From assembly GCF_038050405.1 (NCBI RefSeq), contig NZ_CP150901.1, positions 558,001 through 622,000 on the forward strand: a DNA stretch of 64,000 nt. The letters are read 5' to 3'. The position numbers were made by a program, and so were the translations under genes. This DNA is from Paraburkholderia sp. IMGN_8 (lineage in GTDB: Bacteria; Pseudomonadota; Gammaproteobacteria; Burkholderiales; Burkholderiaceae). Positions 1 to 64,000 of this stretch are shown here, piece after piece. The first letter of the stretch is position 1, and every line of letters begins with the position of its first letter. Below the pieces are notes generated by a model, which saw nothing but the letters and a program-made list of their open reading frames with translations, ran no database searches and was not told the origin of the DNA.

Positions 1-37
1 GGCAGAGCAGCCCAAACCATTCAATCTGGAGAAAGCG

Positions 38-1591
38 ATGTTGATTGCGTCGTTCAAGAACGAGCCGCTCGATTTGTTCGACACCGAAAGTGCCAAAGCA
101 GACATGCAGCAGGCGCTGAAAAAGGTGCGTGCCGAGTTTGGCAAGACCTATCCCCTGGTTATCAATGGCGAGCGCGTGCAGACCGAAGCGACACTCGTCT
201 CGACGAATCCGTCGAATCCGGACGAGATCGTCGGCTATACCGCCAAGGCGACGACGCGGCACGCGGACGCTGCGCTGGAAGCAGCCTGGGCGGCCTTCGA
301 ATCGTGGAAGCGTTGGAGCCAGGAGGATCGATCGCGCGTCATGTTGAAGGCCGCGGCAATCATGCGCAGGCGCAAGCGCGAGCTCGAGGCGTGGCTGGTC
401 TATGAAATCGGCAAGAACTATGTCGAAGCAAGTGCCGAAGTCGCGGAAATGATCGACTTCACCGAGTACTACGCACGTCAGGCGATCAAGCACATCGGCG
501 GCCTCGGTTCGCTGATTGATTATTCGGGTGAGGAGAACGAGAGCTTCTACATCCCCCTGGGCGTGGGTGTGACGATTTCGCCGTGGAATTTCCCGATGGC
601 GTTGATGACCGGCATGACGGTCGGCGCGATCGTGGTGGGTAATACGGTTGTTTGCAAGCCTGCGGAAGATACGGTGGTGTCACTGGCCAAGATCTTCGAC
701 ATCTTCGCCGAAGCAGGTCTGCCGCCCGGCGTGGTGAATTATCTGCCGGGTACCGGACGCGAGATCGGTTCGTATCTGGTCGCCCATCCGAAGGCGCGCT
801 TCATCAACTTCACGGGCTCGCTCGCAACCGGTGCCCAGATCAACGAGTCCGCTGCGAAGCTTGCCGAAGGCCAGAAATGGTTCAAGCGGGTCTTTCTTGA
901 ACTCGGTGGCAAGGACGCGATTCTTGTCGATGAAACGGCCAATCTCGATGACGCAGCGACTGCAGTGATCCAGGCAGCGTTCGGCTATTCCGGCCAGAAG
1001 TGTTCGGCCTGCTCGCGTCTGATCGTGGTGGATTCGGTCTACGACGCATTGCTCGAGAAGGTCGTTGCGAAGACGAAGGAACTCATTGTCAGCGAGGCGA
1101 AGGACAATCCCAGTTTTGGTCCGGTGTGCAATGAACTGCAGTACAAGAAGGTGCTGTCGTACATCGATATCGGCCACACCGAGGGCAAGCTTCTGACGGG
1201 TGGCAAGGCCGTGGAAAATGCAGCGGGCTATCTGATAGAGCCGACCATCTTCGGCGACGTCTCGCCTCGCGCGCGCATTGCACAAGAGGAAGTGTTCGGA
1301 CCGTTCGTCGCTGCGATCCGCGTCAAGGATTTCGACGAAGGTCTGGCGGTGGTCAATGACACGGTCTACGGGCTGACCGGCGCGCTCTTCTCGAACGACC
1401 GCAGTCGCATCGAACGAGCACGCCGTGATTTCCACGTGGGCAATCTGTACTTCAATCGCAAGTGTACGGGCGCGCTGGTCGGTGTTCAGCCGTTCGGCGG
1501 CTTCAACCTCACGGGTACCGATACCAAGACGGGCGGTCCTGACTACCTTTTGCAGTTCCTGCAAATGAAGGCAGTGGCTGAACGTCTGTAA
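38..1591 (+). CDS. NAD(P)+-dependent aldehyde dehydrogenase, P5C dehydrogenase-like
   Basis: A full-length (517 aa) aldehyde dehydrogenase of the ALDH superfamily, oxidising an aldehyde to its acid with NAD(P)+. The general-base Glu sits in FLELGGKDA (about Glu288) and the catalytic Cys in SGQKCSAC (about Cys322); PWNFP near residue 183 belongs to the cofactor-binding region. Overall it resembles the RocA/1-pyrroline-5-carboxylate dehydrogenase branch. The start is preceded by a good GGAGAAAG ribosome site. It heads a same-strand run with an aminotransferase and an FAD oxidoreductase, and the divergent genes encode a split 2-oxoacid decarboxylase. An aldehyde made by that decarboxylase is therefore a plausible substrate, but this is inference. 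Confidence 0.9.
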   Translation: MLIASFKNEPLDLFDTESAKADMQQALKKVRAEFGKTYPLVINGERVQTEATLVSTNPSNPDEIVGYTAKATTRHADAALEAAWAAFESWKRWSQEDRSRVMLKAAAIMRRRKRELEAWLVYEIGKNYVEASAEVAEMIDFTEYYARQAIKHIGGLGSLIDYSGEENESFYIPLGVGVTISPWNFPMALMTGMTVGAIVVGNTVVCKPAEDTVVSLAKIFDIFAEAGLPPGVVNYLPGTGREIGSYLVAHPKARFINFTGSLATGAQINESAAKLAEGQKWFKRVFLELGGKDAILVDETANLDDAATAVIQAAFGYSGQKCSACSRLIVVDSVYDALLEKVVAKTKELIVSEAKDNPSFGPVCNELQYKKVLSYIDIGHTEGKLLTGGKAVENAAGYLIEPTIFGDVSPRARIAQEEVFGPFVAAIRVKDFDEGLAVVNDTVYGLTGALFSNDRSRIERARRDFHVGNLYFNRKCTGALVGVQPFGGFNLTGTDTKTGGPDYLLQFLQMKAVAERL

Positions 1592-1660
1592 GCGTGCGTG
1601 TTCCGGGGCGCCGTCAACAGGCAGCCCCGGTTCACACGGTGGGCTTTTAAAACGAACGGA

Positions 1661-2884
1661 ATGAACACAATGGGCTTCATTGCAGACCGCATTGGCCAGA
1701 TCGCCCCTGCGCAAACGATGGCAATGGCAGCAAAAGCGGCAGAACTGCGTCGTGCCGGGAAGAACGTCATATCCCTGTCGCAAGGCGAACCAGACTTTCA
1801 CACGCCCGAGAACATCCAGGCAGCAGCGATTCGTGCGATGCGCGAAGGCAAGACGCGCTACACGGAGGCCGCAGGTATTCGGGAGTTACGCGAGGCGATC
1901 GTCGCGAAACTGAAGCGCGACAACGGCGTCGACTACCCAGTGGATGGCGTCAGCGTGTCGGTTGGTGCGAAACAGGCGATTTTCGCGGCCTTTTTCGCTA
2001 CCCTCAATCCGGGCGATGAAGTGATCGTCCCGGCACCGTGTTGGGTGTCCTATCCGGAGATCGTCAAAATGGCGAACGGCACGCCCATCGTTGTGGCGTG
2101 CGATGAAGCGGCAGGGTTCAAATTGATGGCTGCCCAGCTGGAGGCGTCGATCACGCCGCGTACCAAGTGGCTGATGCTGAATTCGCCGTCGAACCCAACC
2201 GGGGCGGTTTACTCGGTTGAAGAACTCTGCACCATCGCGGAAGTACTGCGTCGACATCCCCATGTCTGGGTGCTGTCGGACGACATCTACGAAAAGCTCA
2301 TCTATACCGGAAGCCCGTTCGTCAATATCCTGAACGTGGCGCCAGAGTTGCAGGAGCGCACGCTCATCATCAATGGCGTTTCCAAGGTGTACTCCATGAC
2401 AGGCTGGCGGATTGGCTATTCCGCTGGACCGGCTGCGCTCATCAGGGCCATGAACCTGGTGCAAGGTCAGATCGTCACCAGTGCGTCGTCGGTATCGCAG
2501 CACGCTGCGATCGAAGCGCTCAATGGTGATCAGTCTTTCGTAGAGACATCGCGATCGGCTTTCGACGAACGCCGGAAGCTTGTGGTCAAAACGCTGAGCG
2601 ACATACCGGGGCTCCACAGTAACGAGCCCGAAGGCGCCTTTTATGCATTTGTCGGCTGCCATGGTGTCATTGGAAGCCGTACGCCGAGCGGCAGGCTTCT
2701 GGAGAACGACCAGGACTTCGTCATGTACCTGTTGGAAGAAGCGAACGTGGCGGTGGTTTCAGGTTCCGGTTTTCTGCTCTCGCCGTACTTCAGACTCTCT
2801 TACGCCGTGTCACTCGACGACTTGAACGAAGCGCTTAGCCGGATACGCGTCGCGTGTCAAAGCCTTGAAACAGTGGCGGTCTGA
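1661..2884 (+). CDS. class I/II PLP-dependent aminotransferase
   Basis: A fold-type I aminotransferase of the aspartate aminotransferase family (407 aa). SQGEPDFHTP near the N-terminus binds substrate, NSPSNPTGAVYS is the family Asn-Pro motif, and NGVSKVYSMTGWRIGY carries the PLP Schiff-base Lys (about residue 242). The frame is open further upstream, but the family N-terminus starts at the ATG at 1661, with a second ATG at 1670. It lies 69 bp after the aldehyde dehydrogenase and probably shares its transcript. The amino donor or acceptor cannot be read from sequence. An amino acid giving a 2-oxoacid for the neighbouring split decarboxylase would fit. Confidence 0.88.
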   Translation: MNTMGFIADRIGQIAPAQTMAMAAKAAELRRAGKNVISLSQGEPDFHTPENIQAAAIRAMREGKTRYTEAAGIRELREAIVAKLKRDNGVDYPVDGVSVSVGAKQAIFAAFFATLNPGDEVIVPAPCWVSYPEIVKMANGTPIVVACDEAAGFKLMAAQLEASITPRTKWLMLNSPSNPTGAVYSVEELCTIAEVLRRHPHVWVLSDDIYEKLIYTGSPFVNILNVAPELQERTLIINGVSKVYSMTGWRIGYSAGPAALIRAMNLVQGQIVTSASSVSQHAAIEALNGDQSFVETSRSAFDERRKLVVKTLSDIPGLHSNEPEGAFYAFVGCHGVIGSRTPSGRLLENDQDFVMYLLEEANVAVVSGSGFLLSPYFRLSYAVSLDDLNEALSRIRVACQSLETVAV

Positions 2885-2945
2885 TCGTCCGTTATCCACA
2901 CATTGCTCGGCTCTCAGGAGCCCAACGAGCCTTCGAAGGTAAATC

Positions 2946-4109
2946 ATGAGCGAAAGGATTGTCATCACTGGTGGTGGTGCAATTGGTTGTTCAATCGCGT
3001 ATTTCCTGAGCCTCCAGAAGACGCCAGGACGTGAGATCTGGGTGATCGAAAAAGATCCGACCTATCAGATCGCGTCATCGTCGCTCTCGGCCAGTTCGAT
3101 CCGGCAGCAGTTTTCAACGCCCATCTGCATTCAGCTATCGCAGTTCGGCTACGAATTCTTTTCCTCGTGCGAGCGGGAGAAGGCGCGGTACGGTGCCGGT
3201 GTCGATCTGGTGGATTGCGGCTATCTGTTCGTGGGCAATGCGCAGCAGGAGAGCGTGCTACGTCGGCGGAGCTCACTAGCCAGATCGTTAGGGGTCGAGT
3301 TGCAGGAACACTCCGCCGAAGCGTTGCAGCAGCGCTACCCGTGGATGAACGTCAGCGATCTGACTTATGCTGTTGAAGGCCTTGCAGGCGAAGGCTGGTT
3401 CGATGGCTATAGCGTCATGCAGTGGTTCAGAAACCGTGCGCGCGAGGCGGGCGTTCATTTCGCCACGGGTGAAGCGGCGGACTACCGTACAAGCGGAAAC
3501 CGGATTACCCATGTCGAACTGACTGATGGGCGGGAAATCTCCGGGGACACGTTCGTGAATGCAAGCGGAGCGTGGTGCGCGCCTCTTGCAAAGAGCGTCG
3601 GTGTCGATCTGCCGGTACGGCCGAGACGGCGCTCTGCGTTTGTCGTGTCATCTCCGACGCCGATCCCGGATATGCCGATCCTGATCGATACGTCCGGCGT
3701 GTACCTGCGTAGGGAGCAGAACCATTTCCTGTGCATCGTCTCGCCTTCGCCGGAGATGGATCTGGATAACTTGCCACTCGACGTGCAGTTTTCCGAGTTT
3801 GACGAGATCATCTGGCCGACGCTGGCAGAACGGATCCCCGCGTTTGAAGCGCTACGCGTGGAACACGCATGGGCTGGATACTACGAATACAACATCCTCG
3901 ACCAGAACGGCATCGTCGGTCAGTCGGGCCCGGAAAACTCGTTCGTTGCGGCCGGCTTCAGCGGTCACGGCATGATGCACAGTCCGGGCATCGGTCGTGC
4001 AATGGCTGAACTGCTGACCTTCGGCGAGTTCAGAACTTTGGACCTCTCGCCGCTATCGCCGGCGCGACTCACTTCGGGCCAACTTGTGATCGAAGAGGGT
4101 GTTTACTAG
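2946..4109 (+). CDS. FAD-dependent oxidoreductase, DAO (D-amino acid/sarcosine oxidase-like) family
   Basis: This 387-aa flavoprotein starts with a dinucleotide-binding fold (VITGGGAIGCSIAYFLS), followed by the acidic end of strand 2 (WVIEKD). It ends with the typical DAO C-terminal FAD motif around AAGFSGHGMMHSPGIGRAM. The family oxidises C-N bonds of amino acids and N-methyl amino acids, and some members pass electrons to a quinone or to ETF rather than oxygen. It follows the aminotransferase by 61 bp on the same strand and is convergent with the PAS-AraC gene (18-bp gap). An ETF operon lies 2.3 kb downstream, but nothing in the sequence proves the two are coupled. Confidence 0.85.
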   Translation: MSERIVITGGGAIGCSIAYFLSLQKTPGREIWVIEKDPTYQIASSSLSASSIRQQFSTPICIQLSQFGYEFFSSCEREKARYGAGVDLVDCGYLFVGNAQQESVLRRRSSLARSLGVELQEHSAEALQQRYPWMNVSDLTYAVEGLAGEGWFDGYSVMQWFRNRAREAGVHFATGEAADYRTSGNRITHVELTDGREISGDTFVNASGAWCAPLAKSVGVDLPVRPRRRSAFVVSSPTPIPDMPILIDTSGVYLRREQNHFLCIVSPSPEMDLDNLPLDVQFSEFDEIIWPTLAERIPAFEALRVEHAWAGYYEYNILDQNGIVGQSGPENSFVAAGFSGHGMMHSPGIGRAMAELLTFGEFRTLDLSPLSPARLTSGQLVIEEGVY

Positions 4110-4127
4110 CGCCCGGCTGGCGGTAGA

Positions 4128-4892
4128 TCAGTGTGGATGCAGGCCACGTCCTCGCGCGTTTCGATACTGTCGGGGCGTGAGGTGCGTAGCGGACTTGAAT
4201 TGCCGCGCAAAAGCGCTGTGGTCCGCGTAGCCGCAGTCCGTCGCGATATCCGTAATGCTGTTGTCAGTCGTTTCGAGCAGCTTACACGCATGGTCGATCC
4301 GCAATTTCATCAGCAGTTGCTTGGGCGTCAGATGAAACACTTCACGGGTCAGACGTTCCAACGTGTCGACAGAGATGGATGCGCGTTCCGCCGCTTCAGT
4401 GACCAGGATGTTCTGTCCGAGGTTCTGTTCCAGATAATCCAGATATTCCAGTAAGCGGCGGTAGCCGTGGTGCCGTTCGTCGGGGCGAGGCAGATCGCGC
4501 GAGATGCCGATCAGTCCGATCGCTTGCCCGTCTTCGTTGAGTACCGGGAACTTGGAGCTCAGGCACCAGTATCGATGCCCCGATCTGGACGAGTAGAGGC
4601 GCAGGCGATCGACAATCGGAGACTGGGTTTCGATAACGTTCAGATCTTGTGCGTTGGTGCTTGCACCGGTCACGGGAAATAGCTGGTCGGCCGTCTGGCC
4701 AATCACATCGTCGCGCGCCATCCCACTTCGGTTGATGAGCGTTTGATTGACGGAAAGATAGCGCGCCTGGGCATCCTTGATGTAGTACAGCACGTCCGGA
4801 AAACAATCGAAGACGCGCTCGAGCATCTCGGGCTGCCGGTCCAGCTGTCGAAAGACCTCCACCAACATATCGGAATAGGCCTTGGCGGGCAT
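4128..4892 (-). CDS. AraC-family regulator with N-terminal PAS domain
   Basis: A 254-aa one-component regulator. Residues about 20-130 form a PAS domain (DCFPDVLYYIKDAQARYLSV; later GLIGISRDL, the end of a PAC segment). Residues about 145-245 form an AraC double helix-turn-helix, with SISVDTLERLTREVF as the first and ITDIATDCGYADHSAFARQF as the second recognition region. AraC members with a PAS instead of a cupin sensor are known, and the ligand is not predictable. It is transcribed in the same direction as the split decarboxylase genes (130-bp gap) and faces the aldehyde dehydrogenase operon. It is therefore the likely local activator. Confidence 0.88.
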   Translation of the reverse strand: MPAKAYSDMLVEVFRQLDRQPEMLERVFDCFPDVLYYIKDAQARYLSVNQTLINRSGMARDDVIGQTADQLFPVTGASTNAQDLNVIETQSPIVDRLRLYSSRSGHRYWCLSSKFPVLNEDGQAIGLIGISRDLPRPDERHHGYRRLLEYLDYLEQNLGQNILVTEAAERASISVDTLERLTREVFHLTPKQLLMKLRIDHACKLLETTDNSITDIATDCGYADHSAFARQFKSATHLTPRQYRNARGRGLHPH

Positions 4893-5022
4893 AAGGGGAT
4901 CAGCGTGAAGTCACAGTGATCCCGATTGTACAGGGGGTGCAAAGTGGGGCGAGAGCGAAGAAAGCGGCGGGGCGGCAGCTAGCCGCTCCACCGCCTTCCC
5001 GCAGGAATCCGCGCCTTGATGC

Positions 5023-5640
5023 TTATTGGCTGGCGTGGGCCTTGGCGCCAAGCAGTGCTTCACGGAAACGGCTTCGCAGGTACGGACCGTCCCGTGGCGG
5101 AAGGGAGGTGGGCTCGGGATCGGTTCCGACCTTTACCGTGGCGAGCACAGGCCCCTTGGCCTTGAGAATGACATCGACATACTCCTCGAGCTCGCCCTCG
5201 GCGTAAATAGTTGTCGCTTTCTCGAATCCAGCCGCCTTGGCGATTGCCGTGATGTCGACACCTCGGCCTGCGTGGGCCAACTGCATGCCCGTTTCCGCGT
5301 AGTGTTCGTTGTCGATAACGACGATGGAGAGATTGGCCGGCCGATCGACGCCTACGGTTGCCAGCGATCCCAGTCCCATCATCATTTCGCCGTCGCCAAC
5401 GAACACGATCACGCGCTTCTCCGGTTGTGCAAGCGCAATGCCAAGGCCGAAGGTAACGGCACCGCCCATCGCACCCCACAGGTAGAAGTTCTGTGGCGTA
5501 TCGCCGGCGGCGGCCACATCGAAGGTCGGATTTCCAAGACTGGTCACTGCCAGAACGTCCTGTTGCCGATCGCGGAGAATCCGCTTCACCGTCAGTCGAC
5601 GGTTCAGGGGCGTCGTCTGCTGTGTCATATTCGTACTCAC
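5023..5640 (-). CDS. TPP-dependent decarboxylase, pyrophosphate-binding subunit (sulfopyruvate/phosphonopyruvate decarboxylase beta-like)
   Basis: This 205-aa protein is the C-terminal TPP-binding half of a split 2-oxoacid decarboxylase. It has the GDGE...N thiamine-pyrophosphate motif (FVGDGEMMMGLGSLATVG, then VIDNEHYAETG) and the GAMGGAVTFGLGIALA turn that precedes it. The GTG start at 5640 overlaps the stop of the alpha gene by 4 bp (GTGA), so the two are translationally coupled; an internal ATG at 5628 is the alternative. Homologous split enzymes (ComD/ComE, Ppd) decarboxylate sulfopyruvate or phosphonopyruvate. Which acid is used here is unknown. Confidence 0.82.
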   Translation of the reverse strand: MSTNMTQQTTPLNRRLTVKRILRDRQQDVLAVTSLGNPTFDVAAAGDTPQNFYLWGAMGGAVTFGLGIALAQPEKRVIVFVGDGEMMMGLGSLATVGVDRPANLSIVVIDNEHYAETGMQLAHAGRGVDITAIAKAAGFEKATTIYAEGELEEYVDVILKAKGPVLATVKVGTDPEPTSLPPRDGPYLRSRFREALLGAKAHASQ

Positions 5641-6152
5641 TTGTTAAAGTTTTTGGTGCCGATAACCCGCTGTCCGATCAGGACAGCGACCATCCGGGAG
5701 GTGTTGTAGCCAAAATTCAACGCGGCGCGCACGGTCTCAGGGACTTCGGCGGGATCATCCGCGCGGTAGACGTAGACACCCGCCGATTCGAGGGCTTCTT
5801 GAGTGGACTTGCCCATGGCAACCTGCCAGGGATTGAATTCACCCCACTCTCCGCGCATCGTGACCAGCATCACGATGGGCATGCGGCATTCGTGTTGCAG
5901 CGAGAGCATGTTGATGCAGTTGCCTACGCCGCTGGACTGCAGCAGCAGTACGCCGCGCTGGCCGCCGACCCATGCGCCGCCCATCATGGCCACCCCTTCT
6001 TCTTCCGTGGTCAGGGAAACGGCGTGAATCTCGGCGTCTGCTTCGCAGAGTTCGATAAGACGTTTGTGCCCTGCATCAGGCACGTATGCCACTTGCCGCA
6101 CATCTGCGGCTTTGAAGTGCTCGAAGATTGTTTCCGGCCAGTTGACTGACAT
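5637..6152 (-). CDS. TPP-dependent decarboxylase, N-terminal (alpha) subunit
   Basis: A 171-aa protein corresponding to the N-terminal Pyr domain of sulfopyruvate/phosphonopyruvate decarboxylase. It contains the activating Glu region (VSLTTEEEGVAMMGGAWVGG), followed by GVLLLQSSGVGNCINMLSL and VMLVTMRGEWGEFNPWQ. The ATG at 6152 gives the family N-terminus (SVNWPETIFEHFKAADV). An ATG at 6209 or further upstream would only add unrelated residues. Its stop overlaps the beta subunit start. With the aminotransferase and aldehyde dehydrogenase nearby, a route amino acid -> 2-oxoacid -> aldehyde -> acid can be drawn, but that is inference. Confidence 0.82.
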   Translation of the reverse strand: MSVNWPETIFEHFKAADVRQVAYVPDAGHKRLIELCEADAEIHAVSLTTEEEGVAMMGGAWVGGQRGVLLLQSSGVGNCINMLSLQHECRMPIVMLVTMRGEWGEFNPWQVAMGKSTQEALESAGVYVYRADDPAEVPETVRAALNFGYNTSRMVAVLIGQRVIGTKNFNK

Positions 6153-6457
6153 GATGACGAGTTTTGAGTCGATAAGTTGATGAAAACGGATAGCCGTCGC
6201 GTTAAGCATGGCTGATTGATTGCCGTGCTTTGATGACTGACAGCGTGCATCAGCAGAAGTCATCGCTCAATTACTGATTGCGGAAGACAAGTTTAGGCTG
6301 CGGTTAACGGCACTCGCCGACTGGATTCAGGCGCACTGTTTTCCGTCTTGGCTCGCGGTTGCATTCGAGTGTCTGAAATGCAGCGTTCCAGAATGCCGAA
6401 TTCCAACTGTTGTTTTGACTAAGCACACTAGCGTGCAAACCGATTGGAGAAGGAACT
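6153..6457. other. intergenic region between the decarboxylase genes (-) and etfBA (+)
   Basis: About 305 bp with no supported gene. A TTGACT hexamer at 6415-6420 could be part of an etf promoter, but I see no convincing -10 at the right spacing. The etfB ribosome site (GGAGAAGGAAC) directly precedes the ATG. Confidence 0.5.
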
Positions 6458-7207
6458 ATGAAGATTGTTGTGCCAGTCAAAAGAGTGGTCGACTACAACG
6501 TGAAAGTCCGGGTGAAGTCGGACGGCACGGGCGTCGACATCGCGAACGTGAAGATGTCGATGAATCCGTTCGACGAAATCGCGGTTGAAGAAGCCGTGCG
6601 TCTGAAGGAAGCGGGCGTGGCTAGTGAGGTGATTGCCGTTTCGTGCGGGGTCACGCAATCGCAGGAAACGCTGCGCACGGCGCTGGCTATCGGCGCGGAC
6701 CGCGCGATCCTGATCGAGTCGAACGAGGAGCTGCAGCCGCTGGCCGTGGCCACGCTGCTGAAGGCGCTGGTCGACAGGGAACAGCCTTCGCTCGTGATTC
6801 TCGGCAAGCAGGCCATCGACGACGATTCGAACCAGACCGGCCAGATGCTCGCCGCGCTGGCTAACCTGCCGCAAGCCACCTTCGCCTCGAAGGTTGTCGT
6901 GGCGGACGGCAAGGCGACCGTGTCGCGTGAAGTGGATGGCGGCGCCGAAACGCTGTCGCTGACGCTGCCCGCTGTGGTCACGACCGACCTGCGCCTGAAC
7001 GAGCCGCGCTACGTGACGCTGCCGAACATCATGAAGGCGAAGAAGAAGCCGCTGGACACGATCAGGCCCGAAGACCTCGGCGTTGAGGTGACGCCGCGCC
7101 TGAAGACGCTGAAAGTCGCCGAGCCGCCGAAGCGCTCCGCCGGTGTGATGGTGCCGGATGTGAAGACGCTGGTCGAGAAGCTGAAGACTGAAGCCAGGGT
7201 GCTTTAA
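6458..7207 (+). CDS. etfB: electron transfer flavoprotein beta subunit, copy 1
   Basis: The 249-aa EtfB accepts electrons from acyl-CoA or other flavin dehydrogenases as part of an EtfAB heterodimer. The family signature [13 protein letters not shown] at the N-terminus and the AMP-binding segment ([31 protein letters not shown]) are intact. An ATG with a strong ribosome site starts it. It differs from copy 2 (24391-25140) by about eight residues, all in the first 115 positions, and from 6800 onwards the DNA of both copies is identical. It is followed after 22 bp by etfA. Confidence 0.95.
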
Positions 7208-8015
7208 GTAACACGCGGAGACGGAACAAATGACGAATCTGGTTAATCTTGTAATAGCAGAACATGACAGTGTGTCGATCAAGGCCGCGACGCTGAACAC
7301 GATTGCAGCGGCGCAGAAGATCGGCGGTGACATTCACGTGCTGGTGGCCGGTCACAACGCGCAGGCCGCGGCGGATGCGGCCGCGAAGATCGCGGGCGTC
7401 AGCAAGGTGCTGCTGGCCGACGCGCCGCAACTCGAAGCGGGTCTCGCGGAAAACGTCGAGGCGACGGTGCTGACGCTTGTGCAAGACCCGGCGACGGACT
7501 ACTCGCACATCCTCGCGTCGGCCACCGCCTACGGCAAGAACATCGCCCCGCGTATCGCCGCGAAGCTCGACGTCGCACAGATCAGCGACATCACCGCAGT
7601 GGACAGCGCCGACACGTTCGAACGCCCGATCTACGCGGGCAACGCGATTGCTACGGTGCAATCGGCTGATCCGATCAAGGTCATCACGGTGCGCACGACG
7701 GGCTTCGACGCGGTCGCAGCCGTTGGTGGCAGCGCCACGGTCGAGAAGATCGCAGCCGCGGCAGACACAGGCATCTCGCAGTTCGTCAGCCGTGAAGTGA
7801 CGAAGCTGGACCGTCCGGAGCTGACGTCGGCGAAGATCATCGTCTCGGGTGGCCGCGGTCTCGGCAACGGCGAGAACTACACCAAGGTGCTGGAGCCGCT
7901 GGCCGACAAGCTGAACGCAGCGCTGGGCGCATCGCGTGCGGCGGTCGATGCGGGCTTCGTGCCGAACGACTATCAGGTCGGCCAGACCGGCAAGATCGTC
8001 GCGCCGCAACTGTAC
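6800..8015 (+). repeat. 1,216-bp identical tract shared with 24733-25948 (direct repeat)
   Basis: Reading the two etfBA loci side by side I find no difference from 6800 to 8015 against 24733 to 25948 (constant offset 17,933). The tract covers the etfB 3' part, the 22-bp spacer and most of etfA. Outside it, the two loci differ at many third positions and some amino acids on both sides. Such sharp edges point to recent gene conversion between paralogues. Confidence 0.9.
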
Positions 8016-8186
8016 ATGGCCGTCGGCATTTCGGGGGCGATCCAGCATCTGGCCGGGATGAAAGACTCGAAGGTGATCGTCGCGATCAACAAGGACCCGG
8101 AAGCGCCGATTTTCAGCGTCGCCGACTACGGGCTCGTTGGCGACCTGTTCGCCGTTGTACCTGAATTTGTGGCCATGCTGTCTTGA
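7230..8186 (+). CDS. etfA: electron transfer flavoprotein alpha subunit, copy 1
   Basis: The 318-aa EtfA is the FAD-binding partner of EtfB. The C-terminal FAD domain is clear: [12 protein letters not shown], then [36 protein letters not shown] and [13 protein letters not shown]. The protein matches copy 2 (25163-26131) until the last ~25 residues, where this copy ends [10 protein letters not shown] and copy 2 ends [14 protein letters not shown]. Nucleotide identity stops abruptly at 8015. No acyl-CoA dehydrogenase gene adjoins this copy, so its electron donor is unclear. The DAO-type flavoprotein upstream is one candidate. Confidence 0.95.
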
Positions 8187-8226
8187 GCGTAGTCCGAGGA
8201 GCGTTCAAGGTCCGACGGGGTGACAG

Positions 8227-8502
8227 TTGAGCAATCTGAATGATATGGAGCATGTCAGAGCGGCGGCGGCCCTGGCCGCTAATGCCGAGGACGCCTCCAT
8301 CTGGCGGTGGTTCGCGCTGCTGCTTGAGGAGCGGAGAATTCGGTGGTGCTGCAGCGGTGACCGTTGGCTCGTCAGTGTGGACAATAGGCACGTCGCCACG
8401 GATAGCAGCTTCGATAAAGCCATCCGGAGTGCGCGAGAAACCGTGGATGGACTGAAGCAGACGAAATCGCGGCAGCCGGCGCGCAGCAAGCGGGCGGCCT
8501 GA
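8227..8502 (+). CDS. small conserved hypothetical protein downstream of etfA
   Basis: A 91-aa protein from a TTG start at 8227 preceded by a GGGGTGA ribosome site, 40 bp after etfA. It has an N-terminal Ala-rich helix, a Trp-containing centre (SIWRWFALLLEERRIRWCC, GDRWLVSVDN) and a basic Lys/Arg tail. I do not recognise the family. Its reality is supported by a second, damaged copy at 31346-31541 lying after an etfA tail remnant, with many substitutions at third codon positions. The etfA-plus-small-ORF arrangement was therefore duplicated as a unit. Confidence 0.6.
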   Translation: MSNLNDMEHVRAAAALAANAEDASIWRWFALLLEERRIRWCCSGDRWLVSVDNRHVATDSSFDKAIRSARETVDGLKQTKSRQPARSKRAA

Positions 8503-8622
8503 ACCGATTGGCCGTCGTAGTTCTGAAAGGTTGGGGGCCGCTTAAGGCGACAGAATGTGTGGGCCGATCTTTTGAATGAGTGCGTTCACGCTGAGCCCTT
8601 TGGGTGGGCGTGGGTAGCTCGA

Positions 8623-9408
8623 TCAGGACGCCGCGTCTGGCGAGGCGATCACACGGTTGCGCAGCACACCGATCCCTTCGATCTCGACCTCGATCGTGTC
8701 TCCGGGCTTGATCGGGCCGACCCCCGCCGGTGTTCCCGTCATGATGTGATCGCCGGGAAGGAGCGTCATATACTTGCTGAGGTAGGCGATCAGCGTGGGC
8801 ACGCCATAGACGAGGTCGGCGGTGTTGCCGCTCTGGCGCACCTCGCCGTTGACGCGGGTGATCAGATGAAGGTTCGACGGATCGATGTCCGTCTCGACCA
8901 CGGGACCAATCGGCGCGAACGTGTCGTAGCCTTTACCCATGAGGAGGCAGCCGTACTCGCTCTCGCGACGCTGCAACACCCGGTCGCTGACGTCGTTGCC
9001 GCACGTGTAACCGAACACGTAACGCAGTGCATCGCTTTCGGAAACATGGCGCGCTTCCTTGCCGATGATCACCGTCAGCTCCCCTTCGAAATGAATGTTC
9101 TCGCCGTCGGGCGGATAGACGATGGCCGCGTCCGGGCCGATCACCGTGGTGCTGGGTTTCATGAACAGCACGGGCAGCGTGGGCGTGTTCTTCCCAACTT
9201 CCTGCGAATGCGCGCGGTAGTTGTATCCGAGACCGAAAACGCGAGGGCGGTGAAACGGGCTCAACACGCGAACTGATTCGAGTGTGTCGACATGGCCGGA
9301 AGGATGCAGTGCTTCCAGCGGCGAGCACTTCAGTCGCTGGATATTTCCGTCGCTGCCGAGAATGCCGTAATGCTCGTTGCCATCAATCGAATATCGCACG
9401 ATTTTCAT
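8623..9408 (-). CDS. fumarylacetoacetate hydrolase (FAH) family protein, HpaG/2-hydroxyhepta-2,4-diene-1,7-dioate isomerase-like
   Basis: A 261-aa FAH-fold enzyme. GLGYNYRAHSQEV opens the catalytic domain. The metal-binding acidic residues follow in HFEGELTVIIGKEAR and YTCGNDVSDR, then GKGYDTFAPIGP and the C-terminal LLPGDHIMTGTPAGVG. In meta-cleavage pathways this fold performs decarboxylation, isomerisation or C-C hydrolysis of ring-fission products. It is the last gene of the cupin-to-FAH operon, 91 bp after the ADH. The spacer holds a palindrome (9415-9424) and a 10-bp-stem hairpin (9454-9476). The exact reaction is not assigned. Confidence 0.88.
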   Translation of the reverse strand: MKIVRYSIDGNEHYGILGSDGNIQRLKCSPLEALHPSGHVDTLESVRVLSPFHRPRVFGLGYNYRAHSQEVGKNTPTLPVLFMKPSTTVIGPDAAIVYPPDGENIHFEGELTVIIGKEARHVSESDALRYVFGYTCGNDVSDRVLQRRESEYGCLLMGKGYDTFAPIGPVVETDIDPSNLHLITRVNGEVRQSGNTADLVYGVPTLIAYLSKYMTLLPGDHIMTGTPAGVGPIKPGDTIEVEIEGIGVLRNRVIASPDAAS

Positions 9409-9453
9409 GGGTTTTTACCGGTAAGAAGCGGACCGAAACTTGCGCGAGCGGGC

Positions 9454-9476
9454 GTGCAACTGCGGCGCAGTTGCAC
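9454..9476 (-). other. hairpin in the ADH-FAH spacer
   Basis: Perfect 10-bp arms (GTGCAACTGC / GCAGTTGCAC) with a 3-nt loop lie between the ADH stop and the FAH start. There is no U-tract, so an mRNA-processing or attenuating stem is more likely than a terminator. Confidence 0.4.
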
Positions 9477-9499
9477 TTGCGCTCACGCAGCGAAGCTAA

Positions 9500-10609
9500 T
9501 CAGGGAAGGACGACATAGTTGCTGAAGCCTCCGTCGCGATCCTTCAGGCCGGAGATGGCTTCATTGACGCGTTCGAGCGGGAATCTGCGATGTTCGAGAT
9601 ACGACAGGTCGATTGCGCCAGTGCTCACCATGTCGGCCATTTCCTGGCCCTGTGCCGTCGTGAACCAGTTCGATCCAATGATCTGCACCTGTTCATCCAT
9701 CAGCCACTTCACGTCGATAGGCAGGTCTTCCGCCACGCCGCCGACATTCACCACTCTGCCGCCGCGTCGAACGCCCTTCATCGAATCGAGCATGGTGGCC
9801 GCGGGCGCCTTCGCGCCAAGCGCACTGATAACAAAGTCCGCGCCTTCACCGCCCGTCAGCGACTTCGCCCATTCGCCCGTCGAGCCTTCGCCGAGCTGCA
9901 TCACTTCGATGCGGTCCGGCGCGAGCGCCTTGACACGTTTGAGCAGCGCTTCGTCGCGCCCCGTGCCGAGAATGCGCGACAGTCCCATGGCGAGGCCGAG
10001 CACCGTTGCAGCCACACCTAACGTGCCCGTGATGCCGTCTATGAGCGCAACCTGGCCTGGACCCGCGGCGGCGTTTTTCAGCGCACCGTACGACGTGCCC
10101 ATATACCCGAACCGGCCGGCCTGTTCGAAGCTCATGTTATCGGGGAGATTGACGATCGCATACTCGGGAGCGGTCATGTATTCGCTGAAGCCGCCATACG
10201 GGTAAAGATCGAAGATGCGTTGCCCGTCGCGGCTCGTGCTGAAGTACCCGTTCAGCGTGTAGTAGCGGCATTCACTGCGCCGGCCGGCCCGGCATGCCTT
10301 GCACGATCCGCAGGAACGCAACGGGCTCACATAGACGCGATCGCCCGGCTTGACGTTGAGGACCGCTTCACCGACTTCTTCGACGACCCCGGCGGGGTCC
10401 AGACCGAAGATGGCGGGAAATTTTGGCAGCGGCTGATGCGGAAACCAAGTCGGCCAGTTATTGATGACGTTCGCCATGTTCGGCACAATTCCGCATGCCT
10501 TGACTCGGACGAGAACATCGTTGGGTCTCGGTTTCGGCACCGGGATGGTATCGAGCGTCATCGGGGTGTGGAGAGCATGCAGCCGTGCTGCAACCATTGT
10601 TCGTTCCAT
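9500..10609 (-). CDS. zinc-dependent alcohol dehydrogenase (MDR superfamily)
   Basis: A 369-aa medium-chain dehydrogenase. The catalytic-zinc Cys is in VKACGIVPN. The structural zinc lobe has four Cys within CGSCKACRAGRRSEC, and the nucleotide-binding fold is ALIDGITGTLGVAATVLGLA. The start at 10609 is preceded by AGAGGAA at proper spacing; an upstream in-frame ATG at 10651 lacks such a site. It lies in the LacI-associated operon between a CMD protein and the FAH protein. It probably oxidises an alcohol or hydroxyl intermediate of that pathway. Substrate unknown. Confidence 0.87.
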   Translation of the reverse strand: MERTMVAARLHALHTPMTLDTIPVPKPRPNDVLVRVKACGIVPNMANVINNWPTWFPHQPLPKFPAIFGLDPAGVVEEVGEAVLNVKPGDRVYVSPLRSCGSCKACRAGRRSECRYYTLNGYFSTSRDGQRIFDLYPYGGFSEYMTAPEYAIVNLPDNMSFEQAGRFGYMGTSYGALKNAAAGPGQVALIDGITGTLGVAATVLGLAMGLSRILGTGRDEALLKRVKALAPDRIEVMQLGEGSTGEWAKSLTGGEGADFVISALGAKAPAATMLDSMKGVRRGGRVVNVGGVAEDLPIDVKWLMDEQVQIIGSNWFTTAQGQEMADMVSTGAIDLSYLEHRRFPLERVNEAISGLKDRDGGFSNYVVLP

Positions 10610-10693
10610 ACATTCCTCTTTCTCTGTGAAGACTTCCGCAGTACCCGCCATTCCGTGCGGAAGTACTACGTATTGCTTTTAGCAGTGGCCGGT

Positions 10694-11227
10694 TCAGCGA
10701 TAACTCTCCTCGAGTTCGATCGCGAGTGCGCCCATGATGCGCACGCCGGAGTTGTACCAGGCGATGTTCAATGCGAGCTCGACCCGTTGCTGTTCGTTCA
10801 GGAACGGGACAATCCTGTTCCAGGTCTTGTCGCTGACGTCGACCTTCAGCGTCGACTCTTTTGCGACTGCCATCACCGCACGTTCCTCTTCGTTGAAGAG
10901 AGGCGATGTTTCGAAGTCGGGGATCGCCTTCAGTTGCTCGGCACTGATGCCCGCCTTCAGTCCATGCGACTGGTGATGCGCGATTTCGTATTCAGAGCCG
11001 GTGCAGTGTCCCACCGTCAGAATCGCGAGTTCACGCAGCTTCGGGCTGATCGACGACGCGCGGATTGCATTCGCGTAGGACAGGAACCGGTCGAGAATCT
11101 GCGGTGCGTGCACAAGCGCGCGGAAGATGTTCGCGGTAGGTACTTTGCGTTCACGTTCGAGCCGGTCGAAGAGGGCGTCGTTGACGCCTGCGAGGTCCGA
11201 ACGCTGAAGATATTTGACGCGTGCCAT
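10694..11227 (-). CDS. carboxymuconolactone decarboxylase (CMD)/AhpD-like family protein
   Basis: A 177-aa all-helical AhpD-fold protein. SPKLRELAILTVGHCTGSEYEIAHHQ is the family core (cited here as SPKLRELAIL and GHCTGSEYEIAHH). It has a single Cys, where AhpD peroxidases use CxxC, and so resembles the decarboxylase/hydratase-like branch rather than the peroxidase branch. The start at 11227 follows an AAGGAA ribosome site. The frame continues open far upstream only because it runs antisense through the dioxygenase gene. It is 20 bp from the dioxygenase gene and clearly co-transcribed with it. Confidence 0.85.
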   Translation of the reverse strand: MARVKYLQRSDLAGVNDALFDRLERERKVPTANIFRALVHAPQILDRFLSYANAIRASSISPKLRELAILTVGHCTGSEYEIAHHQSHGLKAGISAEQLKAIPDFETSPLFNEEERAVMAVAKESTLKVDVSDKTWNRIVPFLNEQQRVELALNIAWYNSGVRIMGALAIELEESYR

Positions 11228-11247
11228 AGTGGTTATTCCTTGCTCTA

Positions 11248-12255
11248 TCAGCTTTTTGCAAGCCGGTTCTGAATGTAGGTTTCGAGCGTCGTGGGACGCG
11301 GTTTGTTGGCCGTCTCGATCAGATCGGCTCCTTCGAACCGCGAGGCCTCGAAGTACCAGCGGTGCTCTGCCGGCAGACCCCAGCGCACGCTGGTACTCAG
11401 CGAAGCGGCATCCCAACGGACCGGTTCGATTTCGATGTCGATGGTCTGGTAATGACCGTCGCACAGTTCGACGCGATGACCATCTGGGTCGCGCAGATAG
11501 ACGAACAGCATGCCGCCTGGGCCGTGGCGGCCCGGCCCGCGTTCTACTTCGTGTGCATAGCCGTAGATGCCCGCGAGGTCGCACGCAGTGAAGATGTTGT
11601 GCGATTCGGGCACGATGTACGCAAAGTGATGCATGCACGGTCCGTCGTTCTCGACGATAGCCAGATCGAGGCACGTGCCTTTGCGATACATGAAGGCGCC
11701 GAGCAGCCGCTCGCCGTGCGCGAGATACTCGGAGTTGCGAAAGCCAAGCCTGCTGTAAAACGCGCAGGATTCGTATGTGTCCGGAGAGAAGATCTGGAAG
11801 TGATCGATCCGCTGCGCGTGTGCGCCCTTGAACAGGTTGCGGTCGAGATAGAGGCGCGGACGCGTTTCCATCTGCGCACACAATTCGATTTTTGTGCCGA
11901 ACGGATCGGACACATGCAAGGTTCTCCCTTGATGCGCGACTTCGACCCATTCGGCGGGAAGCCCTTCTTCGTTGAAGAACTGCCAGGCAAGGTCCAGGTC
12001 TTCTTCGAGGAAAACCCGAAAGCCAATCCGCTTGCAGATGGGTGCATTCCTGTCGGCCTGCACGAGAACCAGACTATGGTGGCACGCTTCGGACAGACCG
12101 CGCAGATAGCACGTGTCAGCGGTTTGTTCCGTCATGACCAGGCCGACGATGTCGACATAGAAGTCCCGGCTTTTCGCCAGGTCGGCGACGTTCAGTACGA
12201 TGTGGCTGGCGCGCGTGATATTGAAGGGCGGCCGGTGATTGACAGCAGGCAGCAT
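11248..12255 (-). CDS. extradiol ring-cleavage dioxygenase, HPCD-like (VOC superfamily)
   Basis: A 335-aa type I extradiol dioxygenase made of two VOC modules. The metal triad is in the C-terminal module: His of RIDHFQIFSP, His of GPCMHHFAYIVPES and Glu of DPDGHRVELCDG. GRHGPGGMLFVYLRDPDGH matches the active-site His loop of homoprotocatechuate 2,3-dioxygenases, and the tail resembles that family too. The reaction is Fe(II)/O2-dependent opening of a catecholic ring next to the hydroxyls. The start follows AAGAGGT. It sits between the enolase paralogue and the CMD protein in one operon. The natural catechol is unknown. Confidence 0.88.
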   Translation of the reverse strand: MLPAVNHRPPFNITRASHIVLNVADLAKSRDFYVDIVGLVMTEQTADTCYLRGLSEACHHSLVLVQADRNAPICKRIGFRVFLEEDLDLAWQFFNEEGLPAEWVEVAHQGRTLHVSDPFGTKIELCAQMETRPRLYLDRNLFKGAHAQRIDHFQIFSPDTYESCAFYSRLGFRNSEYLAHGERLLGAFMYRKGTCLDLAIVENDGPCMHHFAYIVPESHNIFTACDLAGIYGYAHEVERGPGRHGPGGMLFVYLRDPDGHRVELCDGHYQTIDIEIEPVRWDAASLSTSVRWGLPAEHRWYFEASRFEGADLIETANKPRPTTLETYIQNRLAKS

Positions 12256-12304
12256 GATGACCTCTTGATTGTTGATGGCGAGCTTTCGGCGACGGTATGA
12301 CGAT

Positions 12305-13600
12305 TCAGATCGGGCGGTCCATGAAAGGCAGCGCGGACCATCCGCTGAATTGCGCCTGCCGTCCCAACGCTTCCTCGATTCGCAATACCTCGTTCCACTT
12401 GGCCATGCGTTCCGAACGCGAGAACGAACCGACCTTGAACTGACCCGCGTCCCAGCCGACCGACAAATGCGCGATGGTGACGTCTTCGGTCTCGCCGGAT
12501 CGCGCCGACACGATCGTGCCGAATCCAGCCGCCTTGCCTGCCTGCAGCGCCTCGTAGGCTTCGGTCACGGTGCCCGCCTGATTCGGCTTGATAAGCACGG
12601 CATTCAGCGTGCCGTCCATCGCGGCTGTTCTGACACGGGCCGCGTTGGTGACAAGAAAGTCGTCGCCGATGATCTGGCAACGCGAGCCGTACGATTGCGT
12701 AAAGAGCCTGAAGCCTTCCACGTCGTCTTCGGCAAGCGGATCTTCGATCGACAGGATCGGGTAGGTGTCCAGCCAGCGCCCCAGCATGTCGATCATCTGC
12801 GCGGTGTCGAGCGTCCTGCCGTCGAGCGCGAGCGTGTACTGTCCGTTGCGGCCGAATTCGGATGCGGCGATGTCGAGCGAGATGCCGACCTGCTTGCCGG
12901 GTTGCAGACCCGTGTCGACAATGGCGCGCACCAGCGTGTCGAGGGCGTCTTCGTTGCAGTCGAAGGCCGGCCAGTAGCCGCCTTCGTCCGCCACCCCCTG
13001 AAGCTTGCCCGCCTGCTTCATCAGCGAGCCGGCGGCGCGGTACACCTCCGCCGTCCACTCCAGCGCCTCGGTGAAGCTGCGCGCGGCGGGGCACATGATC
13101 ATGAAGTCCTGCACGTCGACGCGGCGCGCAGCATGTGCTCCGCCTCCGAATATCTGGATCTCGGGCAGCGGCAGGCGCACCGCACGTTCTCCGGCGAGAT
13201 AGCGCCACAACGGCTGGCTGCTTGCGGCAGCCGCGGCGTGCAGGACCGCCATCGAAGTCGCGACGATCGCATTGCCGCCCAGACGGCTGCGGTTGGGCGT
13301 TCCATCCAGGGCGACCAGACGGGCGTCGATAGCAGCCTGATCGCGGGCATCGGCGCCTTCGAGCGCACTCGCAATCTCGCCGTTTACCTTCGATAGCGCA
13401 TTGGATACGCCGAGGCCGCCGAAGGCGGCGCCGCCGTCGCGCAAGTCCAGCGCTTCTCCGCTGCCGGTCGAAGCGCCCGCGGGCGCAATCGCGCGACCGC
13501 TCATGCCGCCGTGCAGCGTGACCTCGACTTCCACCGTCGGACGGCCGCGCGAGTCCCAGACGCGTCGGCCGCGTACATGGGCGATCGTTGATTCAGTCAT
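12305..13600 (-). CDS. enolase paralogue with altered active site
   Basis: A 431-aa full-length enolase-fold protein. Conserved are the GASTG loop, His of GGGAHAARRVD, Glu of ADEGGYWP, the three Mg ligands (SLDIAASEF, SIEDPL, IIGDDFLVTN) and Lys of LIKPNQAGT. Two residues normally invariant in glycolytic enolase differ: the Glu of QEFM is Asp (VQDFMIM), and the His of SHRSGETED is Ala (SARSGETED). SIEDG is SIEDP. The gene lies 74 bp after the cupin gene in a catabolic operon, so it is very unlikely to be the housekeeping enolase. A kinase gene in the same regulon could supply a phosphorylated substrate. Function unproven. Confidence 0.85.
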   Translation of the reverse strand: MTESTIAHVRGRRVWDSRGRPTVEVEVTLHGGMSGRAIAPAGASTGSGEALDLRDGGAAFGGLGVSNALSKVNGEIASALEGADARDQAAIDARLVALDGTPNRSRLGGNAIVATSMAVLHAAAAASSQPLWRYLAGERAVRLPLPEIQIFGGGAHAARRVDVQDFMIMCPAARSFTEALEWTAEVYRAAGSLMKQAGKLQGVADEGGYWPAFDCNEDALDTLVRAIVDTGLQPGKQVGISLDIAASEFGRNGQYTLALDGRTLDTAQMIDMLGRWLDTYPILSIEDPLAEDDVEGFRLFTQSYGSRCQIIGDDFLVTNAARVRTAAMDGTLNAVLIKPNQAGTVTEAYEALQAGKAAGFGTIVSARSGETEDVTIAHLSVGWDAGQFKVGSFSRSERMAKWNEVLRIEEALGRQAQFSGWSALPFMDRPI

Positions 13601-13674
13601 AAGGATTGTCTACCTCGTTAATGTGGGTGATTTGTGCGGTTGCAGCGCGGAGCGTTTGGATAATCGAGCCGCGG

Positions 13675-14271
13675 TCATTCGCTTCTGCGCGCTCCGATCA
13701 GGACGAAGGCCAGCGTCGCGGGCCGGTCGCTTTTGTTTCGCCACGCATGGCGGGTTCCGTTCTGCACGACGACTTCATGCTTGCGCATCAGCTCCGCGCG
13801 TCCCTCGTCAAGCTCGAGCCAGATTTCGCCGTCGAGAACGATGCCGTAATCGACGGTCGGGGTCGCGTGCATGCCGTCCTCCTCGAAAAGCTCCGCAAGT
13901 CCCGGACTGATTGCGAGGTTTTCAGTGGCCGCGGCCTGCGGATCGAAGCCAGGTGCAAAGAACACGCTATCCGGAGGAAACGTCACGATGAGAAAGCGCG
14001 TGCCCGACACCGCGGGGACGAAGCTGGCGACAGCCGGAGTGGGGTCCGTGCCGTCAAAAGGAATGGCTTGCGCCGGTTCCGTTGCCCAGACAAGACGGGA
14101 CACCAAGCCGGGGATATGCTGGTACGCGTCGGAGCGGGGAGGCGGCGAATCGAGTGCGACTGTCGATGCGCCGCTTGCGTTGTGGCCGGTGACGACGCGA
14201 CGAATTGCTAGCGGCACGTCGCCCGTGCTCGGGGTATCGAACTGGAGAGGAGCGGCATTGGCGTCTTTCAC
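13675..14271 (-). CDS. cupin-domain protein, first gene of the dioxygenase operon
   Basis: A 198-aa protein. The C-terminal half is a double-stranded beta-helix cupin: HATPTVDYGIVLDGEIWLEL is the first motif region (shown as TPTVDYGIVLDGEIWLEL) and VVQNGTRHAWRNKSDRPA is the second with its His. The GTG start at 14271 is preceded by AGGAGA; upstream codons belong to the promoter/operator region. Such stand-alone cupins can be metal-dependent enzymes or small-molecule binders, and the N-terminal half is not recognisable. It leads the operon running to the FAH gene at 8623. Confidence 0.78.
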   Translation of the reverse strand: MKDANAAPLQFDTPSTGDVPLAIRRVVTGHNASGASTVALDSPPPRSDAYQHIPGLVSRLVWATEPAQAIPFDGTDPTPAVASFVPAVSGTRFLIVTFPPDSVFFAPGFDPQAAATENLAISPGLAELFEEDGMHATPTVDYGIVLDGEIWLELDEGRAELMRKHEVVVQNGTRHAWRNKSDRPATLAFVLIGARRSE

Positions 14272-14287
14272 GATGTCTCCTGTTTTT

Positions 14288-14299
14288 GCTAACGTTCGC
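14288..14299 (-). promoter_or_regulatory. putative LacI-family operator, site 1
   Basis: GCTAACGTTCGC, an 11/12 match to the palindrome GCTAACGTTAGC. It lies just downstream of the -10 of the cupin operon promoter, where a bound repressor would block transcription start. A looser GCAAACGCTGC-like element follows near 14310. Confidence 0.65.
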
Positions 14300-14303
14300 A
14301 CAA

Positions 14304-14333
14304 ATTGTGGCAAACGCTGCGGTGCGTTGTCAA
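14304..14333 (-). promoter_or_regulatory. sigma70 promoter of the cupin operon
   Basis: On the minus strand TTGACA (14333-14328), 18-bp spacer, CACAAT (14309-14304). The start point would fall at about 14297, inside operator site 1, giving a leader of roughly 26 nt before the GTG start. Confidence 0.55.
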
Positions 14334-14411
14334 TAGCGGATTTAGGAGCAAATTTTCTTGAGAATGGCTCAGTACGGTGCCGACGGAAAGGCTTCCTGCG
14401 GCACGGAAAAA

Positions 14412-14423
14412 GCAAACGTTAGC
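14412..14423 (-). promoter_or_regulatory. putative LacI-family operator, site 2
   Basis: GCAAACGTTAGC, 124 bp upstream of site 1 (same-side spacing, about 12 helical turns), which would allow looping between the two. Confidence 0.6.
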
Positions 14424-14599
14424 AAACGCGCAAGTCCCGTTTTCCGCTGCGGTCGCATACGAGTCAACACGCACCGCCAGGCAGGGTTTGAAAGGCAAAA
14501 TGACCCGACGAGCTCCGCAAACTTGAGCGCCTGAGCGCGCATCAGACGCGATTCATTTTCCGCCTGCTCGACGGACGCTCCGATGCCTCCTGCTACATC

Positions 14600-15625
14600 T
14601 CAAGACGGTCGGGACTCGATCTCTTCCAGCCATGCTTGCGCCACCTGATAGAGATATTCGACCGGCCCCAGCAGCAGCCGAGTGGCGACCGCGCGGACGT
14701 GATCGCGTTGCACATCATTGGTCAGATACTCGACCGGCGACTTGCCGTCGACGCGCGCGAGGAGTAACGCAGGCAACAACTCAGCCGTGCGCGCTTCGAG
14801 CGCCGCGCGCAGTTCCCAGTCCGCTTCTTCGAAATAGGCTTCGGTCAGTGCCTTGAACGAAGCGATCAGCGCTTCCCGCCGATCCGGACGAACCAGGCAC
14901 TTGAGCAGCAGATGGTTCAGGCAGAACGCAAGATCGAAGGCCGGGTCGCCAAACCACGCGCATTCGGCGTCGAGCAATACCGGTCCCTTGGGGCCCACAA
15001 GAATGTTCTTCGGGCTCACGTCGCCGTGCACGAGCGCGGTGCGTATGCTCGCCGTGCGCTCGGCCAGATAGCGCAGCCTCGATTCGAGTTCCGGATGATG
15101 CTTCGACGTGGCGATCAGGTAAGGATCGAGCCGCAGCGCCTGAAAATTTTCCAGCGTGTCGAACCTGTCGCGCAACTCGATATCGTCGGCGCTGACCGCG
15201 TGTAGATGCCCGACCAGCCGTCCGACGGCGCGGGCCGTGTCGGGATCGACTTCGCCGTGCAGCAGTTGCTGCTTCCACATGGGATGCGCCGACGGCGCAA
15301 GAAACGACATGGCGAACACGCCGAGCCTGGCGTCGTGCGCGAGAGGAGTCGGCACATTGTCGGGGCAGTGCCGTGCAGCGAATTGCATCCAGGCCCATTC
15401 ATCGGCGTTGCGCGATACGGGGGCTTGCCAGCTTGCCGATACCTTCAGCGTGGAGAGAGCGCGCTTCACGCACAGCGATCCCGTGGCTAGATCGACACGC
15501 CATATGTCGGACGAGACTCCGCCGGTGAGCGGGTGCCAGGTGGCTGCTTCATCCTCGCGCGCGAGCTCGTGTTCAACGAGAAATGCATCGAGCTGCGGGT
15601 CGGGGCTATTGGGTTGCATCATCAC
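14600..15625 (-). CDS. APH-fold small-molecule phosphotransferase
   Basis: A 341-aa kinase-like protein of the aminoglycoside/choline kinase superfamily. The catalytic loop LVHGDVSPKNILVG supplies Asp and Asn, and VLLDAECAWFGDPAFDLAFC provides the metal-binding DxE and the family DPAFDL motif. The N-terminal lobe has a Gly-rich turn (PLTGGVSSDIW) and an ATP-site Lys (LCVKRAL). It lies 30 bp after the D-2-hydroxyacid dehydrogenase and shares its LacI-type control region. Members phosphorylate hydroxyls of diverse metabolites, so resistance is not implied. A hydroxy acid feeding the enolase paralogue is an attractive but unproven substrate. Confidence 0.85.
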   Translation of the reverse strand: MMMQPNSPDPQLDAFLVEHELAREDEAATWHPLTGGVSSDIWRVDLATGSLCVKRALSTLKVSASWQAPVSRNADEWAWMQFAARHCPDNVPTPLAHDARLGVFAMSFLAPSAHPMWKQQLLHGEVDPDTARAVGRLVGHLHAVSADDIELRDRFDTLENFQALRLDPYLIATSKHHPELESRLRYLAERTASIRTALVHGDVSPKNILVGPKGPVLLDAECAWFGDPAFDLAFCLNHLLLKCLVRPDRREALIASFKALTEAYFEEADWELRAALEARTAELLPALLLARVDGKSPVEYLTNDVQRDHVRAVATRLLLGPVEYLYQVAQAWLEEIESRPS

Positions 15626-15655
15626 GAGTTCGTTGAAGTGAAACGGTTGAAGCGG

Positions 15656-16618
15656 TCAGGCCGCCGGCAGATTGCATGGATTGCGTGGCGCCTCGCCACG
15701 CAGTACCCGCACGACTTCTTCGGCCCCCCGTCTGCGAAGCTCCAGCAAGGAAGCGTCTGACGAAAACGCAACGTGGGGCGTCAACATGGCGCCGCGTTGG
15801 CGCAGCAGTTCGTCCGGAACGAGCGGCTCGGACTCGAGCACGTCGAGCGCTGCCGCGGACAGTTGTCCGCTTTGCAGCGCTTCGATAACGGCATCTGTAT
15901 CGACGATGCCGCCACGGCTCACGTTGATCAACAGGCTGCCGCGGCGCATCCTCGAAATTCTCTCGCGATTGATGAGGTGGCGCGTCCCGTCGGTGAGCGG
16001 CGCATGCACGATCACAATGTCGCTGCTGGCTAGAAGTTCGTCGAGGTCCACGGCTTCCACGCCTGCCACTGGCTCGCGCAGGAAAGGATCATGCGTGAGG
16101 AGCCGGCAGCCGAATGCACCGAGCTTGCGGGCCGTGGCGCGGGCAATCCGGCCGAAGCCGACCAGTCCGCAAGTGAGCGCGCCCAGCCGGCGAAGGCGGG
16201 CATCGGCGGGAGACCAGCGCCCGGCGTGCACTTCGCGATCGAAAAACACCAGCCCGCGCGTCCACGCAAGCGCGAACCCGACAGCATGATCGGAGACTTC
16301 CTCGACGCAATAGTCCGGCACATTCGTGACGAGGATGCAGCGGGCGGTGGCTGCATCCACGGCAATGTTGTCGAGCCCCACGCCAAGCCTCGCAACGATC
16401 TTCAGCCGCGAAGAAGCCGCGACGGCTTCCGTCGACACCGGTGCCCAGCACGTAAGGATCGCGGAGGGAAGATGCTCGCGGACCATGGCTTCAATGCCGG
16501 ACGCGGGCAAAGGAGCGGCCGGTCCGCTTACCAGCCGCATGCCGGCGGATTCGACGATCTGACGCTCGACGCTGTCGTCGGGCCACGCATAGTCGGTGAG
16601 GAAAACTGTATCGATCAT
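15656..16618 (-). CDS. D-2-hydroxyacid dehydrogenase (NAD-dependent)
   Basis: A 320-aa member of the D-isomer-specific 2-hydroxyacid dehydrogenases, which interconvert 2-oxoacids and D-2-hydroxyacids. Its Rossmann motif is GLVGFGRIARATARKLGAFG. The substrate-binding Arg is in LINVSRGGIVD, the acidic partner in LDVLESEPLV, and the catalytic His in LTPHVAFSSD. ATG 16618 gives the family start (IDTVFLTDYAW); the extra upstream codons cover the operator region. It is the first gene of a two-gene operon with the kinase and is divergent from the porin. Confidence 0.88.
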   Translation of the reverse strand: MIDTVFLTDYAWPDDSVERQIVESAGMRLVSGPAAPLPASGIEAMVREHLPSAILTCWAPVSTEAVAASSRLKIVARLGVGLDNIAVDAATARCILVTNVPDYCVEEVSDHAVGFALAWTRGLVFFDREVHAGRWSPADARLRRLGALTCGLVGFGRIARATARKLGAFGCRLLTHDPFLREPVAGVEAVDLDELLASSDIVIVHAPLTDGTRHLINRERISRMRRGSLLINVSRGGIVDTDAVIEALQSGQLSAAALDVLESEPLVPDELLRQRGAMLTPHVAFSSDASLLELRRRGAEEVVRVLRGEAPRNPCNLPAA

Positions 16619-16654
16619 GGAATTGCGCCTGGTGGGGAATGGAATGACAGCGTG

Positions 16655-16666
16655 GTTAGCGTTGCT
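16655..16666. promoter_or_regulatory. weak LacI-type half-operator
   Basis: GTTAGCGTTGCT shows partial agreement with the GCTAACGTTAGC palindrome, 37 bp upstream of the dehydrogenase start. It is reported only because of its position near site 3. Confidence 0.3.
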
Positions 16667-16687
16667 CTGCGAACGGTGCCCTATTGC

Positions 16688-16699
16688 ACTAACGTTAGC
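16688..16699. promoter_or_regulatory. putative LacI-family operator, site 3
   Basis: ACTAACGTTAGC, an 11/12 match, 70 bp upstream of the hydroxyacid dehydrogenase ATG and 154 bp (centre to centre) from site 4 in front of the porin. Confidence 0.65.
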
Positions 16700-16800
16700 A
16701 TAACAATCGAACAGTGCCAAGCCGGTGATTCGCCTGGGCGGCTTCGTCGAGGGCGCTATGATTCGGTAAAAACCCTTGATTCATGCGGTCAAATACCGGA

Positions 16801-16829
16801 TTGACATGCCCAGAAGCGGCAACTAGACT
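16801..16829 (+). promoter_or_regulatory. sigma70 promoter of the porin gene
   Basis: TTGACA (16801-16806), 17-bp spacer, TAGACT (16824-16829). Transcription would start near 16836, immediately before operator site 4. Confidence 0.65.
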
Positions 16830-16841
16830 CAATTCGTCGAT

Positions 16842-16853
16842 GCTAACGTTCGC
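16842..16853 (+). promoter_or_regulatory. putative LacI-family operator, site 4
   Basis: GCTAACGTTCGC, identical to site 1, placed at about +6 to +17 of the predicted porin transcript, a classical repressor position. Confidence 0.65.
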
Positions 16854-17073
16854 GCTAAAGTGGCACGGATTGCAAACGACTCGAATGGCCCGGTGGCCTT
16901 CCAGTGGCCCGGCAGCGATCGTGTGGTACGACAAAGAGGCAAGGAGGCGGTGTGCGCGCCATAAAAAGACCTGTTCGAAATCAGGCGACGCCTTGCACGG
17001 CGTTCGGTGCCACTCCTTGAAAACGCAGCGCCCGCAGAAAAACCTAAATATCACGACTGGCAGGAGACAACGA

Positions 17074-18243
17074 ATGAAGAGGCTTCTTGTACCCGCAATT
17101 TGCGGCTGCATAGGTGTGGCAGCACATGCACAGAGTTCGGTCACGCTCTATGGGCTGATCGACAATGGCGTGTCGTACGTCAGCAATCAGCGCACAACGA
17201 GCGGTGCGGGTCACAGCAACGTTTTTGCATCTCAGGGAAACATCGTCGGCAACCGGTGGGGGCTGACCGGCAGCGAGGATCTGGGCGGCGGCCTGCAAGC
17301 GATCTTCAAACTCGAAAACGGCTTTACGGGAACCAACGGCGGTCTCCAGCAGGGCGGACGCCTGTTTGGCCGGCAAGCTTGGGTCGGCATGTCCAGTTCG
17401 TATGGCGCGCTCACGCTTGGCCGTCAGTATGATTCGGTGGTGGACTATCTTGCTCCACGAAGTCTCGCGCAGAGCTTCGTGGGTGGGCTCGAATTCATGC
17501 ACCCGATGGACAACGACAACTTCGGAGACTTCTTCCGGCTCGATAACACCGTCAAATATGCGAGCCCCGACATCAATGGTCTGAAGTTCGGCGGCTTGTA
17601 TGCCTTCTCGAACAAGGCGGGCGATTTCGCGGACAATCGTGCGTTCAGTGCCGGCGCGACCTACAACCACGGTCCATTCACGGTGAGCGCGGCATATATG
17701 CGCATCGACAATCCGGGGGACGCAGCGGCGGGCGCGCTCGATGGTTCATCCACTTCGGGTGACGCCACGTTTCATGCGGGACGCCAGCAGGTGTGGGGCA
17801 TCGGCGGCGCTTATGTCATCGGCCCGGCAACGCTGGGGCTGGTATGGAGCCACTCGCATTACGACAATACGGCGGCCGTGTACCGCGGCAGCACGCTTGC
17901 GCCGGCTGCCACCGGATCGCCCACGGATCTTAGCTTCGACAACTTCGAAGCCAACATCCGCTATCTGATCAACCCGGCATGGGTGGTTGCGGCGTCTTAC
18001 ACTTTCACTGACGGTTCATATTCCAACGCGTCCCTGCATGCGAAGCCGCGCTGGAACCAGTTCAATCTGATGACTTCGTATTCGCTTTCAAAGCGCACCG
18101 ACATCTATCTGATGGCTGAATATCAGCATGTGACGGGCGCGGCGGGGACGATTTTCAGTGGTGCGTTCATTGGGGGGAGTGGCGGCCCTTCGTCGACGAA
18201 CCGGCAGTTCCTCACGAGTGCCGGGTTGCGCGTCAAGTTCTGA
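17074..18243 (+). CDS. outer-membrane porin, Burkholderiales trimeric (OmpC-like) family
   Basis: A 389-aa porin. The signal peptide MKRLLVPAICGCIGVAAHAQ is followed by the family start SSVTLYGLIDNGVSYVSNQ. The barrel strands include NRWGLTGSEDLGGGLQAIF and GRQAWVGMSSSYGALTLGRQ, and the chain ends in the BAM-recognised Phe (GLRVKF). CAGGAGACAACG precedes the ATG at 17074; the longer open frame upstream is leader. It probably admits the substrate of the LacI-linked pathway, because operator site 4 sits on its promoter. Confidence 0.92.
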   Translation: MKRLLVPAICGCIGVAAHAQSSVTLYGLIDNGVSYVSNQRTTSGAGHSNVFASQGNIVGNRWGLTGSEDLGGGLQAIFKLENGFTGTNGGLQQGGRLFGRQAWVGMSSSYGALTLGRQYDSVVDYLAPRSLAQSFVGGLEFMHPMDNDNFGDFFRLDNTVKYASPDINGLKFGGLYAFSNKAGDFADNRAFSAGATYNHGPFTVSAAYMRIDNPGDAAAGALDGSSTSGDATFHAGRQQVWGIGGAYVIGPATLGLVWSHSHYDNTAAVYRGSTLAPAATGSPTDLSFDNFEANIRYLINPAWVVAASYTFTDGSYSNASLHAKPRWNQFNLMTSYSLSKRTDIYLMAEYQHVTGAAGTIFSGAFIGGSGGPSSTNRQFLTSAGLRVKF

Positions 18244-18321
18244 CCATCATCGCGAACGGATGGATGTCGCCGCTTGCGCGACCCATTCGTCCGGCACACA
18301 CCGGGACTGAATCGCCGGACT

Positions 18322-19233
18322 TCAATCCAGTCCCATGGTTTGCCGATATTGCTTCGCCTGGTCGGTGATCCATTCCCGAAATACGATCAAGGCCGAATTG
18401 TCGGCTTTGCGCTCGGGATAGATCAGGTGGTAGGAACGGCCACTCGAGTACTCGTGCTTCGCCACCTGGATGAGGACGCCGCGTGTCAGTTCGTCTTCGA
18501 TGAGAAGGCGCGGGATCAGAGCGATGCCGATACCATGAATCGCCGCCTCCGCGAGCATCGAAAACAATTCCAGTTTCGGCCCCGACATATCGCCTTCAAC
18601 CTGCATGCCGCGCGATGCAAACCAGTCGCGCCATGCATACGGACGCGTGCTCTGCTGCAGAAGCGGGTAACGCCGCCAGTCTGCCGCGGTTAATCGCGTG
18701 CGCGGCGCGATCAGCGTTGGACTGCACACAGCGATCAGACTTTCGCGCATCAGAAAGAGTCCTTCGGATCCCGGCCAGATCGTGGCGCCTGCGTGAATTG
18801 CCGCATCGAACTCGGTGTCGTCGAATAGGAACGGACGAGTACGTGTCGTGAGATTGACGGTAATGTCCGGGCGCTCGGCGATAAAGCGCGGCAATCTGGG
18901 TAGCAACCATTTGGTCGCGAACGTGGGCACCACAGCGAGTTCGAGCGTGCCGCCGTGGCCGCCCTTGGCCATGAGTTCGAGCGTGTCCTGTTCCACTTCA
19001 TTCAGACGCGACGCCACTTTCCTGCTGTAGATCAGCCCGGCCTCGGTCAGGCTCACGCCACGGCGGTCGCGGCGAAAGAGCTTCACGCCGAGAAAATCTT
19101 CCAGCGAACCAATCTGCCGACAAATCGCGCTTTGCGTGACCGCGAGTTCGTCCGCGGCCTTCGTAAAGCTTTGATGGCGCGCGGCCGTTTCGAATGCGGA
19201 TAGTGCTGTTGTAGAAGGGATTTTTCTGCGCAT
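18322..19233 (-). CDS. LysR-family regulator (GcvA/GcdR type) of the glutarate operon
   Basis: A 303-aa LysR protein. Its N-terminal winged helix is STTALSAFETAARHQSFTKAA and LAVTQSAICRQIGSLEDFLG, followed by a periplasmic-binding-type effector domain. The N-terminal PSTTALSAFETAARH pattern is typical of the GcvA-like branch. It is divergent from gcdH, with a perfect 23-bp dyad in the 127-bp gap. By position it controls glutaryl-CoA dehydrogenase and the following genes, and a glutarate-type metabolite is the likely effector (inference). Confidence 0.88.
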   Translation of the reverse strand: MRRKIPSTTALSAFETAARHQSFTKAADELAVTQSAICRQIGSLEDFLGVKLFRRDRRGVSLTEAGLIYSRKVASRLNEVEQDTLELMAKGGHGGTLELAVVPTFATKWLLPRLPRFIAERPDITVNLTTRTRPFLFDDTEFDAAIHAGATIWPGSEGLFLMRESLIAVCSPTLIAPRTRLTAADWRRYPLLQQSTRPYAWRDWFASRGMQVEGDMSGPKLELFSMLAEAAIHGIGIALIPRLLIEDELTRGVLIQVAKHEYSSGRSYHLIYPERKADNSALIVFREWITDQAKQYRQTMGLD

Positions 19234-19259
19234 GCTCGTGACTCGCCGGGTTATCGCTC

Positions 19260-19282
19260 ACCTGTGCGATTTTCGCACAGGT
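19260..19282. promoter_or_regulatory. perfect 23-bp dyad between the LysR gene and gcdH
   Basis: Arms ACCTGTGCGA and TCGCACAGGT with a TTT centre lie 26 bp upstream of the LysR start and 78 bp upstream of the gcdH ATG. Its place between divergent genes fits a LysR operator serving autoregulation and activation. Confidence 0.6.
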
Positions 19283-19360
19283 TAGTGCGAACAAATCGTT
19301 TGTGGTGCCGCTAATGTGCCGATAAATTTGCGGCATGACAGTTCTTCTAGCGAGTATGAA

Positions 19361-20545
19361 ATGAGCTCACAGCACAAGTCGTCGTTTCAATGGGATGATC
19401 CGTTGCTGCTCGACCAGCAATTGACGGAAGAAGAGCGCCTCGTGCGCGAATCGGCGTATGTGTATTGCCAGGAACGTCTTGCACCGCGCGTGCTCGAAGC
19501 CTTTCGTCGCGAGTCCACCGACCCGGCGATCTTTCGCGAGATGGGCGAGCTCGGATTGCTCGGCGCGACGATCCCTGAAACCTACGGCGGCGCCGGTCTC
19601 AACTACGTCTGCTACGGCCTGGTCGCGCGCGAAGTGGAGCGCGTCGATTCCGGTTACCGCTCGATGATGAGCGTGCAATCGTCGCTCGTCATGGTGCCGA
19701 TCAACGAGTTCGGCAATGAAACGACGCGGCAGAAATATCTGCCCAAACTCGCGAGAGGCGAATGGATCGGTTGCTTCGGCTTGACCGAGCCGAATCACGG
19801 GTCCGATCCGGGCAGCATGATGACTCGCGCGAAAAAGGTCGACGGCGGATATCTGCTGACGGGCAGCAAGATGTGGATCACGAACAGCCCGATCGCCGAT
19901 GTGTTCGTCGTCTGGGCGAAAGACGATGAAGGCGCGATCCGCGGCTTCGTGCTCGAGAAAGGCTGGAAGGGACTGTCGGCGCCGGCTATTCACGGCAAGG
20001 TCGGTCTGCGCGCGTCGATCACGGGCGAGATCGTGATGGATGAAGTGTTCTGCCCGGAAGAGAACGCGTTTCCTGAAGTGCGGGGTCTCAAGGGGCCGTT
20101 CACTTGCCTGAACAGCGCGCGCTACGGTATTGCATGGGGCGCGTTGGGCGCGGCGGAAGACTGCTGGCATCGTGCGCGTCAGTATGTTCTCGATCGCAAG
20201 CAGTTCGGCAGGCCGCTCGCGGCGAACCAGTTGGTCCAGAAGAAGCTCGCCGACATGCAGACGGAAATCACGCTGGGTTTGCAGGGGTGTTTGCGCCTCG
20301 GCCGCATAAAGGACGAAGGCACTGCCGCAGTCGAGATCACCTCCATCATGAAGCGCAACTCTTGCGGCAAGGCACTCGATATCGCCCGTGTCGCGCGTGA
20401 CATGCTCGGTGGCAATGGCATCAGCGACGAGTTCGGCATTGCGCGTCATCTCGTGAATCTGGAGGTGGTCAACACCTATGAAGGCACGCACGATATTCAT
20501 GCGCTGATTCTTGGTCGCGCCATCACCGGCATTGCAGCTTTCTGA
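19361..20545 (+). CDS. gcdH: glutaryl-CoA dehydrogenase
   Basis: A 394-aa acyl-CoA dehydrogenase that oxidatively decarboxylates glutaryl-CoA to crotonyl-CoA and passes electrons to ETF. The N-terminal [20 protein letters not shown] is characteristic of GcdH. FAD and substrate segments include [16 protein letters not shown] and [16 protein letters not shown], and the catalytic Glu is in [20 protein letters not shown] 19361 is chosen because it gives the family N-terminus. A CoA-transferase, ETF-QO, a 3-hydroxyacyl-CoA dehydrogenase and ETF follow, making a complete electron route. Confidence 0.94.
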
Positions 20546-20551
20546 CCGCTC

Positions 20552-21790
20552 ATGAACGAGACTTTCCAACAAGGAGCGCTCGAGGGTCTGCGAGTACTCG
20601 ATCTTTCACGCGTGCTGGCCGGTCCATGGGCGAGCCAACTGCTGGCCGACCTCGGCGCGGATGTGGTCAAGGTCGAACGGCCGGGCAAGGGTGATGATAC
20701 GCGCGCCTGGGGGCCGCCGTGGCTGAACGATGCCGACGATGAGTCGACGGGCGAGTCCGCTTATTACCTGTGCGCGAATCGCAACAAGCGCTCTATCACG
20801 ATCGATCTGAGCCAGCCGGATGGGCAGCGTCTTGTGAAGCAACTGGCCAGCAAGGCGGATGTGCTGATCGAGAACTTCAAGGTCGGCGGACTTGGTCAAT
20901 ACGGTCTGGATTACGCGAGCCTGAAGGAAGTGAATCCTCGCCTGATCTACTGCTCGATCACGGGATTCGGGCAGACCGGACCGTATGCGGAGCGTGCCGG
21001 TTACGACTTCCTGATCCAGGGCATGGGCGGGCTCATGAGCCTCACCGGGCGCGCGGATGGCACGGAAGGCGAAGGGCCGCTCAAGGTCGGCGTCGCGCTG
21101 ACGGACGTCATGACGGGGCTGTATGCGACCGTGGCGATTCTCGCTGCACTCGCCCGGCGCGAGCGGTCCGGCGAAGGACAGCACATCGACCTTGCGCTGC
21201 TGGACGTGCAGATCGCCTGTCTTGCGAATCAGGCGGCGAATTACCTTGTCGGCGGCGTGATACCTCGACGTATTGGGAATGCGCATCCGAACATTGTCCC
21301 GTATCAGGAATTCCCGACGGCGGACGGCTACATGATTCTCGCGGTCGGCAACGACAGTCAGTTCGCTAGTCTGTGCGCTGCACTTGGCAAACCGGAATGG
21401 AGCAGGGACGAACGTTACTCGACCAATCCGCAGCGGGTGAAGAACAGGGACGAACTCGTCGCAATGATCCACGCTGCCACGGTGTGCCGTCCGACGAAGG
21501 AATGGATTGCCGTGATGGAAGCGGCAGGCGTGCCATGCGGTCCGATCAACGATCTCGAAGATGTGTTCTCGGACCCGCATATTCAGGCCCGCAATGTGCG
21601 CATTGAAATGCCGCATCCGTTGGCGAAGCAGGTGGCGCTGGTCGCGAATCCCATCCGCATGTCGGAATCGCCCGTGCAATACCGTCAATCTCCGCCGACG
21701 TTGGGGCAGCACACCGGCGAAGTGCTTCGCGACTGGCTCGAGATGGGCGAAGCGGAGATCGATGATTTACGCCGCACGAAGCTTCTGTAG
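20552..21790 (+). CDS. class III (CaiB/BaiF) CoA-transferase, probable glutarate CoA-transferase
   Basis: A 412-aa class III CoA-transferase. GLRVLDLSRVLAGPWASQ at the N-terminus and DVVKVERPGKGDDTR bind CoA, and the catalytic Asp is in GYDFLIQGMGGLMSLTG (about residue 152). These enzymes move CoA from a donor such as succinyl-CoA to a free acid. It starts 6 bp after gcdH, so the acid is most likely glutarate. It is the gcdH partner commonly seen in proteobacteria; that assignment rests on context. Confidence 0.9.
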   Translation: MNETFQQGALEGLRVLDLSRVLAGPWASQLLADLGADVVKVERPGKGDDTRAWGPPWLNDADDESTGESAYYLCANRNKRSITIDLSQPDGQRLVKQLASKADVLIENFKVGGLGQYGLDYASLKEVNPRLIYCSITGFGQTGPYAERAGYDFLIQGMGGLMSLTGRADGTEGEGPLKVGVALTDVMTGLYATVAILAALARRERSGEGQHIDLALLDVQIACLANQAANYLVGGVIPRRIGNAHPNIVPYQEFPTADGYMILAVGNDSQFASLCAALGKPEWSRDERYSTNPQRVKNRDELVAMIHAATVCRPTKEWIAVMEAAGVPCGPINDLEDVFSDPHIQARNVRIEMPHPLAKQVALVANPIRMSESPVQYRQSPPTLGQHTGEVLRDWLEMGEAEIDDLRRTKLL

Positions 21791-21850
21791 TTGCGGGCGC
21801 GTTCTGCTACTTAGTACGGCGGTGGCGTAGTCAGATTGGAACATTGATAA

Positions 21851-23515
21851 ATGAATCTCCCCGAAATCAGCGGCCCGCGCGAATCGATGGAATACGACGT
21901 CGTGATCGTCGGCGGCGGCCCGGCCGGGCTGTCCGCAGCGATCCGCCTGAAGCAGCGCGCGGCTGAAAAAGGCGTGGAAACTGGTGTCTGCGTACTGGAA
22001 AAAGGCTCGGAGATCGGGGCTCACATCCTCTCGGGCGCGGTGATGGATCTGCGCGCGATTACCGAACTGATCCCGGACTGGAAGGAAAAAGGCGCGCCGC
22101 TGACCGTGGACGTGACCGAAGACCGCTTCCTGTTCCTCACCGAGACCGGTTCGAAGAGCGTGCCGGTCTGGGCGTTGCCGGACAACTTCAAGAATCACGG
22201 CAATTACGTGATCAGCCTCGCGAACGTGACGCGCTGGCTCGGTCAGCAGGCCGAAGCCGCGGGGGTGGAGATTTTCCCGGGCTTTCCGGCCGCCGAAGTG
22301 CTCTACCACGACGACGGCTCGGTCAAGGGCGTGGCGACCGGCAATCTGGGCATCGGCAAGGACGGCCAGCCGACTGAGAACTTCCAGCTCGGCATGGAGC
22401 TGCACGCGAAATACACGCTGTTCTGCGAAGGCGCGCGTGGGCACCTGGGCCGCCAGCTGAACGACCGGTTCAGGCTGCGCGAAGGCGTCGATCCGCAGGT
22501 CTACGGGATCGGCATCAAAGAACTGTGGGAAATCGATCCGTCGAAGCACAAGCCGGGTCTGGTGATGCACACGGCCGGCTGGCCGCTGGAGAACGATACG
22601 TACGGCGGCTCGTTCCTGTACCACATGGACAACAACCAGGTGGTGGTGGGTTTTGTCGTGGGTCTCGGCTACACCAATCCGTATCTGTCGCCATTCGAGG
22701 AATTCCAGCGCTACAAGACGCATCCGGCGATCCGCGCGATTCTGGAAGGCGGCAAGCGGGTGTCGTATGGCGCGCGGGCGATCACCGCGGGCGGCCTGAT
22801 GTCGCTGCCGAAGCTGGTGTTCCCGGGCGGTGCGCTGGTCGGCGACGACGCGGGCTTCCTGAACGCGTCGCGGATCAAGGGTTCGCACGCGGCCATCAAG
22901 ACGGGGATGCTGGCGGCTGAAGCGGCGTTCGATGCGGTGCAGGCCGGGCGTCAGGCGGATGAACTGGTGGCGTATCCGGAAGCGTTCAGGGCGTCGTGGC
23001 TGCACAGCGAGCTGCATCGGGCGCGCAACTTCAAGCAGTGGATGAGCAAGGGCCTGTACCTCGGTACGCTGATGGTCGGCATCGAGCAGAAGGTGCTCGG
23101 CGGCAATGTGCCATGGACGCTGCATCACCAGCATTCCGATCACGAGATGCTGAAGCCCGCGTCGCAGTGCAAGCCGATTGTTTATCCGAAGCCCGATGGC
23201 AAGCTGACGTTTGACCGGTTGTCGTCGGTGTTCATCTCGAACACGAATCATGAGGAAAACCAGCCGGCGCACCTGACGCTCAAAGATCCTTCGGTGCCGG
23301 TGAACGTGAACTGGCAGACCTATGCCGGTCCGGAAGCGCGGTATTGCCCCGCGGCGGTGTATGAGTTCGTCAGGAACGACGACGGCAGCGAGCGGTTGGT
23401 CATCAACGCGCAGAACTGCGTGCACTGCAAGACCTGTGATATCAAGGATCCCACCCAGAATATCGTTTGGGTCACGCCTGAGGGCGGCGGTGGGCCTAAT
23501 TATCCGAACATGTGA
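21851..23515 (+). CDS. electron transfer flavoprotein-ubiquinone oxidoreductase (ETF-QO)
   Basis: A 554-aa membrane-associated flavoprotein that reoxidises ETF and reduces ubiquinone. The FAD motif VIVGGGPAGLSAAIRLKQ is near the N-terminus. The C-terminal [4Fe-4S] ligands are Cys of YCPAAVYEF and the CVHCKTCDIKDPTQNI triad, and GGGGPNYPNM is the usual end. It lies 60 bp after the CoA-transferase and links the GcdH/ETF pair encoded in the same operon to the respiratory chain. Confidence 0.95.
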   Translation: MNLPEISGPRESMEYDVVIVGGGPAGLSAAIRLKQRAAEKGVETGVCVLEKGSEIGAHILSGAVMDLRAITELIPDWKEKGAPLTVDVTEDRFLFLTETGSKSVPVWALPDNFKNHGNYVISLANVTRWLGQQAEAAGVEIFPGFPAAEVLYHDDGSVKGVATGNLGIGKDGQPTENFQLGMELHAKYTLFCEGARGHLGRQLNDRFRLREGVDPQVYGIGIKELWEIDPSKHKPGLVMHTAGWPLENDTYGGSFLYHMDNNQVVVGFVVGLGYTNPYLSPFEEFQRYKTHPAIRAILEGGKRVSYGARAITAGGLMSLPKLVFPGGALVGDDAGFLNASRIKGSHAAIKTGMLAAEAAFDAVQAGRQADELVAYPEAFRASWLHSELHRARNFKQWMSKGLYLGTLMVGIEQKVLGGNVPWTLHHQHSDHEMLKPASQCKPIVYPKPDGKLTFDRLSSVFISNTNHEENQPAHLTLKDPSVPVNVNWQTYAGPEARYCPAAVYEFVRNDDGSERLVINAQNCVHCKTCDIKDPTQNIVWVTPEGGGGPNYPNM

Positions 23516-23527
23516 TTGAAGAGCGAC

Positions 23528-24373
23528 ATGCAAACAATTGGAATCATAGGCGCGGGGCAAATGGGAAGCGGCATCGCGCTGGTATGTGCAATAGCCGGCC
23601 TCGACGTGATCGTCACGGATCTCGATGAACATGCAGTGAAACGCAGCATCGAAAGCATCGCGGCGAATCTCGGGCGGATGGTATCGAAGGGGAAAACGAC
23701 TTCAGCCGAAGCAGCGTCGGCGTTGGAACGAATCAAGGGAAGCACTCTGTTGACTGTGCTTGCCGAATGCGACTTCGTGATCGAGGCGGCGACGGAAAAT
23801 GTTCAGATCAAAGAGCAGATTCTGAGGAAGCTGGATGCCATCGTGCGGCCGAATGCAATCATCGCGACCAATACTTCATCGGTGTCCGTCACGAGGCTCG
23901 GTGCGACGCTCAATGACCCGAGCCGCTTCACGGGGATGCACTTTTTCAACCCCGTTCCGTTGATGGCGCTCGTCGAAGTGATTCGCGGGCTTCAAACTAG
24001 CGACGTCACGTTCGATGCGACCGTCGGCCTTGCAAAACGTATCGGGAAGACCGCGATTTGCGTGAAGAATTCCCCAGGCTTCGTGGTCAATCGCATTCTG
24101 ATACCGATGATTAATGAAGCGATTTTCGTGCTTCACGAAGGCCACGCGAGCGCCGCAGAGATCGACGAGGGCATGAAGCTGGGCGCCAATCATCCGATCG
24201 GACCGCTGGCGCTGGCGGACCTCATCGGACTCGATACGATGCTCGCGATCATGGACGTGTTGTACCGCGACTTCAACGATTCGAAATATCGTCCGGCGCC
24301 TTTGCTCAAGGAAATGGTGGACGCGGGCTATCTTGGACGAAAGAGTGGACAGGGTTTTTATACCTATCCTTAA
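23528..24373 (+). CDS. 3-hydroxyacyl-CoA (3-hydroxybutyryl-CoA) dehydrogenase
   Basis: A 281-aa NAD-dependent dehydrogenase. [17 protein letters not shown] is the dinucleotide fold. Catalytic Ser and His are in [10 protein letters not shown] and [11 protein letters not shown], and [18 protein letters not shown] is the conserved C-terminal helix. It would oxidise 3-hydroxybutyryl-CoA, which forms from the GcdH product crotonyl-CoA after hydration; no enoyl-CoA hydratase gene is seen here. ATG 23528 is preferred to the TTG at 23516, which directly abuts the ETF-QO stop. Confidence 0.92.
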
Positions 24374-24390
24374 CGCTGAGGCAAAACATC

Positions 24391-25140
24391 TTGAAGATCA
24401 TTGTCGCTGTGAAGAGAGTAGTTGATTACAACGTGAAGGTGCGCGTGAGGTCGGACAACACGGGCGTCGACATCGCGAATGTGAAGATGTCGATGAATCC
24501 GTTCGACGAAATCGCGGTGGAAGAAGCGGTGCGTCTGAAGGAAGCGGGCGTGGCGACCGAGGTGATCGCTGTTTCTTGTGGGGTCACGCAATCGCAGGAA
24601 ACGCTGCGCACGGCGCTGGCGATCGGCGCGGACCGCGCGATCCTGATCGAATCGAACGAAGAGCTGCAGCCGCTGGCCGTGGCCAAGCTGCTGAAGGCGC
24701 TGGTCGACAGGGAACAGCCGCAGCTGATCATCCTCGGCAAGCAGGCCATCGACGACGATTCGAACCAGACCGGCCAGATGCTCGCCGCGCTGGCTAACCT
24801 GCCGCAAGCCACCTTCGCCTCGAAGGTTGTCGTGGCGGACGGCAAGGCGACCGTGTCGCGTGAAGTGGATGGCGGCGCCGAAACGCTGTCGCTGACGCTG
24901 CCCGCTGTGGTCACGACCGACCTGCGCCTGAACGAGCCGCGCTACGTGACGCTGCCGAACATCATGAAGGCGAAGAAGAAGCCGCTGGACACGATCAGGC
25001 CCGAAGACCTCGGCGTTGAGGTGACGCCGCGCCTGAAGACGCTGAAAGTCGCCGAGCCGCCGAAGCGCTCCGCCGGTGTGATGGTGCCGGATGTGAAGAC
25101 GCTGGTCGAGAAGCTGAAGACTGAAGCCAGGGTGCTTTAA
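24391..25140 (+). CDS. etfB: electron transfer flavoprotein beta subunit, copy 2
   Basis: A 249-aa EtfB, last-but-one gene of the glutarate operon, 17 bp after the dehydrogenase. Unlike copy 1 it uses a TTG start (TTGAAGATCATTG) after GAGG, as expected for a translationally tuned operon member. Its first 115 residues carry the only differences from copy 1 (for example IIVAVKR against IVVPVKR). From 24733 on the DNA is identical to copy 1. Confidence 0.95.
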
Positions 25141-25948
25141 GTAACACGCGGAGACGGAACAAATGACGAATCTGGTTAATCTTGTAATAGCAGAACATGA
25201 CAGTGTGTCGATCAAGGCCGCGACGCTGAACACGATTGCAGCGGCGCAGAAGATCGGCGGTGACATTCACGTGCTGGTGGCCGGTCACAACGCGCAGGCC
25301 GCGGCGGATGCGGCCGCGAAGATCGCGGGCGTCAGCAAGGTGCTGCTGGCCGACGCGCCGCAACTCGAAGCGGGTCTCGCGGAAAACGTCGAGGCGACGG
25401 TGCTGACGCTTGTGCAAGACCCGGCGACGGACTACTCGCACATCCTCGCGTCGGCCACCGCCTACGGCAAGAACATCGCCCCGCGTATCGCCGCGAAGCT
25501 CGACGTCGCACAGATCAGCGACATCACCGCAGTGGACAGCGCCGACACGTTCGAACGCCCGATCTACGCGGGCAACGCGATTGCTACGGTGCAATCGGCT
25601 GATCCGATCAAGGTCATCACGGTGCGCACGACGGGCTTCGACGCGGTCGCAGCCGTTGGTGGCAGCGCCACGGTCGAGAAGATCGCAGCCGCGGCAGACA
25701 CAGGCATCTCGCAGTTCGTCAGCCGTGAAGTGACGAAGCTGGACCGTCCGGAGCTGACGTCGGCGAAGATCATCGTCTCGGGTGGCCGCGGTCTCGGCAA
25801 CGGCGAGAACTACACCAAGGTGCTGGAGCCGCTGGCCGACAAGCTGAACGCAGCGCTGGGCGCATCGCGTGCGGCGGTCGATGCGGGCTTCGTGCCGAAC
25901 GACTATCAGGTCGGCCAGACCGGCAAGATCGTCGCGCCGCAACTGTAC
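24733..25948 (+). repeat. 1,216-bp identical tract, partner of 6800-8015
   Basis: Second member of the gene-conversion pair. The first mismatch upstream is the codon before CTCGGCAAG of etfB (ATC here, ATT in copy 1). The first downstream is GTG/ATG after CTGTAC in etfA. Confidence 0.9.
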
Positions 25949-26131
25949 GTGGCCGTCGGCATTTCGGGGGCAATCCAGCACCTCGCAGGCATGAAGGACT
26001 CGAAGGTGATCGTGGCGATCAACAAGGACCCGGAAGCGCCGATTTTCAGCGTCGCCGACTACGGCCTGGTCGACGATCTGTTCACGTCAGTGCCCGAGCT
26101 TATCGAGCGAATTTCCGAACATCAACGTTAG
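25163..26131 (+). CDS. etfA: electron transfer flavoprotein alpha subunit, copy 2
   Basis: A 322-aa EtfA, FAD subunit partner of the copy 2 EtfB, four residues longer than copy 1 because the tail reads [20 protein letters not shown]-domain motifs ([25 protein letters not shown]) are intact. DNA identity with copy 1 ends at 25948, after which synonymous and missense changes accumulate. It is the last gene of the glutarate operon and is convergent with the LacI gene at 22 bp. Confidence 0.95.
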
Positions 26132-26153
26132 GCGCAACCGTAATGCCGCTCCG

Positions 26154-27206
26154 TCAAGCCGTGGCCCCGCGCATCGAAGCACGTACCGATGTCTTCGTCG
26201 GCGGACCCGGTTTGCGTGTGCTGCCTCGCATAATAAGTGTCGCCGGCGAGATCGACGTGTACGGCGAAACGGTGCCCGAATTCTGCCGGACGTGATGGAC
26301 GAACCACAGCCCGCACGCGGTGGCGAGATCGTGTACGGGAAGTCCCACGGTGGTCAATCCAGGTCCCCACCACCGGAAGCCGAGTTCGTCGCCGAATCCA
26401 ACGACCGACAGGTCGTCCGGAGCGCGCACTCCCTGAGCCAGCAGTTCTTCCAGGATGCCCTGGGTCATCTGGACCGAACCCGCGACGATTGCCGTCGGAG
26501 GCTTGGGCAACGACAGCAGCCGGCGGGTTGCGTTAGCGCCGAAATCGACCTCGCTCGGCGCGCCCAGTTGCACAAGGGCGGGTTCGCCTGATGCAACGCC
26601 GGTCAGTGCCTTGTGATAACCCTTCAGGCGCGCGGAACCCGTAGGCAGATCGTCGGTGCCGCCGATATAGCCGATTCGGCGATGGCCGAGCTGCACGAGG
26701 TGACTGGTCGCCTCGAAGATGGCCTGCGTATCGTCAATTCCGAACCACTGATCCCCGATCGCCGCATGCTTGCGCAGCAGTTGCACGTGTGGCGACAATT
26801 TGAGCAACCGGACTGTTTCCCGATGAGGCTTCGCGGTCGGCACGATGATGATCCCCGCGACATTCGCGCTCGCCAGTTCACGAACGCTCTGCAACTCGAC
26901 CATCCGGTCATCGTCGGTTTCCGACAGGGCCAGTTGATAACCGGCTGCCTGCAGGCATTTCGACAGAGCATGGGCGATGGTCGCGTAGAAGCCGTTCCTG
27001 ATGTCCGGCAGGACGAGGCCCACGAGGTTGCTCGAAACGCCTCGCATCATGCGTGCCGCGAGATTGGCCACATAACCCATTTCATCTGCGACCTGAGCCA
27101 CCTTCTGTTTGGTGGCTGCGCTGATGCGCGGGTCGTCGGCAAGCGCCCGTCCTACCGTCGACGGAGAGACTTGCAGGCGAGCGGCGATGTCTTTGATGGT
27201 GACCAT
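26154..27206 (-). CDS. LacI/GalR-family transcriptional regulator
   Basis: A 350-aa LacI-type repressor. The N-terminal helix-turn-helix is VTIKDIAARLQVSPSTVGRA, the hinge helix NLAARMMRGVSSNLVGLVLP, and a periplasmic-binding-protein effector domain follows (LGHRRIGYIGG, DLSVVGFGDE). Helix 2 has S-P-S-T-V-G-R-A in place of the usual V-S-R-A/T-V-S. Two palindromic operator candidates lie upstream, and four more occur in front of the cupin, hydroxyacid dehydrogenase and porin genes 10-13 kb away. It is therefore the likely regulator of that dispersed pathway. The effector is unknown. Confidence 0.9.
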   Translation of the reverse strand: MVTIKDIAARLQVSPSTVGRALADDPRISAATKQKVAQVADEMGYVANLAARMMRGVSSNLVGLVLPDIRNGFYATIAHALSKCLQAAGYQLALSETDDDRMVELQSVRELASANVAGIIIVPTAKPHRETVRLLKLSPHVQLLRKHAAIGDQWFGIDDTQAIFEATSHLVQLGHRRIGYIGGTDDLPTGSARLKGYHKALTGVASGEPALVQLGAPSEVDFGANATRRLLSLPKPPTAIVAGSVQMTQGILEELLAQGVRAPDDLSVVGFGDELGFRWWGPGLTTVGLPVHDLATACGLWFVHHVRQNSGTVSPYTSISPATLIMRGSTRKPGPPTKTSVRASMRGATA

Positions 27207-27323
27207 TGAGTGTTATCCGTGAACAGGATTTTTTATAACGATAGCACAACGGCGTAGCTCGTATAGGCCGAGCCGTGCTCCAAGGATCAGCGCGTTTTCC
27301 CTCTGAAGTTACCGGTTGTAAAT

Positions 27324-27335
27324 GCTAACGTGAGC
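27324..27335 (-). promoter_or_regulatory. putative LacI-family operator, site 5
   Basis: GCTAACGTGAGC, a 10/12 match, about 120 bp upstream of the LacI start, suited to autoregulation. Its centre is 66 bp from site 6. Confidence 0.55.
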
Positions 27336-27357
27336 TCGTTTGCATAGCCAGATTTAT

Positions 27358-27386
27358 TTGACGCCCGGAAAAACGCCCATTATCAT
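27358..27386 (+). promoter_or_regulatory. sigma70 promoter toward the MFS-FAH genes
   Basis: TTGACG (27358-27363), 17-bp spacer, TATCAT (27381-27386). Start expected near 27393, inside operator site 6. Confidence 0.6.
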
Positions 27387-27389
27387 TAT

Positions 27390-27401
27390 GCTAACGTTAG
27401 C
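27390..27401 (+). promoter_or_regulatory. putative LacI-family operator, site 6 (perfect palindrome)
   Basis: GCTAACGTTAGC, fully self-complementary, extended to ATGCTAACGTTAGCGCAT. Being 4 bp after a -10 hexamer, a bound repressor would exclude RNA polymerase. Confidence 0.7.
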
Positions 27402-27825
27402 GCATCAGAAGAACCGGGCGCGTCGGTAATCGCGGCGGCCAGCGTCGAAGTCGATTCGCCATTGGCCGGCTAGGCGGGGAGAGGAGGCGGAAGCCATGTT
27501 TGAAGAGGGATCCTTGCGGTTCCATGTCGAAAAGTGGTTTGGGCGAACAGCCATTTCGTCATTGGAGGTGAGCCGCGTCAGGCCCGCGAAGCTGGGAAGA
27601 AATAGATGTGTCCAGGTCGTGTCGTCGCAATCGGAGAACCGCGTGACGATATTTTTCTTCCAGCACGGCGACGGTCGATGGAGCGTCTTTCCGCCGCCGA
27701 CCCGTCGCGCCACGCTGACGTTCTCAAACCGCTAACAACACGCAGCATCGAATTTCGCTTCAGTATCGCGGCCTGCATCGACAGGACCGGCGACTTAATA
27801 AACGCAATACAAAGGAGACACCACG

Positions 27826-29109
27826 ATGAATGCCCCTCGGCATGACGTTCGCTATGAACGCGGGACACTTGCGCTGCTCGGCATTGGGTTTGGACTGGTC
27901 GGCTTCGACCGCTGGCTGCTCGCTCCGCTGTTTCCGCACATCATGCACGACCTGGGGCTGAACTATTCGCAACTGGGCAGCCTCGTGGGAATACTGGGCG
28001 TCGCGTGGGGCCTTTGGTCAATCGCCATGGGACCGCTTGCAGACCGCATCGGCCGGAAGAAGATTCTTGTGACGACGATGATCGCCTTCTCGGTGTTGTC
28101 GAGTCTTTCCGGATTGGCGACAGGCTTTCTCAGCCTGCTGCTGTTGCGCGCCGCAATGGGCGTCGCCGAGGGCGCATTCACGCCGGCGAGCATCGCCGCG
28201 AATAGCGAGGCTTCGCTGCCGGCGCGCCGCGGACTCAATCAGGGCATACAGATCAGCATGATCCCTTTAATGGGTCTCGGCTTCGCGCCTATCGTCGCCA
28301 CGCAATTGCTTGAGATCGTCCCAAACTGGCATTGGGTGTTCACGCTGTCGGCCGTGCCCGGCTTCATCGTTGCAGCGCTGATCTGGCGCTGCGTGCGTGA
28401 TCGCGATACGCCCACGGTCCACACGTCGCGGGAACCGGTCGATCGGCCGCGCTGGACTGAGCTCTTTGCAAGCCGCAACGTCGCGGTCGCCACCCTCGCC
28501 ATTCTTTGCGCAATGAGCGGGATATTCGTGATTGGCGCGATGGTGCCGACGTACCTGGTTTCAGTTGTTCATCTCGACATGCGGAGCATGGGATTCGTCG
28601 CGTCGGCAGTGGGATTCGGCGGCTTTATTGGGTGTTTTGCGCTTGCCGGTCTCTCGGACTTCATCGGACGCCGTCCGACTGCCTTGATCGGGTTTGTCTG
28701 TGCGGCCGCTCTTTTGTATCTGTTTTCGTGCACGGGTCCCAATCCGACGATGCTGTTCATTCTGCTGTTCGGTGTCGCGATGTTCTCGATGGGTCTGTTG
28801 AGCCTGCTCAGTGGTCCGATCGCGACAGAGGCCGCACCCGTCGGACTCATTGCATCGACGATCGGTTTCGTGTCGGGCGTGGGCGAGACGTTTGGCGGCG
28901 GGGTTGCGCCGGTCATCGCAGGTTTCATCGCCCAGCATTTCGGCCTTGCACGTACGCTCGATTTCGCGCTTTACAGCCTGGCCACCGGAGCAGTGGTCGC
29001 GTTCTTCCTCATCGAAACCGCGCCGCGCAAGCGCCGTGATGGAGCGGCACAGGCGCAGCCGGCCGCGGACGGCATCGGCGGTGTCATCGCGCGTAACGGC
29101 GACGCATGA
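27826..29109 (+). CDS. MFS transporter
   Basis: A 427-aa major facilitator with about 12 hydrophobic segments. The loop 2-3 signature is GPLADRIGRKKILV and the equivalent in the second half is GLSDFIGRRPTALIG. AAAGGAGACACC precedes the ATG. Probably proton-coupled uptake of an aromatic or carboxylic acid, judged from its place beside the LacI gene and an FAH enzyme. It shares the operator type found in front of the porin, so it may carry the same substrate across the inner membrane. Confidence 0.9.
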   Translation: MNAPRHDVRYERGTLALLGIGFGLVGFDRWLLAPLFPHIMHDLGLNYSQLGSLVGILGVAWGLWSIAMGPLADRIGRKKILVTTMIAFSVLSSLSGLATGFLSLLLLRAAMGVAEGAFTPASIAANSEASLPARRGLNQGIQISMIPLMGLGFAPIVATQLLEIVPNWHWVFTLSAVPGFIVAALIWRCVRDRDTPTVHTSREPVDRPRWTELFASRNVAVATLAILCAMSGIFVIGAMVPTYLVSVVHLDMRSMGFVASAVGFGGFIGCFALAGLSDFIGRRPTALIGFVCAAALLYLFSCTGPNPTMLFILLFGVAMFSMGLLSLLSGPIATEAAPVGLIASTIGFVSGVGETFGGGVAPVIAGFIAQHFGLARTLDFALYSLATGAVVAFFLIETAPRKRRDGAAQAQPAADGIGGVIARNGDA

Positions 29110-29160
29110 GCTCGCGTTCGAGAAACACACACGCTCGCTAACACCAATACGACTACTGCC

Positions 29161-30138
29161 ATGCTTCCAGTACTTGTCAACGTTTCATTCGCCCATTGCA
29201 CGCCGTTTCCAGCGTTGTCTACCGATACGCATGCACTTGCGTTGGCCTATTGGGCGCCTGTGGGCTTGCGCGGGGCGGACTGCATCGGGACCTTCTTGCA
29301 TGAGTGGGACGCAAACGCGGCTTTGCTAAAGCAGATCTCCGACGATCCCGCGACTGCTGACGGAATCACAAAGCATGGCATGCCGCTTTCGAGCTTTCGC
29401 ATGCATGCTCCAGTCGCACCACGCCAAGTCTATTGCACGATCGGCAATTACCGCAGCCAACTCCTGCAAGCCGCTCTCGATGCGGACGACGGACCGGATG
29501 GTCCCGGCGCCGCCGGACGCCGCACTGCCTTGCTGAATTCCGTTGAAACGCGGCGCCGCGATGGCGCTCCATACATCTGTCTAAAAGGTCCTGCCTACGT
29601 TTCAGGACCGAATGATTTGCTGCCTGTTTCGCGCGATCTCAAGACGCTCGACTGGGAAGTGGAGATTGGTGTCGTGATCGGCAAAAGCGCAGTACATGTC
29701 CGCGCCGAAGATGCGCTCGACTGCATTGCCGGCTATTGTGTCGTCAATGACATCACGTTGCGCGAGCGGGTATTTCGTCAGGACGCACCCGCGTTGGGCA
29801 CGGACTGGCTGCAATCGAAATCGCGGCCGGGCTGGCTTCCTGCCGGACCGTGGATGGTTCCCGCATGGAATATCGCCGATGCACAACAGCTCAGGTTATG
29901 GCTTCGTCTGAACGGATCCTTGATGCAGGACGGAGTAGCCAGCGACATGATCTTCAGCATTAGCGAGCAGATTGCCTATCTTTCGAACTTCACGCGGCTC
30001 GAGCCCGGCGACCTGATTTGCACCGGTGCGCCAGCCGGCCTCGGCACCCACTATGGACGCTACTTGCGCCCCGGCGATGTCGTCGAAGCGGGCATTGATG
30101 GTCTCGGTTCGCAGCGATTGACGTGTACCGAGGTTTAA
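29161..30138 (+). CDS. fumarylacetoacetate hydrolase (FAH) family protein
   Basis: A 325-aa FAH-family enzyme, distinct from the one at 8623-9408. An N-terminal domain of about 80 residues is followed by YCTIGNYRSQ. Metal ligands are in DWEVEIGVVIGKSAV and YCVVNDITLRERV, and the chain closes with LEPGDLICTGAPAGLGTHYG. It lies 51 bp after the MFS gene. The two FAH proteins in one inferred regulon could act on successive ring-cleavage intermediates; substrates are unknown. Confidence 0.85.
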   Translation: MLPVLVNVSFAHCTPFPALSTDTHALALAYWAPVGLRGADCIGTFLHEWDANAALLKQISDDPATADGITKHGMPLSSFRMHAPVAPRQVYCTIGNYRSQLLQAALDADDGPDGPGAAGRRTALLNSVETRRRDGAPYICLKGPAYVSGPNDLLPVSRDLKTLDWEVEIGVVIGKSAVHVRAEDALDCIAGYCVVNDITLRERVFRQDAPALGTDWLQSKSRPGWLPAGPWMVPAWNIADAQQLRLWLRLNGSLMQDGVASDMIFSISEQIAYLSNFTRLEPGDLICTGAPAGLGTHYGRYLRPGDVVEAGIDGLGSQRLTCTEV

Positions 30139-30206
30139 GTACTTCTTAACCTGAAACTTCGTAGTTTGCAGAAACCAACAACATGGATTTCAAAGAGGAG
30201 ATCATC

Positions 30207-30557
30207 GTGCATAAATGTTCACGACAATGGGTCGCAGCGTTGCTCATATCGGCCATGCCGCTTGCGGCGCAAGCACAGGGGGTGGCGGCGAGCGCCCCCG
30301 TACAGTCGCAGCCCGACATGACGCCGGCTTCGGCGAGCAAGGCTGACAGCAAGGCACAGAAGCAGGCGCTCAAGGCGCAATGCAAGGCCGAGAGAAAACA
30401 GGCGCGTCAGGTGAGGAATGCGGAATTGCAGAACCTTCAGCGCAACGGCTATGGACCGCAGGCAGCGCCTGACCAGTATCCCGAGAACCTGTTGAATGCC
30501 GAGCGCAAGTCCGCGCCTCAGAAGACAGCGCCGGCAGTGCCCGCATCTTCGAATTGA
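30207..30557 (+). CDS. small secreted/periplasmic Ala-Gln-Lys-rich protein
   Basis: About 116 aa from a GTG at 30207, which is 8 nt after AGAGGAG; the in-frame ATG at 30183 lacks a site. A signal peptide (VAALLISAMPLAAQAQ) precedes a low-complexity charged region (ADSKAQKQALKAQCKAERKQ), predicted helical. No family recognised. It lies 34 bp before the cytochrome b561 gene, so the two are probably co-transcribed, but a role in electron transfer is only a guess. Confidence 0.65.
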   Translation: MHKCSRQWVAALLISAMPLAAQAQGVAASAPVQSQPDMTPASASKADSKAQKQALKAQCKAERKQARQVRNAELQNLQRNGYGPQAAPDQYPENLLNAERKSAPQKTAPAVPASSN

Positions 30558-30591
30558 TCGACTCGGTTGGACGAACCATAAAGGAGTTGAA

Positions 30592-31179
30592 ATGGAAAGG
30601 AGACAATACACGTCCATCGCGAAGATCCTCCACTGGACGATGGCGCTGGCGATCATTTGCGCATGGATTGCGGGGTACTACTCCAGCACGCTGAGCCTTG
30701 CGCAGAAGATTCAAACTGACAGCATCATGCTGCACAAGTCGATCGCGACGATTACGCTGTTCCTGCTGGCGGCGCGGATTCCATGGCGGCTCACGCACGG
30801 GGCGCCCGCGGCGTCATGCGGAGTGCCATCGCTGGAGCGCGCCGCAGCGCGCGTTGGGCACTTGCTTCTCTACTTATGCATGCTTGCGCTGCCATTGTCG
30901 GGATGGCTCTGGAGTTCGGCGGCGGGATTCAAGATTCCGGTGGCCGGCCTGTTTTTCTTGCCGCCATTGATGGATAAGACGCCTGCGCTTGTACCCATCT
31001 TCAAACAGGTGCACATCTACCTCGCGTATGCCATCGCTATTCTGGTTTGCGGACATGTATTGATGGCGTTGAAGCACTACTTTGTGGATCGCAGCGATTC
31101 TCTCGAGTCGATGTTGCCGTCCTGCTTTGTCCGCCGGCGCGATGGCAGCGAGCAGAAAGAGCGTATCTGGCCGGTATGA
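30592..31179 (+). CDS. cytochrome b561-family membrane protein with altered C-terminus
   Basis: A 195-aa four-helix membrane cytochrome. [19 protein letters not shown] holds the first haem His, [20 protein letters not shown] and [19 protein letters not shown] give helices 2 and 3, and [22 protein letters not shown] the fourth with His pairs (cited parts: [23 protein letters not shown]). AAGGAGTTGAA precedes the ATG. The last residues (ERIWPV) and the TGA lie in sequence matching etfA, so the original 3' end was replaced by recombination near 31166. The haem helices are intact, so the protein may still work. Confidence 0.82.
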
Positions 31180-31304
31180 AAGACTCGAAGGTGATCGTCG
31201 CGATCAACGAGGACCCGGAAGCGCCGATTTTTAGCGTCGCCGATTATGGTCTGGTGGGCGACCTGTTCACGGTCGTGCCGGAGTTCGAGGCAATTCTGTC
31301 TTAA
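31166..31304 (+). pseudogene. etfA 3' remnant (third copy)
   Basis: The frame here reads [21 protein letters not shown], then [23 protein letters not shown] and a stop. This is the last ~45 residues of EtfA, closer in its tail to copy 1 (VGDLF.VVPEF) than to copy 2. It lacks a start and most of the gene. The similarity begins in the final codons of cytochrome b561 and continues into the following small-ORF remnant. Confidence 0.85.
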
Positions 31305-31345
31305 GTATACGTCGAGGGGAAAGTCCAAGTCGGATGAGGTGACAC

Positions 31346-31541
31346 GTGAGCAATTTGGATGATATGAGGCATGTCAGAGCGGCGGCGGCTTTAGCCGCTA
31401 ACGCCGAAGATGCCTCCATTTGGCGGTGGTTACGTCGCCACGGATAGCAGCTTCGATAAAGCCATCCGGATCGCGAGGGAAACCGTAAAATCAAAGAAGA
31501 CCATATCGCAGCGCCCAGCGCGGAGCAGACGCGCCGCTTGA
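31346..31541 (+). pseudogene. damaged copy of the 8227-8502 small ORF
   Basis: It starts with GTG at 31346 in the same context as the intact ORF and matches its first 28 codons (HVRAAAALAANAEDASIWRW). Then 77 bp present in the intact copy (8313-8389) are missing. The frame shifts and ends at TAG 31445-31447. Homology without frame resumes to 31541. Confidence 0.8.
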
Positions 31542-31835
31542 TCCAGATGGTCGTTTCAGCCGCAGGAAAGCTCTGAGGCCGTTTCCGAGCTTAGGCTACA
31601 TTTGGACGTGCCGCGGTTAATCTCTTCGGCGGATGTCATCCGTACCGTGGCAGATACCGCCACTGGACTGCCAGCGTCCGGTCTGCGAACGGCGGATTCA
31701 AGCAGCCGTTGAGCTTAATTTCTCGACGGGCGGCTCCGGCCAGACAGCGGACCGTCGCACGACGACGGTCGCCGGCGCAGAAGCGGTGCGCGGCCCTACG
31801 CGATATAAAGACGAAATCGCTTGACGTAGCGCTGC
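31542..31835. other. non-coding stretch before panB
   Basis: About 294 bp in which I see no gene, repeat or convincing signal. Confidence 0.5.
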
Positions 31836-32672
31836 TTAAAAGCAGTGTTCCGGCGCAGGGAAGCGATTGTCCTTCACTGCCTTGATATAGGCGCGGATCG
31901 CTCCTTCGATGCTCGACTGCCCGTCCATGAAGTTACGCACGAAGCGAGCGGTCTTGCCGGGGAACACGCCCAACATGTCGTGCATCACAAGCACTTGCCC
32001 CGAACAGTCCGGACCGGCGCCAATACCGATGGTCGGGATGTCTAGCATCTCCGTCACCTCCTTGCCCAGTGAGGTCGGGATGGCCTCAAGAAGGAGGAGA
32101 GATGCGCCTGCCGCCTGCAGTGCCATAGCATCGGCTTTCAATTGCTCTGCGTCTTCCGTTTTTTTGCCCTGTACCTTGAACCCGCCGAGTCGATGCACGG
32201 ATTGCGGCGTCAGGCCCAGATGAGCGAAAACTGGTACGCCACGCTCGGTGAGAAATTTCACGGTATCGACCAGCCAGGCGCCTCCTTCGAGTTTGACCAT
32301 ATGCGCACCTGCCTGCATGAGTTTCACTGCATTGTCGAATGCGGACTGCGGAGTTGCATAGGTACCGAATGGCATGTCAGCGGCCACCAATGCAGATCGG
32401 TTCCCTCGGGTGACGGACGCTGTGTGATAAGCAATATCCGCAAGCGTGACCGGCAATGTCGTGCTGTGCCCCTGCAACACATTGCCGAGCGAATCCCCCA
32501 CTAGCAGCACATCAACACCGCAGCGGTCCATCAGCGATGCGAAGCTGGCGTCGTAACAGGTCAGCATCACAATCTTTTCGCCCGCACTTTTCATGTTCAA
32601 TAGTGAAGGCGCAGTGACCGCTTTGCTGCGCACGGTGCTCTCGCCTTCTTGAAGATATCCCGACATATTCAC
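31836..32672 (-). CDS. panB: 3-methyl-2-oxobutanoate hydroxymethyltransferase
   Basis: This 278-aa ketopantoate-forming enzyme uses 5,10-methylene-THF in pantothenate synthesis. Motifs: [29 protein letters not shown] with the metal-binding Asp, [11 protein letters not shown], and AHMVKLEGG, with [18 protein letters not shown] further on. No panC lies nearby, although panB and panC are often adjacent, so this may be a second copy in a rearranged region. It is flanked by the etfA remnant on one side and a thioesterase gene on the other. Confidence 0.93.
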
Positions 32673-32984
32673 TACCCGATGTTAAAAAAGTTCACACTTG
32701 TCGCGTGTTGGCCGAGCTTCCAAAGAGCAGGTCGGGCTCATGCCACGTTCGACTGGGTTCAAGTTGCCATCGCCTGACGCTCGAGCGCGGAGGGACATGA
32801 TAAAAGACTATGTCGCGCTCCCCGGATACGAAGCAACACTTTGTGTTCGCTCCTGAGACGTCGACTGAGTGCTTCGGGCCGGTATTGCACCTATCCCAAC
32901 GGGCCGAGTGCGGCTCCATACCGGAGCTCATCGGAACCACCGAACTCGTCTCGCCAGGCTGCGCCGGCTGCCGTCAACCTGGTC
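32673..32984. other. gap between panB and thioesterase genes
   Basis: About 312 bp. Short open frames on both strands show no ribosome site or recognisable family. The panB promoter must lie here, but I see no clear hexamers. Confidence 0.5.
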
Positions 32985-33428
32985 CTACTTCTCCACCTTG
33001 TCGTGCATCACCATAATCGTTTGTTGCATCAGTGCACAAAGCACTTCATGGCCGTCCTTGACGGCGAATACCTCTGCCTGAGTGACGATTAGCGTACGAC
33101 CAGGACGGACAACCTGGCCGCGGGCGATCAGGGTTTCGCCGTCGGCCGGAGCGACCAGATTCATCTTGTACTCGACGGTCAATACAGAGGCACTGGCCGG
33201 CACCGTGGTCATCGCAGCGTAGCCGCCTGCCGAATCGGCAATCATGCCCACCACACCGCCATGTACAAAGCCGTGCTGCTGCTCGACGCCGCTCCAAACA
33301 GGTAGGTGAATTTCAGTGCGGCCGTGCTCGATCACGGGCAAGGTCGCCTGGATCAGCGCCATAGCATTCTGGCGCGTGAAGCTGGCGCGGACGCGCTCGG
33401 CGAAGAGGGGGTCGGGAGTATGTGCCAT
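32985..33428 (-). CDS. PaaI/hotdog-fold thioesterase
   Basis: A 147-aa single hotdog domain. The central helix motif is HGGVVGMIADSAGGYAAMT, where family members hold the catalytic Asp/Gly pattern, followed by LTVEYKMNLVAPADGETLIA. Members hydrolyse acyl- or aryl-CoA thioesters. ATG 33428 is chosen over the longer frame because the family begins near PDPLFAERVRASF. It stands alone, so the substrate cannot be inferred. Confidence 0.82.
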   Translation of the reverse strand: MAHTPDPLFAERVRASFTRQNAMALIQATLPVIEHGRTEIHLPVWSGVEQQHGFVHGGVVGMIADSAGGYAAMTTVPASASVLTVEYKMNLVAPADGETLIARGQVVRPGRTLIVTQAEVFAVKDGHEVLCALMQQTIMVMHDKVEK

Positions 33429-33553
33429 AAAGAGCGATTGTATTGGTAAATTCCCCGCCATGGCGCGACGCGAGCGGCTGCGTCGCCGATGACGCGACCG
33501 ACAGCACTACGGACGCATGTGGCGATTGCTTTTGTTTGGCGCACTCGCGTGAG

Positions 33554-34495
33554 TCATTCTTCTTGCGCCAGCCGCACGAGTATGTCGGCTAGGGCACGAA
33601 TCTTCGGCTGAGCCGCGCGTTGAGATGGATATACCAGAAAGTACGACGCACTGTTTTGCACCACCTCGCGAAACGGCGTCACCAGGGAACCTGCAGCGAG
33701 TCGTTCTTTTGCCATGCGTGGATCGCCGATTGCAACCCCATGACCTTCTGCCGCGGCAGTGAGCGTCAATTCAAGCGTATCGAATACAAGTCCACGCCGG
33801 GCATTGATGTGCGTCGCCCCGACACCATCAAGCCAACCACGCCATTCCGCATAACCAGGTCCAGGATGAAGCAGCGTGGCGTCCGCTAGATCGGCGACCG
33901 ATTTCAGAGACGCAGCTAATGCGGGTGTGCACATTGGCGCGAGCGTCTCGGCAAACAGCGGTACCGCTTCTACGCCCACCCACTGTCCGGTGCCACGCAC
34001 GACAATGGCGTCGACATCCGGCGCGCTGAAATCCGGCATGTCGTCAGCAGATGTCGAGATGCGCAGTTCAGTGCCGCCCAGCGCATTGTTGATATCTGCC
34101 AGCCGTGGAAGCAACCAGCGAATCGCAAACGTGGACGGTAACCGCACCGTGATCACCGACGCCGCGCCATGCTGAATTGCAGAATGCTGAACGAGCTGCG
34201 TCAGCACGTGGACTGCCACCGTAAGCAGCGTGTCCCCCTCTGCGGTCAATGCCAGCCCCGACGCGTGGCGCACGAACAGCGCACATTGATAGTGCGCTTC
34301 CAGTTGCTGGATCTGCCGACTGACCGCTCCCTGCGTGCGGCACAGATGATCCGCGGCCTTACTCACGCTGCCGAGAGACGCCGCAGCGACGAACGCCTGA
34401 AACCCAGCTAGCGACGGCAGCGGGCGGGTCAGATCAGCCAGCGGGTATGTTCCGGTTGCATACCCGCCTTGCGAATATTTCGATTGTTCGGTCAT
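33554..34495 (-). CDS. LysR-family transcriptional regulator
   Basis: A protein of about 313 aa with a GcvA-like LysR helix-turn-helix (LPSLAGFQAFVAAASLGSVS; LCRTQGAVSRQIQQLEAHYQ) and an effector domain. ATG 34495 is taken; 34519 is possible. It is divergent from the SnoaL-like gene with an 83-bp gap, so it probably regulates that gene. Effector unknown. Confidence 0.84.
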   Translation of the reverse strand: MTEQSKYSQGGYATGTYPLADLTRPLPSLAGFQAFVAAASLGSVSKAADHLCRTQGAVSRQIQQLEAHYQCALFVRHASGLALTAEGDTLLTVAVHVLTQLVQHSAIQHGAASVITVRLPSTFAIRWLLPRLADINNALGGTELRISTSADDMPDFSAPDVDAIVVRGTGQWVGVEAVPLFAETLAPMCTPALAASLKSVADLADATLLHPGPGYAEWRGWLDGVGATHINARRGLVFDTLELTLTAAAEGHGVAIGDPRMAKERLAAGSLVTPFREVVQNSASYFLVYPSQRAAQPKIRALADILVRLAQEE

Positions 34496-34578
34496 TAGCG
34501 CGTCGCTATCGTGTTTCAACTAGGGGCGTGCTCGTTCGACCGGGCCGCATCTTTAACGAATTATCGGAGGTTACTGTG

Positions 34579-34974
34579 GTGTCGTCGCCGGAATTACTCT
34601 ATACGCAGCAGGTTCGCACCTACCTCAAAGAGCTGGAGCGCGGCGACGTCGCCGCGATCTGCGCACTGTTTGCGCCGGATGCACAGATTTTCTCGCCGTT
34701 TCTCGGTTGGATGCAAGCGGCGCCGTTCTTTGCCAAGGTCAGCGAAGCGTCCGGAGAGAGCACGATTACGCCTATCGATATCTGCGTCAGCACAACGGGC
34801 GCCAGGCGTGCGACGGGTTACTTCATCTACGATTGGGTGCTGAAAGACGGTTCCGCCGTGCGCTTCGAGTGCGTCGATGTGTTCGAGTTCGACGCCAACG
34901 GGCTGGTCGAGCGCATGATAATTGTGTACGACACTTATCCGATCCGCAGCACCGTCGGCGATAAGTACGCGTAG
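34579..34974 (+). CDS. SnoaL/NTF2-like protein
   Basis: A 131-aa alpha+beta-barrel protein: YTQQVRTYLKELERGDVAAI as the first helices, ALFAPDAQIFSPFLGW, then strands YFIYDWVLKDGSAVRFECVD and LVERMIIVYDTYPIR. A GTG at 34579 lies 8 nt after GGAGG (GTG 34576 also possible). The frame extends to 34447 but there overlaps the LysR start region. The fold serves many small-molecule enzymes and binding proteins, and no specific role can be given. Confidence 0.7.
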   Translation: MSSPELLYTQQVRTYLKELERGDVAAICALFAPDAQIFSPFLGWMQAAPFFAKVSEASGESTITPIDICVSTTGARRATGYFIYDWVLKDGSAVRFECVDVFEFDANGLVERMIIVYDTYPIRSTVGDKYA

Positions 34975-35036
34975 TGTGGACCGCACATGCTCGCGCTGCA
35001 TGTGCCTGAAACACATGCACAGAGGTGATTGAACCG

Positions 35037-35345
35037 TGACGCAGTGCCGCGCTGGGTGGACATGTGTTGCGCTGTTCCGGCTGTGCACAGGTCGAGGTCG
35101 CCTACAACTCGTGCCGCAACCGCCATTGCCCCCAGGTGCCAGGCGAGCGCCGCACGCCGCCGATCCGGGGCGTGTGGGCGCACAGACCGGTGCCACGCTC
35201 GTGCTGCATAAGTGGGGCTCGGCACTGACGCATCATCCACACTTGCATGGCATTGTCCCGGCGGGGGCCTGTCGCACTATACCTACCGCGTCGCCATCTC
35301 CAACCAGCGGCTCCTCGCGCTCGTGCACGACGCGGCTAACATACG
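35037..35345 (+). pseudogene. IS91-family transposase remnant
   Basis: Three pieces in different frames are recognisable: SAALGGHVLRCSGC with YNSCRNRHCP (zinc-binding N-terminus), GATLVLHKWGSALTHHPHLH (the HHPHLH metal/catalytic region) and LSHYTYRVAISNQRLL. Frameshifts and internal deletions separate them, and the C-terminal Tyr region is missing. Dead element. Confidence 0.8.
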
Positions 35346-35470
35346 TTGGGGTGAATCCTGAGTCCACCCCGATTCAAGCAGCGATCGAACGCGGGATAAC
35401 CCCTAAGGCGCACGCCGATGACCGTCTTGCCCGTCCTGTCACGGCTTCTTCATTCACCTTAACAAGATCG

Positions 35471-35485
35471 TTAGCTCGGAGATAA
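35471..35485 (+). promoter_or_regulatory. LysR-type box, copy A of the malonate promoter module
   Basis: TTAGCTCGGAGATAA aligns with the TTAxCC-n3-GGxTAA dyads found at 47479-47493 and 48628-48642. Confidence 0.5.
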
Positions 35486-35505
35486 CGAATTCCCGCCGGG
35501 CGTAA

Positions 35506-35534
35506 TTGAACCGATGCCGCTCGCACCATAGACT
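35506..35534 (+). promoter_or_regulatory. sigma70 promoter, copy A of the malonate promoter module
   Basis: TTGAAC, 17-bp spacer, TAGACT; the same hexamers and spacing as in front of mdcA and the chimeric kinase. Confidence 0.6.
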
Positions 35535-35560
35535 CGATTCAAGTTTCCAGCGAGAGTGGT

Positions 35561-35718
35561 ATGTCCAATCAAAGTCCGTCCCATTCCGGCTCTGCCACCC
35601 GCCTTGCGGAAAAACATCGCCGACTGCCGCCCGTCGGTTCGATCACGGATGACGTGGTATTGCCGATCGACTGAATCGTGGGCGTCGTTCGAAACCTGAT
35701 TTCGCCGGGCGATATGGG
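35561..35718 (+). pseudogene. mdcA 5' fragment with nonsense codon
   Basis: It starts ATGTCCAATCAAAGTCCG and reads AEKHRRLPPVGSITDDVVLP, clearly like MdcA (AEKHRRLARVASIADGVVLP). It then hits TGA at 35672-35674, while MdcA-like sequence continues in the same frame (NLISPGD against NLIAPGD) to about 35718 before similarity stops. About 53 codons of an extra mdcA remain. The divergence suggests an old paralogue rather than a fresh duplication. Confidence 0.75.
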
Positions 35719-36031
35719 AGTTCGCCAGATCACAAAATGCCAGCGAATTCTTGCTACGTCAGCCTACCTGGCCTTCTCTAACGCCGCCTCGTCAGTGTCT
35801 GCTTCGGGTCACCCGTAGCGGACATATGGAAGTTGAAATTTGTCGCCGAAAAGCGGACACGTGTCGACAGCTTCGGCCATTGTCGCGGACGCCGACCGAG
35901 GAAAGCGACAGTAGTGAGCACATGGATACGTTGCATATCTCGTATCCGTAGGCAAGGTTCCGCGCTTGCTCCGGACGCGCACCGCGCGTGCGGCCATCCA
36001 GTGAGTAACGAGAATATATAGGAGATATAAG
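35719..36031. other. gap before the lipoprotein gene
   Basis: About 313 bp without a supported gene. The lipoprotein ribosome site (TAGGAGATATAAG) ends it. Confidence 0.5.
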
Positions 36032-37258
36032 ATGCACAGGTCAGCTTGGGTAAAGGCTTCGGTCGTATGCGCGGTGTTTGCGCTGGCCGGTTGTGGCGGC
36101 AACGATAAGGTGGGAACGGGACCACACTTTGTCGCCGACATTGCGGTGCCGAACGTGAAAGCGGGGGTCAATTTTTCGTTCGATATCGGCATCACGAACG
36201 GCAACCGCTACTATTTCACCGATCGCAATAACGCGGCTCTGGACGTGATAGACATTCCGACCAAGACCTTTGTCAAGGCGATCCAGGGCAGCGGGAATCT
36301 CGCATTCGCAGGTCTTGGGTCGGCGAATTCGACGTCCGGGCCCGATGGCGCAACGCCGGTCGGCAGCCTCATCTATACCGGTGACGTCAACTCCGTGAAA
36401 ATCGTCGACCCTGCTGCGGGCGCCGTGCTCACCAACATCCCTGTCAGCGCCACCGGCGTGCGGGCGGACGAAGGTTGCCTCGACTCGACGCACGGCGTTT
36501 TCATGATCTCCAGTCCCGAAGAGCCGACGCCATTCGCGACTTTCATCAGCACCACTACGCAAAGTGTGATCGCGAAAGTCACCTTCACGGACGCGGCCGG
36601 TCAACCCACCGCGGGGCTGGAGGCGTGCGTGTACGACGCGGCGAGCGACAACTTCTATGTCAACGTCGATGGAAGTACTGCAAATCCGCATGGCGAACTG
36701 GTCAAGCTGCCCGGCGCGGCGATTCGCGCGATACCGTCTGGGACGACGCAGAATTACGCGGCCCTTTCGGGTGTAGCGATGTACCCGGAAGGCAATTGCG
36801 ATCCGACCGGTCTCGCGCTGGGGCCGGGCACCGACATCGCCGTTGGGTGCCGCGAGGCGACTACAGGCTCACCACTGTTGATGCAAATCTTCAATCGGGC
36901 AAGCGGCGCGCTCGTCGCTTCACTTAACGCGGGCGGCGGCGATCAACTCGAATACGACGCCGCGACGAACCGATACTACAACGCGACAAGCCGGTGGACT
37001 GCATCGGGCAACGCTTCGACGAACGGAACGTGCAGCGCGGCCTCGCCGTGCACACCGATGCTCACGATCGTCGACGCTGGCTCGCGCAGCGTTGCGGCGC
37101 GGCTTAACACCGGCAACAATGCGCATTCGGTCGCGATTGATCCCGCAACTGGGCTCGTCTTTGTTCCCTACTCTTCTGCCACCGCGCCGGCTGGTTGTCC
37201 GGGCTGTGCATCGAACGGGTTTGTCAACGGAGGGGTATCTGTGTTTGCCGCCCGATAG
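36032..37258 (+). CDS. secreted lipoprotein, probable beta-propeller
   Basis: 408 aa with a lipoprotein signal peptide (VVCAVFALAGCGGND; lipobox LAGC). Repeated strand-turn segments follow, such as YFTDRNNAALDVIDIPTKTF, SLIYTGDVNSVKIVD and PMLTIVDAGSRSVAARL, and the C-terminal NAHSVAIDPATGLVFVPY resembles YVTN/NHL-type propeller blades. Extra Cys pairs near the C-terminus (CSAASPC, CPGCAS) suggest disulfides in the periplasm. Function unknown. It stands alone, 0.3 kb after the mdcA fragment, whose still intact-looking promoter could drive it. Confidence 0.75.
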   Translation: MHRSAWVKASVVCAVFALAGCGGNDKVGTGPHFVADIAVPNVKAGVNFSFDIGITNGNRYYFTDRNNAALDVIDIPTKTFVKAIQGSGNLAFAGLGSANSTSGPDGATPVGSLIYTGDVNSVKIVDPAAGAVLTNIPVSATGVRADEGCLDSTHGVFMISSPEEPTPFATFISTTTQSVIAKVTFTDAAGQPTAGLEACVYDAASDNFYVNVDGSTANPHGELVKLPGAAIRAIPSGTTQNYAALSGVAMYPEGNCDPTGLALGPGTDIAVGCREATTGSPLLMQIFNRASGALVASLNAGGGDQLEYDAATNRYYNATSRWTASGNASTNGTCSAASPCTPMLTIVDAGSRSVAARLNTGNNAHSVAIDPATGLVFVPYSSATAPAGCPGCASNGFVNGGVSVFAAR

Positions 37259-37417
37259 CAGCACGGCAAGCGGGCGATCGATATAGCCGGGGCTGGCGTG
37301 CTATCAAGCGTCCAGATCCCGGCCACCTGAGGTTGCCCGGAACGCAATGTGTGTCGGCGGCTCAAGCCAGGCTGCAGCGGCGGGAGTCGGAGCCCTTTTT
37401 GTCGAGGAAACACCCAC

Positions 37418-39424
37418 ATGAAGCCATTCGGAGGAGAGAACTTGCCCGACATCGAATCAATGACGCGAGAGAGCCGCGTTTTCAACGTACCCGATGCGTT
37501 TTCAAAGGGGGCGACAATCCCAGGTATGGAACATTACGATGCGCTCTGCGCCGAAGCCGAACGGGATTATGAAGGATTCTGGGCCCGCCTCGCCCGGACC
37601 AATCTGTTGTGGTCGAAGCCGTTCACCGAAGTTCTTGATGAAAGCAACGCGCCGTTATATCGATGGTTTGGCGACGGCCAGCTCAATGCGTCATACAACT
37701 GTCTGGATCGCAACCTCGACAACGGGAACGGCGACAAGTTGGCCATCCTGTTCGAGGCCGATGACGGCACCCTGACGAGCGTCACGTACCGTGAGTTGCA
37801 TGCCAGAGTCTGCCGCTTCGCGAACGCGCTCAAGGACCTTGGCGTCGCCAGGGGCGATCGTGTCGTCATCTATCTGCCGATGTCCATCGAAGGTGTAGTG
37901 GCGATGCAGGCTTGCGCGCGTATCGGAGCGACGCATTCGGTGGTATTCGGTGGCTTTTCCGCGAAGGCGCTACAGGAGCGTGTCTCGGATCTCGGTGCAG
38001 TAGTGCTTGTCACGGCAGATGAACAGATGCGGGCGGGGAAAGCGCTCCCGCTTAAAGCGATTGCGGATGAGGCGATCGAACTGGGAGGTTGCGAATCCGT
38101 GCGTCACATGGTCGTTTACCGGCGAACGGGCGGCAGGATCAGGTGGACAGAAAATCGTGACCGCTGGATGCACGAAATTTCGGCAGACCAGTCCGATATC
38201 TGCGACGCCGAACCGGTAGACGCCGAGCACCCTCTCTTTGTGCTGTACACCTCCGGATCCACAGGGCGGCCCAAGGGTGTGCAGCACAGCACGGCCGGCT
38301 ACCTTCTGTGGGCTATGCTCACGATGAAATGGACCTTCGACATCAAGGCCGACGACGTGTTCTGGTGTACCGCCGATATCGGCTGGATCACAGGGCATAC
38401 CTATATCGCGTACGGGCCGCTCGCAGCGGGCGCGACGCAAGTGATGTTCGAAGGCGTGCCAACTTACCCGGACGCGGGTCGCTTCTGGGAAATGATCGCG
38501 CGCCACAAGGTAAGTGTTTTTTATACCGCGCCCACAGCTATCCGGTCACTGATCAAGGCGGCGGAAGCGGATGCCGAAGTCCATCCTGCGGGCTATAACC
38601 TCGCGAGCTTGAGACTACTGGGCACCGTCGGCGAACCGATCAGCCCTGATACGTGGATGTGGTACTACCATCACGTCGGTGGGGACCGCTGCCCGATAGT
38701 CGATACATTCTGGCAGACCGAAACGGGGGGGCACATGATTGCGCCTTTGCCGGGCGCCACCCCGCTCGTTCCAGGTTCGTGCACGCTTCCGTTGCCGGGC
38801 ATCATGGCGTCGGTTGTCGATGAAACCGGGCAGGTGTTGCCCAACGGCAGCGGCGGCCTCCTCGCCATCAAGCGCCCATGGCCGTCGATGATCCGTACGA
38901 TCTGGGCTGATACCGAACGGTTCAGGCAGAGTTATTTCCCGGCGGAACTTGGAGGGGACGTGTATCTCGCCGGGGATGGGGCGATCCGCGACAAGGACAG
39001 CGGATATTTCACCATCACAGGACGCATCGACGATGTGCTCAACGTCTCCGGCCACCGGATGGGTACGATGGAGATCGAGTCCGCGCTGGTCGCTCATCCC
39101 ATGGTCGCCGAGGCGGCTGTGGTGGGGCGCTCTGACGAAGTGACCGGGGAAGCCATCTGCGCCTTCGTGGTACTCAAGCTTGAATGCCCGTCCGGCTCGG
39201 AAGCGCGGCAACTCGCCACGGAATTGCGTAAGTGGGTTGGCACGGAGATCGGACCCATTGCCAAACCGAAGGACATCCGGTTCGGCGACAATTTGCCGAA
39301 GACGCGCTCGGGAAAGATCATGAGACGATTACTGCGTTCCCTGGCAAAAGGCGAAAAGATCACGCAGGATGTCTCGACCCTCGAGAATCCGTCCATTCTG
39401 GACCAACTGGGCGAGGCGTTCTAG
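37418..39424 (+). CDS. acetyl/propionyl-CoA synthetase (AMP-forming)
   Basis: A 668-aa ANL-superfamily acyl-CoA synthetase. The P-loop is [19 protein letters not shown], the A5 motif [18 protein letters not shown]8 [18 protein letters not shown], and A10 [17 protein letters not shown], whose Lys is the usual acetylation site. The start is after GAGGAAACACCC. It precedes MdcR by 160 bp on the same strand. Acetate is the product of malonate decarboxylation, so activating it to acetyl-CoA would complete malonate use. It is similar to Acs in length and motifs but could prefer propionate. Confidence 0.9.
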
Positions 39425-39583
39425 TGGATGTGTTGGAGAAGAAAATGTGATTCCCGCCTCGAAGACCTGTCATTGTCTTCATGGGTGGACACAAGGTCTC
39501 ACTGAAGCATGCGGGATTAACGCTATATGTCAGAAGCGGAGACGAGCCGATAATCGTCGAATCAGATCATTTAACAGTTCAAG

Positions 39584-40498
39584 ATGCGCGACCGAATCGA
39601 CGACGAAATCACCTTTCGCAAGCTGGAAGTGCTGCTCGCATTCATGGACACCGGCAATCTGTCGAAGGCAGCGGAGGCTCTGAATGTGAGCACGGTCAGC
39701 GTGCACCGGGCGCTGCATTCGCTCGAACAAGGCGTGCGGTGTGCGCTGTTCCGGCACGAGGGCCGCAACCTGAAGTCGACGGAAGCCGCTCAAATGCTTG
39801 CCGATGTAGCACAGGAGGTGATCACGCTGATGTCCGATGGCATTCGCGCGACGCGTGAGGCCGCGGGTTACTCGTCGCATCGTCTGAAGATTGGCTCCCT
39901 GTATTCGCTGACCATCAAGACAGTGCCCGGCATCGTCATCGATATCAAGGTGCGGCGGCCGACGCTTCAGGTCGAGCTCGTGCTTGGGCCGAATGCCGAA
40001 CTGTTGGAGAAGTTGAAGCTGGGCGTCATCGATGCCGCCCTGATGGCGGTGCCCGACGCCGAGCCTGAAGTGGAATCCATTCCGCTGTTCGAAGATGACA
40101 TCTTTTTCGCAGCGCCCGCCGGATCGCCCTACGCTAATCAAGAAGCAGTCGATTTGAGGGACTGTCGCAACGAGACATTCGTTTCGCTAGGCGAGGGCTT
40201 CGCGACGTATCACGGCTTTCTGGAGGCGTTTCGCGTCGCGGACTTCACTCCGAACGTCACCATGAGAGTCGGCGATATATTTTCGCTGATGAACCTTGTG
40301 AGCGGCGGGGTCGGTTATACGCTTTTGCCGGGGCGTGTACGCGGTGTATTCGGCGACAAGGTGCAATTCATTCCGCTGCAGCCGCGATACCTGATGCGCC
40401 AGACCATTGGCGTGAGCTTCCTGCGTGCACGCGAACGGGATCCGAACCTGCTCGCGCTCATGGCCGTCTGCCGCCTTCGCACGAGAAGCGTCGACTGA
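39584..40498 (+). CDS. mdcR: LysR-family regulator of malonate metabolism
   Basis: A 304-aa LysR protein. The N-terminal RIDDEITFRKLEVLLAFMDT and VSTVSVHRALHSLEQGVRCA are MdcR-like, as is the effector domain with FVSLGEGFATYHGFLEAF. It is convergent with mdcH (21-bp gap). It likely activates the mdc promoter in the presence of malonate. A dyad TTATCCCAAGGGTAA upstream of that promoter is a candidate binding site. Confidence 0.87.
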   Translation: MRDRIDDEITFRKLEVLLAFMDTGNLSKAAEALNVSTVSVHRALHSLEQGVRCALFRHEGRNLKSTEAAQMLADVAQEVITLMSDGIRATREAAGYSSHRLKIGSLYSLTIKTVPGIVIDIKVRRPTLQVELVLGPNAELLEKLKLGVIDAALMAVPDAEPEVESIPLFEDDIFFAAPAGSPYANQEAVDLRDCRNETFVSLGEGFATYHGFLEAFRVADFTPNVTMRVGDIFSLMNLVSGGVGYTLLPGRVRGVFGDKVQFIPLQPRYLMRQTIGVSFLRARERDPNLLALMAVCRLRTRSVD

Positions 40499-40519
40499 CC
40501 GCCACTCCTCAGGCTGCCA

Positions 40520-41449
40520 TTACTGGCGTACCTGTTCCCGCTCAATGAGCGTGCCAAGGTCCGGAAGTGAAGTTGCGCTGCATACCGCGATCCCCTCCGT
40601 GAAAATCGCGCTGTTCAGCCGGGTCAGCATGCTGGATGGCGGCATCTCGATCGCGAGGCGCGCGCCTCGTTCCCACGCGAGCCTCACTGTATCGTCCCAG
40701 CGCACCTGCCGCGCCATGTTGCCTGCAAGATCGGCCGCGATGCGCGGGCCATCGAAAAGCGGGCGTGCAATGCTGCTGCTCAGGTACACAAGGCGAGGCG
40801 CGCTCACGGAGACCTGGCCGAAGGCATCGGCGAGCGCAGTCGCGGACGCGTCGAGCAAGGTGCAATGCGAAGGGACCGCCACGTCGAGACGCTCACAGCG
40901 TTGCGCCCCGTGCTCACCCGCGAGTGTTGCGAGGCGTTGCATGGCGGCATCGCTGCCCGCGACCACCATCTGCGTCCGGGCGTTGATGTTTGCCAGAAAG
41001 ACCGGCATGGCCGGGCTGTTCACTTCCGCGATCAATCGTTCGAGCGCGCGCTGCGTCATGCCGACGATCGCGGTCATGCCGTAGCCGTGCGGGAAAGCTT
41101 GTTCCATCAACTGGCCGCGCAACGCGACGAGCCTGACGGCATCGGCGTAGGGCAGAGCGCCCGCGACCACGGCGGCTGGATAGGCGCCGATCGAAAGGCC
41201 CGTGACCATATCGGGTGTATGGCCGAAGGCGCTGATGACGCGCGCCTGGGCGACGCCCGCGATCAGCAGGCAAAGCTGGACCGCGACGGTGGAGCGCAGC
41301 GAGTTCGTGTCGTCGAGCGACAGGGCGTCGTAGCCCAGCGCGTCGCTGGCTTCTTCCAGTGCATGAGCAACCTCGGCGTGATCCGGCAACGCGTGCAGCA
41401 TGCCGCTGCGCTGCGCGCCCTGGCCGGGGAACGTGAATAGCACGCTCAC
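40520..41449 (-). CDS. mdcH: malonyl-CoA:ACP transacylase of malonate decarboxylase
   Basis: A 309-aa FabD-like acyltransferase: FTFPGQGAQRSGM at the N-terminus, the nucleophile motif GLSIGAYPAAVVAGAL, and PSHCTLLD with the catalytic His. It charges the MdcC carrier with malonyl from malonyl-CoA to prime the enzyme. The GTG start at 41449 overlaps the stop of the mdcG stub by 4 bp (GTGA). The frame is open far upstream only because it runs antisense-like through mdcM. Confidence 0.9.
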   Translation of the reverse strand: MSVLFTFPGQGAQRSGMLHALPDHAEVAHALEEASDALGYDALSLDDTNSLRSTVAVQLCLLIAGVAQARVISAFGHTPDMVTGLSIGAYPAAVVAGALPYADAVRLVALRGQLMEQAFPHGYGMTAIVGMTQRALERLIAEVNSPAMPVFLANINARTQMVVAGSDAAMQRLATLAGEHGAQRCERLDVAVPSHCTLLDASATALADAFGQVSVSAPRLVYLSSSIARPLFDGPRIAADLAGNMARQVRWDDTVRLAWERGARLAIEMPPSSMLTRLNSAIFTEGIAVCSATSLPDLGTLIEREQVRQ

Positions 41450-41532
41450 GATGCGCCGGCGGCCCACGGGCCCGCTGCCTGCAGGGAGTCGTGCGGCTGG
41501 AGCAGGCCGTCGACGGTTTCGGGGATAGACAA
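41446..41532 (-). pseudogene. mdcG: mdcG stub: internal-deletion remnant of the MdcC prosthetic-group transferase
   Basis: A 28-codon frame with a TTG start after AAGGAG reads SIPETVDGLLQPHDSLQAAG, then PWAAGAS and a stop overlapping mdcH by GTGA. MdcG proteins carry a PHDL-type motif at the extreme N-terminus and normally precede mdcH, so I read this as the two ends of mdcG joined by a large in-frame deletion. No other mdcG is present in the window. The identification rests on very few residues. Confidence 0.5.
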
Positions 41533-41571
41533 GCGATTCTCCTTCACGCCGCACATGCGAGGCTCCGCGTT

Positions 41572-42339
41572 TCAGGTACCCATCAGCGCTTTCGTCGCGA
41601 AGAACAGTACCGACGGTCCGAGCAGGCAGCCGACGCCCGTGTGAAACGTTGCGATCAGCGCGCCGTAGGGGACGAGGCGCCGGTCGGTCGCGGCGAGCCC
41701 TGCGCTCACGCCGCTGACGGTGCCCGCCAGTCCGCCAAAAATCATCGCGGAGCGCGGCGTCTTCAGTCCCATGAAGCCTGCTGCGAGCGGCGTGCCGATC
41801 ATCACGATAATTGCCTTGATCAGCCCTGCGGCGATGCTGAGCGCCATCACATCGGAACTGGCGCCGATCGCGGCTCCCGTCACCGGTCCCACGATGTAGG
41901 TGACCGCTCCCGCACCGATGGTGGTCATACTGACCGCGTCGGTGTAGCCGAATGCGTGAGCGATGCTCGCACCGACGATGAACGGCAATACGGTTCCGAG
42001 CAGCAGTGACACTACGCCGATAAGCCCGGCCTTGCGCGCCTCGGTGGCCTGCACCTCGAACGCTGTCGCGACGATGGCGAAGTCCCGCAGCATCGCTCCA
42101 CCCATCAGGCCGACGCCTGTGAAGAGCGGCAGGTCGGCGAGACCTTTTTGTCCTCCGGTGAATACACCGCCAACATAGGCCAGCGCGAGGCCTATCACGA
42201 TAGCGATGGCCGAGCCGTGCACGCGCCCGAACGTCAGCTTGCGCGAAATAAGCGACGACACCCACATGATGAGACCGACCAGCGCAAACGAGGCAACAAG
42301 GCCGTTCTGGATCAATACTTTATCGAGCATATGGAACAT
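41572..42339 (-). CDS. mdcM: malonate transporter subunit MadM/MdcM
   Basis: A 255-aa integral membrane protein with several hydrophobic helices, including LVASFALVGLIMWVSSLI and AIAIVIGLALAYVGGVFTGG, and Gly-rich segments near FTGVGLMGGAMLRDFAIVAT. It pairs with MdcL to form the MadLM-type malonate:cation symporter. AGGAG precedes the ATG, 14 bp after mdcL. The C-terminus GCLLGPSVLFFATKALMGT is typical. Confidence 0.88.
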   Translation of the reverse strand: MFHMLDKVLIQNGLVASFALVGLIMWVSSLISRKLTFGRVHGSAIAIVIGLALAYVGGVFTGGQKGLADLPLFTGVGLMGGAMLRDFAIVATAFEVQATEARKAGLIGVVSLLLGTVLPFIVGASIAHAFGYTDAVSMTTIGAGAVTYIVGPVTGAAIGASSDVMALSIAAGLIKAIIVMIGTPLAAGFMGLKTPRSAMIFGGLAGTVSGVSAGLAATDRRLVPYGALIATFHTGVGCLLGPSVLFFATKALMGT

Positions 42340-42353
42340 GACGCACTCCTGCT

Positions 42354-42749
42354 TCAGATTTCTTCAAGTTGCGGAGCGTTCACGAACGACGTGCTGTCGT
42401 GACCGGTGCGGGAAAGAATGGCGATGCAGCATGCGCAGAGGGCTGCGGCGCCCAATGCCGAAAGGAGCGCGACCGGACCGCCCTTGAGTGCGGCAACGAC
42501 GTTCTGGTTGGCGGCCATGGCGACCACCACGGGGATATACATCGCGCCCCAGAAGCCCACGCCCGCTTCGGTTTCCTGCGGCAGCAGCGCCTTCTTGTGC
42601 AGATAGAGACGCAGGAAAATCAGCAGCAGCATGGCGATGCCGACGCCGCCGACATTCGTCTTCACGCCGATCGCGACCCCGAGCAGGTCGCCGAGAAAGA
42701 GTCCCGCCAGATGGCAGAACGCGAGCAGTGCAGTTCCATAGATGATCAT
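42354..42749 (-). CDS. mdcL: malonate transporter subunit MadL/MdcL
   Basis: A 131-aa membrane protein with about four helices (IYGTALLAFCHLAGLFLGDL, GGVGIAMLLLIFLRLYL, GAMYIPVVVAMAANQNVV and GPVALLSALGAAALCACC). It is the small partner of MdcM. The start follows ACAGGAGACGC. It sits between mdcE and mdcM, so the transporter genes interrupt the E-G-H order found in some other mdc operons. Confidence 0.88.
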   Translation of the reverse strand: MIIYGTALLAFCHLAGLFLGDLLGVAIGVKTNVGGVGIAMLLLIFLRLYLHKKALLPQETEAGVGFWGAMYIPVVVAMAANQNVVAALKGGPVALLSALGAAALCACCIAILSRTGHDSTSFVNAPQLEEI

Positions 42750-42840
42750 GTTGCGTCTCCTGTAGTAGCTTTATCGGCTCGATGTCGGCCGGATTTGTTT
42801 GCGCCGGGGGCGGCGCTTCAACACTGGTATCGCTGCGTGT

Positions 42841-43668
42841 TCAGCGCCATTGCTCGCGCAGCTTCTGACGCACCTTCACCGAGGCCGCGCGGTGTACGCT
42901 GCCGAGCCGGCCGCCCAGGCCGCGCGACGGGTCGGCGCGGATGTCGTCGAGTGCGGCTTGCAGCGTCTGTTCCACGATGGATTGATCGGCGAGCGTCGGT
43001 GCATCGGCGTTGCTCACGCTGAGCAGTTTCCACAGCAATCCGAGCGAGGCGTAACTGTCGATGTCATAGGCCATCGGCGGCACGCGGGCCGTGAATGCTT
43101 CGAGATCGGCAACCGAGCGCAGCGTGACCCGCGCGGCGGATTCCTTGCCCATCGCGTGAACCATGACCTGCGAATCCGCAAGTGCTACCAGGCGGTTCGC
43201 CTGATAGCCGTGCGCGAGAAAGGCACCGGACATCGCACGCCCCACGATCAGACCGATCACCGGATGGCCGGCGAGGCGCGCGCTCGCGTAGGCATCGGCG
43301 GCGCCGGCCAGGGCCTGATGGATGCCATAGGCTTCCTCCCGTCGGCCATACGCCTGGCTCGCGACGTCAATGACCGCGACAATCGCGCGCTTCTCGCGGC
43401 GCTTGTCGTCCTGTTGAGCATCGGCATCGACAACTTCGCGCACCGCCCGGGCGATCTCCCATGCTTCGACGAGACCGATCTCGCCGCTGCGTGCACGCGG
43501 GAAGGGATTATCGGGGTCCGGCACCACGGCAATGAAGCGCGCCGGATGGTCGCCCAGCCGTGCGTCGGCGACACGCACCGAGGGCCGGTAGTTCGGTTGC
43601 AACGGCGTGCTGAAAGTAAGCGCATCCAGCCAGACGGCGCCGCGCTTCGAAAACTCGCCCGTGTTCAT
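42841..43668 (-). CDS. mdcE: malonate decarboxylase gamma subunit
   Basis: A 275-aa carboxyltransferase-fold subunit forming the decarboxylase with MdcD. It contains GRAMSGAFLAHGYQANRLVA and SQVMVHAMGKESAARVTLRS. Its ATG overlaps the mdcD stop by 4 bp (ATGA), so the two subunits are translationally coupled. Confidence 0.9.
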   Translation of the reverse strand: MNTGEFSKRGAVWLDALTFSTPLQPNYRPSVRVADARLGDHPARFIAVVPDPDNPFPRARSGEIGLVEAWEIARAVREVVDADAQQDDKRREKRAIVAVIDVASQAYGRREEAYGIHQALAGAADAYASARLAGHPVIGLIVGRAMSGAFLAHGYQANRLVALADSQVMVHAMGKESAARVTLRSVADLEAFTARVPPMAYDIDSYASLGLLWKLLSVSNADAPTLADQSIVEQTLQAALDDIRADPSRGLGGRLGSVHRAASVKVRQKLREQWR

Positions 43669-44525
43669 GACTGGAACCCCTTGCCGTAGATGGCGACCAC
43701 ATTTTCCGGGCTGCTCTGCTCGCTCGGATCGATTTCGGAAAGCCGTTGCAGAAAACCCGCGACACGTTCGCTGCGGCACGCTTCGGGACGCCCCGCGCGG
43801 AAGCGTTCGATTACAGCGGTCCGGACCGCATCGGCGTCGTCGCCGACGTACACATCGACCAGACCCGTGCGATACCGTTGTTCGCCACCCGTGAAGCTCC
43901 AGATCATCGGACGGTCGCGTGAGTCGAATTCCGTGATCCCCGCTTCCTGCTCGATGACGGCCGGTCCGTTAAGACCGAGGCGTGCTTCGCGGGTCGCAAT
44001 CAGATAGCTGCACAGGCCGGCTGCGATCGACATGCCGCCATAGCAGCCGATCGGGCCCGCCGTGATTCCGATTACCGGCTGATAGCGCCGCAAATCGACG
44101 ATGGCCGCGTGGATCTCCGCGATCGCCGCGAGCCCGAGGTTCGCCTCCTGCAACCGGACGCCGCCGGTTTCGAAGAGAATGACGGCGCGCGTCGGGATGC
44201 CGTTGCGGTTATCTTCGGCAGCGAGTTCGAGGCTGCCGGCGATCTTCGCCGCCGATACTTCGCCCATGCTGCCGCCCTGGAAGCCGCCATCGATGCCGAG
44301 CACGACGGCGGGCAGTCCGTCGATGGATCCTCTGGCGACTACGGTGCCGTCGTCGGCCTGGGTCACGATGCCCTGGCGCGCAAGCCATGGTGAGCTCACG
44401 CGCTCGAACGAATCAAGCAGTTCGCTGAAGGTACCTTCGTCGAGCAGCTTCTTCGCGCGGCTGCGCGCATTGAGTTCAATGAAGCTTTCACGCGCGAGCA
44501 GTTCCTGTGCATCCATGTTCTTCAC
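43665..44525 (-). CDS. mdcD: malonate decarboxylase beta subunit
   Basis: A 286-aa carboxyltransferase-fold subunit that decarboxylates malonyl-S-MdcC to acetyl-S-MdcC. Motifs: VVLGIDGGFQGGSMGEVSAA and IGITAGPIGCYGGMSIAAGL, the oxyanion-hole-bearing turns. A GTG start (44525) overlaps mdcC by GTGA. It lies within the compact A-B-C-D-E block. Confidence 0.91.
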   Translation of the reverse strand: MKNMDAQELLARESFIELNARSRAKKLLDEGTFSELLDSFERVSSPWLARQGIVTQADDGTVVARGSIDGLPAVVLGIDGGFQGGSMGEVSAAKIAGSLELAAEDNRNGIPTRAVILFETGGVRLQEANLGLAAIAEIHAAIVDLRRYQPVIGITAGPIGCYGGMSIAAGLCSYLIATREARLGLNGPAVIEQEAGITEFDSRDRPMIWSFTGGEQRYRTGLVDVYVGDDADAVRTAVIERFRAGRPEACRSERVAGFLQRLSEIDPSEQSSPENVVAIYGKGFQS

Positions 44526-44830
44526 GCTCCACCGGTTTGAGTCAGTGCTTCGAACACCTGCCCGACACGCATGCGCACGACGCCTGGCGTCGCGCCGAAA
44601 TCGTTGATTTCGAGCTTTGCGGCAGGCAACGAGCCGTCACTAAAGATGCGCTCGAGCACGGCTTCCCAGACGCGGCTCATGCCATCCACCGAAGTGGTGA
44701 TGTTCACGACAGTGCGGTTCCCGTCATTCGTTTCGAGCAGTACTTCGAGGTCCCCGGACGCGACGACCCCTGCAAGTGCGCGGCCTCGGGCGGGGGAGCC
44801 CGCAGGGAAATCAAGGACGATGGTTTCCAT
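44522..44830 (-). CDS. mdcC: malonate decarboxylase acyl carrier protein (delta subunit)
   Basis: A 102-aa carrier. Ser25 in GVVASGDLEVLLE is the expected attachment point of the 2'-(5''-phosphoribosyl)-3'-dephospho-CoA group. Attachment normally needs MdcG, which seems missing here, so this protein may be unmodified unless a transferase is encoded elsewhere. Confidence 0.92.
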   Translation of the reverse strand: METIVLDFPAGSPARGRALAGVVASGDLEVLLETNDGNRTVVNITTSVDGMSRVWEAVLERIFSDGSLPAAKLEINDFGATPGVVRMRVGQVFEALTQTGGA

Positions 44831-44838
44831 TTGCTTTC

Positions 44839-45750
44839 CTATGCCTTCGTCGTGTGAGGGGCTTCGTTTTGAAGCCTGTCGAGAAAGAGTGCGGCGGCGA
44901 GCAGATCGGCCGCACCGCCGGGTGACACATGAAGTTCGACGAGCCGCCGGTCCAGTGCCTTCAGCTGACGGCGGCCCGCAAGCACGGCGGCTCCTCCGTG
45001 CTCCAGTACGCGTCGTGCTCCGCCTTGCGTCTCGGCGAGGGCGCTGCGTCCGCCTCGTGCGAGCACACAGGTGTCGTCGAGACTCGCCATAACGGCGAGC
45101 AGTGCGTTCAGCCGGGCTGCCGTTTCACTGTCGCCTCGGAGGCGCGAACTGGCGAGTTCCGGCAGGGCAACCTCAACCACGTGCGGAAAGCCTGACTGCG
45201 CCTGACCACGTGCGCCGCCGACGTCATAGTCGAAACACGCCTGCTCGCCCTTGTGACCGGTCGCCGTGGGCGCGTGGCGGTCGGGCAGACGCGCGATCGA
45301 TCCGGCGCGCGAGGCAACGCCATGGGGCGTGAGATCCGTGGGCTCGCGCGCCGCTGCGGTCACGAGCAGCCCGAGCGCCCAGATCGCGCCGCGATGGGTA
45401 TTGACGCCACCCGTCGCGTGCAGCATCCGGATTTCGCCGACGCGTCCGATCGCACCGATGCGCTCGCGAAGCGCCAGCATCGGCCGGGTTTCGATGGCTG
45501 CGCGCGCCAGGTCCACAAAGGTCGGCTCCAACGCATGGGCCGACGTGCACATCAGGTTCCAGTCGAGGTCGTCGTGCGCGCCGCGGCTGCGAATATCGAC
45601 GAGACCGGGCTTCGGCGCGAGCGTAACTTCCTCGATGAGTGCCGCGACCACGTGCCCACCCAGGCGTTCGGCGAGCGGGTCCAGGCCGGCGGTTTGCAGC
45701 TGCGGAAGGGGGCTCGGAGCCGAAGCCGTTGCAAGACTGTCGCGCATCAC
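44839..45750 (-). CDS. mdcB: triphosphoribosyl-dephospho-CoA synthase
   Basis: A 303-aa CitG/MdcB-family protein that makes the prosthetic-group precursor from ATP and dephospho-CoA. Motifs: EEVTLAPKPGLVDIRSRGAH, GVNTHRGAIWALGLLVTAAA and SLDDTCVLARGG. The start overlaps the mdcA stop by GTGA. Its survival next to an apparently deleted mdcG is odd. Confidence 0.9.
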   Translation of the reverse strand: MMRDSLATASAPSPLPQLQTAGLDPLAERLGGHVVAALIEEVTLAPKPGLVDIRSRGAHDDLDWNLMCTSAHALEPTFVDLARAAIETRPMLALRERIGAIGRVGEIRMLHATGGVNTHRGAIWALGLLVTAAAREPTDLTPHGVASRAGSIARLPDRHAPTATGHKGEQACFDYDVGGARGQAQSGFPHVVEVALPELASSRLRGDSETAARLNALLAVMASLDDTCVLARGGRSALAETQGGARRVLEHGGAAVLAGRRQLKALDRRLVELHVSPGGAADLLAAALFLDRLQNEAPHTTKA

Positions 45751-47402
45751 CAGCTCCTGAAGCGAGCGGGTGGGGCGTACAGCCCATCGGACCAGTCGAC
45801 GAGATCCGCCATGCTCTTTGCGGCCAGCAGCGAGCGATTGGCTTCGTTGCGGTGAATGCCGAGATCCTCGGGCAGTGCGACAAAACCATCGCGACGCAGC
45901 GCCGCGAGCCTGTCTGCGCTGCTCGTCAGGCCAACCGGCGTGACACCGGCGACGGCGGCGATCATCTCCTTGCGGTGTTCAATGGAACGGGCCTTGTAGA
46001 GGTGGGCGATGCCTTCTTCCGTCAGCACATGGGTGACGTCGTCGCCATAGATCATGACCGGCGCGAGTGGCATGCCGGCTTCGCGACCCACTTCGACCGC
46101 GTCGATTGATTCGACGATGGTCGGCTGCCCACCCGCCTGGAACGTCTCGACCATCTGGACGACCAGCTTGCGGCCACGTTCGAGCGGGCTGTCGGTTTGC
46201 AGCAGATCGAGCCAGGCGGGCGACGCGTGGCGGCGGCCGTGCGGATCGTGTCCCATGTTCGGTGCGCCGCCGAAGCCGGTCAGCCGACCGTGCGTCACCG
46301 TCGAAGAGTTGCCGAGACCATCCATCTGCAGGGTTGAGCCGATGAACATGTCGACTGCGTATTGCCCCGCGAGCTGGCACAGCGCGCGATTGGAACGCAT
46401 CGACCCGTCCCGGCCCGTGAAGAAGATGTCCGGGCGTTCCGCGACATAGGCTTCCATGCCCAGTTCGCCGCCGAAGCAGTGCACGCTCTCGACCCAGCCG
46501 GTTTCGATTGCCGGAATCAAGGTCGGGTGTGGGTTCAAGGTCCAGTGTTTGCAGATCTTGCCCTTGAGGCCGAGCTTTTCGCCGTAGGTCGGAAGGATCA
46601 GTTCGATTGCCGCTGTGTTGAAACCGATGCCGTGATTGAGTGACTGCACCTGATGCCGCTCGTAGATGCCGCGAATCGCCATCATTGCCATCAGCACTTG
46701 GATCGGCGTGATGAGACGCGGATCGCGTGTGAAAAGCGGTTCGATGAAAAACGGCTTGTCGGACTGAACCACGAAGTCGATCCACGAACCGGGGATATCC
46801 ACACGCGGCAGGTCCTTCGGATCGTCGACGATTTCATTGACCTGCGCGATCACGATGCCGTCACGAAACGCAGCGGCTTCGACGAGCGCGGGCGTATCTT
46901 CGGTGCTCGGGCCGGTGTAGAGATTGCCTTGTCGGTCGGCCTTGTAGCCGGCCACGAGTACGACGTTGGGCGTCAGATCAACATAGAGCCGCGCGTACAG
47001 TTCGATGTAGGTATGGATCGCGCCGATTTCGAGAATGCCGTCTTGAAGGAACTGCGAGATGCGCAGGCTTTGCGTGCCGGCATAGGCGAAGTCGAGCTTT
47101 CTGGCAATGCCGCGCTCGAAGAGATCCAGATGTTCGGCGCGGCTCACGCTCGGGATGATCAGGTGCAGGCCGTTGACGATGCCCGGATCGACCCTGGCGA
47201 GCGAGCGTGACAGGAAATCAGCCTGTTTCTGGTTGTTGCCCTCGACGACAATCCGGTCGCCCGGCGCGATCAGGTTTTGAAGGACGTCGACGATGCGCTC
47301 GGTGGGCAATACCACGCCATCCGCAATCGATGCGACGCGCGCGAGGCGGCGATGTTTTTCCGCGCGCCGCGTGGCCCAATGGGACGGACTTTGACTGGAC
47401 AT
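45747..47402 (-). CDS. mdcA: malonate decarboxylase alpha subunit (acetyl-S-ACP:malonate transferase)
   Basis: A 551-aa CoA-transferase-fold subunit that exchanges malonate for acetate on MdcC. It contains ASIADGVVLPTERIVDVLQN, GDRIVVEGNNQKQADFLSRS and, near the C-terminus, YGDDVTHVLTEEGIAHLYKA. ATG 47402 is preferred over ATG 47423, because the latter falls at the predicted transcription start and is absent from the related copies at 35561 and 48551. The first ~23 codons and promoter are shared with those copies. Confidence 0.93.
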   Translation of the reverse strand: MSSQSPSHWATRRAEKHRRLARVASIADGVVLPTERIVDVLQNLIAPGDRIVVEGNNQKQADFLSRSLARVDPGIVNGLHLIIPSVSRAEHLDLFERGIARKLDFAYAGTQSLRISQFLQDGILEIGAIHTYIELYARLYVDLTPNVVLVAGYKADRQGNLYTGPSTEDTPALVEAAAFRDGIVIAQVNEIVDDPKDLPRVDIPGSWIDFVVQSDKPFFIEPLFTRDPRLITPIQVLMAMMAIRGIYERHQVQSLNHGIGFNTAAIELILPTYGEKLGLKGKICKHWTLNPHPTLIPAIETGWVESVHCFGGELGMEAYVAERPDIFFTGRDGSMRSNRALCQLAGQYAVDMFIGSTLQMDGLGNSSTVTHGRLTGFGGAPNMGHDPHGRRHASPAWLDLLQTDSPLERGRKLVVQMVETFQAGGQPTIVESIDAVEVGREAGMPLAPVMIYGDDVTHVLTEEGIAHLYKARSIEHRKEMIAAVAGVTPVGLTSSADRLAALRRDGFVALPEDLGIHRNEANRSLLAAKSMADLVDWSDGLYAPPARFRSW

Positions 47403-47429
47403 GTGTGCTCTCGCTCTGGACATGAGATG

Positions 47430-47458
47430 AGTCTATGGAGCGAGGGGTATCGGTTCAA
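47430..47458 (-). promoter_or_regulatory. sigma70 promoter of the mdc operon (copy B)
   Basis: On the minus strand TTGAAC (47458-47453), 17-bp spacer, TAGACT (47435-47430). The predicted start leaves a short leader of about 20 nt before ATG 47402. Confidence 0.65.
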
Positions 47459-47478
47459 TCACGTTCGGGGCAAGTCCG

Positions 47479-47493
47479 TTATCCCAAGGGTAA
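47479..47493. promoter_or_regulatory. candidate MdcR operator (copy B)
   Basis: TTATCCCAAGGGTAA, a near-perfect dyad containing a T-N11-A LysR core, centred about 30 bp upstream of the -35. It is conserved in two further copies of the module. Confidence 0.55.
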
Positions 47494-47572
47494 TGATCTT
47501 GCGGGCGGAGCGCTAAAACCGTGAAAGGACTGGACGCGAGGGCTTGACCTCGTCACTTAGGGGTTTTCCCGT

Positions 47573-47702
47573 TCAACGTGAAAGCGCATCGTTCAGCGTA
47601 TTCAGGCTGGGCATCGAATGCCCGGCACCACGCAGCGTCTCGACGAAGCGTTCGTCACGCTACGCGGCGAACTCGGCAGACAAGATCCTGATCGCGGTTC
47701 AG
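47573..47702 (-). pseudogene. possible C-terminal gene fragment
   Basis: Between the kinase stop and the mdc promoter, one frame reads IRILSAEFAA, TAG, then RDERFVETLRGAGHSMPSLN and TLNDALSR with a stop at 47573. The composition looks protein-like on both sides of the internal stop. I do not recognise the family. It could be debris of a gene once lying between the kinase and mdcA. Confidence 0.3.
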
Positions 47703-48551
47703 TCAATCTTCAGCCACGTCGATCGAGATCACAGTGCCTGTGTGCCGAGCACTTTCGATGTGCAGCTTCGCGTCGATCAACCTGGCACGTTCGACCATCC
47801 CTTGCAGGCCATACGAATATCCAGCACTGGCCTCAACCGTATCGAAGCCCCGGCCGTCATCACTGATCCTCAGTTCAACACCACTTTTGGTTCTGGATAT
47901 CGTAATTTTCACCCGCGACGCGCCAGCATGGCGGGCGACGTTGGTCAACGACTCCTGCGCGATACGAAAAATTGCCGTCGCACGCGCGTCCGAAAACCGC
48001 GGTTCTGCACCCCGAACGTGGAGGTGACAGGGAATCCGGGTGTGACGCCTGAAATCATCGACGAGCCATTCGAGCGCTGACGCGAGACCAAAATTCAGCG
48101 CGACCGGCCTCAGATGGCTGGCAACGTTACGCACGATCTGGATGGTCTTGTCAACCAGCGCCCGCATCTCGTCGACCTTGTGCATCGCAGCCGAATCATT
48201 GGCAAGCTGCATCTCGAGCAAGGATACGTTCATTTTCAATGCTGTCAGCATTTGACCGAGTTCATCGTGAACTTCCATCGCGATGTGCTTTCTTTCCGCC
48301 TCGCGCACCGCCTCCATATGCGCGGACAACTGGCGCAACTGTTCGCGCGACTCCAGCAGTTCGAGTTCGGTGTGTTTGCGCTCGTCGGCCTTCAGTTCGA
48401 ACTGGTTTCGATGGCCTCGCAGCTTGGCCACTACATGCTTGCGGACAGTCACATCGGTCAGCAAGCCTACGCGATCGTCGGGCGCGAGGCGGTGATGTTT
48501 TTGCTCGCTACGGGTGGCCCAGCGAGACTGAGACGGACTTTGGCTGGACAT
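47703..48551 (-). CDS. chimeric sensor histidine kinase (HisKA_3/NarL type) with MdcA-derived N-terminus
   Basis: 282 aa. Residues 1 to about 23 (SSQSPSQ...WATR...KHHRLA) match MdcA. From there it reads DDRVGLLTDVTVRKHV, the end of a PAS/PAC unit, then a coiled coil and the dimerisation/His segment REAERKHIAMEVHDELGQ. The ATPase follows (N box RIAQESLTNVARHAG, G1 ISDDGRGFD, G2 YGLQGMVERARLIDA). No transmembrane or full sensor domain remains and no response regulator adjoins. Expression should follow the captured malonate promoter. The kinase core looks intact. Confidence 0.82.
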   Translation of the reverse strand: MSSQSPSQSRWATRSEQKHHRLAPDDRVGLLTDVTVRKHVVAKLRGHRNQFELKADERKHTELELLESREQLRQLSAHMEAVREAERKHIAMEVHDELGQMLTALKMNVSLLEMQLANDSAAMHKVDEMRALVDKTIQIVRNVASHLRPVALNFGLASALEWLVDDFRRHTRIPCHLHVRGAEPRFSDARATAIFRIAQESLTNVARHAGASRVKITISRTKSGVELRISDDGRGFDTVEASAGYSYGLQGMVERARLIDAKLHIESARHTGTVISIDVAED

Positions 48552-48578
48552 GTTTGCTCACCCTCAGGACATGGGGCG

Positions 48579-48607
48579 AGTCTATGGAGCGAAGGGTATC
48601 GGTTCAA
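48579..48607 (-). promoter_or_regulatory. sigma70 promoter of the chimeric kinase (copy C)
   Basis: TTGAAC (48607-48602), 17-bp spacer, TAGACT (48584-48579) on the minus strand, identical hexamers to the mdc promoter. Confidence 0.6.
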
Positions 48608-48627
48608 TCACGTTCGAGGGGGATTCG

Positions 48628-48642
48628 TTATCTCAAGGGTAA
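48628..48642. promoter_or_regulatory. candidate MdcR operator (copy C)
   Basis: TTATCTCAAGGGTAA, one base different from copy B and at the same distance from the promoter. Confidence 0.5.
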
Positions 48643-48660
48643 TGTTCTTTTGATCTGATC

Positions 48661-49035
48661 TCTAACAGGCTGTTGAACTTGGGTCCCGTGTAAACGGGGT
48701 TTGAGCGACAGTCGTTATGGATATCGTGTTCATGATCTTTGGCAGTAGATGCGATGCGCGGAATGGATGAGATGCAGGGACCCCTGTTTACAACAGTCAA
48801 GCTGGAGGATTTCGTCCCGGCGGATCACCCGCTGCGGCCGATCCGGCTGCTGGTGAATGACGCGCTGAAACGGCTCAACGGACTGTTCAGCGTGATCTAT
48901 GCTGACACCGGCCGGCCCTCGATTGCACCCGAGAAACTGCTGCGTGCGCTGCTGTTGCAGTGTTTTACTCGTTGCGCAGCGAGCGCATGCCGATGGAGCA
49001 GATACGCTACAACCTGCTGTTCCGCTGTCTAAAGC
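48661..49035 (+). pseudogene. IS5-family transposase fragment
   Basis: The reading frame from about 48754 gives GPLFTTVKLEDFVPADHPLR and LFSVIYADTGRPSIAPEKLL, the N-terminus of IS5-type transposases. A single-base frameshift near 48959 moves the continuation (VFYSLRSERMPMEQIRYNLL) to another frame, and similarity ends near 49035. The sequence around 48665 (AGGCTGTTGAAC) may be the element end. It abuts the upstream edge of the captured mdc promoter copy. Confidence 0.8.
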
Positions 49036-49072
49036 GACAGCTGATTTTTTGCGTCAACTTATGCTTCATTCG

Positions 49073-50395
49073 TCAAGGGCGCACACACCTGAACCCCGCA
49101 TAAACATACTGATAGTGCGGCTGAAACCAGTTCCGGAATGCCGGCCGCAGCATGCATCGCGCAGTGCGCGCCGAGCCGCCTTTGAGCACGTAATGCTGCC
49201 CGTCGAAGAAATTGGCGGAATAGCCGGGATAAAACGGAAACGCTTCGAAGCCCGGCAGCGCGTCGAATATCGTCGAGGTCCACTCCCAGCCATTGCCGAA
49301 CTGTCCCTCGACGCCGAACGCGCTGACGTTATCCGGATACGCGTCGACCGGCTGCGGGTCCCAGCTTCGGAAATCGAAATTGCCCGACGCGGCGTGCGGC
49401 GCGCCGCACGCCGCGCGTTGCCATTGCGCCTCCGTGGGGAGTGTCTTGCCGGCCCAGCGTGCATAGGCGCTGGCTTCGGCGTGGCTGACGTACACGGGCC
49501 AATCGAGCGGCAGGGGCACCTCGTCGAACATCGTGCGTAATGTCCATGCGCCGTCCTTGCCGCGCTCGCGGTCTTCACTGCGCTGCGACCAGGAGGCGGG
49601 GTGTTCGATCTGCTCGGCTTCCTTCCACGCCCAATCCTTGTCCGACCACCACTTCGGCTCACGATAGCCTCCCGCCTCGATGAACTGGCGAAACGCGCCG
49701 TTCGTCACCATGTGGCGATCGATCTCGAAGGCGGGCATATCGACGCGCAATTCACCGAACTCGTTGTCCCAACCGAAGCGGCCACTTTCGCGCGCCATGC
49801 CGAGCACCGTCGATCCTGCCGGTACGCGGACCATCGACGCGTTGATCGCGCCGCGCTCAACGCGCGTTGTCACCGGTTCGCGCAAGTCGGCGATCTTTTG
49901 CGCGAGCGGCAACTGATGCAGCATGTACGCGAGCGTTTCGGCATGCATCAGCCGATGCTCGATCGCAACGTTCAGCAACTGCTCGGCCGCACCGCCTTGC
50001 GTACTATCGTGGCCGATACGAGCCGAGTCGCTCAGCGCACCGAGCGCACGGTCGATCTGCTCACGGGCGCGAACCCCATAGCCGCGCACGACGTCGAGCG
50101 ACGGCCAGTCGCCTGGTTGATCGGTGGGAAAGCCGCCGTCGACGGGATCGATACCGAATGCGAAGAGCTGGTCGAGGTGAGGATCGAACGCCGGCAGGTC
50201 GCACAGACGCTGATCCAGCAGGTTGCGGTCGAAGGCTTCCAGATGGCCGATGTAAAACACGATCCGGTGACGCTCGCGGATCGGCCGGTCATACAGAAAC
50301 TCGGGTTTGACGATGGAGAACAGTGCGTCGGTGACGTGACGCGCGTCGATCAGACGCTGGACGAGCGGGTGATGCGGGGCGGGGTCGCGATTCAT
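49073..50395 (-). CDS. EgtB/SenA-type non-haem iron sulfoxide/selenoxide synthase-like protein
   Basis: A 440-aa protein. The N-terminal DinB-like half contains the iron-ligand pattern HxxxHxE in AIEHRLMHAETLAYML, with a further His in FYIGHLEAFD. The C-terminal half is a formylglycine-generating-enzyme fold: VPAGSTVLGM, FEIDRHMVTNGAFRQFI, LPTEAQWQRAACGAP, GNGWEWTSTIFDALP and YVYAGFRCVRP. EgtB family members couple thiol or selenosugar donors to hercynine. No egtD or senB gene adjoins, so ergothioneine, selenoneine or another product cannot be distinguished. AAGGAGG precedes the ATG. Confidence 0.82.
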   Translation of the reverse strand: MNRDPAPHHPLVQRLIDARHVTDALFSIVKPEFLYDRPIRERHRIVFYIGHLEAFDRNLLDQRLCDLPAFDPHLDQLFAFGIDPVDGGFPTDQPGDWPSLDVVRGYGVRAREQIDRALGALSDSARIGHDSTQGGAAEQLLNVAIEHRLMHAETLAYMLHQLPLAQKIADLREPVTTRVERGAINASMVRVPAGSTVLGMARESGRFGWDNEFGELRVDMPAFEIDRHMVTNGAFRQFIEAGGYREPKWWSDKDWAWKEAEQIEHPASWSQRSEDRERGKDGAWTLRTMFDEVPLPLDWPVYVSHAEASAYARWAGKTLPTEAQWQRAACGAPHAASGNFDFRSWDPQPVDAYPDNVSAFGVEGQFGNGWEWTSTIFDALPGFEAFPFYPGYSANFFDGQHYVLKGGSARTARCMLRPAFRNWFQPHYQYVYAGFRCVRP

Positions 50396-50526
50396 TTCGC
50401 CAAGCCTCCTTGCGGGGGGACGGACTAAAGACTGTACCCGCTCGCAGGAGCCATGCCAAGGCGAAAGCGCACCGAAAAGATGTAGACGGGGACGTGGCGG
50501 CGCGGGCCAGGTCCTTCGCGCCAGGC

Positions 50527-51303
50527 TTAAACCTGCCGCAAGCCTTCGAGATCGACGATCCGGATGTGCTTGCCTTGCGTGTCGATCAGTCCGCGCTTTT
50601 GAAATCTTGACAGGGTGCGGCTGACGGTTTCGAGCGTCATGCCGAGGTAGCTGCCCATGTCCTCGCGCGTCATACGCAGGTTGAATTCCGCCGACGAATA
50701 GCCGCGTTGCACGTTGCGCTCCGACACGTCGAGCAGGAATGCCGCGACGCGTTCGTCCGCCGACAACGAGCCGAGCACCATCATTTGCGCGGCTTCGCGG
50801 ACGATCTGTTCGCCCAGCAGTTTGTGCAGCCGTTCCTGCATCGAACTGATTTCGCGGCACAACGTTTTGAGCGCCGTGTAGGGGACGATACAAACGGTGC
50901 TGTCTTCGAGCGCCAGGGCGCTGCATGCGTGCGCGTCTTCGCTGATGCCGTCGAGGCCGAGCGCTTCGCCGGCGAGGCGCAGGCCGATAACCTGTTCCCG
51001 GCCGTCACGGTGCGCCATGACGGTTTTCATCGAACCGGAACGCACGGCGTAAAGATTGTCGAACGGGTCGCCGATCCGATACAACGCTTCGCCGCGCTGC
51101 ACGGAACGCGCTGTGCAAATCAACGCTTCGAGTTTCGGCAGTTCGTCTGGAGACAAGCCTTGCGGCATGCAGAGCTGCCGCATCGAACAGCCCGAACAAC
51201 GCGCGGCGCTGCGCCCGCTCGCTCGCAGCGGCGCAGCACGACGGCGGCCGCGCGCGGATGGAGTAACAGCGGAATCGACGGTAACAGCGGTAGGAGTAAG
51301 CAT
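50527..51303 (-). CDS. FNR/CRP-family regulator with iron-sulfur cysteines
   Basis: About 258 aa from ATG 51303. The N-terminal Cys cluster RCSGCSMRQLCMPQ (C-x2-C-x5-C), together with a Cys in AHACSALAL, matches the [4Fe-4S] ligands of FNR/ANR, the anaerobic activator. The sensory beta-roll has GEALYRIGDPFDNLYAVRSG and the recognition helix is YLGMTLETVSRTLSRFQKRG. It lies between the EgtB-like gene and a universal stress protein gene, both same strand. FNR members commonly control usp genes. Confidence 0.88.
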   Translation of the reverse strand: MLTPTAVTVDSAVTPSARGRRRAAPLRASGRSAARCSGCSMRQLCMPQGLSPDELPKLEALICTARSVQRGEALYRIGDPFDNLYAVRSGSMKTVMAHRDGREQVIGLRLAGEALGLDGISEDAHACSALALEDSTVCIVPYTALKTLCREISSMQERLHKLLGEQIVREAAQMMVLGSLSADERVAAFLLDVSERNVQRGYSSAEFNLRMTREDMGSYLGMTLETVSRTLSRFQKRGLIDTQGKHIRIVDLEGLRQV

Positions 51304-51441
51304 GTTCAGCAGCCATTTGTCGGGGTAATGACTGATTGTCCCACCGCGTACGGCCCGCGTTTCGCGGCAAAATGACGCGTTCGCGCAGCGAGGCTGCTTG
51401 CGCGATGTCACGCTCGCCCTTCCGCTTGCGGTTATGTACTG

Positions 51442-51924
51442 CTATGCGTCCGGTTGAGCGCCGGCTTCGCTGCTCTTGCCGGCAGCGGAGGGGATCAGCA
51501 GCACCGGCAAGCTGGCCTGGCGCACGCAGCGCTCGGCGACGCTGCCGAGAATCAGGCGCTGAAAACCGCGCCGGCCGTGCGTGCCCATCACCAGCAGGTC
51601 GGCGTTGAAAGCCGCGGCGGCTTTCAGCACCACGGTGGACACGTCGTCGAGCGACGATGCTTCACCCACCGCGAGCTCGCCTTTTACGCCTTGATCGCGC
51701 ATGGCCTGCGCGAATTCCGCGCCGAGTTCCTTGCCTTGCTCGACCAGCCGGTTGCGAAGAATCGAAGGGTCATAGCCGGGCGCTTCGAAATACATCGGCG
51801 TATTTTCGACGACGTAGAACGGTTGCAGAACAGCGCCCGTGGATTTGGCGAGCGCCAGCGCTGCTTCGAACGCGCGGCGCGAGGTATGGCTGCCGTCGAC
51901 CGCTACGAGGATGCGTGTGTACAT
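51442..51924 (-). CDS. universal stress protein, UspA family
   Basis: A 160-aa single Usp domain. The N-terminal [19 protein letters not shown] and the ATP-binding loop [19 protein letters not shown] (G-x2-G-x9-G-S) are intact. ATG 51924 gives the family start ([12 protein letters not shown]); longer upstream codons overlap the divergent FadR leader. A degenerate FNR-like box lies about 120 bp upstream, in keeping with the adjacent FNR gene. Confidence 0.9.
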
Positions 51925-52039
51925 ATCAACTCCGCGTCTGAAGGATTCGGGTGCCGCGGCCATTGCGCACGACCGCGTCCATTGACGATCTATTACCCAT
52001 GCGAGCTTAAATGATTGCTGAAAAAGGTGCATCCTGGGC

Positions 52040-52053
52040 AGGATGTCAATCAA
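52040..52053 (-). promoter_or_regulatory. degenerate FNR-like box upstream of the usp gene
   Basis: On the minus strand TTGAT-TGAC-ATCCT: one half-site perfect, the other 3 of 5. Overlapping arms CATCCT/AGGATG make an alternative dyad, so this is weak. Confidence 0.28.
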
Positions 52054-52216
52054 ACACTTGTCAAATTGTGTTGCTTCGATTGATTGCTCGACAAGTACCG
52101 CGCAGCAAGCGTTTCCGGCCCTGCGCATCAGTCTGAAACGCTTGCGCGAAATCAAGATAGCTCTGGGTTTGCCTTACAATCAAAGCCTATTCAGACAAGC
52201 TGGCTCAGCACCGCTG

Positions 52217-52906
52217 ATGAACGAGCGCAAAACGACAGCCTTGCCCGACAAGATCTACGGCGACATCCTCAATCGGATTCTCGAAGGCGAGTACAAGGAA
52301 GGCGACCGGCTGCCTACCGAGCACGCGCTAGCCGAGCGCTTCGAGACCTCGCGGCCGACCGTACGCGAGGCGCTCGCGCGGCTGCGGGCGGACGGCATCA
52401 TCATGACCCGGCACGGTTCCGGCACCACGGTCGCGCGACGGCCCGATCCGGACGTGCGCCGCTTCGCGCCGCTCGAAACGCTGTCCGACATCCGCCGCTG
52501 CTATGAATTTCGCATCGTGACCGAAGCGGGCGCCGCCGAACAGGCCGCGCTCAAAGCCGACACCGGCGACATCGCCTCGATCGAGCGCGCGTGGGACGAG
52601 CTGGAACGCATCATCGAAACCAAGGGCATCGGTGCAAAAGACGATTTCATGTTCCATCTGGCGGTGGCGCGCGCGTCGAAGAATCCGTTTTTCATCACGG
52701 TGATGTCGTTCATCGAAGAACAGATTCTGTTCAGCATGAATTTGTCGCGCAATCTGTCGCTCGTGAAGACTGTGGAGCGGCAGCGGCTCGTGCAGGCCGA
52801 GCATCTGGCGGTGCTCGAGGCGATCCGTCGCAAGGACGGTCCGGCCGCCGGTCAGGCGATGCGAGCGCACCTCGAAAATGCGCTCGACCGGATGTTCGGT
52901 TCCTGA
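52217..52906 (+). CDS. FadR-subfamily GntR regulator
   Basis: A 229-aa GntR-family protein. The winged helix is IYGDILNRILEGEYKEGDRL and ALAERFETSRPTVREALARL, followed by a helical FCD domain with metal-binding residues (RRCYEFRIVTEAGAAEQA, DFMFHLAVARASKNPFF, EHLAVLEAIRRKDG). ATG 52217 starts the family region. FCD regulators often sense organic or sugar acids, so the sugar-acid operon at 55.2-63.3 kb is a candidate target. It is convergent with luxI across a terminator. Confidence 0.86.
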   Translation: MNERKTTALPDKIYGDILNRILEGEYKEGDRLPTEHALAERFETSRPTVREALARLRADGIIMTRHGSGTTVARRPDPDVRRFAPLETLSDIRRCYEFRIVTEAGAAEQAALKADTGDIASIERAWDELERIIETKGIGAKDDFMFHLAVARASKNPFFITVMSFIEEQILFSMNLSRNLSLVKTVERQRLVQAEHLAVLEAIRRKDGPAAGQAMRAHLENALDRMFGS

Positions 52907-52918
52907 ACTTCGCCACAC

Positions 52919-52966
52919 GCCGATACCGGGCCGCCGCATTCGCGATCCGGTATCGGCCCGGGTTTC
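52919..52966 (+). terminator. intrinsic terminator between fadR-like and luxI genes
   Basis: Stem arms GCCGATACCGG (52919-52929) and CCGGTATCGGC (52947-52957), followed by a T-rich GGGTTTCTTG. Confidence 0.55.
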
Positions 52967-52972
52967 TTGTGG

Positions 52973-53566
52973 CTACGCCGCCACGGCCATCGGCCCGAAC
53001 AGGGCAGTGCGGGTTTTCGGGCTGACCGCGATATCCAGCGCTACTGCGCGCTCCACGCCGATCTGCAACGGCGAGCCGAGCCGGCTGATCTCGATGCCGG
53101 TTTTGCGCAGCAACCGCTCGATCGGGGTGGTGGTGACCGTGACGTAGCGCGTGATGCCCATCCGGTCGGCGAACGTCACGAGCTCGTGAATCGCCTGCAT
53201 CGTGAGGTCGGCAAAACCGAACGACTGTTCTTCACCGCCGGTTTCGATCGCAAACCGGCTCAATTCCCAGATATGCCGCCCGACCGGCGCCGCCGCGCCG
53301 TGCAGCAACTGCGGGAAAGTGTCCTTCAGCATGTTCGGGCCCTCGGTAGGCATCAGGCGCCAACAGCCGCGCACTTGGTGGTCGCCGCCCTGAATCAGCA
53401 TGTAGTGCGGCCCGAGCGCGTCGTAGCCGTCGATTTCCATGCCCGCGATGGTCGGGATGTCCCACCCGAGCCGTCCGTGAAATACCCGAGCCCGCAGGCG
53501 GTACATCTCGTTGATGTCTGCGTTGTCGAATTCCTGCCGCATTCCAATCCGGATTGCTGTTTGCAT
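52973..53566 (-). CDS. braI: acyl-homoserine-lactone synthase, LuxI/BraI family
   Basis: A 197-aa AHL synthase. The invariant residues of the family are visible: Arg, Phe and Trp in RLRARVFHGRLGW, Glu and Asp in GMEIDGYD, Arg in GCWRLMPTEG, and Glu and Arg in WELSRFAIE. Gene order luxI-rsaL-luxR matches the Bra quorum-sensing locus of plant-associated Paraburkholderia, which is why the symbol is used; the acyl chain is not readable. A lux-type box lies 69 bp upstream. Confidence 0.88.
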   Translation of the reverse strand: MQTAIRIGMRQEFDNADINEMYRLRARVFHGRLGWDIPTIAGMEIDGYDALGPHYMLIQGGDHQVRGCWRLMPTEGPNMLKDTFPQLLHGAAAPVGRHIWELSRFAIETGGEEQSFGFADLTMQAIHELVTFADRMGITRYVTVTTTPIERLLRKTGIEISRLGSPLQIGVERAVALDIAVSPKTRTALFGPMAVAA

Positions 53567-53584
53567 GACGTTCTCCTGAACGTG

Positions 53585-53597
53585 TTGGGTTACCCAA
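53585..53597. promoter_or_regulatory. 13-bp palindrome upstream of luxI
   Basis: TTGGGTTACCCAA, perfect arms around a single T, between the luxI ATG and the lux box. Possibly a site for RsaL or another regulator. Confidence 0.35.
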
Positions 53598-53634
53598 TAC
53601 GCAAGAAAACTTATGCATTTTGAATCGTTCTGCC

Positions 53635-53654
53635 ACCTACCTACCTGGATAGGT
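53635..53654 (-). promoter_or_regulatory. lux/las-type box
   Basis: ACCTACCTACCTGGATAGGT, 20 bp with the CT-N12-AG spacing of las/lux boxes. It lies between luxI (-) and rsaL (+), where the LuxR protein would activate. Confidence 0.6.
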
Positions 53655-53718
53655 GTGCATGCTTATCGGGTAAAGCAGAATTGAGATAAGCATCAGCAAT
53701 CAACCGACAGGACACGAC

Positions 53719-54036
53719 ATGGAACTTCTCGAAAATCACTGGCAACCGCAAACCGGCATCCAGCCCCGCCCTGCGGAACCGTCGTCAGCGGTGGATCGCG
53801 TTCTGATCATTGCCTACCGCAAGAAGAAAAAAGAGAGCCAGCGCCGCTTCTGGGCGCGCTTCGGCGTAACGCAGTCGCGCGGCAGCCGGTTCGAATCGGG
53901 CGCCGAAATCCCGGCGCCGGTGTCGATCCTGCTGGGCCTTTATTTCACCAAGACCGTTTCCGACGCCGATCTCGGCCGGGCCGAGCGGGTGCTGCACAGC
54001 CGCGACGCCGCCGCCTTGTTCAACCCGGGTCAATAA
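53719..54036 (+). CDS. rsaL: RsaL-like quorum-sensing repressor
   Basis: A 105-aa small helix-turn-helix protein (KKKKESQRRFWARFGVTQSR then GSRFESGAEIPAPVSILLGL). Size, sequence type and position between luxI and luxR fit RsaL, which represses luxI and gives AHL homeostasis. Its 3' end overlaps the convergent luxR 3' end by 17 bp. Confidence 0.75.
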   Translation: MELLENHWQPQTGIQPRPAEPSSAVDRVLIIAYRKKKKESQRRFWARFGVTQSRGSRFESGAEIPAPVSILLGLYFTKTVSDADLGRAERVLHSRDAAALFNPGQ

Positions 54037-54748
54037 GTCCAAGCTGCGCGGCGATGACGGCCGCCGCGCGCCGCGAATTCACACCGAATTTCGTCCTGAT
54101 GTTTTTCATGTGGAAGTTCACGACAGCTTCCGAACAGCTCAGGATATGGGAAATTTCCCAGGTGGATTTGCCGCGCGCGGTCCATTTCAGGCATTCGCGT
54201 TCGCGCGGCGTGAGCTTGGGCAACAAGGTCTGGGTGTGCGTATTCAAATGGCGCTGGCTGGTGTCGATCACCAGATCGCGCAGTAGCACGAGATTCGGCA
54301 GGGCTACGTCGACATGGCGCCAGAATGCCTCGGTCGGATTGCTGTCATTGACAAAGCACATCATGCCGGCCTCCTGGTTCGGCCCATGGATCGGCAACGT
54401 CACCCCGGCACGCAAGCCGTGCGAGCGGGCTTCCTCATACATCGATTGCTGCGGGGCGGTCGTAAAAATATCCGGCGACCAGATCAGCGGCGTTGCGCGC
54501 GTCGCGCAATGCGCGACAGTCGGGTCGATGTGCACGAGCCCCTGCTCGTCATACGTGCGGCGCCACGTCGGCGCATAGGTGCTGCGCACATAGGCGTCTT
54601 CGAGGCGAATGGTCGGGCGCGGCAGCATGGCGATCAAGATCCGATCGAAACCCCATGTCTCGGCAAGCCCCGCGATGACGCCGAACCATTCCGCCTCGTC
54701 CGCGGCGTTCAGTAACGGAGCCATCTGCTCGATAAAGTGTAGCGGCAA
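54020..54748 (-). CDS. braR: LuxR-family AHL-responsive regulator (BraR-like)
   Basis: About 242 aa from a TTG at 54748 (GAGAG upstream); ATG 54724 and 54835 are alternatives. The autoinducer domain has WGFDRILIAML, YAPTWRRTYDEQGLVHIDPT and TLPIHGPNQEAGMMCFV. The C-terminal LuxR helix-turn-helix is LTPRERECLKWTARGKSTWE and SEAVVNFHMKNIRTKFGVNS. It lies next to rsaL and luxI, completing the Bra-type locus. Confidence 0.86.
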   Translation of the reverse strand: MPLHFIEQMAPLLNAADEAEWFGVIAGLAETWGFDRILIAMLPRPTIRLEDAYVRSTYAPTWRRTYDEQGLVHIDPTVAHCATRATPLIWSPDIFTTAPQQSMYEEARSHGLRAGVTLPIHGPNQEAGMMCFVNDSNPTEAFWRHVDVALPNLVLLRDLVIDTSQRHLNTHTQTLLPKLTPRERECLKWTARGKSTWEISHILSCSEAVVNFHMKNIRTKFGVNSRRAAAVIAAQLGLIDPG

Positions 54749-55198
54749 TTTAACTCTCTCAGATCGCAAACTACCCGTTGCGGTTAATTGCGGGACGGCC
54801 TTCCGTCCAGCTGTTTTATCGCCACAATCTATCACTAAAAATTACTTTGCAAATCCGGCCTGGATTTCGAAAGAAACGGCAGCAGCGCGGGTTGCGCGAA
54901 GGAGCGCACGATTTGCTCTTTATATCGGATTTTTTCGGTTCCGTTGCTATAAACACAGGAATATAACGGTTAATTTTTCGCGGCTTGGCGCTCAGTCGAT
55001 TTCGATTGGCAAGATACATTTTCAATCACACGGGCAATCACAGCACTTACGGGAATTCGGAAAAAAAGACTTAATTTGGTTTGGTCAGGAAATTAATGCT
55101 GGATTCTAAGCAGGTCGCAAACGTTTTCAAAGTTGTTTGATGCCTATCCGGGCCAGGTGCTACCTTAAACGTCGAACCCCGTTCCCGTTTGAGGCGTC
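54749..55198. other. AT-richer gap between luxR and the sugar-acid operon
   Basis: About 450 bp without a supported gene. It is noticeably richer in A and T than its surroundings, especially 54830-55140. It must hold promoters for luxR (-) and the operon (+), but I cannot point to clear hexamers. Confidence 0.5.
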
Positions 55199-56140
55199 AT
55201 GAACGATTCTCCGATCCTCGACAGCGAGTTCGCCGCTTCGGTCATGGCGGTGCCGCCGCTCGCACGCCGCGCCGATTACACGCTGGATGCAGTTGAGAAT
55301 CGCACACTGATCCGCCACATCGAGGCTGGTGGCGTGCACACCCTGTTGTACGGCGGCAACGCGAATCTTTATCACACCGCCGTCAGCGAATATCGGGACT
55401 TGCTGGACCAACTGGCCGACAGCGCCGGCCCTGCCACACGCGTGATCCCGGCAATCGGCCCGGACTACGGGAAGATGCTCGATCAGGCGCGCATTCTCGC
55501 GCAAACCCGTTATCGAACCGCGATGGTGTTGCCGCTCGGCGGCTTTACGACATCCGAAGGCGTCGCGGCGGGACTGACGCGCATCGTCGACGCGGCGGGC
55601 ATGCCGCTCACGCTGTACATTAAGAGCGAAAGCTATGTTGAGGTGGAGACGCTGGCGCGTCTGATCGAGCGCGGCACGCTGCTGGCCGTGAAATACGCGA
55701 TCGTTCGCGAAAATCCGGCGGACGATCCCTATCTGCACCGTTTGCTGCAAAGCGTGCCGGCTACCAAAGTGGTGTCGGGCATGGGCGAGCGGCCGGCGCT
55801 CGTCCATTTGCGCGAGTTCGGTCTTGCCGCCTGGACCACGGGCTCCGGATGTATCGCGCCGCACATGGTCATGGCTCTTCTGCACGCTGTCAAAACCGGA
55901 AATCATGTCGAGGCCCAGCGTCTTTACGACGCGTTCATGCCGCTCGAAACCCTGCGCGGCGAAATCTCGCTGATTCGCGTGTTGCACGACGCGGTCACGT
56001 TCTCGAAGATCGCCGACATGGGGCCGATCCTGCCGCTGCTCAGTTCGACGCCGCCCGAACATCATGCGAAGATCGGCCATGCGGCGCAGGCATTGCTCGC
56101 GTTGGAGCGTCAGTTCGCGGGGCCGTCCGCGGCGCGTTGA
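55199..56140 (+). CDS. DapA-family (dihydrodipicolinate synthase-like) aldolase/dehydratase
   Basis: A 313-aa class I aldolase-fold protein. The Schiff-base Lys is in LLAVKYAIVREN; substrate-site sequences include GGVHTLLYGGNANLYH and PLTLYIKSESYVEV. In sugar-acid pathways this fold serves as 2-keto-3-deoxy-acid dehydratase or aldolase. With an SMP-30 lactonase and an IlvD-type dehydratase in the same operon, a 2-keto-3-deoxypentonate or hexonate is the likely substrate type (inference). Confidence 0.82.
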   Translation: MNDSPILDSEFAASVMAVPPLARRADYTLDAVENRTLIRHIEAGGVHTLLYGGNANLYHTAVSEYRDLLDQLADSAGPATRVIPAIGPDYGKMLDQARILAQTRYRTAMVLPLGGFTTSEGVAAGLTRIVDAAGMPLTLYIKSESYVEVETLARLIERGTLLAVKYAIVRENPADDPYLHRLLQSVPATKVVSGMGERPALVHLREFGLAAWTTGSGCIAPHMVMALLHAVKTGNHVEAQRLYDAFMPLETLRGEISLIRVLHDAVTFSKIADMGPILPLLSSTPPEHHAKIGHAAQALLALERQFAGPSAAR

Positions 56141-56217
56141 CGGCGCATTCGCCTCGCTCAACGAGCAGAGCTTCAACCCGCTTCCGCCTGCAACCTTCAA
56201 TCACCCAAAGCACAAGC

Positions 56218-57156
56218 ATGAGCGATAACAGCCGACGCTATCCCGATCCCGCCATCCATATTCTCGATCCGCGCTTCAAGGCGCTGACCCTCGCGTCCGC
56301 TTCGGTCGAATGTCTGTATCAGGGCGCGCGCTGGTCGGAAGGGCCGGTCTGGTTCGGCGATGGCCGCTATCTGCTGTGGAGCGACATTCCCAACGACCGC
56401 ATCCTGCGCTGGGATGAGCCGAGCGGCACGGTCACGACGTTTCGTCAGTCGTCGAACAATGCGAACGGCAACACGCGCGATCGCACGGGGCGCCTCGTCA
56501 CATGCGAGCACTTGACGCGGCGTGTGACGCGCACTGAATACGACGGCTCGATTACCGTGCTCGCCGATCGTTATCGCGGCAAGCGCTTCAATTCGCCGAA
56601 TGACGTGATCGTGAAATCGGACGGCTCGATCTGGTTCAGCGATCCGACCTTCGGCATCGACAGCTTCTATGAGGGCGAGCGGCAGGAGTCGGAACTGACC
56701 GCGTGCGTTTATCGTATCGACGGGCAAACCGGCGAAGTCACGGTGGTCGCCGATGACGTGCTCGGACCGAACGGGCTCGCGTTTTCGCCGGACGAGTCCG
56801 TGCTGTACGTGGTTGAATCGCGAGGCGAGCCGCGCAAGATTCGCGCGTTCGATGTCGGCGGCAATGGCAGCGCGCTCTCGAACAACCGCGTGCTGATCGA
56901 CGCCGGGCCGGGCACGCCGGACGGCTTTCGCGTCGATATCCACGGCAATCTGTGGTGCGGCTGGGGCATGGGCCACGATGATCTCGACGGTGTGCGCGTG
57001 TTCACGCCGCAAGGCGAGTTGATCGGCCACATCGCCTTGCCGGAGCGCTGCGCGAACGTCTGTTTCGGCGGGCGGCATCGCAACCGGCTGTTCATGGCGG
57101 CAAGCCATGGGTTGTATTCGCTTTATGTGAACACGCAGGGGATGCAGGGCGGGTGA
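56218..57156 (+). CDS. SMP-30/gluconolactonase-family lactonase
   Basis: A 312-aa six-bladed propeller. Metal-site Glu in ARWSEGPVWFGDGRYLLWSD, Asn in FNSPNDVIVKSDGSIWFSDP (cited parts ≤20) and VLGPNGLAFSPDESVLYVVE with catalytic Asp. It hydrolyses sugar lactones to aldonates. It lies 77 bp after the DapA-like gene. Sugar specificity is unknown. Confidence 0.88.
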   Translation: MSDNSRRYPDPAIHILDPRFKALTLASASVECLYQGARWSEGPVWFGDGRYLLWSDIPNDRILRWDEPSGTVTTFRQSSNNANGNTRDRTGRLVTCEHLTRRVTRTEYDGSITVLADRYRGKRFNSPNDVIVKSDGSIWFSDPTFGIDSFYEGERQESELTACVYRIDGQTGEVTVVADDVLGPNGLAFSPDESVLYVVESRGEPRKIRAFDVGGNGSALSNNRVLIDAGPGTPDGFRVDIHGNLWCGWGMGHDDLDGVRVFTPQGELIGHIALPERCANVCFGGRHRNRLFMAASHGLYSLYVNTQGMQGG

Positions 57157-57314
57157 ACACCCAGTCGAGTTTGAAGTTGCCTAACAACTGCTAATTCAAG
57201 TCGCCATCCGGCCTCGGGTTTGCCCTTGGTTAGACCAAAAAAATCATTGAAAGATAAAGACTTGCGGCATAAGTAGCGGATTTTCCGAGCAGCACCGTAC
57301 GACCATTAATTTGC

Positions 57315-57344
57315 TTGACATCGGCAGTTGGGCTTCGCTATGTT
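57315..57344 (+). promoter_or_regulatory. sigma70 promoter of the ABC-transporter/IlvD genes
   Basis: TTGACA (57315-57320), 18-bp spacer, TATGTT (57339-57344); a leader of about 65 nt precedes ATG 57417. Confidence 0.6.
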
Positions 57345-57416
57345 GCATTGATAGAAAGACACCGCCAGCACCGCATTCGACCGGCGGACTTCCATACGAA
57401 GAAGCGAGGAGACGCA

Positions 57417-58586
57417 ATGACTGTTTCTGGCAGATTGGCGCTCAGGCTGGTGTCCGTATATCTCGCGGCGAGCGCCGCCTTTGCATCCGCAGCGCACGCG
57501 GCCGATCCGGTAACGCTCAACATCGTCGACGTGGCCGGCGATCTTCAGCTCACGCAAAAGGGCTTCGAGGCGTTCAAGGCGAAGTATCCAAACCTTATCG
57601 CCAACTTCACGTTCACGAACGCGCCGGCGCCGCAACTGCCCGGCAAGATCAAGGCGATGCAGGCCGCGGGCCGCTCCGACATCGACCTCGTGCTGACCGG
57701 CACCGACGCATTAGCCGCCGGCATCGAACAGAACCTGTGGATGAAGTTGCTTCCCGGCAATGCGGCGGCATTCCCCGGTGTGCTCGACAGATACGCGCCG
57801 GGTCCGCGCAAGATGCAGGATCTCGCGCAAGGCTTCGGCCTCGAAGTCGCGTATATGCCGGCCGGCCCGCTGATCGAATACAACCCCGCCAAAGTCAGCG
57901 ATCCGCCAAAGACGCCCGAGCAATTGCTGCAATGGTGCAAGGCGCATCCGGACAAGCTGATCTACGCACGCCCGGCGAATTCGGGTCCGGGCCGCACGTT
58001 CCTGATGGGGCTGCCGTACGTGCTCGGCGATAAAGATCCGCAAGACCCGATTCACGGTTGGGACAAGACGTGGGCTTTCCTCAAGCAACTGAACGATTGC
58101 ATTCCTTACTATCCGGGTGGCACCTCGGCGGTGATGAAAGAACTCGGCGAGGGCACGCGCGACATGACCGTGACGGTGACCGGCTGGGACATCAATCCGC
58201 GCGCGCTCGGCATCGTGCCGGAGGAATTCCGCGTACAGGCATTCGACAACATGACGTGGGTGAACGACGCGCACTACATGGTGATTCCAAAGGGCGTGCC
58301 AAAGGAAAAGCTCGACGTGCTCTACAAGCTGATGAACTTCATGCTCGAACCGGCACAGCAGGCGATGACCTATGACGATGGTTACTTCTATCCCGGTCCC
58401 GCGATCAAGGGCGTGAGCGTCGAACAGGCGCCGGCGCACAGCCAGGATGTGCTGAAGAAGTACGGGCGGCCCGAGTACGCGAAGCTGCTGGCCGAGCGTC
58501 CGCATGTATTGCCGCTGAACGCCACTGCGATGGTCGCGGCTTTCAGGAAGTGGGACAGCGAGGTCGGCGCGCAGAAGACCAAGTAG
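57417..58586 (+). CDS. ABC transporter periplasmic substrate-binding protein
   Basis: 389 aa with a Sec signal peptide (LVSVYLAASAAFASAAHAAD) and a family 1-type binding fold (LQLTQKGFEAFKAKYPNLIA; DIDLVLTGTDALAAGIEQ; FMLEPAQQAMTYDDGYFYPG). GAGGAGACGC precedes the ATG. Sequence type is nearer to putrescine/iron-type binding proteins than to classic sugar-binding ones, although its operon is for sugar acids. Confidence 0.88.
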   Translation: MTVSGRLALRLVSVYLAASAAFASAAHAADPVTLNIVDVAGDLQLTQKGFEAFKAKYPNLIANFTFTNAPAPQLPGKIKAMQAAGRSDIDLVLTGTDALAAGIEQNLWMKLLPGNAAAFPGVLDRYAPGPRKMQDLAQGFGLEVAYMPAGPLIEYNPAKVSDPPKTPEQLLQWCKAHPDKLIYARPANSGPGRTFLMGLPYVLGDKDPQDPIHGWDKTWAFLKQLNDCIPYYPGGTSAVMKELGEGTRDMTVTVTGWDINPRALGIVPEEFRVQAFDNMTWVNDAHYMVIPKGVPKEKLDVLYKLMNFMLEPAQQAMTYDDGYFYPGPAIKGVSVEQAPAHSQDVLKKYGRPEYAKLLAERPHVLPLNATAMVAAFRKWDSEVGAQKTK

Positions 58587-58647
58587 TCGGCCACGTAGTC
58601 CGATGAGGCTGTCGCGATTCGCGCGCTATCCGTATCAGGAAACCGCC

Positions 58648-59727
58648 ATGAACCATCACTTTGAGCAGTTGCGGCTCGACTCGGTGAGCCGCAGTTTCAC
58701 GAATGCGGAAGGCCATGCGATCGCGGCGTTGCAAGGGCTCGACCTGAACATCCGGCGCGGCGAGTTCATCGCGTTGCTGGGACCGTCGGGCTGCGGCAAA
58801 TCGACGGCACTCAATTGCATCGCCGGTTTGCAGCCGTTAAGCGGCGGCGGCATCTGGCTCGACGACAAACGCATCGACGTGCTGCCGCCGGAAAAGCGCG
58901 GTTTCGGCATGGTGTTCCAGAACTATGCGCTGTTTCCGCACATGACGGTGCTCGACAACGTCGGCTTCGGTTTGAAGATGCGCGGGGTCGGCAGGAGCGA
59001 AGCCGTGCGGCGTGTGCGTGAGGCGTTGCAGCTCGTACAACTGGTCGGTCATGAACGCAAGCTGCCCGGACAACTTTCGGGTGGTCAGCAGCAGCGTGTC
59101 GCGATCGCGCGGGCTATCGTGATCGAACCGCCGCTGATCCTGATGGACGAACCGCTGTCGAATCTCGATACGAAACTGCGCATCGAAATGCGCGCCGAGA
59201 TTCGCCGCATCCATAGCCAGCTTGAACGCGCGACCCTCTACGTGACGCACGATCAGGACGAAGCGTTGTCGATGGCGGACCGCATCGTCGTGATGAAAGA
59301 GGGCGTGGTGCAGCAGATCGCGACGCCGAAAGAGGTCTATACGCGGCCCCAGAACTTGCATGTCGCACGCTTCATGGGTTATCGCAATGTCGTCGAATTC
59401 ACGCTCGAAGGCATGCAGGGCGAAGGCGTTGTGGTAAGCGCGAACGGCGTGCGTCTGATCGGCACCCCGATGGCCGGTTTCAACAGCAAGCGCGTGAGCG
59501 TCGCGCTGCGTCCCGAGGATATGGAACGTGCCGGGCCGGGCGCGGAAAACGCGTTCGACGCGTTGGTGACCACGGTCGAATACGGCGGGCACGATTCGCT
59601 ATTGCGCGTGAAGACGGCATTCGGCGAGTTGTGGGCGCGTATCGCGGGCGAGTTCGCCCAAGGCGAGCGAATCAGCTTGCGCGTGGCGCCGTCATGCACG
59701 CTCGTCTATGACGAAGACGCGCCATGA
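58648..59727 (+). CDS. ABC transporter ATP-binding protein (PotA-like)
   Basis: 359 aa. Walker A GPSGCGKSTALN, signature LSGGQQQRVAIARAI, Walker B LILMDEPLSNLD, H-loop LYVTHDQDEAL, and a C-terminal TOBE domain (ALRPEDMERAG). ATG 58648 begins the family region. Its stop overlaps the next permease start by 4 bp (ATGA). Confidence 0.92.
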   Translation: MNHHFEQLRLDSVSRSFTNAEGHAIAALQGLDLNIRRGEFIALLGPSGCGKSTALNCIAGLQPLSGGGIWLDDKRIDVLPPEKRGFGMVFQNYALFPHMTVLDNVGFGLKMRGVGRSEAVRRVREALQLVQLVGHERKLPGQLSGGQQQRVAIARAIVIEPPLILMDEPLSNLDTKLRIEMRAEIRRIHSQLERATLYVTHDQDEALSMADRIVVMKEGVVQQIATPKEVYTRPQNLHVARFMGYRNVVEFTLEGMQGEGVVVSANGVRLIGTPMAGFNSKRVSVALRPEDMERAGPGAENAFDALVTTVEYGGHDSLLRVKTAFGELWARIAGEFAQGERISLRVAPSCTLVYDEDAP

Positions 59728-60602
59728 ACACGGGCACGCTGTCGCCTCCACTTGCTCCGCGCGACACCAAAGCGTGGCTCGTCGCGCCAGCTTTGATCTT
59801 CATCGTCGCGTTGTTCATCTATCCGTTTGCGTATGGTCTGGTGCTGTCGTTCCGGCCGATGAACGGCGGTGGCCTGTGGGCCAACTATCTGACGTTCTTC
59901 ACCGATACGTCGATGTGGCCGACCATCATCGTCACGTTGAAGCTCGCGGTGCCCGCGACGCTCATCAATGTCGGCGTGTCGGTCCCGGTGGCGTTCGCGC
60001 TGCGCCGCAGTTCGCCCTATCAGAAGTTCGTCACGACGCTGCTGGTGATTCCGGTCACGCTCGGCACCGTGCTGATCGCCGACGGCATGCTCACGTACTT
60101 CGGTCCGAACGGCTGGTTTCCGCAGGCCTTGCAGGGCCTGCATCTCTATTCGGATGAAGTGCGTCTCACGCATAACTTCTGGGGCGTGCTGATCTCGCTG
60201 ATCGTGTCGGGCTTTCCGTTTGCGTTTCTGTTGACGCTGTCGTACGTAACGGGCATCGATCCGACGCTGGCAAGCGCCGCGGCAACATTGGGCGCGAGTC
60301 CGTGGCAGCAGTTTCGCCGCATCTATCTGCCGCTGCTGGTGCCGGGTTTGACGATGGCCGCGTGCCTGTCGTTCGTGCAGGCATTCTCGGTGTTTCCATC
60401 GGCGGTGCTGCTCGGTGCGCCCGCCGGCCCGACGCGCGTGATGTCGATCGCCGCGGCTGAAGCCGCGTTCGAGAGCTACGACTATTCGCTTGCGTCCGCG
60501 ATCGCGATGGTGATGGGCTTCGTGCAATTGGTGGTGGTCGCCGCGATGCTCGGCGCGCGCCGCTTTTTCTACAGCGGCCCGGTGACGGGAGGCAAAGGCT
60601 GA
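59724..60602 (+). CDS. ABC transporter permease 1
   Basis: A 292-aa inner-membrane protein with about six helices (LIFIVALFIYPFAYGLVLSF at the start). The EAA loop is AAATLGASPWQQFRRIYLPL. It pairs with the next permease and overlaps it at TGATG. Confidence 0.9.
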   Translation: MNTGTLSPPLAPRDTKAWLVAPALIFIVALFIYPFAYGLVLSFRPMNGGGLWANYLTFFTDTSMWPTIIVTLKLAVPATLINVGVSVPVAFALRRSSPYQKFVTTLLVIPVTLGTVLIADGMLTYFGPNGWFPQALQGLHLYSDEVRLTHNFWGVLISLIVSGFPFAFLLTLSYVTGIDPTLASAAATLGASPWQQFRRIYLPLLVPGLTMAACLSFVQAFSVFPSAVLLGAPAGPTRVMSIAAAEAAFESYDYSLASAIAMVMGFVQLVVVAAMLGARRFFYSGPVTGGKG

Positions 60603-61528
60603 TGGCAACCGATCACCATGCGACACATCCTTCGTGGGCCGCGTCATCATCAAACGGCGACGACGGCGCCCGGCAACCCAGCAAGCGCATCAAACAACGC
60701 GGCAGTTTGCCGGGCCGCGCGTGGCAGGTGCTGGTGTGGGGCGCGATGGTGTTTTTCCTCGTCAACGTGGTGCTGCTGATCGCGACGGTCGCGGTCAACT
60801 CGGTGGCGACGCGCTGGTTCGGCACCTTGTTGCCGCAAGGCTTCACGCTGCATTGGTATGCGCAGGCGTGGCGCGACTTCCAGTTGGCGAGCGTGTTGTG
60901 GGTCACCGTTGAAGTGGTCGGCGCGGTGGTGCTGTTGTCGGTCCTGCTCGGCGTACCTGCGGCCTATGCGCTTGCGCGCGTGCAATTTCCGGGCAAGCGC
61001 ATGGCAATGCTGATTTTCCTGCTGCCGTTGATGGTGCCGCCCGTCACCTACGGCATTCCAATGGCGACCGTGATGTACAAGATCGGTCTGGCGGGCACCC
61101 TCGGCGGCGTGATTCTCGCGAATCTCGTGCCCGCACTGCCGTTCGTCATTCTGGTGATGACACCGTTCATTGAACAGATCGATCCGAATCTCGAAGCGGC
61201 GGCGCGCATTTTCGGCGCCAACACCTTCCGCTATTTCCGCTACGTGCTGCTGCCTTTGCTGGTGCCCGGCATGCTGGCGGCCGGCCTGCTCGTGCTGGTG
61301 CGCACCATCGGCCTGTTCGAGCTGACATTTTTTACTGCCGGCCCCGCGACGCAAACATTGGTGGTCGCGTTGTACTACGCTGTATTTTCAACCGGCGTGC
61401 GCGCACCGCAGTCGATCGACGCGATGGCGATGGTCTACATGGCGATCACGCTGATCTGGGTGCTGATCGCGCTGCAATTCGTCAGCCCGACGCAGATCGT
61501 GTCGCGTGTGAAGGAACAGAAGCGCTGA
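60602..61528 (+). CDS. ABC transporter permease 2
   Basis: 308 aa. A basic, disordered N-terminus of ~40 residues precedes the helices (GAMVFFLVNVVLLIATVAVN; VVGAVVLLSVLLGVPAAYAL). The EAA loop is AARIFGANTFRYFRYVLLPL. GGAGG lies just upstream. Confidence 0.9.
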   Translation: MATDHHATHPSWAASSSNGDDGARQPSKRIKQRGSLPGRAWQVLVWGAMVFFLVNVVLLIATVAVNSVATRWFGTLLPQGFTLHWYAQAWRDFQLASVLWVTVEVVGAVVLLSVLLGVPAAYALARVQFPGKRMAMLIFLLPLMVPPVTYGIPMATVMYKIGLAGTLGGVILANLVPALPFVILVMTPFIEQIDPNLEAAARIFGANTFRYFRYVLLPLLVPGMLAAGLLVLVRTIGLFELTFFTAGPATQTLVVALYYAVFSTGVRAPQSIDAMAMVYMAITLIWVLIALQFVSPTQIVSRVKEQKR

Positions 61529-61544
61529 CGAAAAATGAAAGGAC

Positions 61545-63305
61545 ATGGTGGAGCAGACGTTGACGAAGAGAAAAACGCCAGAAGAGTTGCGCAGCCATCG
61601 CTGGTATGGGGTGAACGATATGCGTTCGTTCGGCCATCGCTCGCGTACCGCGCAAATGGGCTATAGCCGCGAGGAATATGCGGGTAAGCCGGTGATCGCG
61701 ATCCTCAACACGTGGAGCGAGATCAATTCTTGCCACACGCATTTCAGGCAGCGTGTCGAGGAAGTGAAGCGCGGCATCTGGCAGGCCGGCGGCTTTCCGG
61801 TCGAGCTGCCGGTGCAGACACTCGCCGAGCCGTTCCAGAAGCCCACCACGATGCTCTACCGCAACTTCCTCGCGATGGAAGCCGAGGAGACGCTGCGTTC
61901 GTATCCTGCCGATGGCGCAGTGCTGATGGGCGGTTGCGACAAGACCACGCCCGCCTTGCTGATGGGTGCGATCTCGATGGATCTGCCGGCCATCTTCCTG
62001 CCCGCCGGGCCGATGCTGCGCGGTAACTGGAACGGCGCGACGCTCGGTTCCGGATCGGACACCTGGAAGTACTGGGCCGATCTGCGCGCGGGCAAGATCA
62101 CCGAGGAAGACTGGCAAGGCGTCGAAGGCGGCATTGCGCGCTCGCCCGGCCACTGCATGACGATGGGCACCGCGTCGACGATGACGAGTGCCGCCGAAGC
62201 GCTCGGCTTCACGCTGCCCGGCTTCGCGTCGATTCCCGCGGTGGATTCGCGGCATGCGCAGATGGCGGCGAAAACCGGCATGCGGATTGTCGAGATGGTA
62301 TGGGAGGACCTGAAGCCATCGGACCTGATCACCGCCGGTTCGATCGACAACGCGGTGACCACCTGCCTCGCGCTATCCGGCTCGACCAACGCGATCGTCC
62401 ACATGATCGCACTCGCGCGCCGCGCGGGAGTCGATCTGACGCTCGATCGCTACGACGAGCTCGCGCGCCGCACACCGGTGCTCGCGAACATCCGTCCGAC
62501 CGGCGCGTACCTGATGGAAGACTTTTTCTACGCAGGCGGTTTGCCGGCGATGCTCGCCGAACTGGGCGACCTGATCGACCGCTCGCAGAAAACCGTCAAT
62601 GGCCGAACGCTCGGCGAAAACCTCGAAGGCGCGAAGATTTTCAACGACGACGTGATTCGCCGGCGCAGCGCACCGCTGCTGCCGGATAACGGCCTCGCGG
62701 TGCTCCACGGCAACATCGCGCCCGACGGCGCCGTCATCAAACCGGGCGCCGCCGAGCCCAGGCTGCTGGTGCACACCGGGCGCGCGGTGGTGTTCAAGGA
62801 TTACAACGACATGGCCGCACGCATCGACGACGACGCGCTCGACATCGACGAAAACAGCGTGATCGTGCTCCAGCACGCCGGGCCGGTGGGGGCTCCGGGC
62901 ATGCCCGAATGGGGGCAACTACCGATCCCGCGGAAATTGCTGCAAAAAGGCGTACGCGATATGTTGCGCATATCGGATGCACGGATGAGCGGGACGAGTT
63001 ACGGCGCCTGCGTGTTGCACGTCGCGCCGGAGTCGTTCATCGGCGGGCCGTTTGCGTTGGTGCGGAACGGCGACCTGATCGAACTCGACGTGCCGCGACG
63101 CAAGCTCAATCTGCTGATATCCGACGACGAACTGGCGCGCCGCAAGGCCGCCTGGGTCGAGCCCGCGCCGCGCTTTACACGTGGCTACGGGGCGCTGCAT
63201 CAGGTACATGTGATGCAGGCGAATAAAGGATGCGACTTCGATTTCTTGCAGCGCGGCGGCGCGAACGCGGAGGCGGACGCAGCCGGCGAGCCGGAGATTC
63301 ACTGA
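61545..63305 (+). CDS. IlvD/Edd-family sugar-acid dehydratase
   Basis: A 586-aa Fe-S dehydratase. Cluster Cys residues are in [26 protein letters not shown] and [34 protein letters not shown] and [19 protein letters not shown] are conserved. Length and sequence place it nearer to L-arabinonate/D-xylonate dehydratases than to branched-chain IlvD. It would turn the aldonate released by the lactonase into a 2-keto-3-deoxy acid. Last gene of the operon. Confidence 0.88.
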
Positions 63306-63377
63306 GTTTGCCGAGGGCCGTCGAGAGCAGTCGAGAGCCATGAAAGGGCCATAGAGCCACTACACGCTGAGAGGGGG

Positions 63378-63402
63378 CGCGATGCGGCTGGGCCGCATCG
63401 CG
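63378..63402. terminator. hairpin between convergent IlvD-type and SDR genes
   Basis: Perfect 11-bp arms CGCGATGCGGC / GCCGCATCGCG around TGG. There is no strong T-tract; it may serve as a bidirectional terminator. Confidence 0.5.
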
Positions 63403-63477
63403 TGACCTAAGCCTGAGCCTGGGGCTGCACCTGCGCCTCGTGACCGAGGCCGTTCAAAACCGCAATCGGTGACCCAA

Positions 63478-64000
63478 TCAATAACCCACGCGATATACGC
63501 GGCCCGTTTGCGCGCCTTCGACGCTGCGCACGTAGGCCAATGCGGCGCGCTGAGCCGTCACGGGCTCGAAGCCACGGAAGTAGGGTGCAAAAGCGTCGAG
63601 CGATTCGGTCAGCACCGTCGGGCTCACCACATTGATGCGGATGCCGCGCGGCAGTTCGATCGCGGCGGCCCGCACGAAACCTTCCAATGCCAGATTCACC
63701 GTGGTTGCATTCGCGCCTTCGCGAATCGGCTCGTCGCCGACGATGCCGCTCGTCAGCGTAAACGAGCCGCCGTCATTCACGTATTGCTGGGCGGCCAGCA
63801 CCACGTTGATCTGGCCCATCAGCTTGTCGCGCAGTCCAACCCAGAACTGTTCGATGCTCATCTCCGGCAGCGGGCCGAAATGCAGCTTGCCGGTGGCCGT
63901 CACAACGCCGTCCACTTTGCCGATCTCGCGAAAGAGCCGCTCGATGCTCGCCGGGTCGGTGCTGTCGACGCGATACTGGCCGCGCGTCGCGCCCACTTCG
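63478..64000 (-). CDS. short-chain dehydrogenase/reductase, partial (5' end beyond window)
   Basis: The C-terminal ~173 residues of an SDR: FTLTSGIVGDEPIREGANAT carries the Ser of the catalytic set, ALEGFVRAAAIELPRGIRIN the following helix, and VVSPTVLTESLDAF the substrate loop. The YxxxK Tyr/Lys pair is not in its usual place in this stretch, as in some atypical SDRs. The N-terminal cofactor motif lies outside the window. Confidence 0.75.
   Translation of the reverse strand, partial: EVGATRGQYRVDSTDPASIERLFREIGKVDGVVTATGKLHFGPLPEMSIEQFWVGLRDKLMGQINVVLAAQQYVNDGGSFTLTSGIVGDEPIREGANATTVNLALEGFVRAAAIELPRGIRINVVSPTVLTESLDAFAPYFRGFEPVTAQRAALAYVRSVEGAQTGRVYRVGY

Follow-up and report, generated by a model that had tools for sequence, protein, structure and literature searches.

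Predicted LacI operators in a four-unit catabolic gene cluster of Paraburkholderia sp. IMGN_8 containing an altered enolase paralogue

Here we show that six near-perfect copies of one 12-bp palindrome lie in the control regions of four transcription units in Paraburkholderia sp. IMGN_8. Comparison with related sequences makes it very likely that these are operators of the LacI-family regulator encoded at 26154..27206, which most likely represses the four units as one catabolic regulon. The gene set probably degrades some compound, and its members are currently annotated piecemeal (phosphopyruvate hydratase, aminoglycoside phosphotransferase, C-terminal binding protein). The operator is specific enough to suggest new members of the set.

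Methods

The window, by which we mean the whole stretch of DNA analysed, comprises 64,000 nt of the forward strand of NZ_CP150901.1 (positions 558,001-622,000; assembly GCF_038050405.1) from a genome of 9.11 Mb. Gene linkage was surveyed in 37 loci, the window excluded, of which 33 carry a VOC dioxygenase at 60% or above; each of the pairs L103/L108 and L104/L106 comes from a single genus. Genes in fetched loci were called with a home-made GC-frame caller that over-extends starts (e.g. the MFS gene of L057). Unit-head counts omit L060, L061, L063, L064, L092-L098 and L101-L108, and many of the loci counted are close relatives. In distinct counts, L046 and L079 (same genome) were counted once, as were L049 and L081.

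Results and discussion

An initial annotation of this DNA had claimed six sites matching a palindrome at 10-12 of 12 positions, confined to the control regions of four units; all six are located there, five matching at 11 positions and that at 27390 at all 12. Putative operator 1 (14288..14299, GCTAACGTTCGC) lies between the start of the cupin gene and the promoter of the cupin operon (14333-14304, minus strand, TTGACA-18-CACAAT), whose -10 element ends 4 bp upstream of it; in relatives, a site is conserved at the head of the cupin or of the FAH1 gene. Putative operator 2 (14412..14423, GCAAACGTTAGC) is found 124 bp further upstream, and putative operator 3 (16688..16699, ACTAACGTTAGC) 70 bp upstream of the HADH start. 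Putative operator 4 (16842..16853, GCTAACGTTCGC) falls within the porin leader, 12 bp beyond the -10 of the porin promoter (16801-16829, TTGACA-17-TAGACT). Between lacI and the divergent small-ORF/MFS unit are putative operator 5 (27324..27335, GCTAACGTGAGC) and the perfect match, putative operator 6 (27390..27401, GCTAACGTTAGC), the latter 3 bp beyond the -10 of a further promoter (27358-27386, TTGACG-17-TATCAT). Where sites are paired, the second is 66-154 bp from the first. The statement that three sites come just after the -10 of a TTGACx promoter is accurate for 14288 and 27390 and loose for 16842; at all three promoters the site, downstream of the -10, would be placed for steric repression.

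The long operon on the minus strand begins with the cupin gene CUP (13675..14271), recognized from orthologues (Cupin_2 25.2 bits, under the cut-off of 27), and continues with the enolase paralogue ENO (12305..13600), a VOC extradiol dioxygenase related by family match to homoprotocatechuate 2,3-dioxygenase (11248..12255), the carboxymuconolactone-decarboxylase-family gene CMD (10694..11227, matched in a longer frame, 10694-11950), a zinc-type alcohol dehydrogenase (ADH, 9500..10606, longer frame 9500-10651) and, again by family match, the fumarylacetoacetate-hydrolase-family enzyme FAH1 (8623..9408). A second minus-strand unit encodes a D-isomer-specific 2-hydroxyacid dehydrogenase (HADH, 15656..16618) and an APH-family kinase (KIN, 14600..15625). 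The plus strand carries a Gram-negative porin (17068..18243) and, behind operator 6, a small ORF of 79 aa (27496..27735), an MFS transporter (27826..29109) and a second FAH-family enzyme, FAH2 (29161..30138). The starts given for CUP (GTG), CMD, ADH, HADH and the porin are predicted ones. The small ORF is conserved, with the palindrome upstream in every fetched copy. LacI would most likely repress cupin-ENO-VOC-CMD-ADH-FAH1, HADH-KIN, the porin, lacI itself and smallORF-MFS-FAH2, and a ligand that is probably the substrate or a pathway intermediate would relieve the repression.

The palindrome is not equally frequent at random genome positions. At no more than one mismatch, the 9.11-Mb genome contains GCTAACGTTAGC at 11 places, of which six are the sites described above, within 13 kb, versus 55 places for a control pattern (the palindrome read backwards). 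Given the five places outside, 0.007 occurrences would be expected in the 13.1-kb span, and the probability of six or more is 2e-16; among all 4096 12-bp palindromes it ranks first in the window's cluster (6 sites). A genome-wide repeat was rejected on the same count of 11. Exact copies are unremarkable in number (two genome-wide, including one within the window, versus two for the control). At up to three mismatches the window holds 26 matches versus 19.15 expected from shuffles, 6 of 100 of which reach 26; with so little excess there, the signal sits in the near-perfect sites, and a looser palindrome, which has 166 places genome-wide at up to two mismatches, was rejected. One of the five outside sites precedes a PNPOx-like gene by 44 bp and another a likely phosphoesterase start by about 100 bp; a third falls within a porin gene, at its 3' end, and two within other reading frames, genes being assigned by eye from ORF calls rather than by family search. 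All five are probably chance occurrences. In the close relative G052, no exact match corresponds to the perfect C1 site; both exact sites of that genome are located on the contigs that carry its VOC and LacI genes.

Co-occurrence in relatives, footprinting across sequences of three classes, the retention of sites by relocated genes and the distinct palindrome of paralogues all bear out the prediction that the palindromes are LacI operators and the four units one regulon. A LacI orthologue (at least 76% identity) is encoded in 12 of 144 genus genomes, and the VOC dioxygenase in the same 12; the exact palindrome is present in all 12 versus 17 of the 132 others (Fisher 5e-10). An order-level sample yielded only the genome itself (1 of 399). 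In 17 divergent Burkholderiales loci (<90% identity; 68 sites) the palindrome again ranks first of 4096, and in four Actinobacteria loci the W-variant GCTATCGATAGC ties with a GC-rich palindrome for rank 1. As in local LacI regulons, orthologous clusters conserve an even palindromic predicted operator, GCTAWCGWTAGC; the central CG is found in 69 of 69 distinct distant sites, which were preselected at no more than one mismatch. The gene set is carried on several plasmids, and its hosts belong to three classes of soil- and root-dwelling bacteria.

Site density is 2.2-2.5/kb upstream of unit heads versus 0-0.04/kb elsewhere. Every FAH1 head carries a site in distinct, distant Burkholderiales with other gene orders (18/18, duplicates removed), as does every HADH head (7/7 in close loci, 9/9 in distinct distant Burkholderiales loci); sites upstream of lacI itself were found in 9/9 close, 10/11 distant Burkholderiales and 3/4 Actinobacteria loci. 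In the distant set, heads lacking a site numbered 12 of 19 for CUP, 12 of 16 for VOC, 3 of 8 for the porin, 18 of 18 for ADH and 6 of 6 for ENO, with heads called only against homologues of window genes. Some of these site-less heads have unlisted genes upstream; such intervening genes escape head calling, which accounts for the site-less appearance of some. Four loci with more distant VOC proteins (L060, L061, L063 and L064, 48-51%) have neither the cluster nor a site at up to one mismatch.

The regulator (minus strand) combines a helix-turn-helix domain (PF00356, 49.1 bits; cut-off 27) with a periplasmic-binding-protein-like domain (PF13377, 81.8 bits; cut-off 26.5), and a tblastn search with its protein detected no LacI gene in the window other than its own (E<=1e-5), in keeping with the earlier statement that it is the only one. 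Binding of the palindrome by another factor, be it the adjacent LysR protein or a genome-wide regulator, appears very improbable. In its favour, the LacI orthologue is missing from 14 of 33 fetched stretches, which extend only about 10 kb on each side, and one perfect site of G063 neighbours another LacI gene, of 27% identity. Against this stand the confinement of LacI and VOC to the same genus genomes, and the fact that the palindrome and the LacI helix change together: the helix reads STVGRAL in 16/16 orthologues and TTVSRAL or STVSRAL in 6/6 paralogues, while paralogue loci contain no GCTAACGTTAGC and 11 copies of GCACACGTGTGC, in 5 of 6 loci. The LysR protein is further disfavoured, since no homologue of this protein was matched in several clusters and 0 of 13 of its heads have a site. 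According to PMC4052901, operators of the LacI family are normally even palindromes with CG at the centre, in agreement with the initial annotation. The LacI subfamilies with different palindromes offer a natural pair for studying specificity change.

The glutarate/glutaryl-CoA operon (19316..26131, plus strand; GcdH, CoAT, ETF-QO, HBD, ETF beta, ETF alpha) and the LysR gene beside it (18322..19233, minus strand) contain no match at up to two mismatches in 18322-26131, as had been noted. GcdH scores 208.5 of 470 with the glutaryl-CoA model NF045552, below its equivalog cut-off, and is outscored there by three acyl-CoA dehydrogenase/reductase models, all under their own cut-offs; it carries an 11-residue motif that we take to be that of glutaryl-CoA dehydrogenases. 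The best model for CoAT is NF052585 (succinate-glutarate CoA-transferase), at 534.7 of 750, again below cut-off.

The operon had been considered unrelated, merely splitting the pathway; since 18 of 33 loci, belonging to Alphaproteobacteria, Betaproteobacteria and Actinomycetota, have glutaryl-CoA genes adjoining the cluster, it is probably not unrelated, and we regard it as the likely downstream branch of the LacI-regulon pathway. That it is instead a frequent neighbour acting on a different substrate, whether as part of a catabolic island or because both gene sets need ETF, seems unlikely, even though it has its own LysR gene, GcdH heads with a site number 0 of 15 in any group (CoAT heads 0 of 3), and 15 of 33 stretches (14-41 kb), the six Variovorax loci all among them, yielded no glutaryl-CoA genes. 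The adjacency recurs in three classes with differing gene orders. HBD is also directly preceded by the palindrome in three genomes (G124, G063 and Sphingobium), where a divergent neighbour shares it or the other side was unfetched, and in Arthrobacter L057 and L059 the region separating lacI from a divergent MFS-CoAT-GcdH-ECH/HCDH run contains palindromes. HBD heads with a site number 2 of 6, the other four being called heads although they are preceded by same-strand genes of the operon. The target is ambiguous for the HBD sites in G124 and Sphingobium and for the PEP carboxylase site in Rhodococcus, because each sits between divergent genes.

ENO passes the phosphopyruvate hydratase equivalog model (TIGR01060, 493.9 bits; cut-off 300), and its motifs are altered at what are presumably the catalytic positions of true enolases. 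SARSGE and QDF take the place of SHRSGE and QEF in 13 of 13 aligned paralogues, all of which have Arg in the HAxR loop. One alignment used for these motifs comprised 13 enolase paralogues: that of the window, nine picked among 120 listed of 7997 matches, and three from fetched loci. The analysis points to the automatically assigned name, enolase, being incorrect or incomplete for this protein. PEP carboxylase is encoded within the cluster in 6 of 33 loci (Rhizobium, Cupriavidus, Rhodococcus; copies other than L101 assigned from annotation or tblastn), each copy with a 0-mismatch GCTAWCGWTAGC upstream. The L101 protein scores 1113.7 with NF000584 (cut-off 815) and contains VFTAHPTE, GYSDSNKD and FHGRGGSVGRGG.

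There is about an even chance that a C3 hydroxyacid is routed by HADH, KIN and the remodelled ENO towards PEP. A plausible, if somewhat doubtful, alternative has ENO dehydrate a larger phosphorylated acid instead of forming PEP, with the PEP carboxylase of some relatives serving general anaplerosis. The invariant substitutions point in that direction, as does the presence of a normal enolase elsewhere in the genome; the housekeeping copy (L100) keeps the usual motifs. Formation of PEP is favoured by the retention of other enolase motifs in the alignment, and by the occurrence, in three classes, of HADH, KIN and ENO clusters that contain a PEP carboxylase gene preceded by the palindrome.

In the proposed chemistry, extradiol cleavage by VOC and C-C hydrolysis by FAH1/FAH2 would convert a catechol-type compound into glutarate and a C3 hydroxyacid. 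The C3 part would be carried by HADH, KIN and ENO towards PEP, which PEP carboxylase would convert to oxaloacetate in some relatives, and glutarate would pass through glutaryl-CoA to acetyl-CoA by way of the operon that here stands beside its own LysR gene. We tentatively suggest that this may be a new aerobic pathway of three bacterial classes, in which an enolase remodelled at its active site and a kinase dedicated to the pathway (with PEP carboxylase in some lineages) form a serine-cycle-like route to PEP/oxaloacetate under one LacI repressor, sister LacI/kinase/enolase clusters with another operator handle a related compound, and the orphan 79-aa protein, which has so far been encountered exclusively downstream of these operators, takes part. 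Homoprotocatechuate, hydroxytyrosol, resorcinols and flavonoid fragments were entertained as substrates and gained no support; the substrate question is reduced to a short list of tests.

Comparison with known systems

A search of PMC literature returned no paper matching the gene set by title and abstract, nor the full 12-mer. The homoprotocatechuate (Hpa) meta-cleavage pathway is among the closest known systems: VOC is closest to HpaD/homoprotocatechuate 2,3-dioxygenase, and FAH1 resembles the C-terminal domain of HpaG, although both fall under the respective cut-offs (TIGR02295, 284.2 vs 321.4; HpaG, 206.2 vs 276.4). Aligned to 1f1r, the RIDHF, MHHFA and RVEL segments of VOC correspond to RLDHF, MHHVA and RIEI, residues that we take to form the two-His-one-Glu metal site. 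Of the window's cluster genes that were tested, none was seen to encode an aldehyde dehydrogenase, hydratase or aldolase, and we know of no place in the Hpa route for a kinase, an enolase or a hydroxyacid dehydrogenase.

The lower half of the serine cycle consists of hydroxypyruvate reductase, glycerate 2-kinase, enolase and PEP carboxylase, and the same enzyme classes are present where the cluster includes PEP carboxylase. The cluster differs in its APH-family kinase, divergent enolase paralogue and linked ring-cleaving dioxygenase, with activities that are predicted. Its neighbouring operon shares CoA-transferase, acyl-CoA dehydrogenase, ETF, ETF-QO and 3-hydroxybutyryl-CoA dehydrogenase with glutarate catabolism via glutarate CoA-transferase/glutaryl-CoA dehydrogenase, and is set apart by its linkage to a LacI regulon.

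Local regulons of LacI-family proteins, as described by Ravcheev et al. 2014 (PMC4052901), likewise have even CG-centred palindromes upstream of their genes, sites beside the regulator gene, and transporter and catabolic genes clustered with it. Most of those treated there serve sugars, whereas the present one comprises an extradiol-dioxygenase pathway and a dedicated enolase paralogue.

Palindromes in the window and in the genome

Sequence comparison strongly supports the view that palindromes of the type GCTAACGTTAGC mark a LacI regulon as its predicted operators, and the data are best read as a larger conserved catabolic regulon; no published description of it was found in a literature search limited to open-licence papers. 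The six copies reported in the initial annotation are present at 14288, 14412, 16688, 16842, 27324 and 27390, each matching 11 or 12 of 12 positions. The palindrome is not similarly frequent at random positions genome-wide, the adverse outcome that the annotation had named: with up to one mismatch it occurs at 11 places in the 9.11-Mb genome, six of them these sites, versus 55 for a control pattern (GCTAACGTTAGC read backwards), and the probability of six sites in a 13.1-kb span, computed from the rate outside, is ~2e-16. The enrichment claim is based on clustered near-perfect sites, because matches with up to three mismatches are hardly enriched in the window (26 versus 19.15 expected) and exact copies in the genome equal those of the control (two each). 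In a count of all 4096 12-bp palindromes with one mismatch allowed, GCTAACGTTAGC ranked first in the window cluster (6, runner-up 3) and in 17 Burkholderiales loci of <90% identity (68, runner-up 47); in four Actinobacteria loci GCTATCGATAGC and a GC-rich palindrome were joint first with 13 each, and GCTAACGTTAGC was fourth with 9. The consensus over distant sites is TGCTAWCGWTAGCA. One perfect palindrome elsewhere in the genome (G000:C1:3174475-3174486), 44 bp ahead of a gene identified by eye as PNPOx-like, has no exact counterpart in the congeneric genome G052 and is probably due to chance.

Three sites follow the -10 hexamer of a candidate promoter: 14288 by 4 bp (TTGACA-18-CACAAT), 16842 by 12 bp (TTGACA-17-TAGACT) and 27390 by 3 bp (TTGACG-17-TATCAT). 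Paired sites lie 124 bp (14288/14412), 66 bp (27324/27390) and 154 bp apart, the last pair (16688/16842) between divergent promoters. This layout is compatible with repression, and looping would be possible.

Co-occurrence and predicted operator specificity

An orthologue of the LacI protein (26154-27206, minus strand) with 76-100% identity was present in 12 of the 144 genus genomes, and the extradiol dioxygenase (VOC) in the identical 12, with the two genes on separate contigs in four (G052, G063, G076, G135). The co-occurrence anticipated in the annotation was borne out, the exact palindrome being found in 12/12 of these genomes (26 places) versus 17/132 others (19 places; Fisher 5e-10). An order-wide sample (n=399) returned the source genome only (1/399) and thus says nothing at the order level.

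Six more genomes of the genus carried only LacI paralogues of 38-44% identity (E<=1e-60). The loci around these (L093-L098) held 11 matches to GCACACGTGTGC and none to GCTAACGTTAGC; GCACACGTGTGC ranked first of 4096 there and occurred in 5/6 loci, being absent from L097. The recognition helix reads STVGRAL in 16/16 aligned orthologues (56-100% identity); the six paralogues have either TTVSRAL or STVSRAL there. Since helix and palindrome change together between orthologue and paralogue loci, regulator and palindrome are predicted to be a cognate pair. Homologues of the APH-family kinase (KIN) and enolase paralogue (ENO) occur in L093-L096, joined in three of these four by homologues of the hydroxyacid dehydrogenase (HADH) and the fumarylacetoacetate-hydrolase family protein FAH1; L097 has none of the four and L098 a weak HADH only. 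In L095, the KIN and ENO homologues stand together with NIPSNAP and methylmalonate-semialdehyde dehydrogenase genes. A perfect palindrome at L092:4395 (G063:C86) lies directly upstream of another LacI gene (27% identical), and a like operator may be used by another LacI protein. Operators of the LacI family are as a rule even palindromes centred on CG (PMC4052901).

Conservation and site placement in rearranged loci

A dioxygenase search of genome contigs gave 30 loci, and unit-first genes (heads) were counted after removal of duplicates. In distant Burkholderiales a site preceded FAH1 18/18, HADH 9/9, LacI 10/11, the transporter MFS 4/5, the porin POR 5/8, the cupin CUP 7/19, VOC 4/16, KIN 0/1, ENO 0/6 and ADH 0/18. 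The close Paraburkholderia gave HADH 7/7, POR 7/7, LacI 9/9, CUP 7/8 and FAH1 3/4, with MFS 0/9, VOC 0/3, ENO 0/2 and ADH 0/5; Actinobacteria gave LacI 3/4, CUP 3/4, FAH2 2/2 and VOC 2/3, with FAH1, ADH and CMD (carboxymuconolactone-decarboxylase family) 0/1 each. Site density was 2.2-2.5/kb upstream of heads versus 0-0.04/kb elsewhere.

In the close set, MFS heads lack a site because a 79-aa ORF sits between operator and MFS, and the site-less CUP and FAH1 heads belong to a second, paralogous cluster in L035. Some CUP and VOC heads lack one because ABC-transporter genes precede CUP (L047) or an FMN-reductase gene precedes VOC (L051); such visible reasons cover part of the site-less heads, and the remainder may lie within operons. 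The second cupin-ADH cluster, in P. lacunae (L035:15122-19244; 50% and 57% identical), includes nitroreductase and FAH genes and has no GCTAACGTTAGC-type palindrome. A methyl-accepting chemotaxis gene within the cluster (L039:5997-7679, L040:5289-6857) suggests chemotaxis towards the substrate.

Among 33 loci, ENO, FAH1 and ADH were conserved in 33, KIN, HADH, CUP and CMD in 32, and LacI in 19 and FAH2 in nine, the last two counted within the fetched stretch; VOC (33/33) was the selection criterion. The 79-aa ORF (27496-27735, plus strand) belongs to an orphan family found upstream of MFS in Paraburkholderia and of PEP carboxylase in Cupriavidus. The family has no Pfam match and eight clusters listed in a search of 5.8 billion proteins, and a palindrome lies 43-250 bp upstream of every copy in the fetched loci.

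The glutarate operon

The operon at 19316-26131 (plus strand) apparently comprises genes for an acyl-CoA dehydrogenase (GcdH) bearing what we take to be the glutaryl-CoA dehydrogenase motif, a CoA-transferase (CoAT; best model succinate-glutarate CoA-transferase, score under the cut-off), ETF-QO, 3-hydroxybutyryl-CoA dehydrogenase (HBD) and ETF. The initial annotation had regarded it as unrelated, which is probably wrong: GcdH or CoAT homologues lie within the fetched stretch in 18/33 loci with at least 60% dioxygenase identity, namely 11 Burkholderiales, three Alphaproteobacteria (Rhizobium L101 and L107, Sphingobium L102) and four Actinomycetota (Arthrobacter L057 and L059, Nocardia L058, Rhodococcus L103). 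Rhizobium sp. N324 carries, next to the cluster, a LysR gene plus a homologue of each of the six operon genes. HBD-ETF forms a separate unit in two genus genomes (G124, L082; G063, L084), and two palindromes stand upstream of HBD (2/2); in L082 the region concerned separates HBD from a divergent MFS, behind which ETF-QO follows. Sphingobium has a 0-mismatch W-variant in the region separating HBD from a divergent gene, ~55 bp ahead of HBD, and the Arthrobacter loci have palindromes in the region from lacI to a divergently transcribed MFS-CoAT-GcdH run. On the other side, GcdH/CoAT homologues were not found in 15/33 fetched stretches, including all six Variovorax loci; no palindrome stood at GcdH (0/15) or CoAT (0/3) heads, or at four further genes scored as HBD heads (two in the close set, two in Arthrobacter), which same-strand operon genes precede. 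The pathway probably yields glutarate, and in Paraburkholderia sp. IMGN_8 the operon is probably under another regulator, perhaps its LysR (18322-19233, minus strand). The ETF beta/alpha genes exist in two copies (6458-8186 and 24391-26131; 97.0% DNA identity over 1692 bp), reflecting recent duplication or gene conversion, and an ETF-alpha-like fragment lies at 31164-31286.

Enzymes of the proposed pathway and comparison with known systems

The nearest relative of VOC is homoprotocatechuate 2,3-dioxygenase; the metal ligands align, and the score is under the HpaD cut-off. In the alignment, VOC differs from the known enzyme in that the arginine pair near residue 293, which presumably binds the substrate carboxylate, is replaced, so its substrate may be without that carboxylate.

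A PEP carboxylase gene lies in the cluster in 6/33 loci (Rhizobium indicum, Rhizobium sp. N324, Cupriavidus necator C39, Cupriavidus sp. P-10, Rhodococcus pseudokoreensis and R. opacus PD630) and was not found in the remaining 27 stretches. Each of the six has a 0-mismatch GCTAWCGWTAGC upstream of it: 43 bp away in both Rhizobium, ~0.5 kb away in both Rhodococcus, where a divergent MarR gene lies on its other side, and, in the two Cupriavidus clusters, ahead of the small ORF of the family preceding MFS in Paraburkholderia sp. IMGN_8.

ENO passes the enolase model and is 46% identical to the housekeeping enolase of the same genome, from which it differs at positions that we take to be catalytic in enolases (SARSGE instead of SHRSGE, QDF instead of QEF, and Arg within the HAxR loop). 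The altered motifs are common to 13/13 paralogues of one alignment, the L093-L096 copies included, and invariant in a second set of 13 aligned paralogues. ENO would either form PEP by an altered site or dehydrate a larger phosphorylated acid. The serine cycle runs from hydroxypyruvate to oxaloacetate through the enzyme classes of HADH, KIN, ENO and PEP carboxylase, and it is this part that the cluster's HADH, KIN and ENO, together with PEP carboxylase, resemble.
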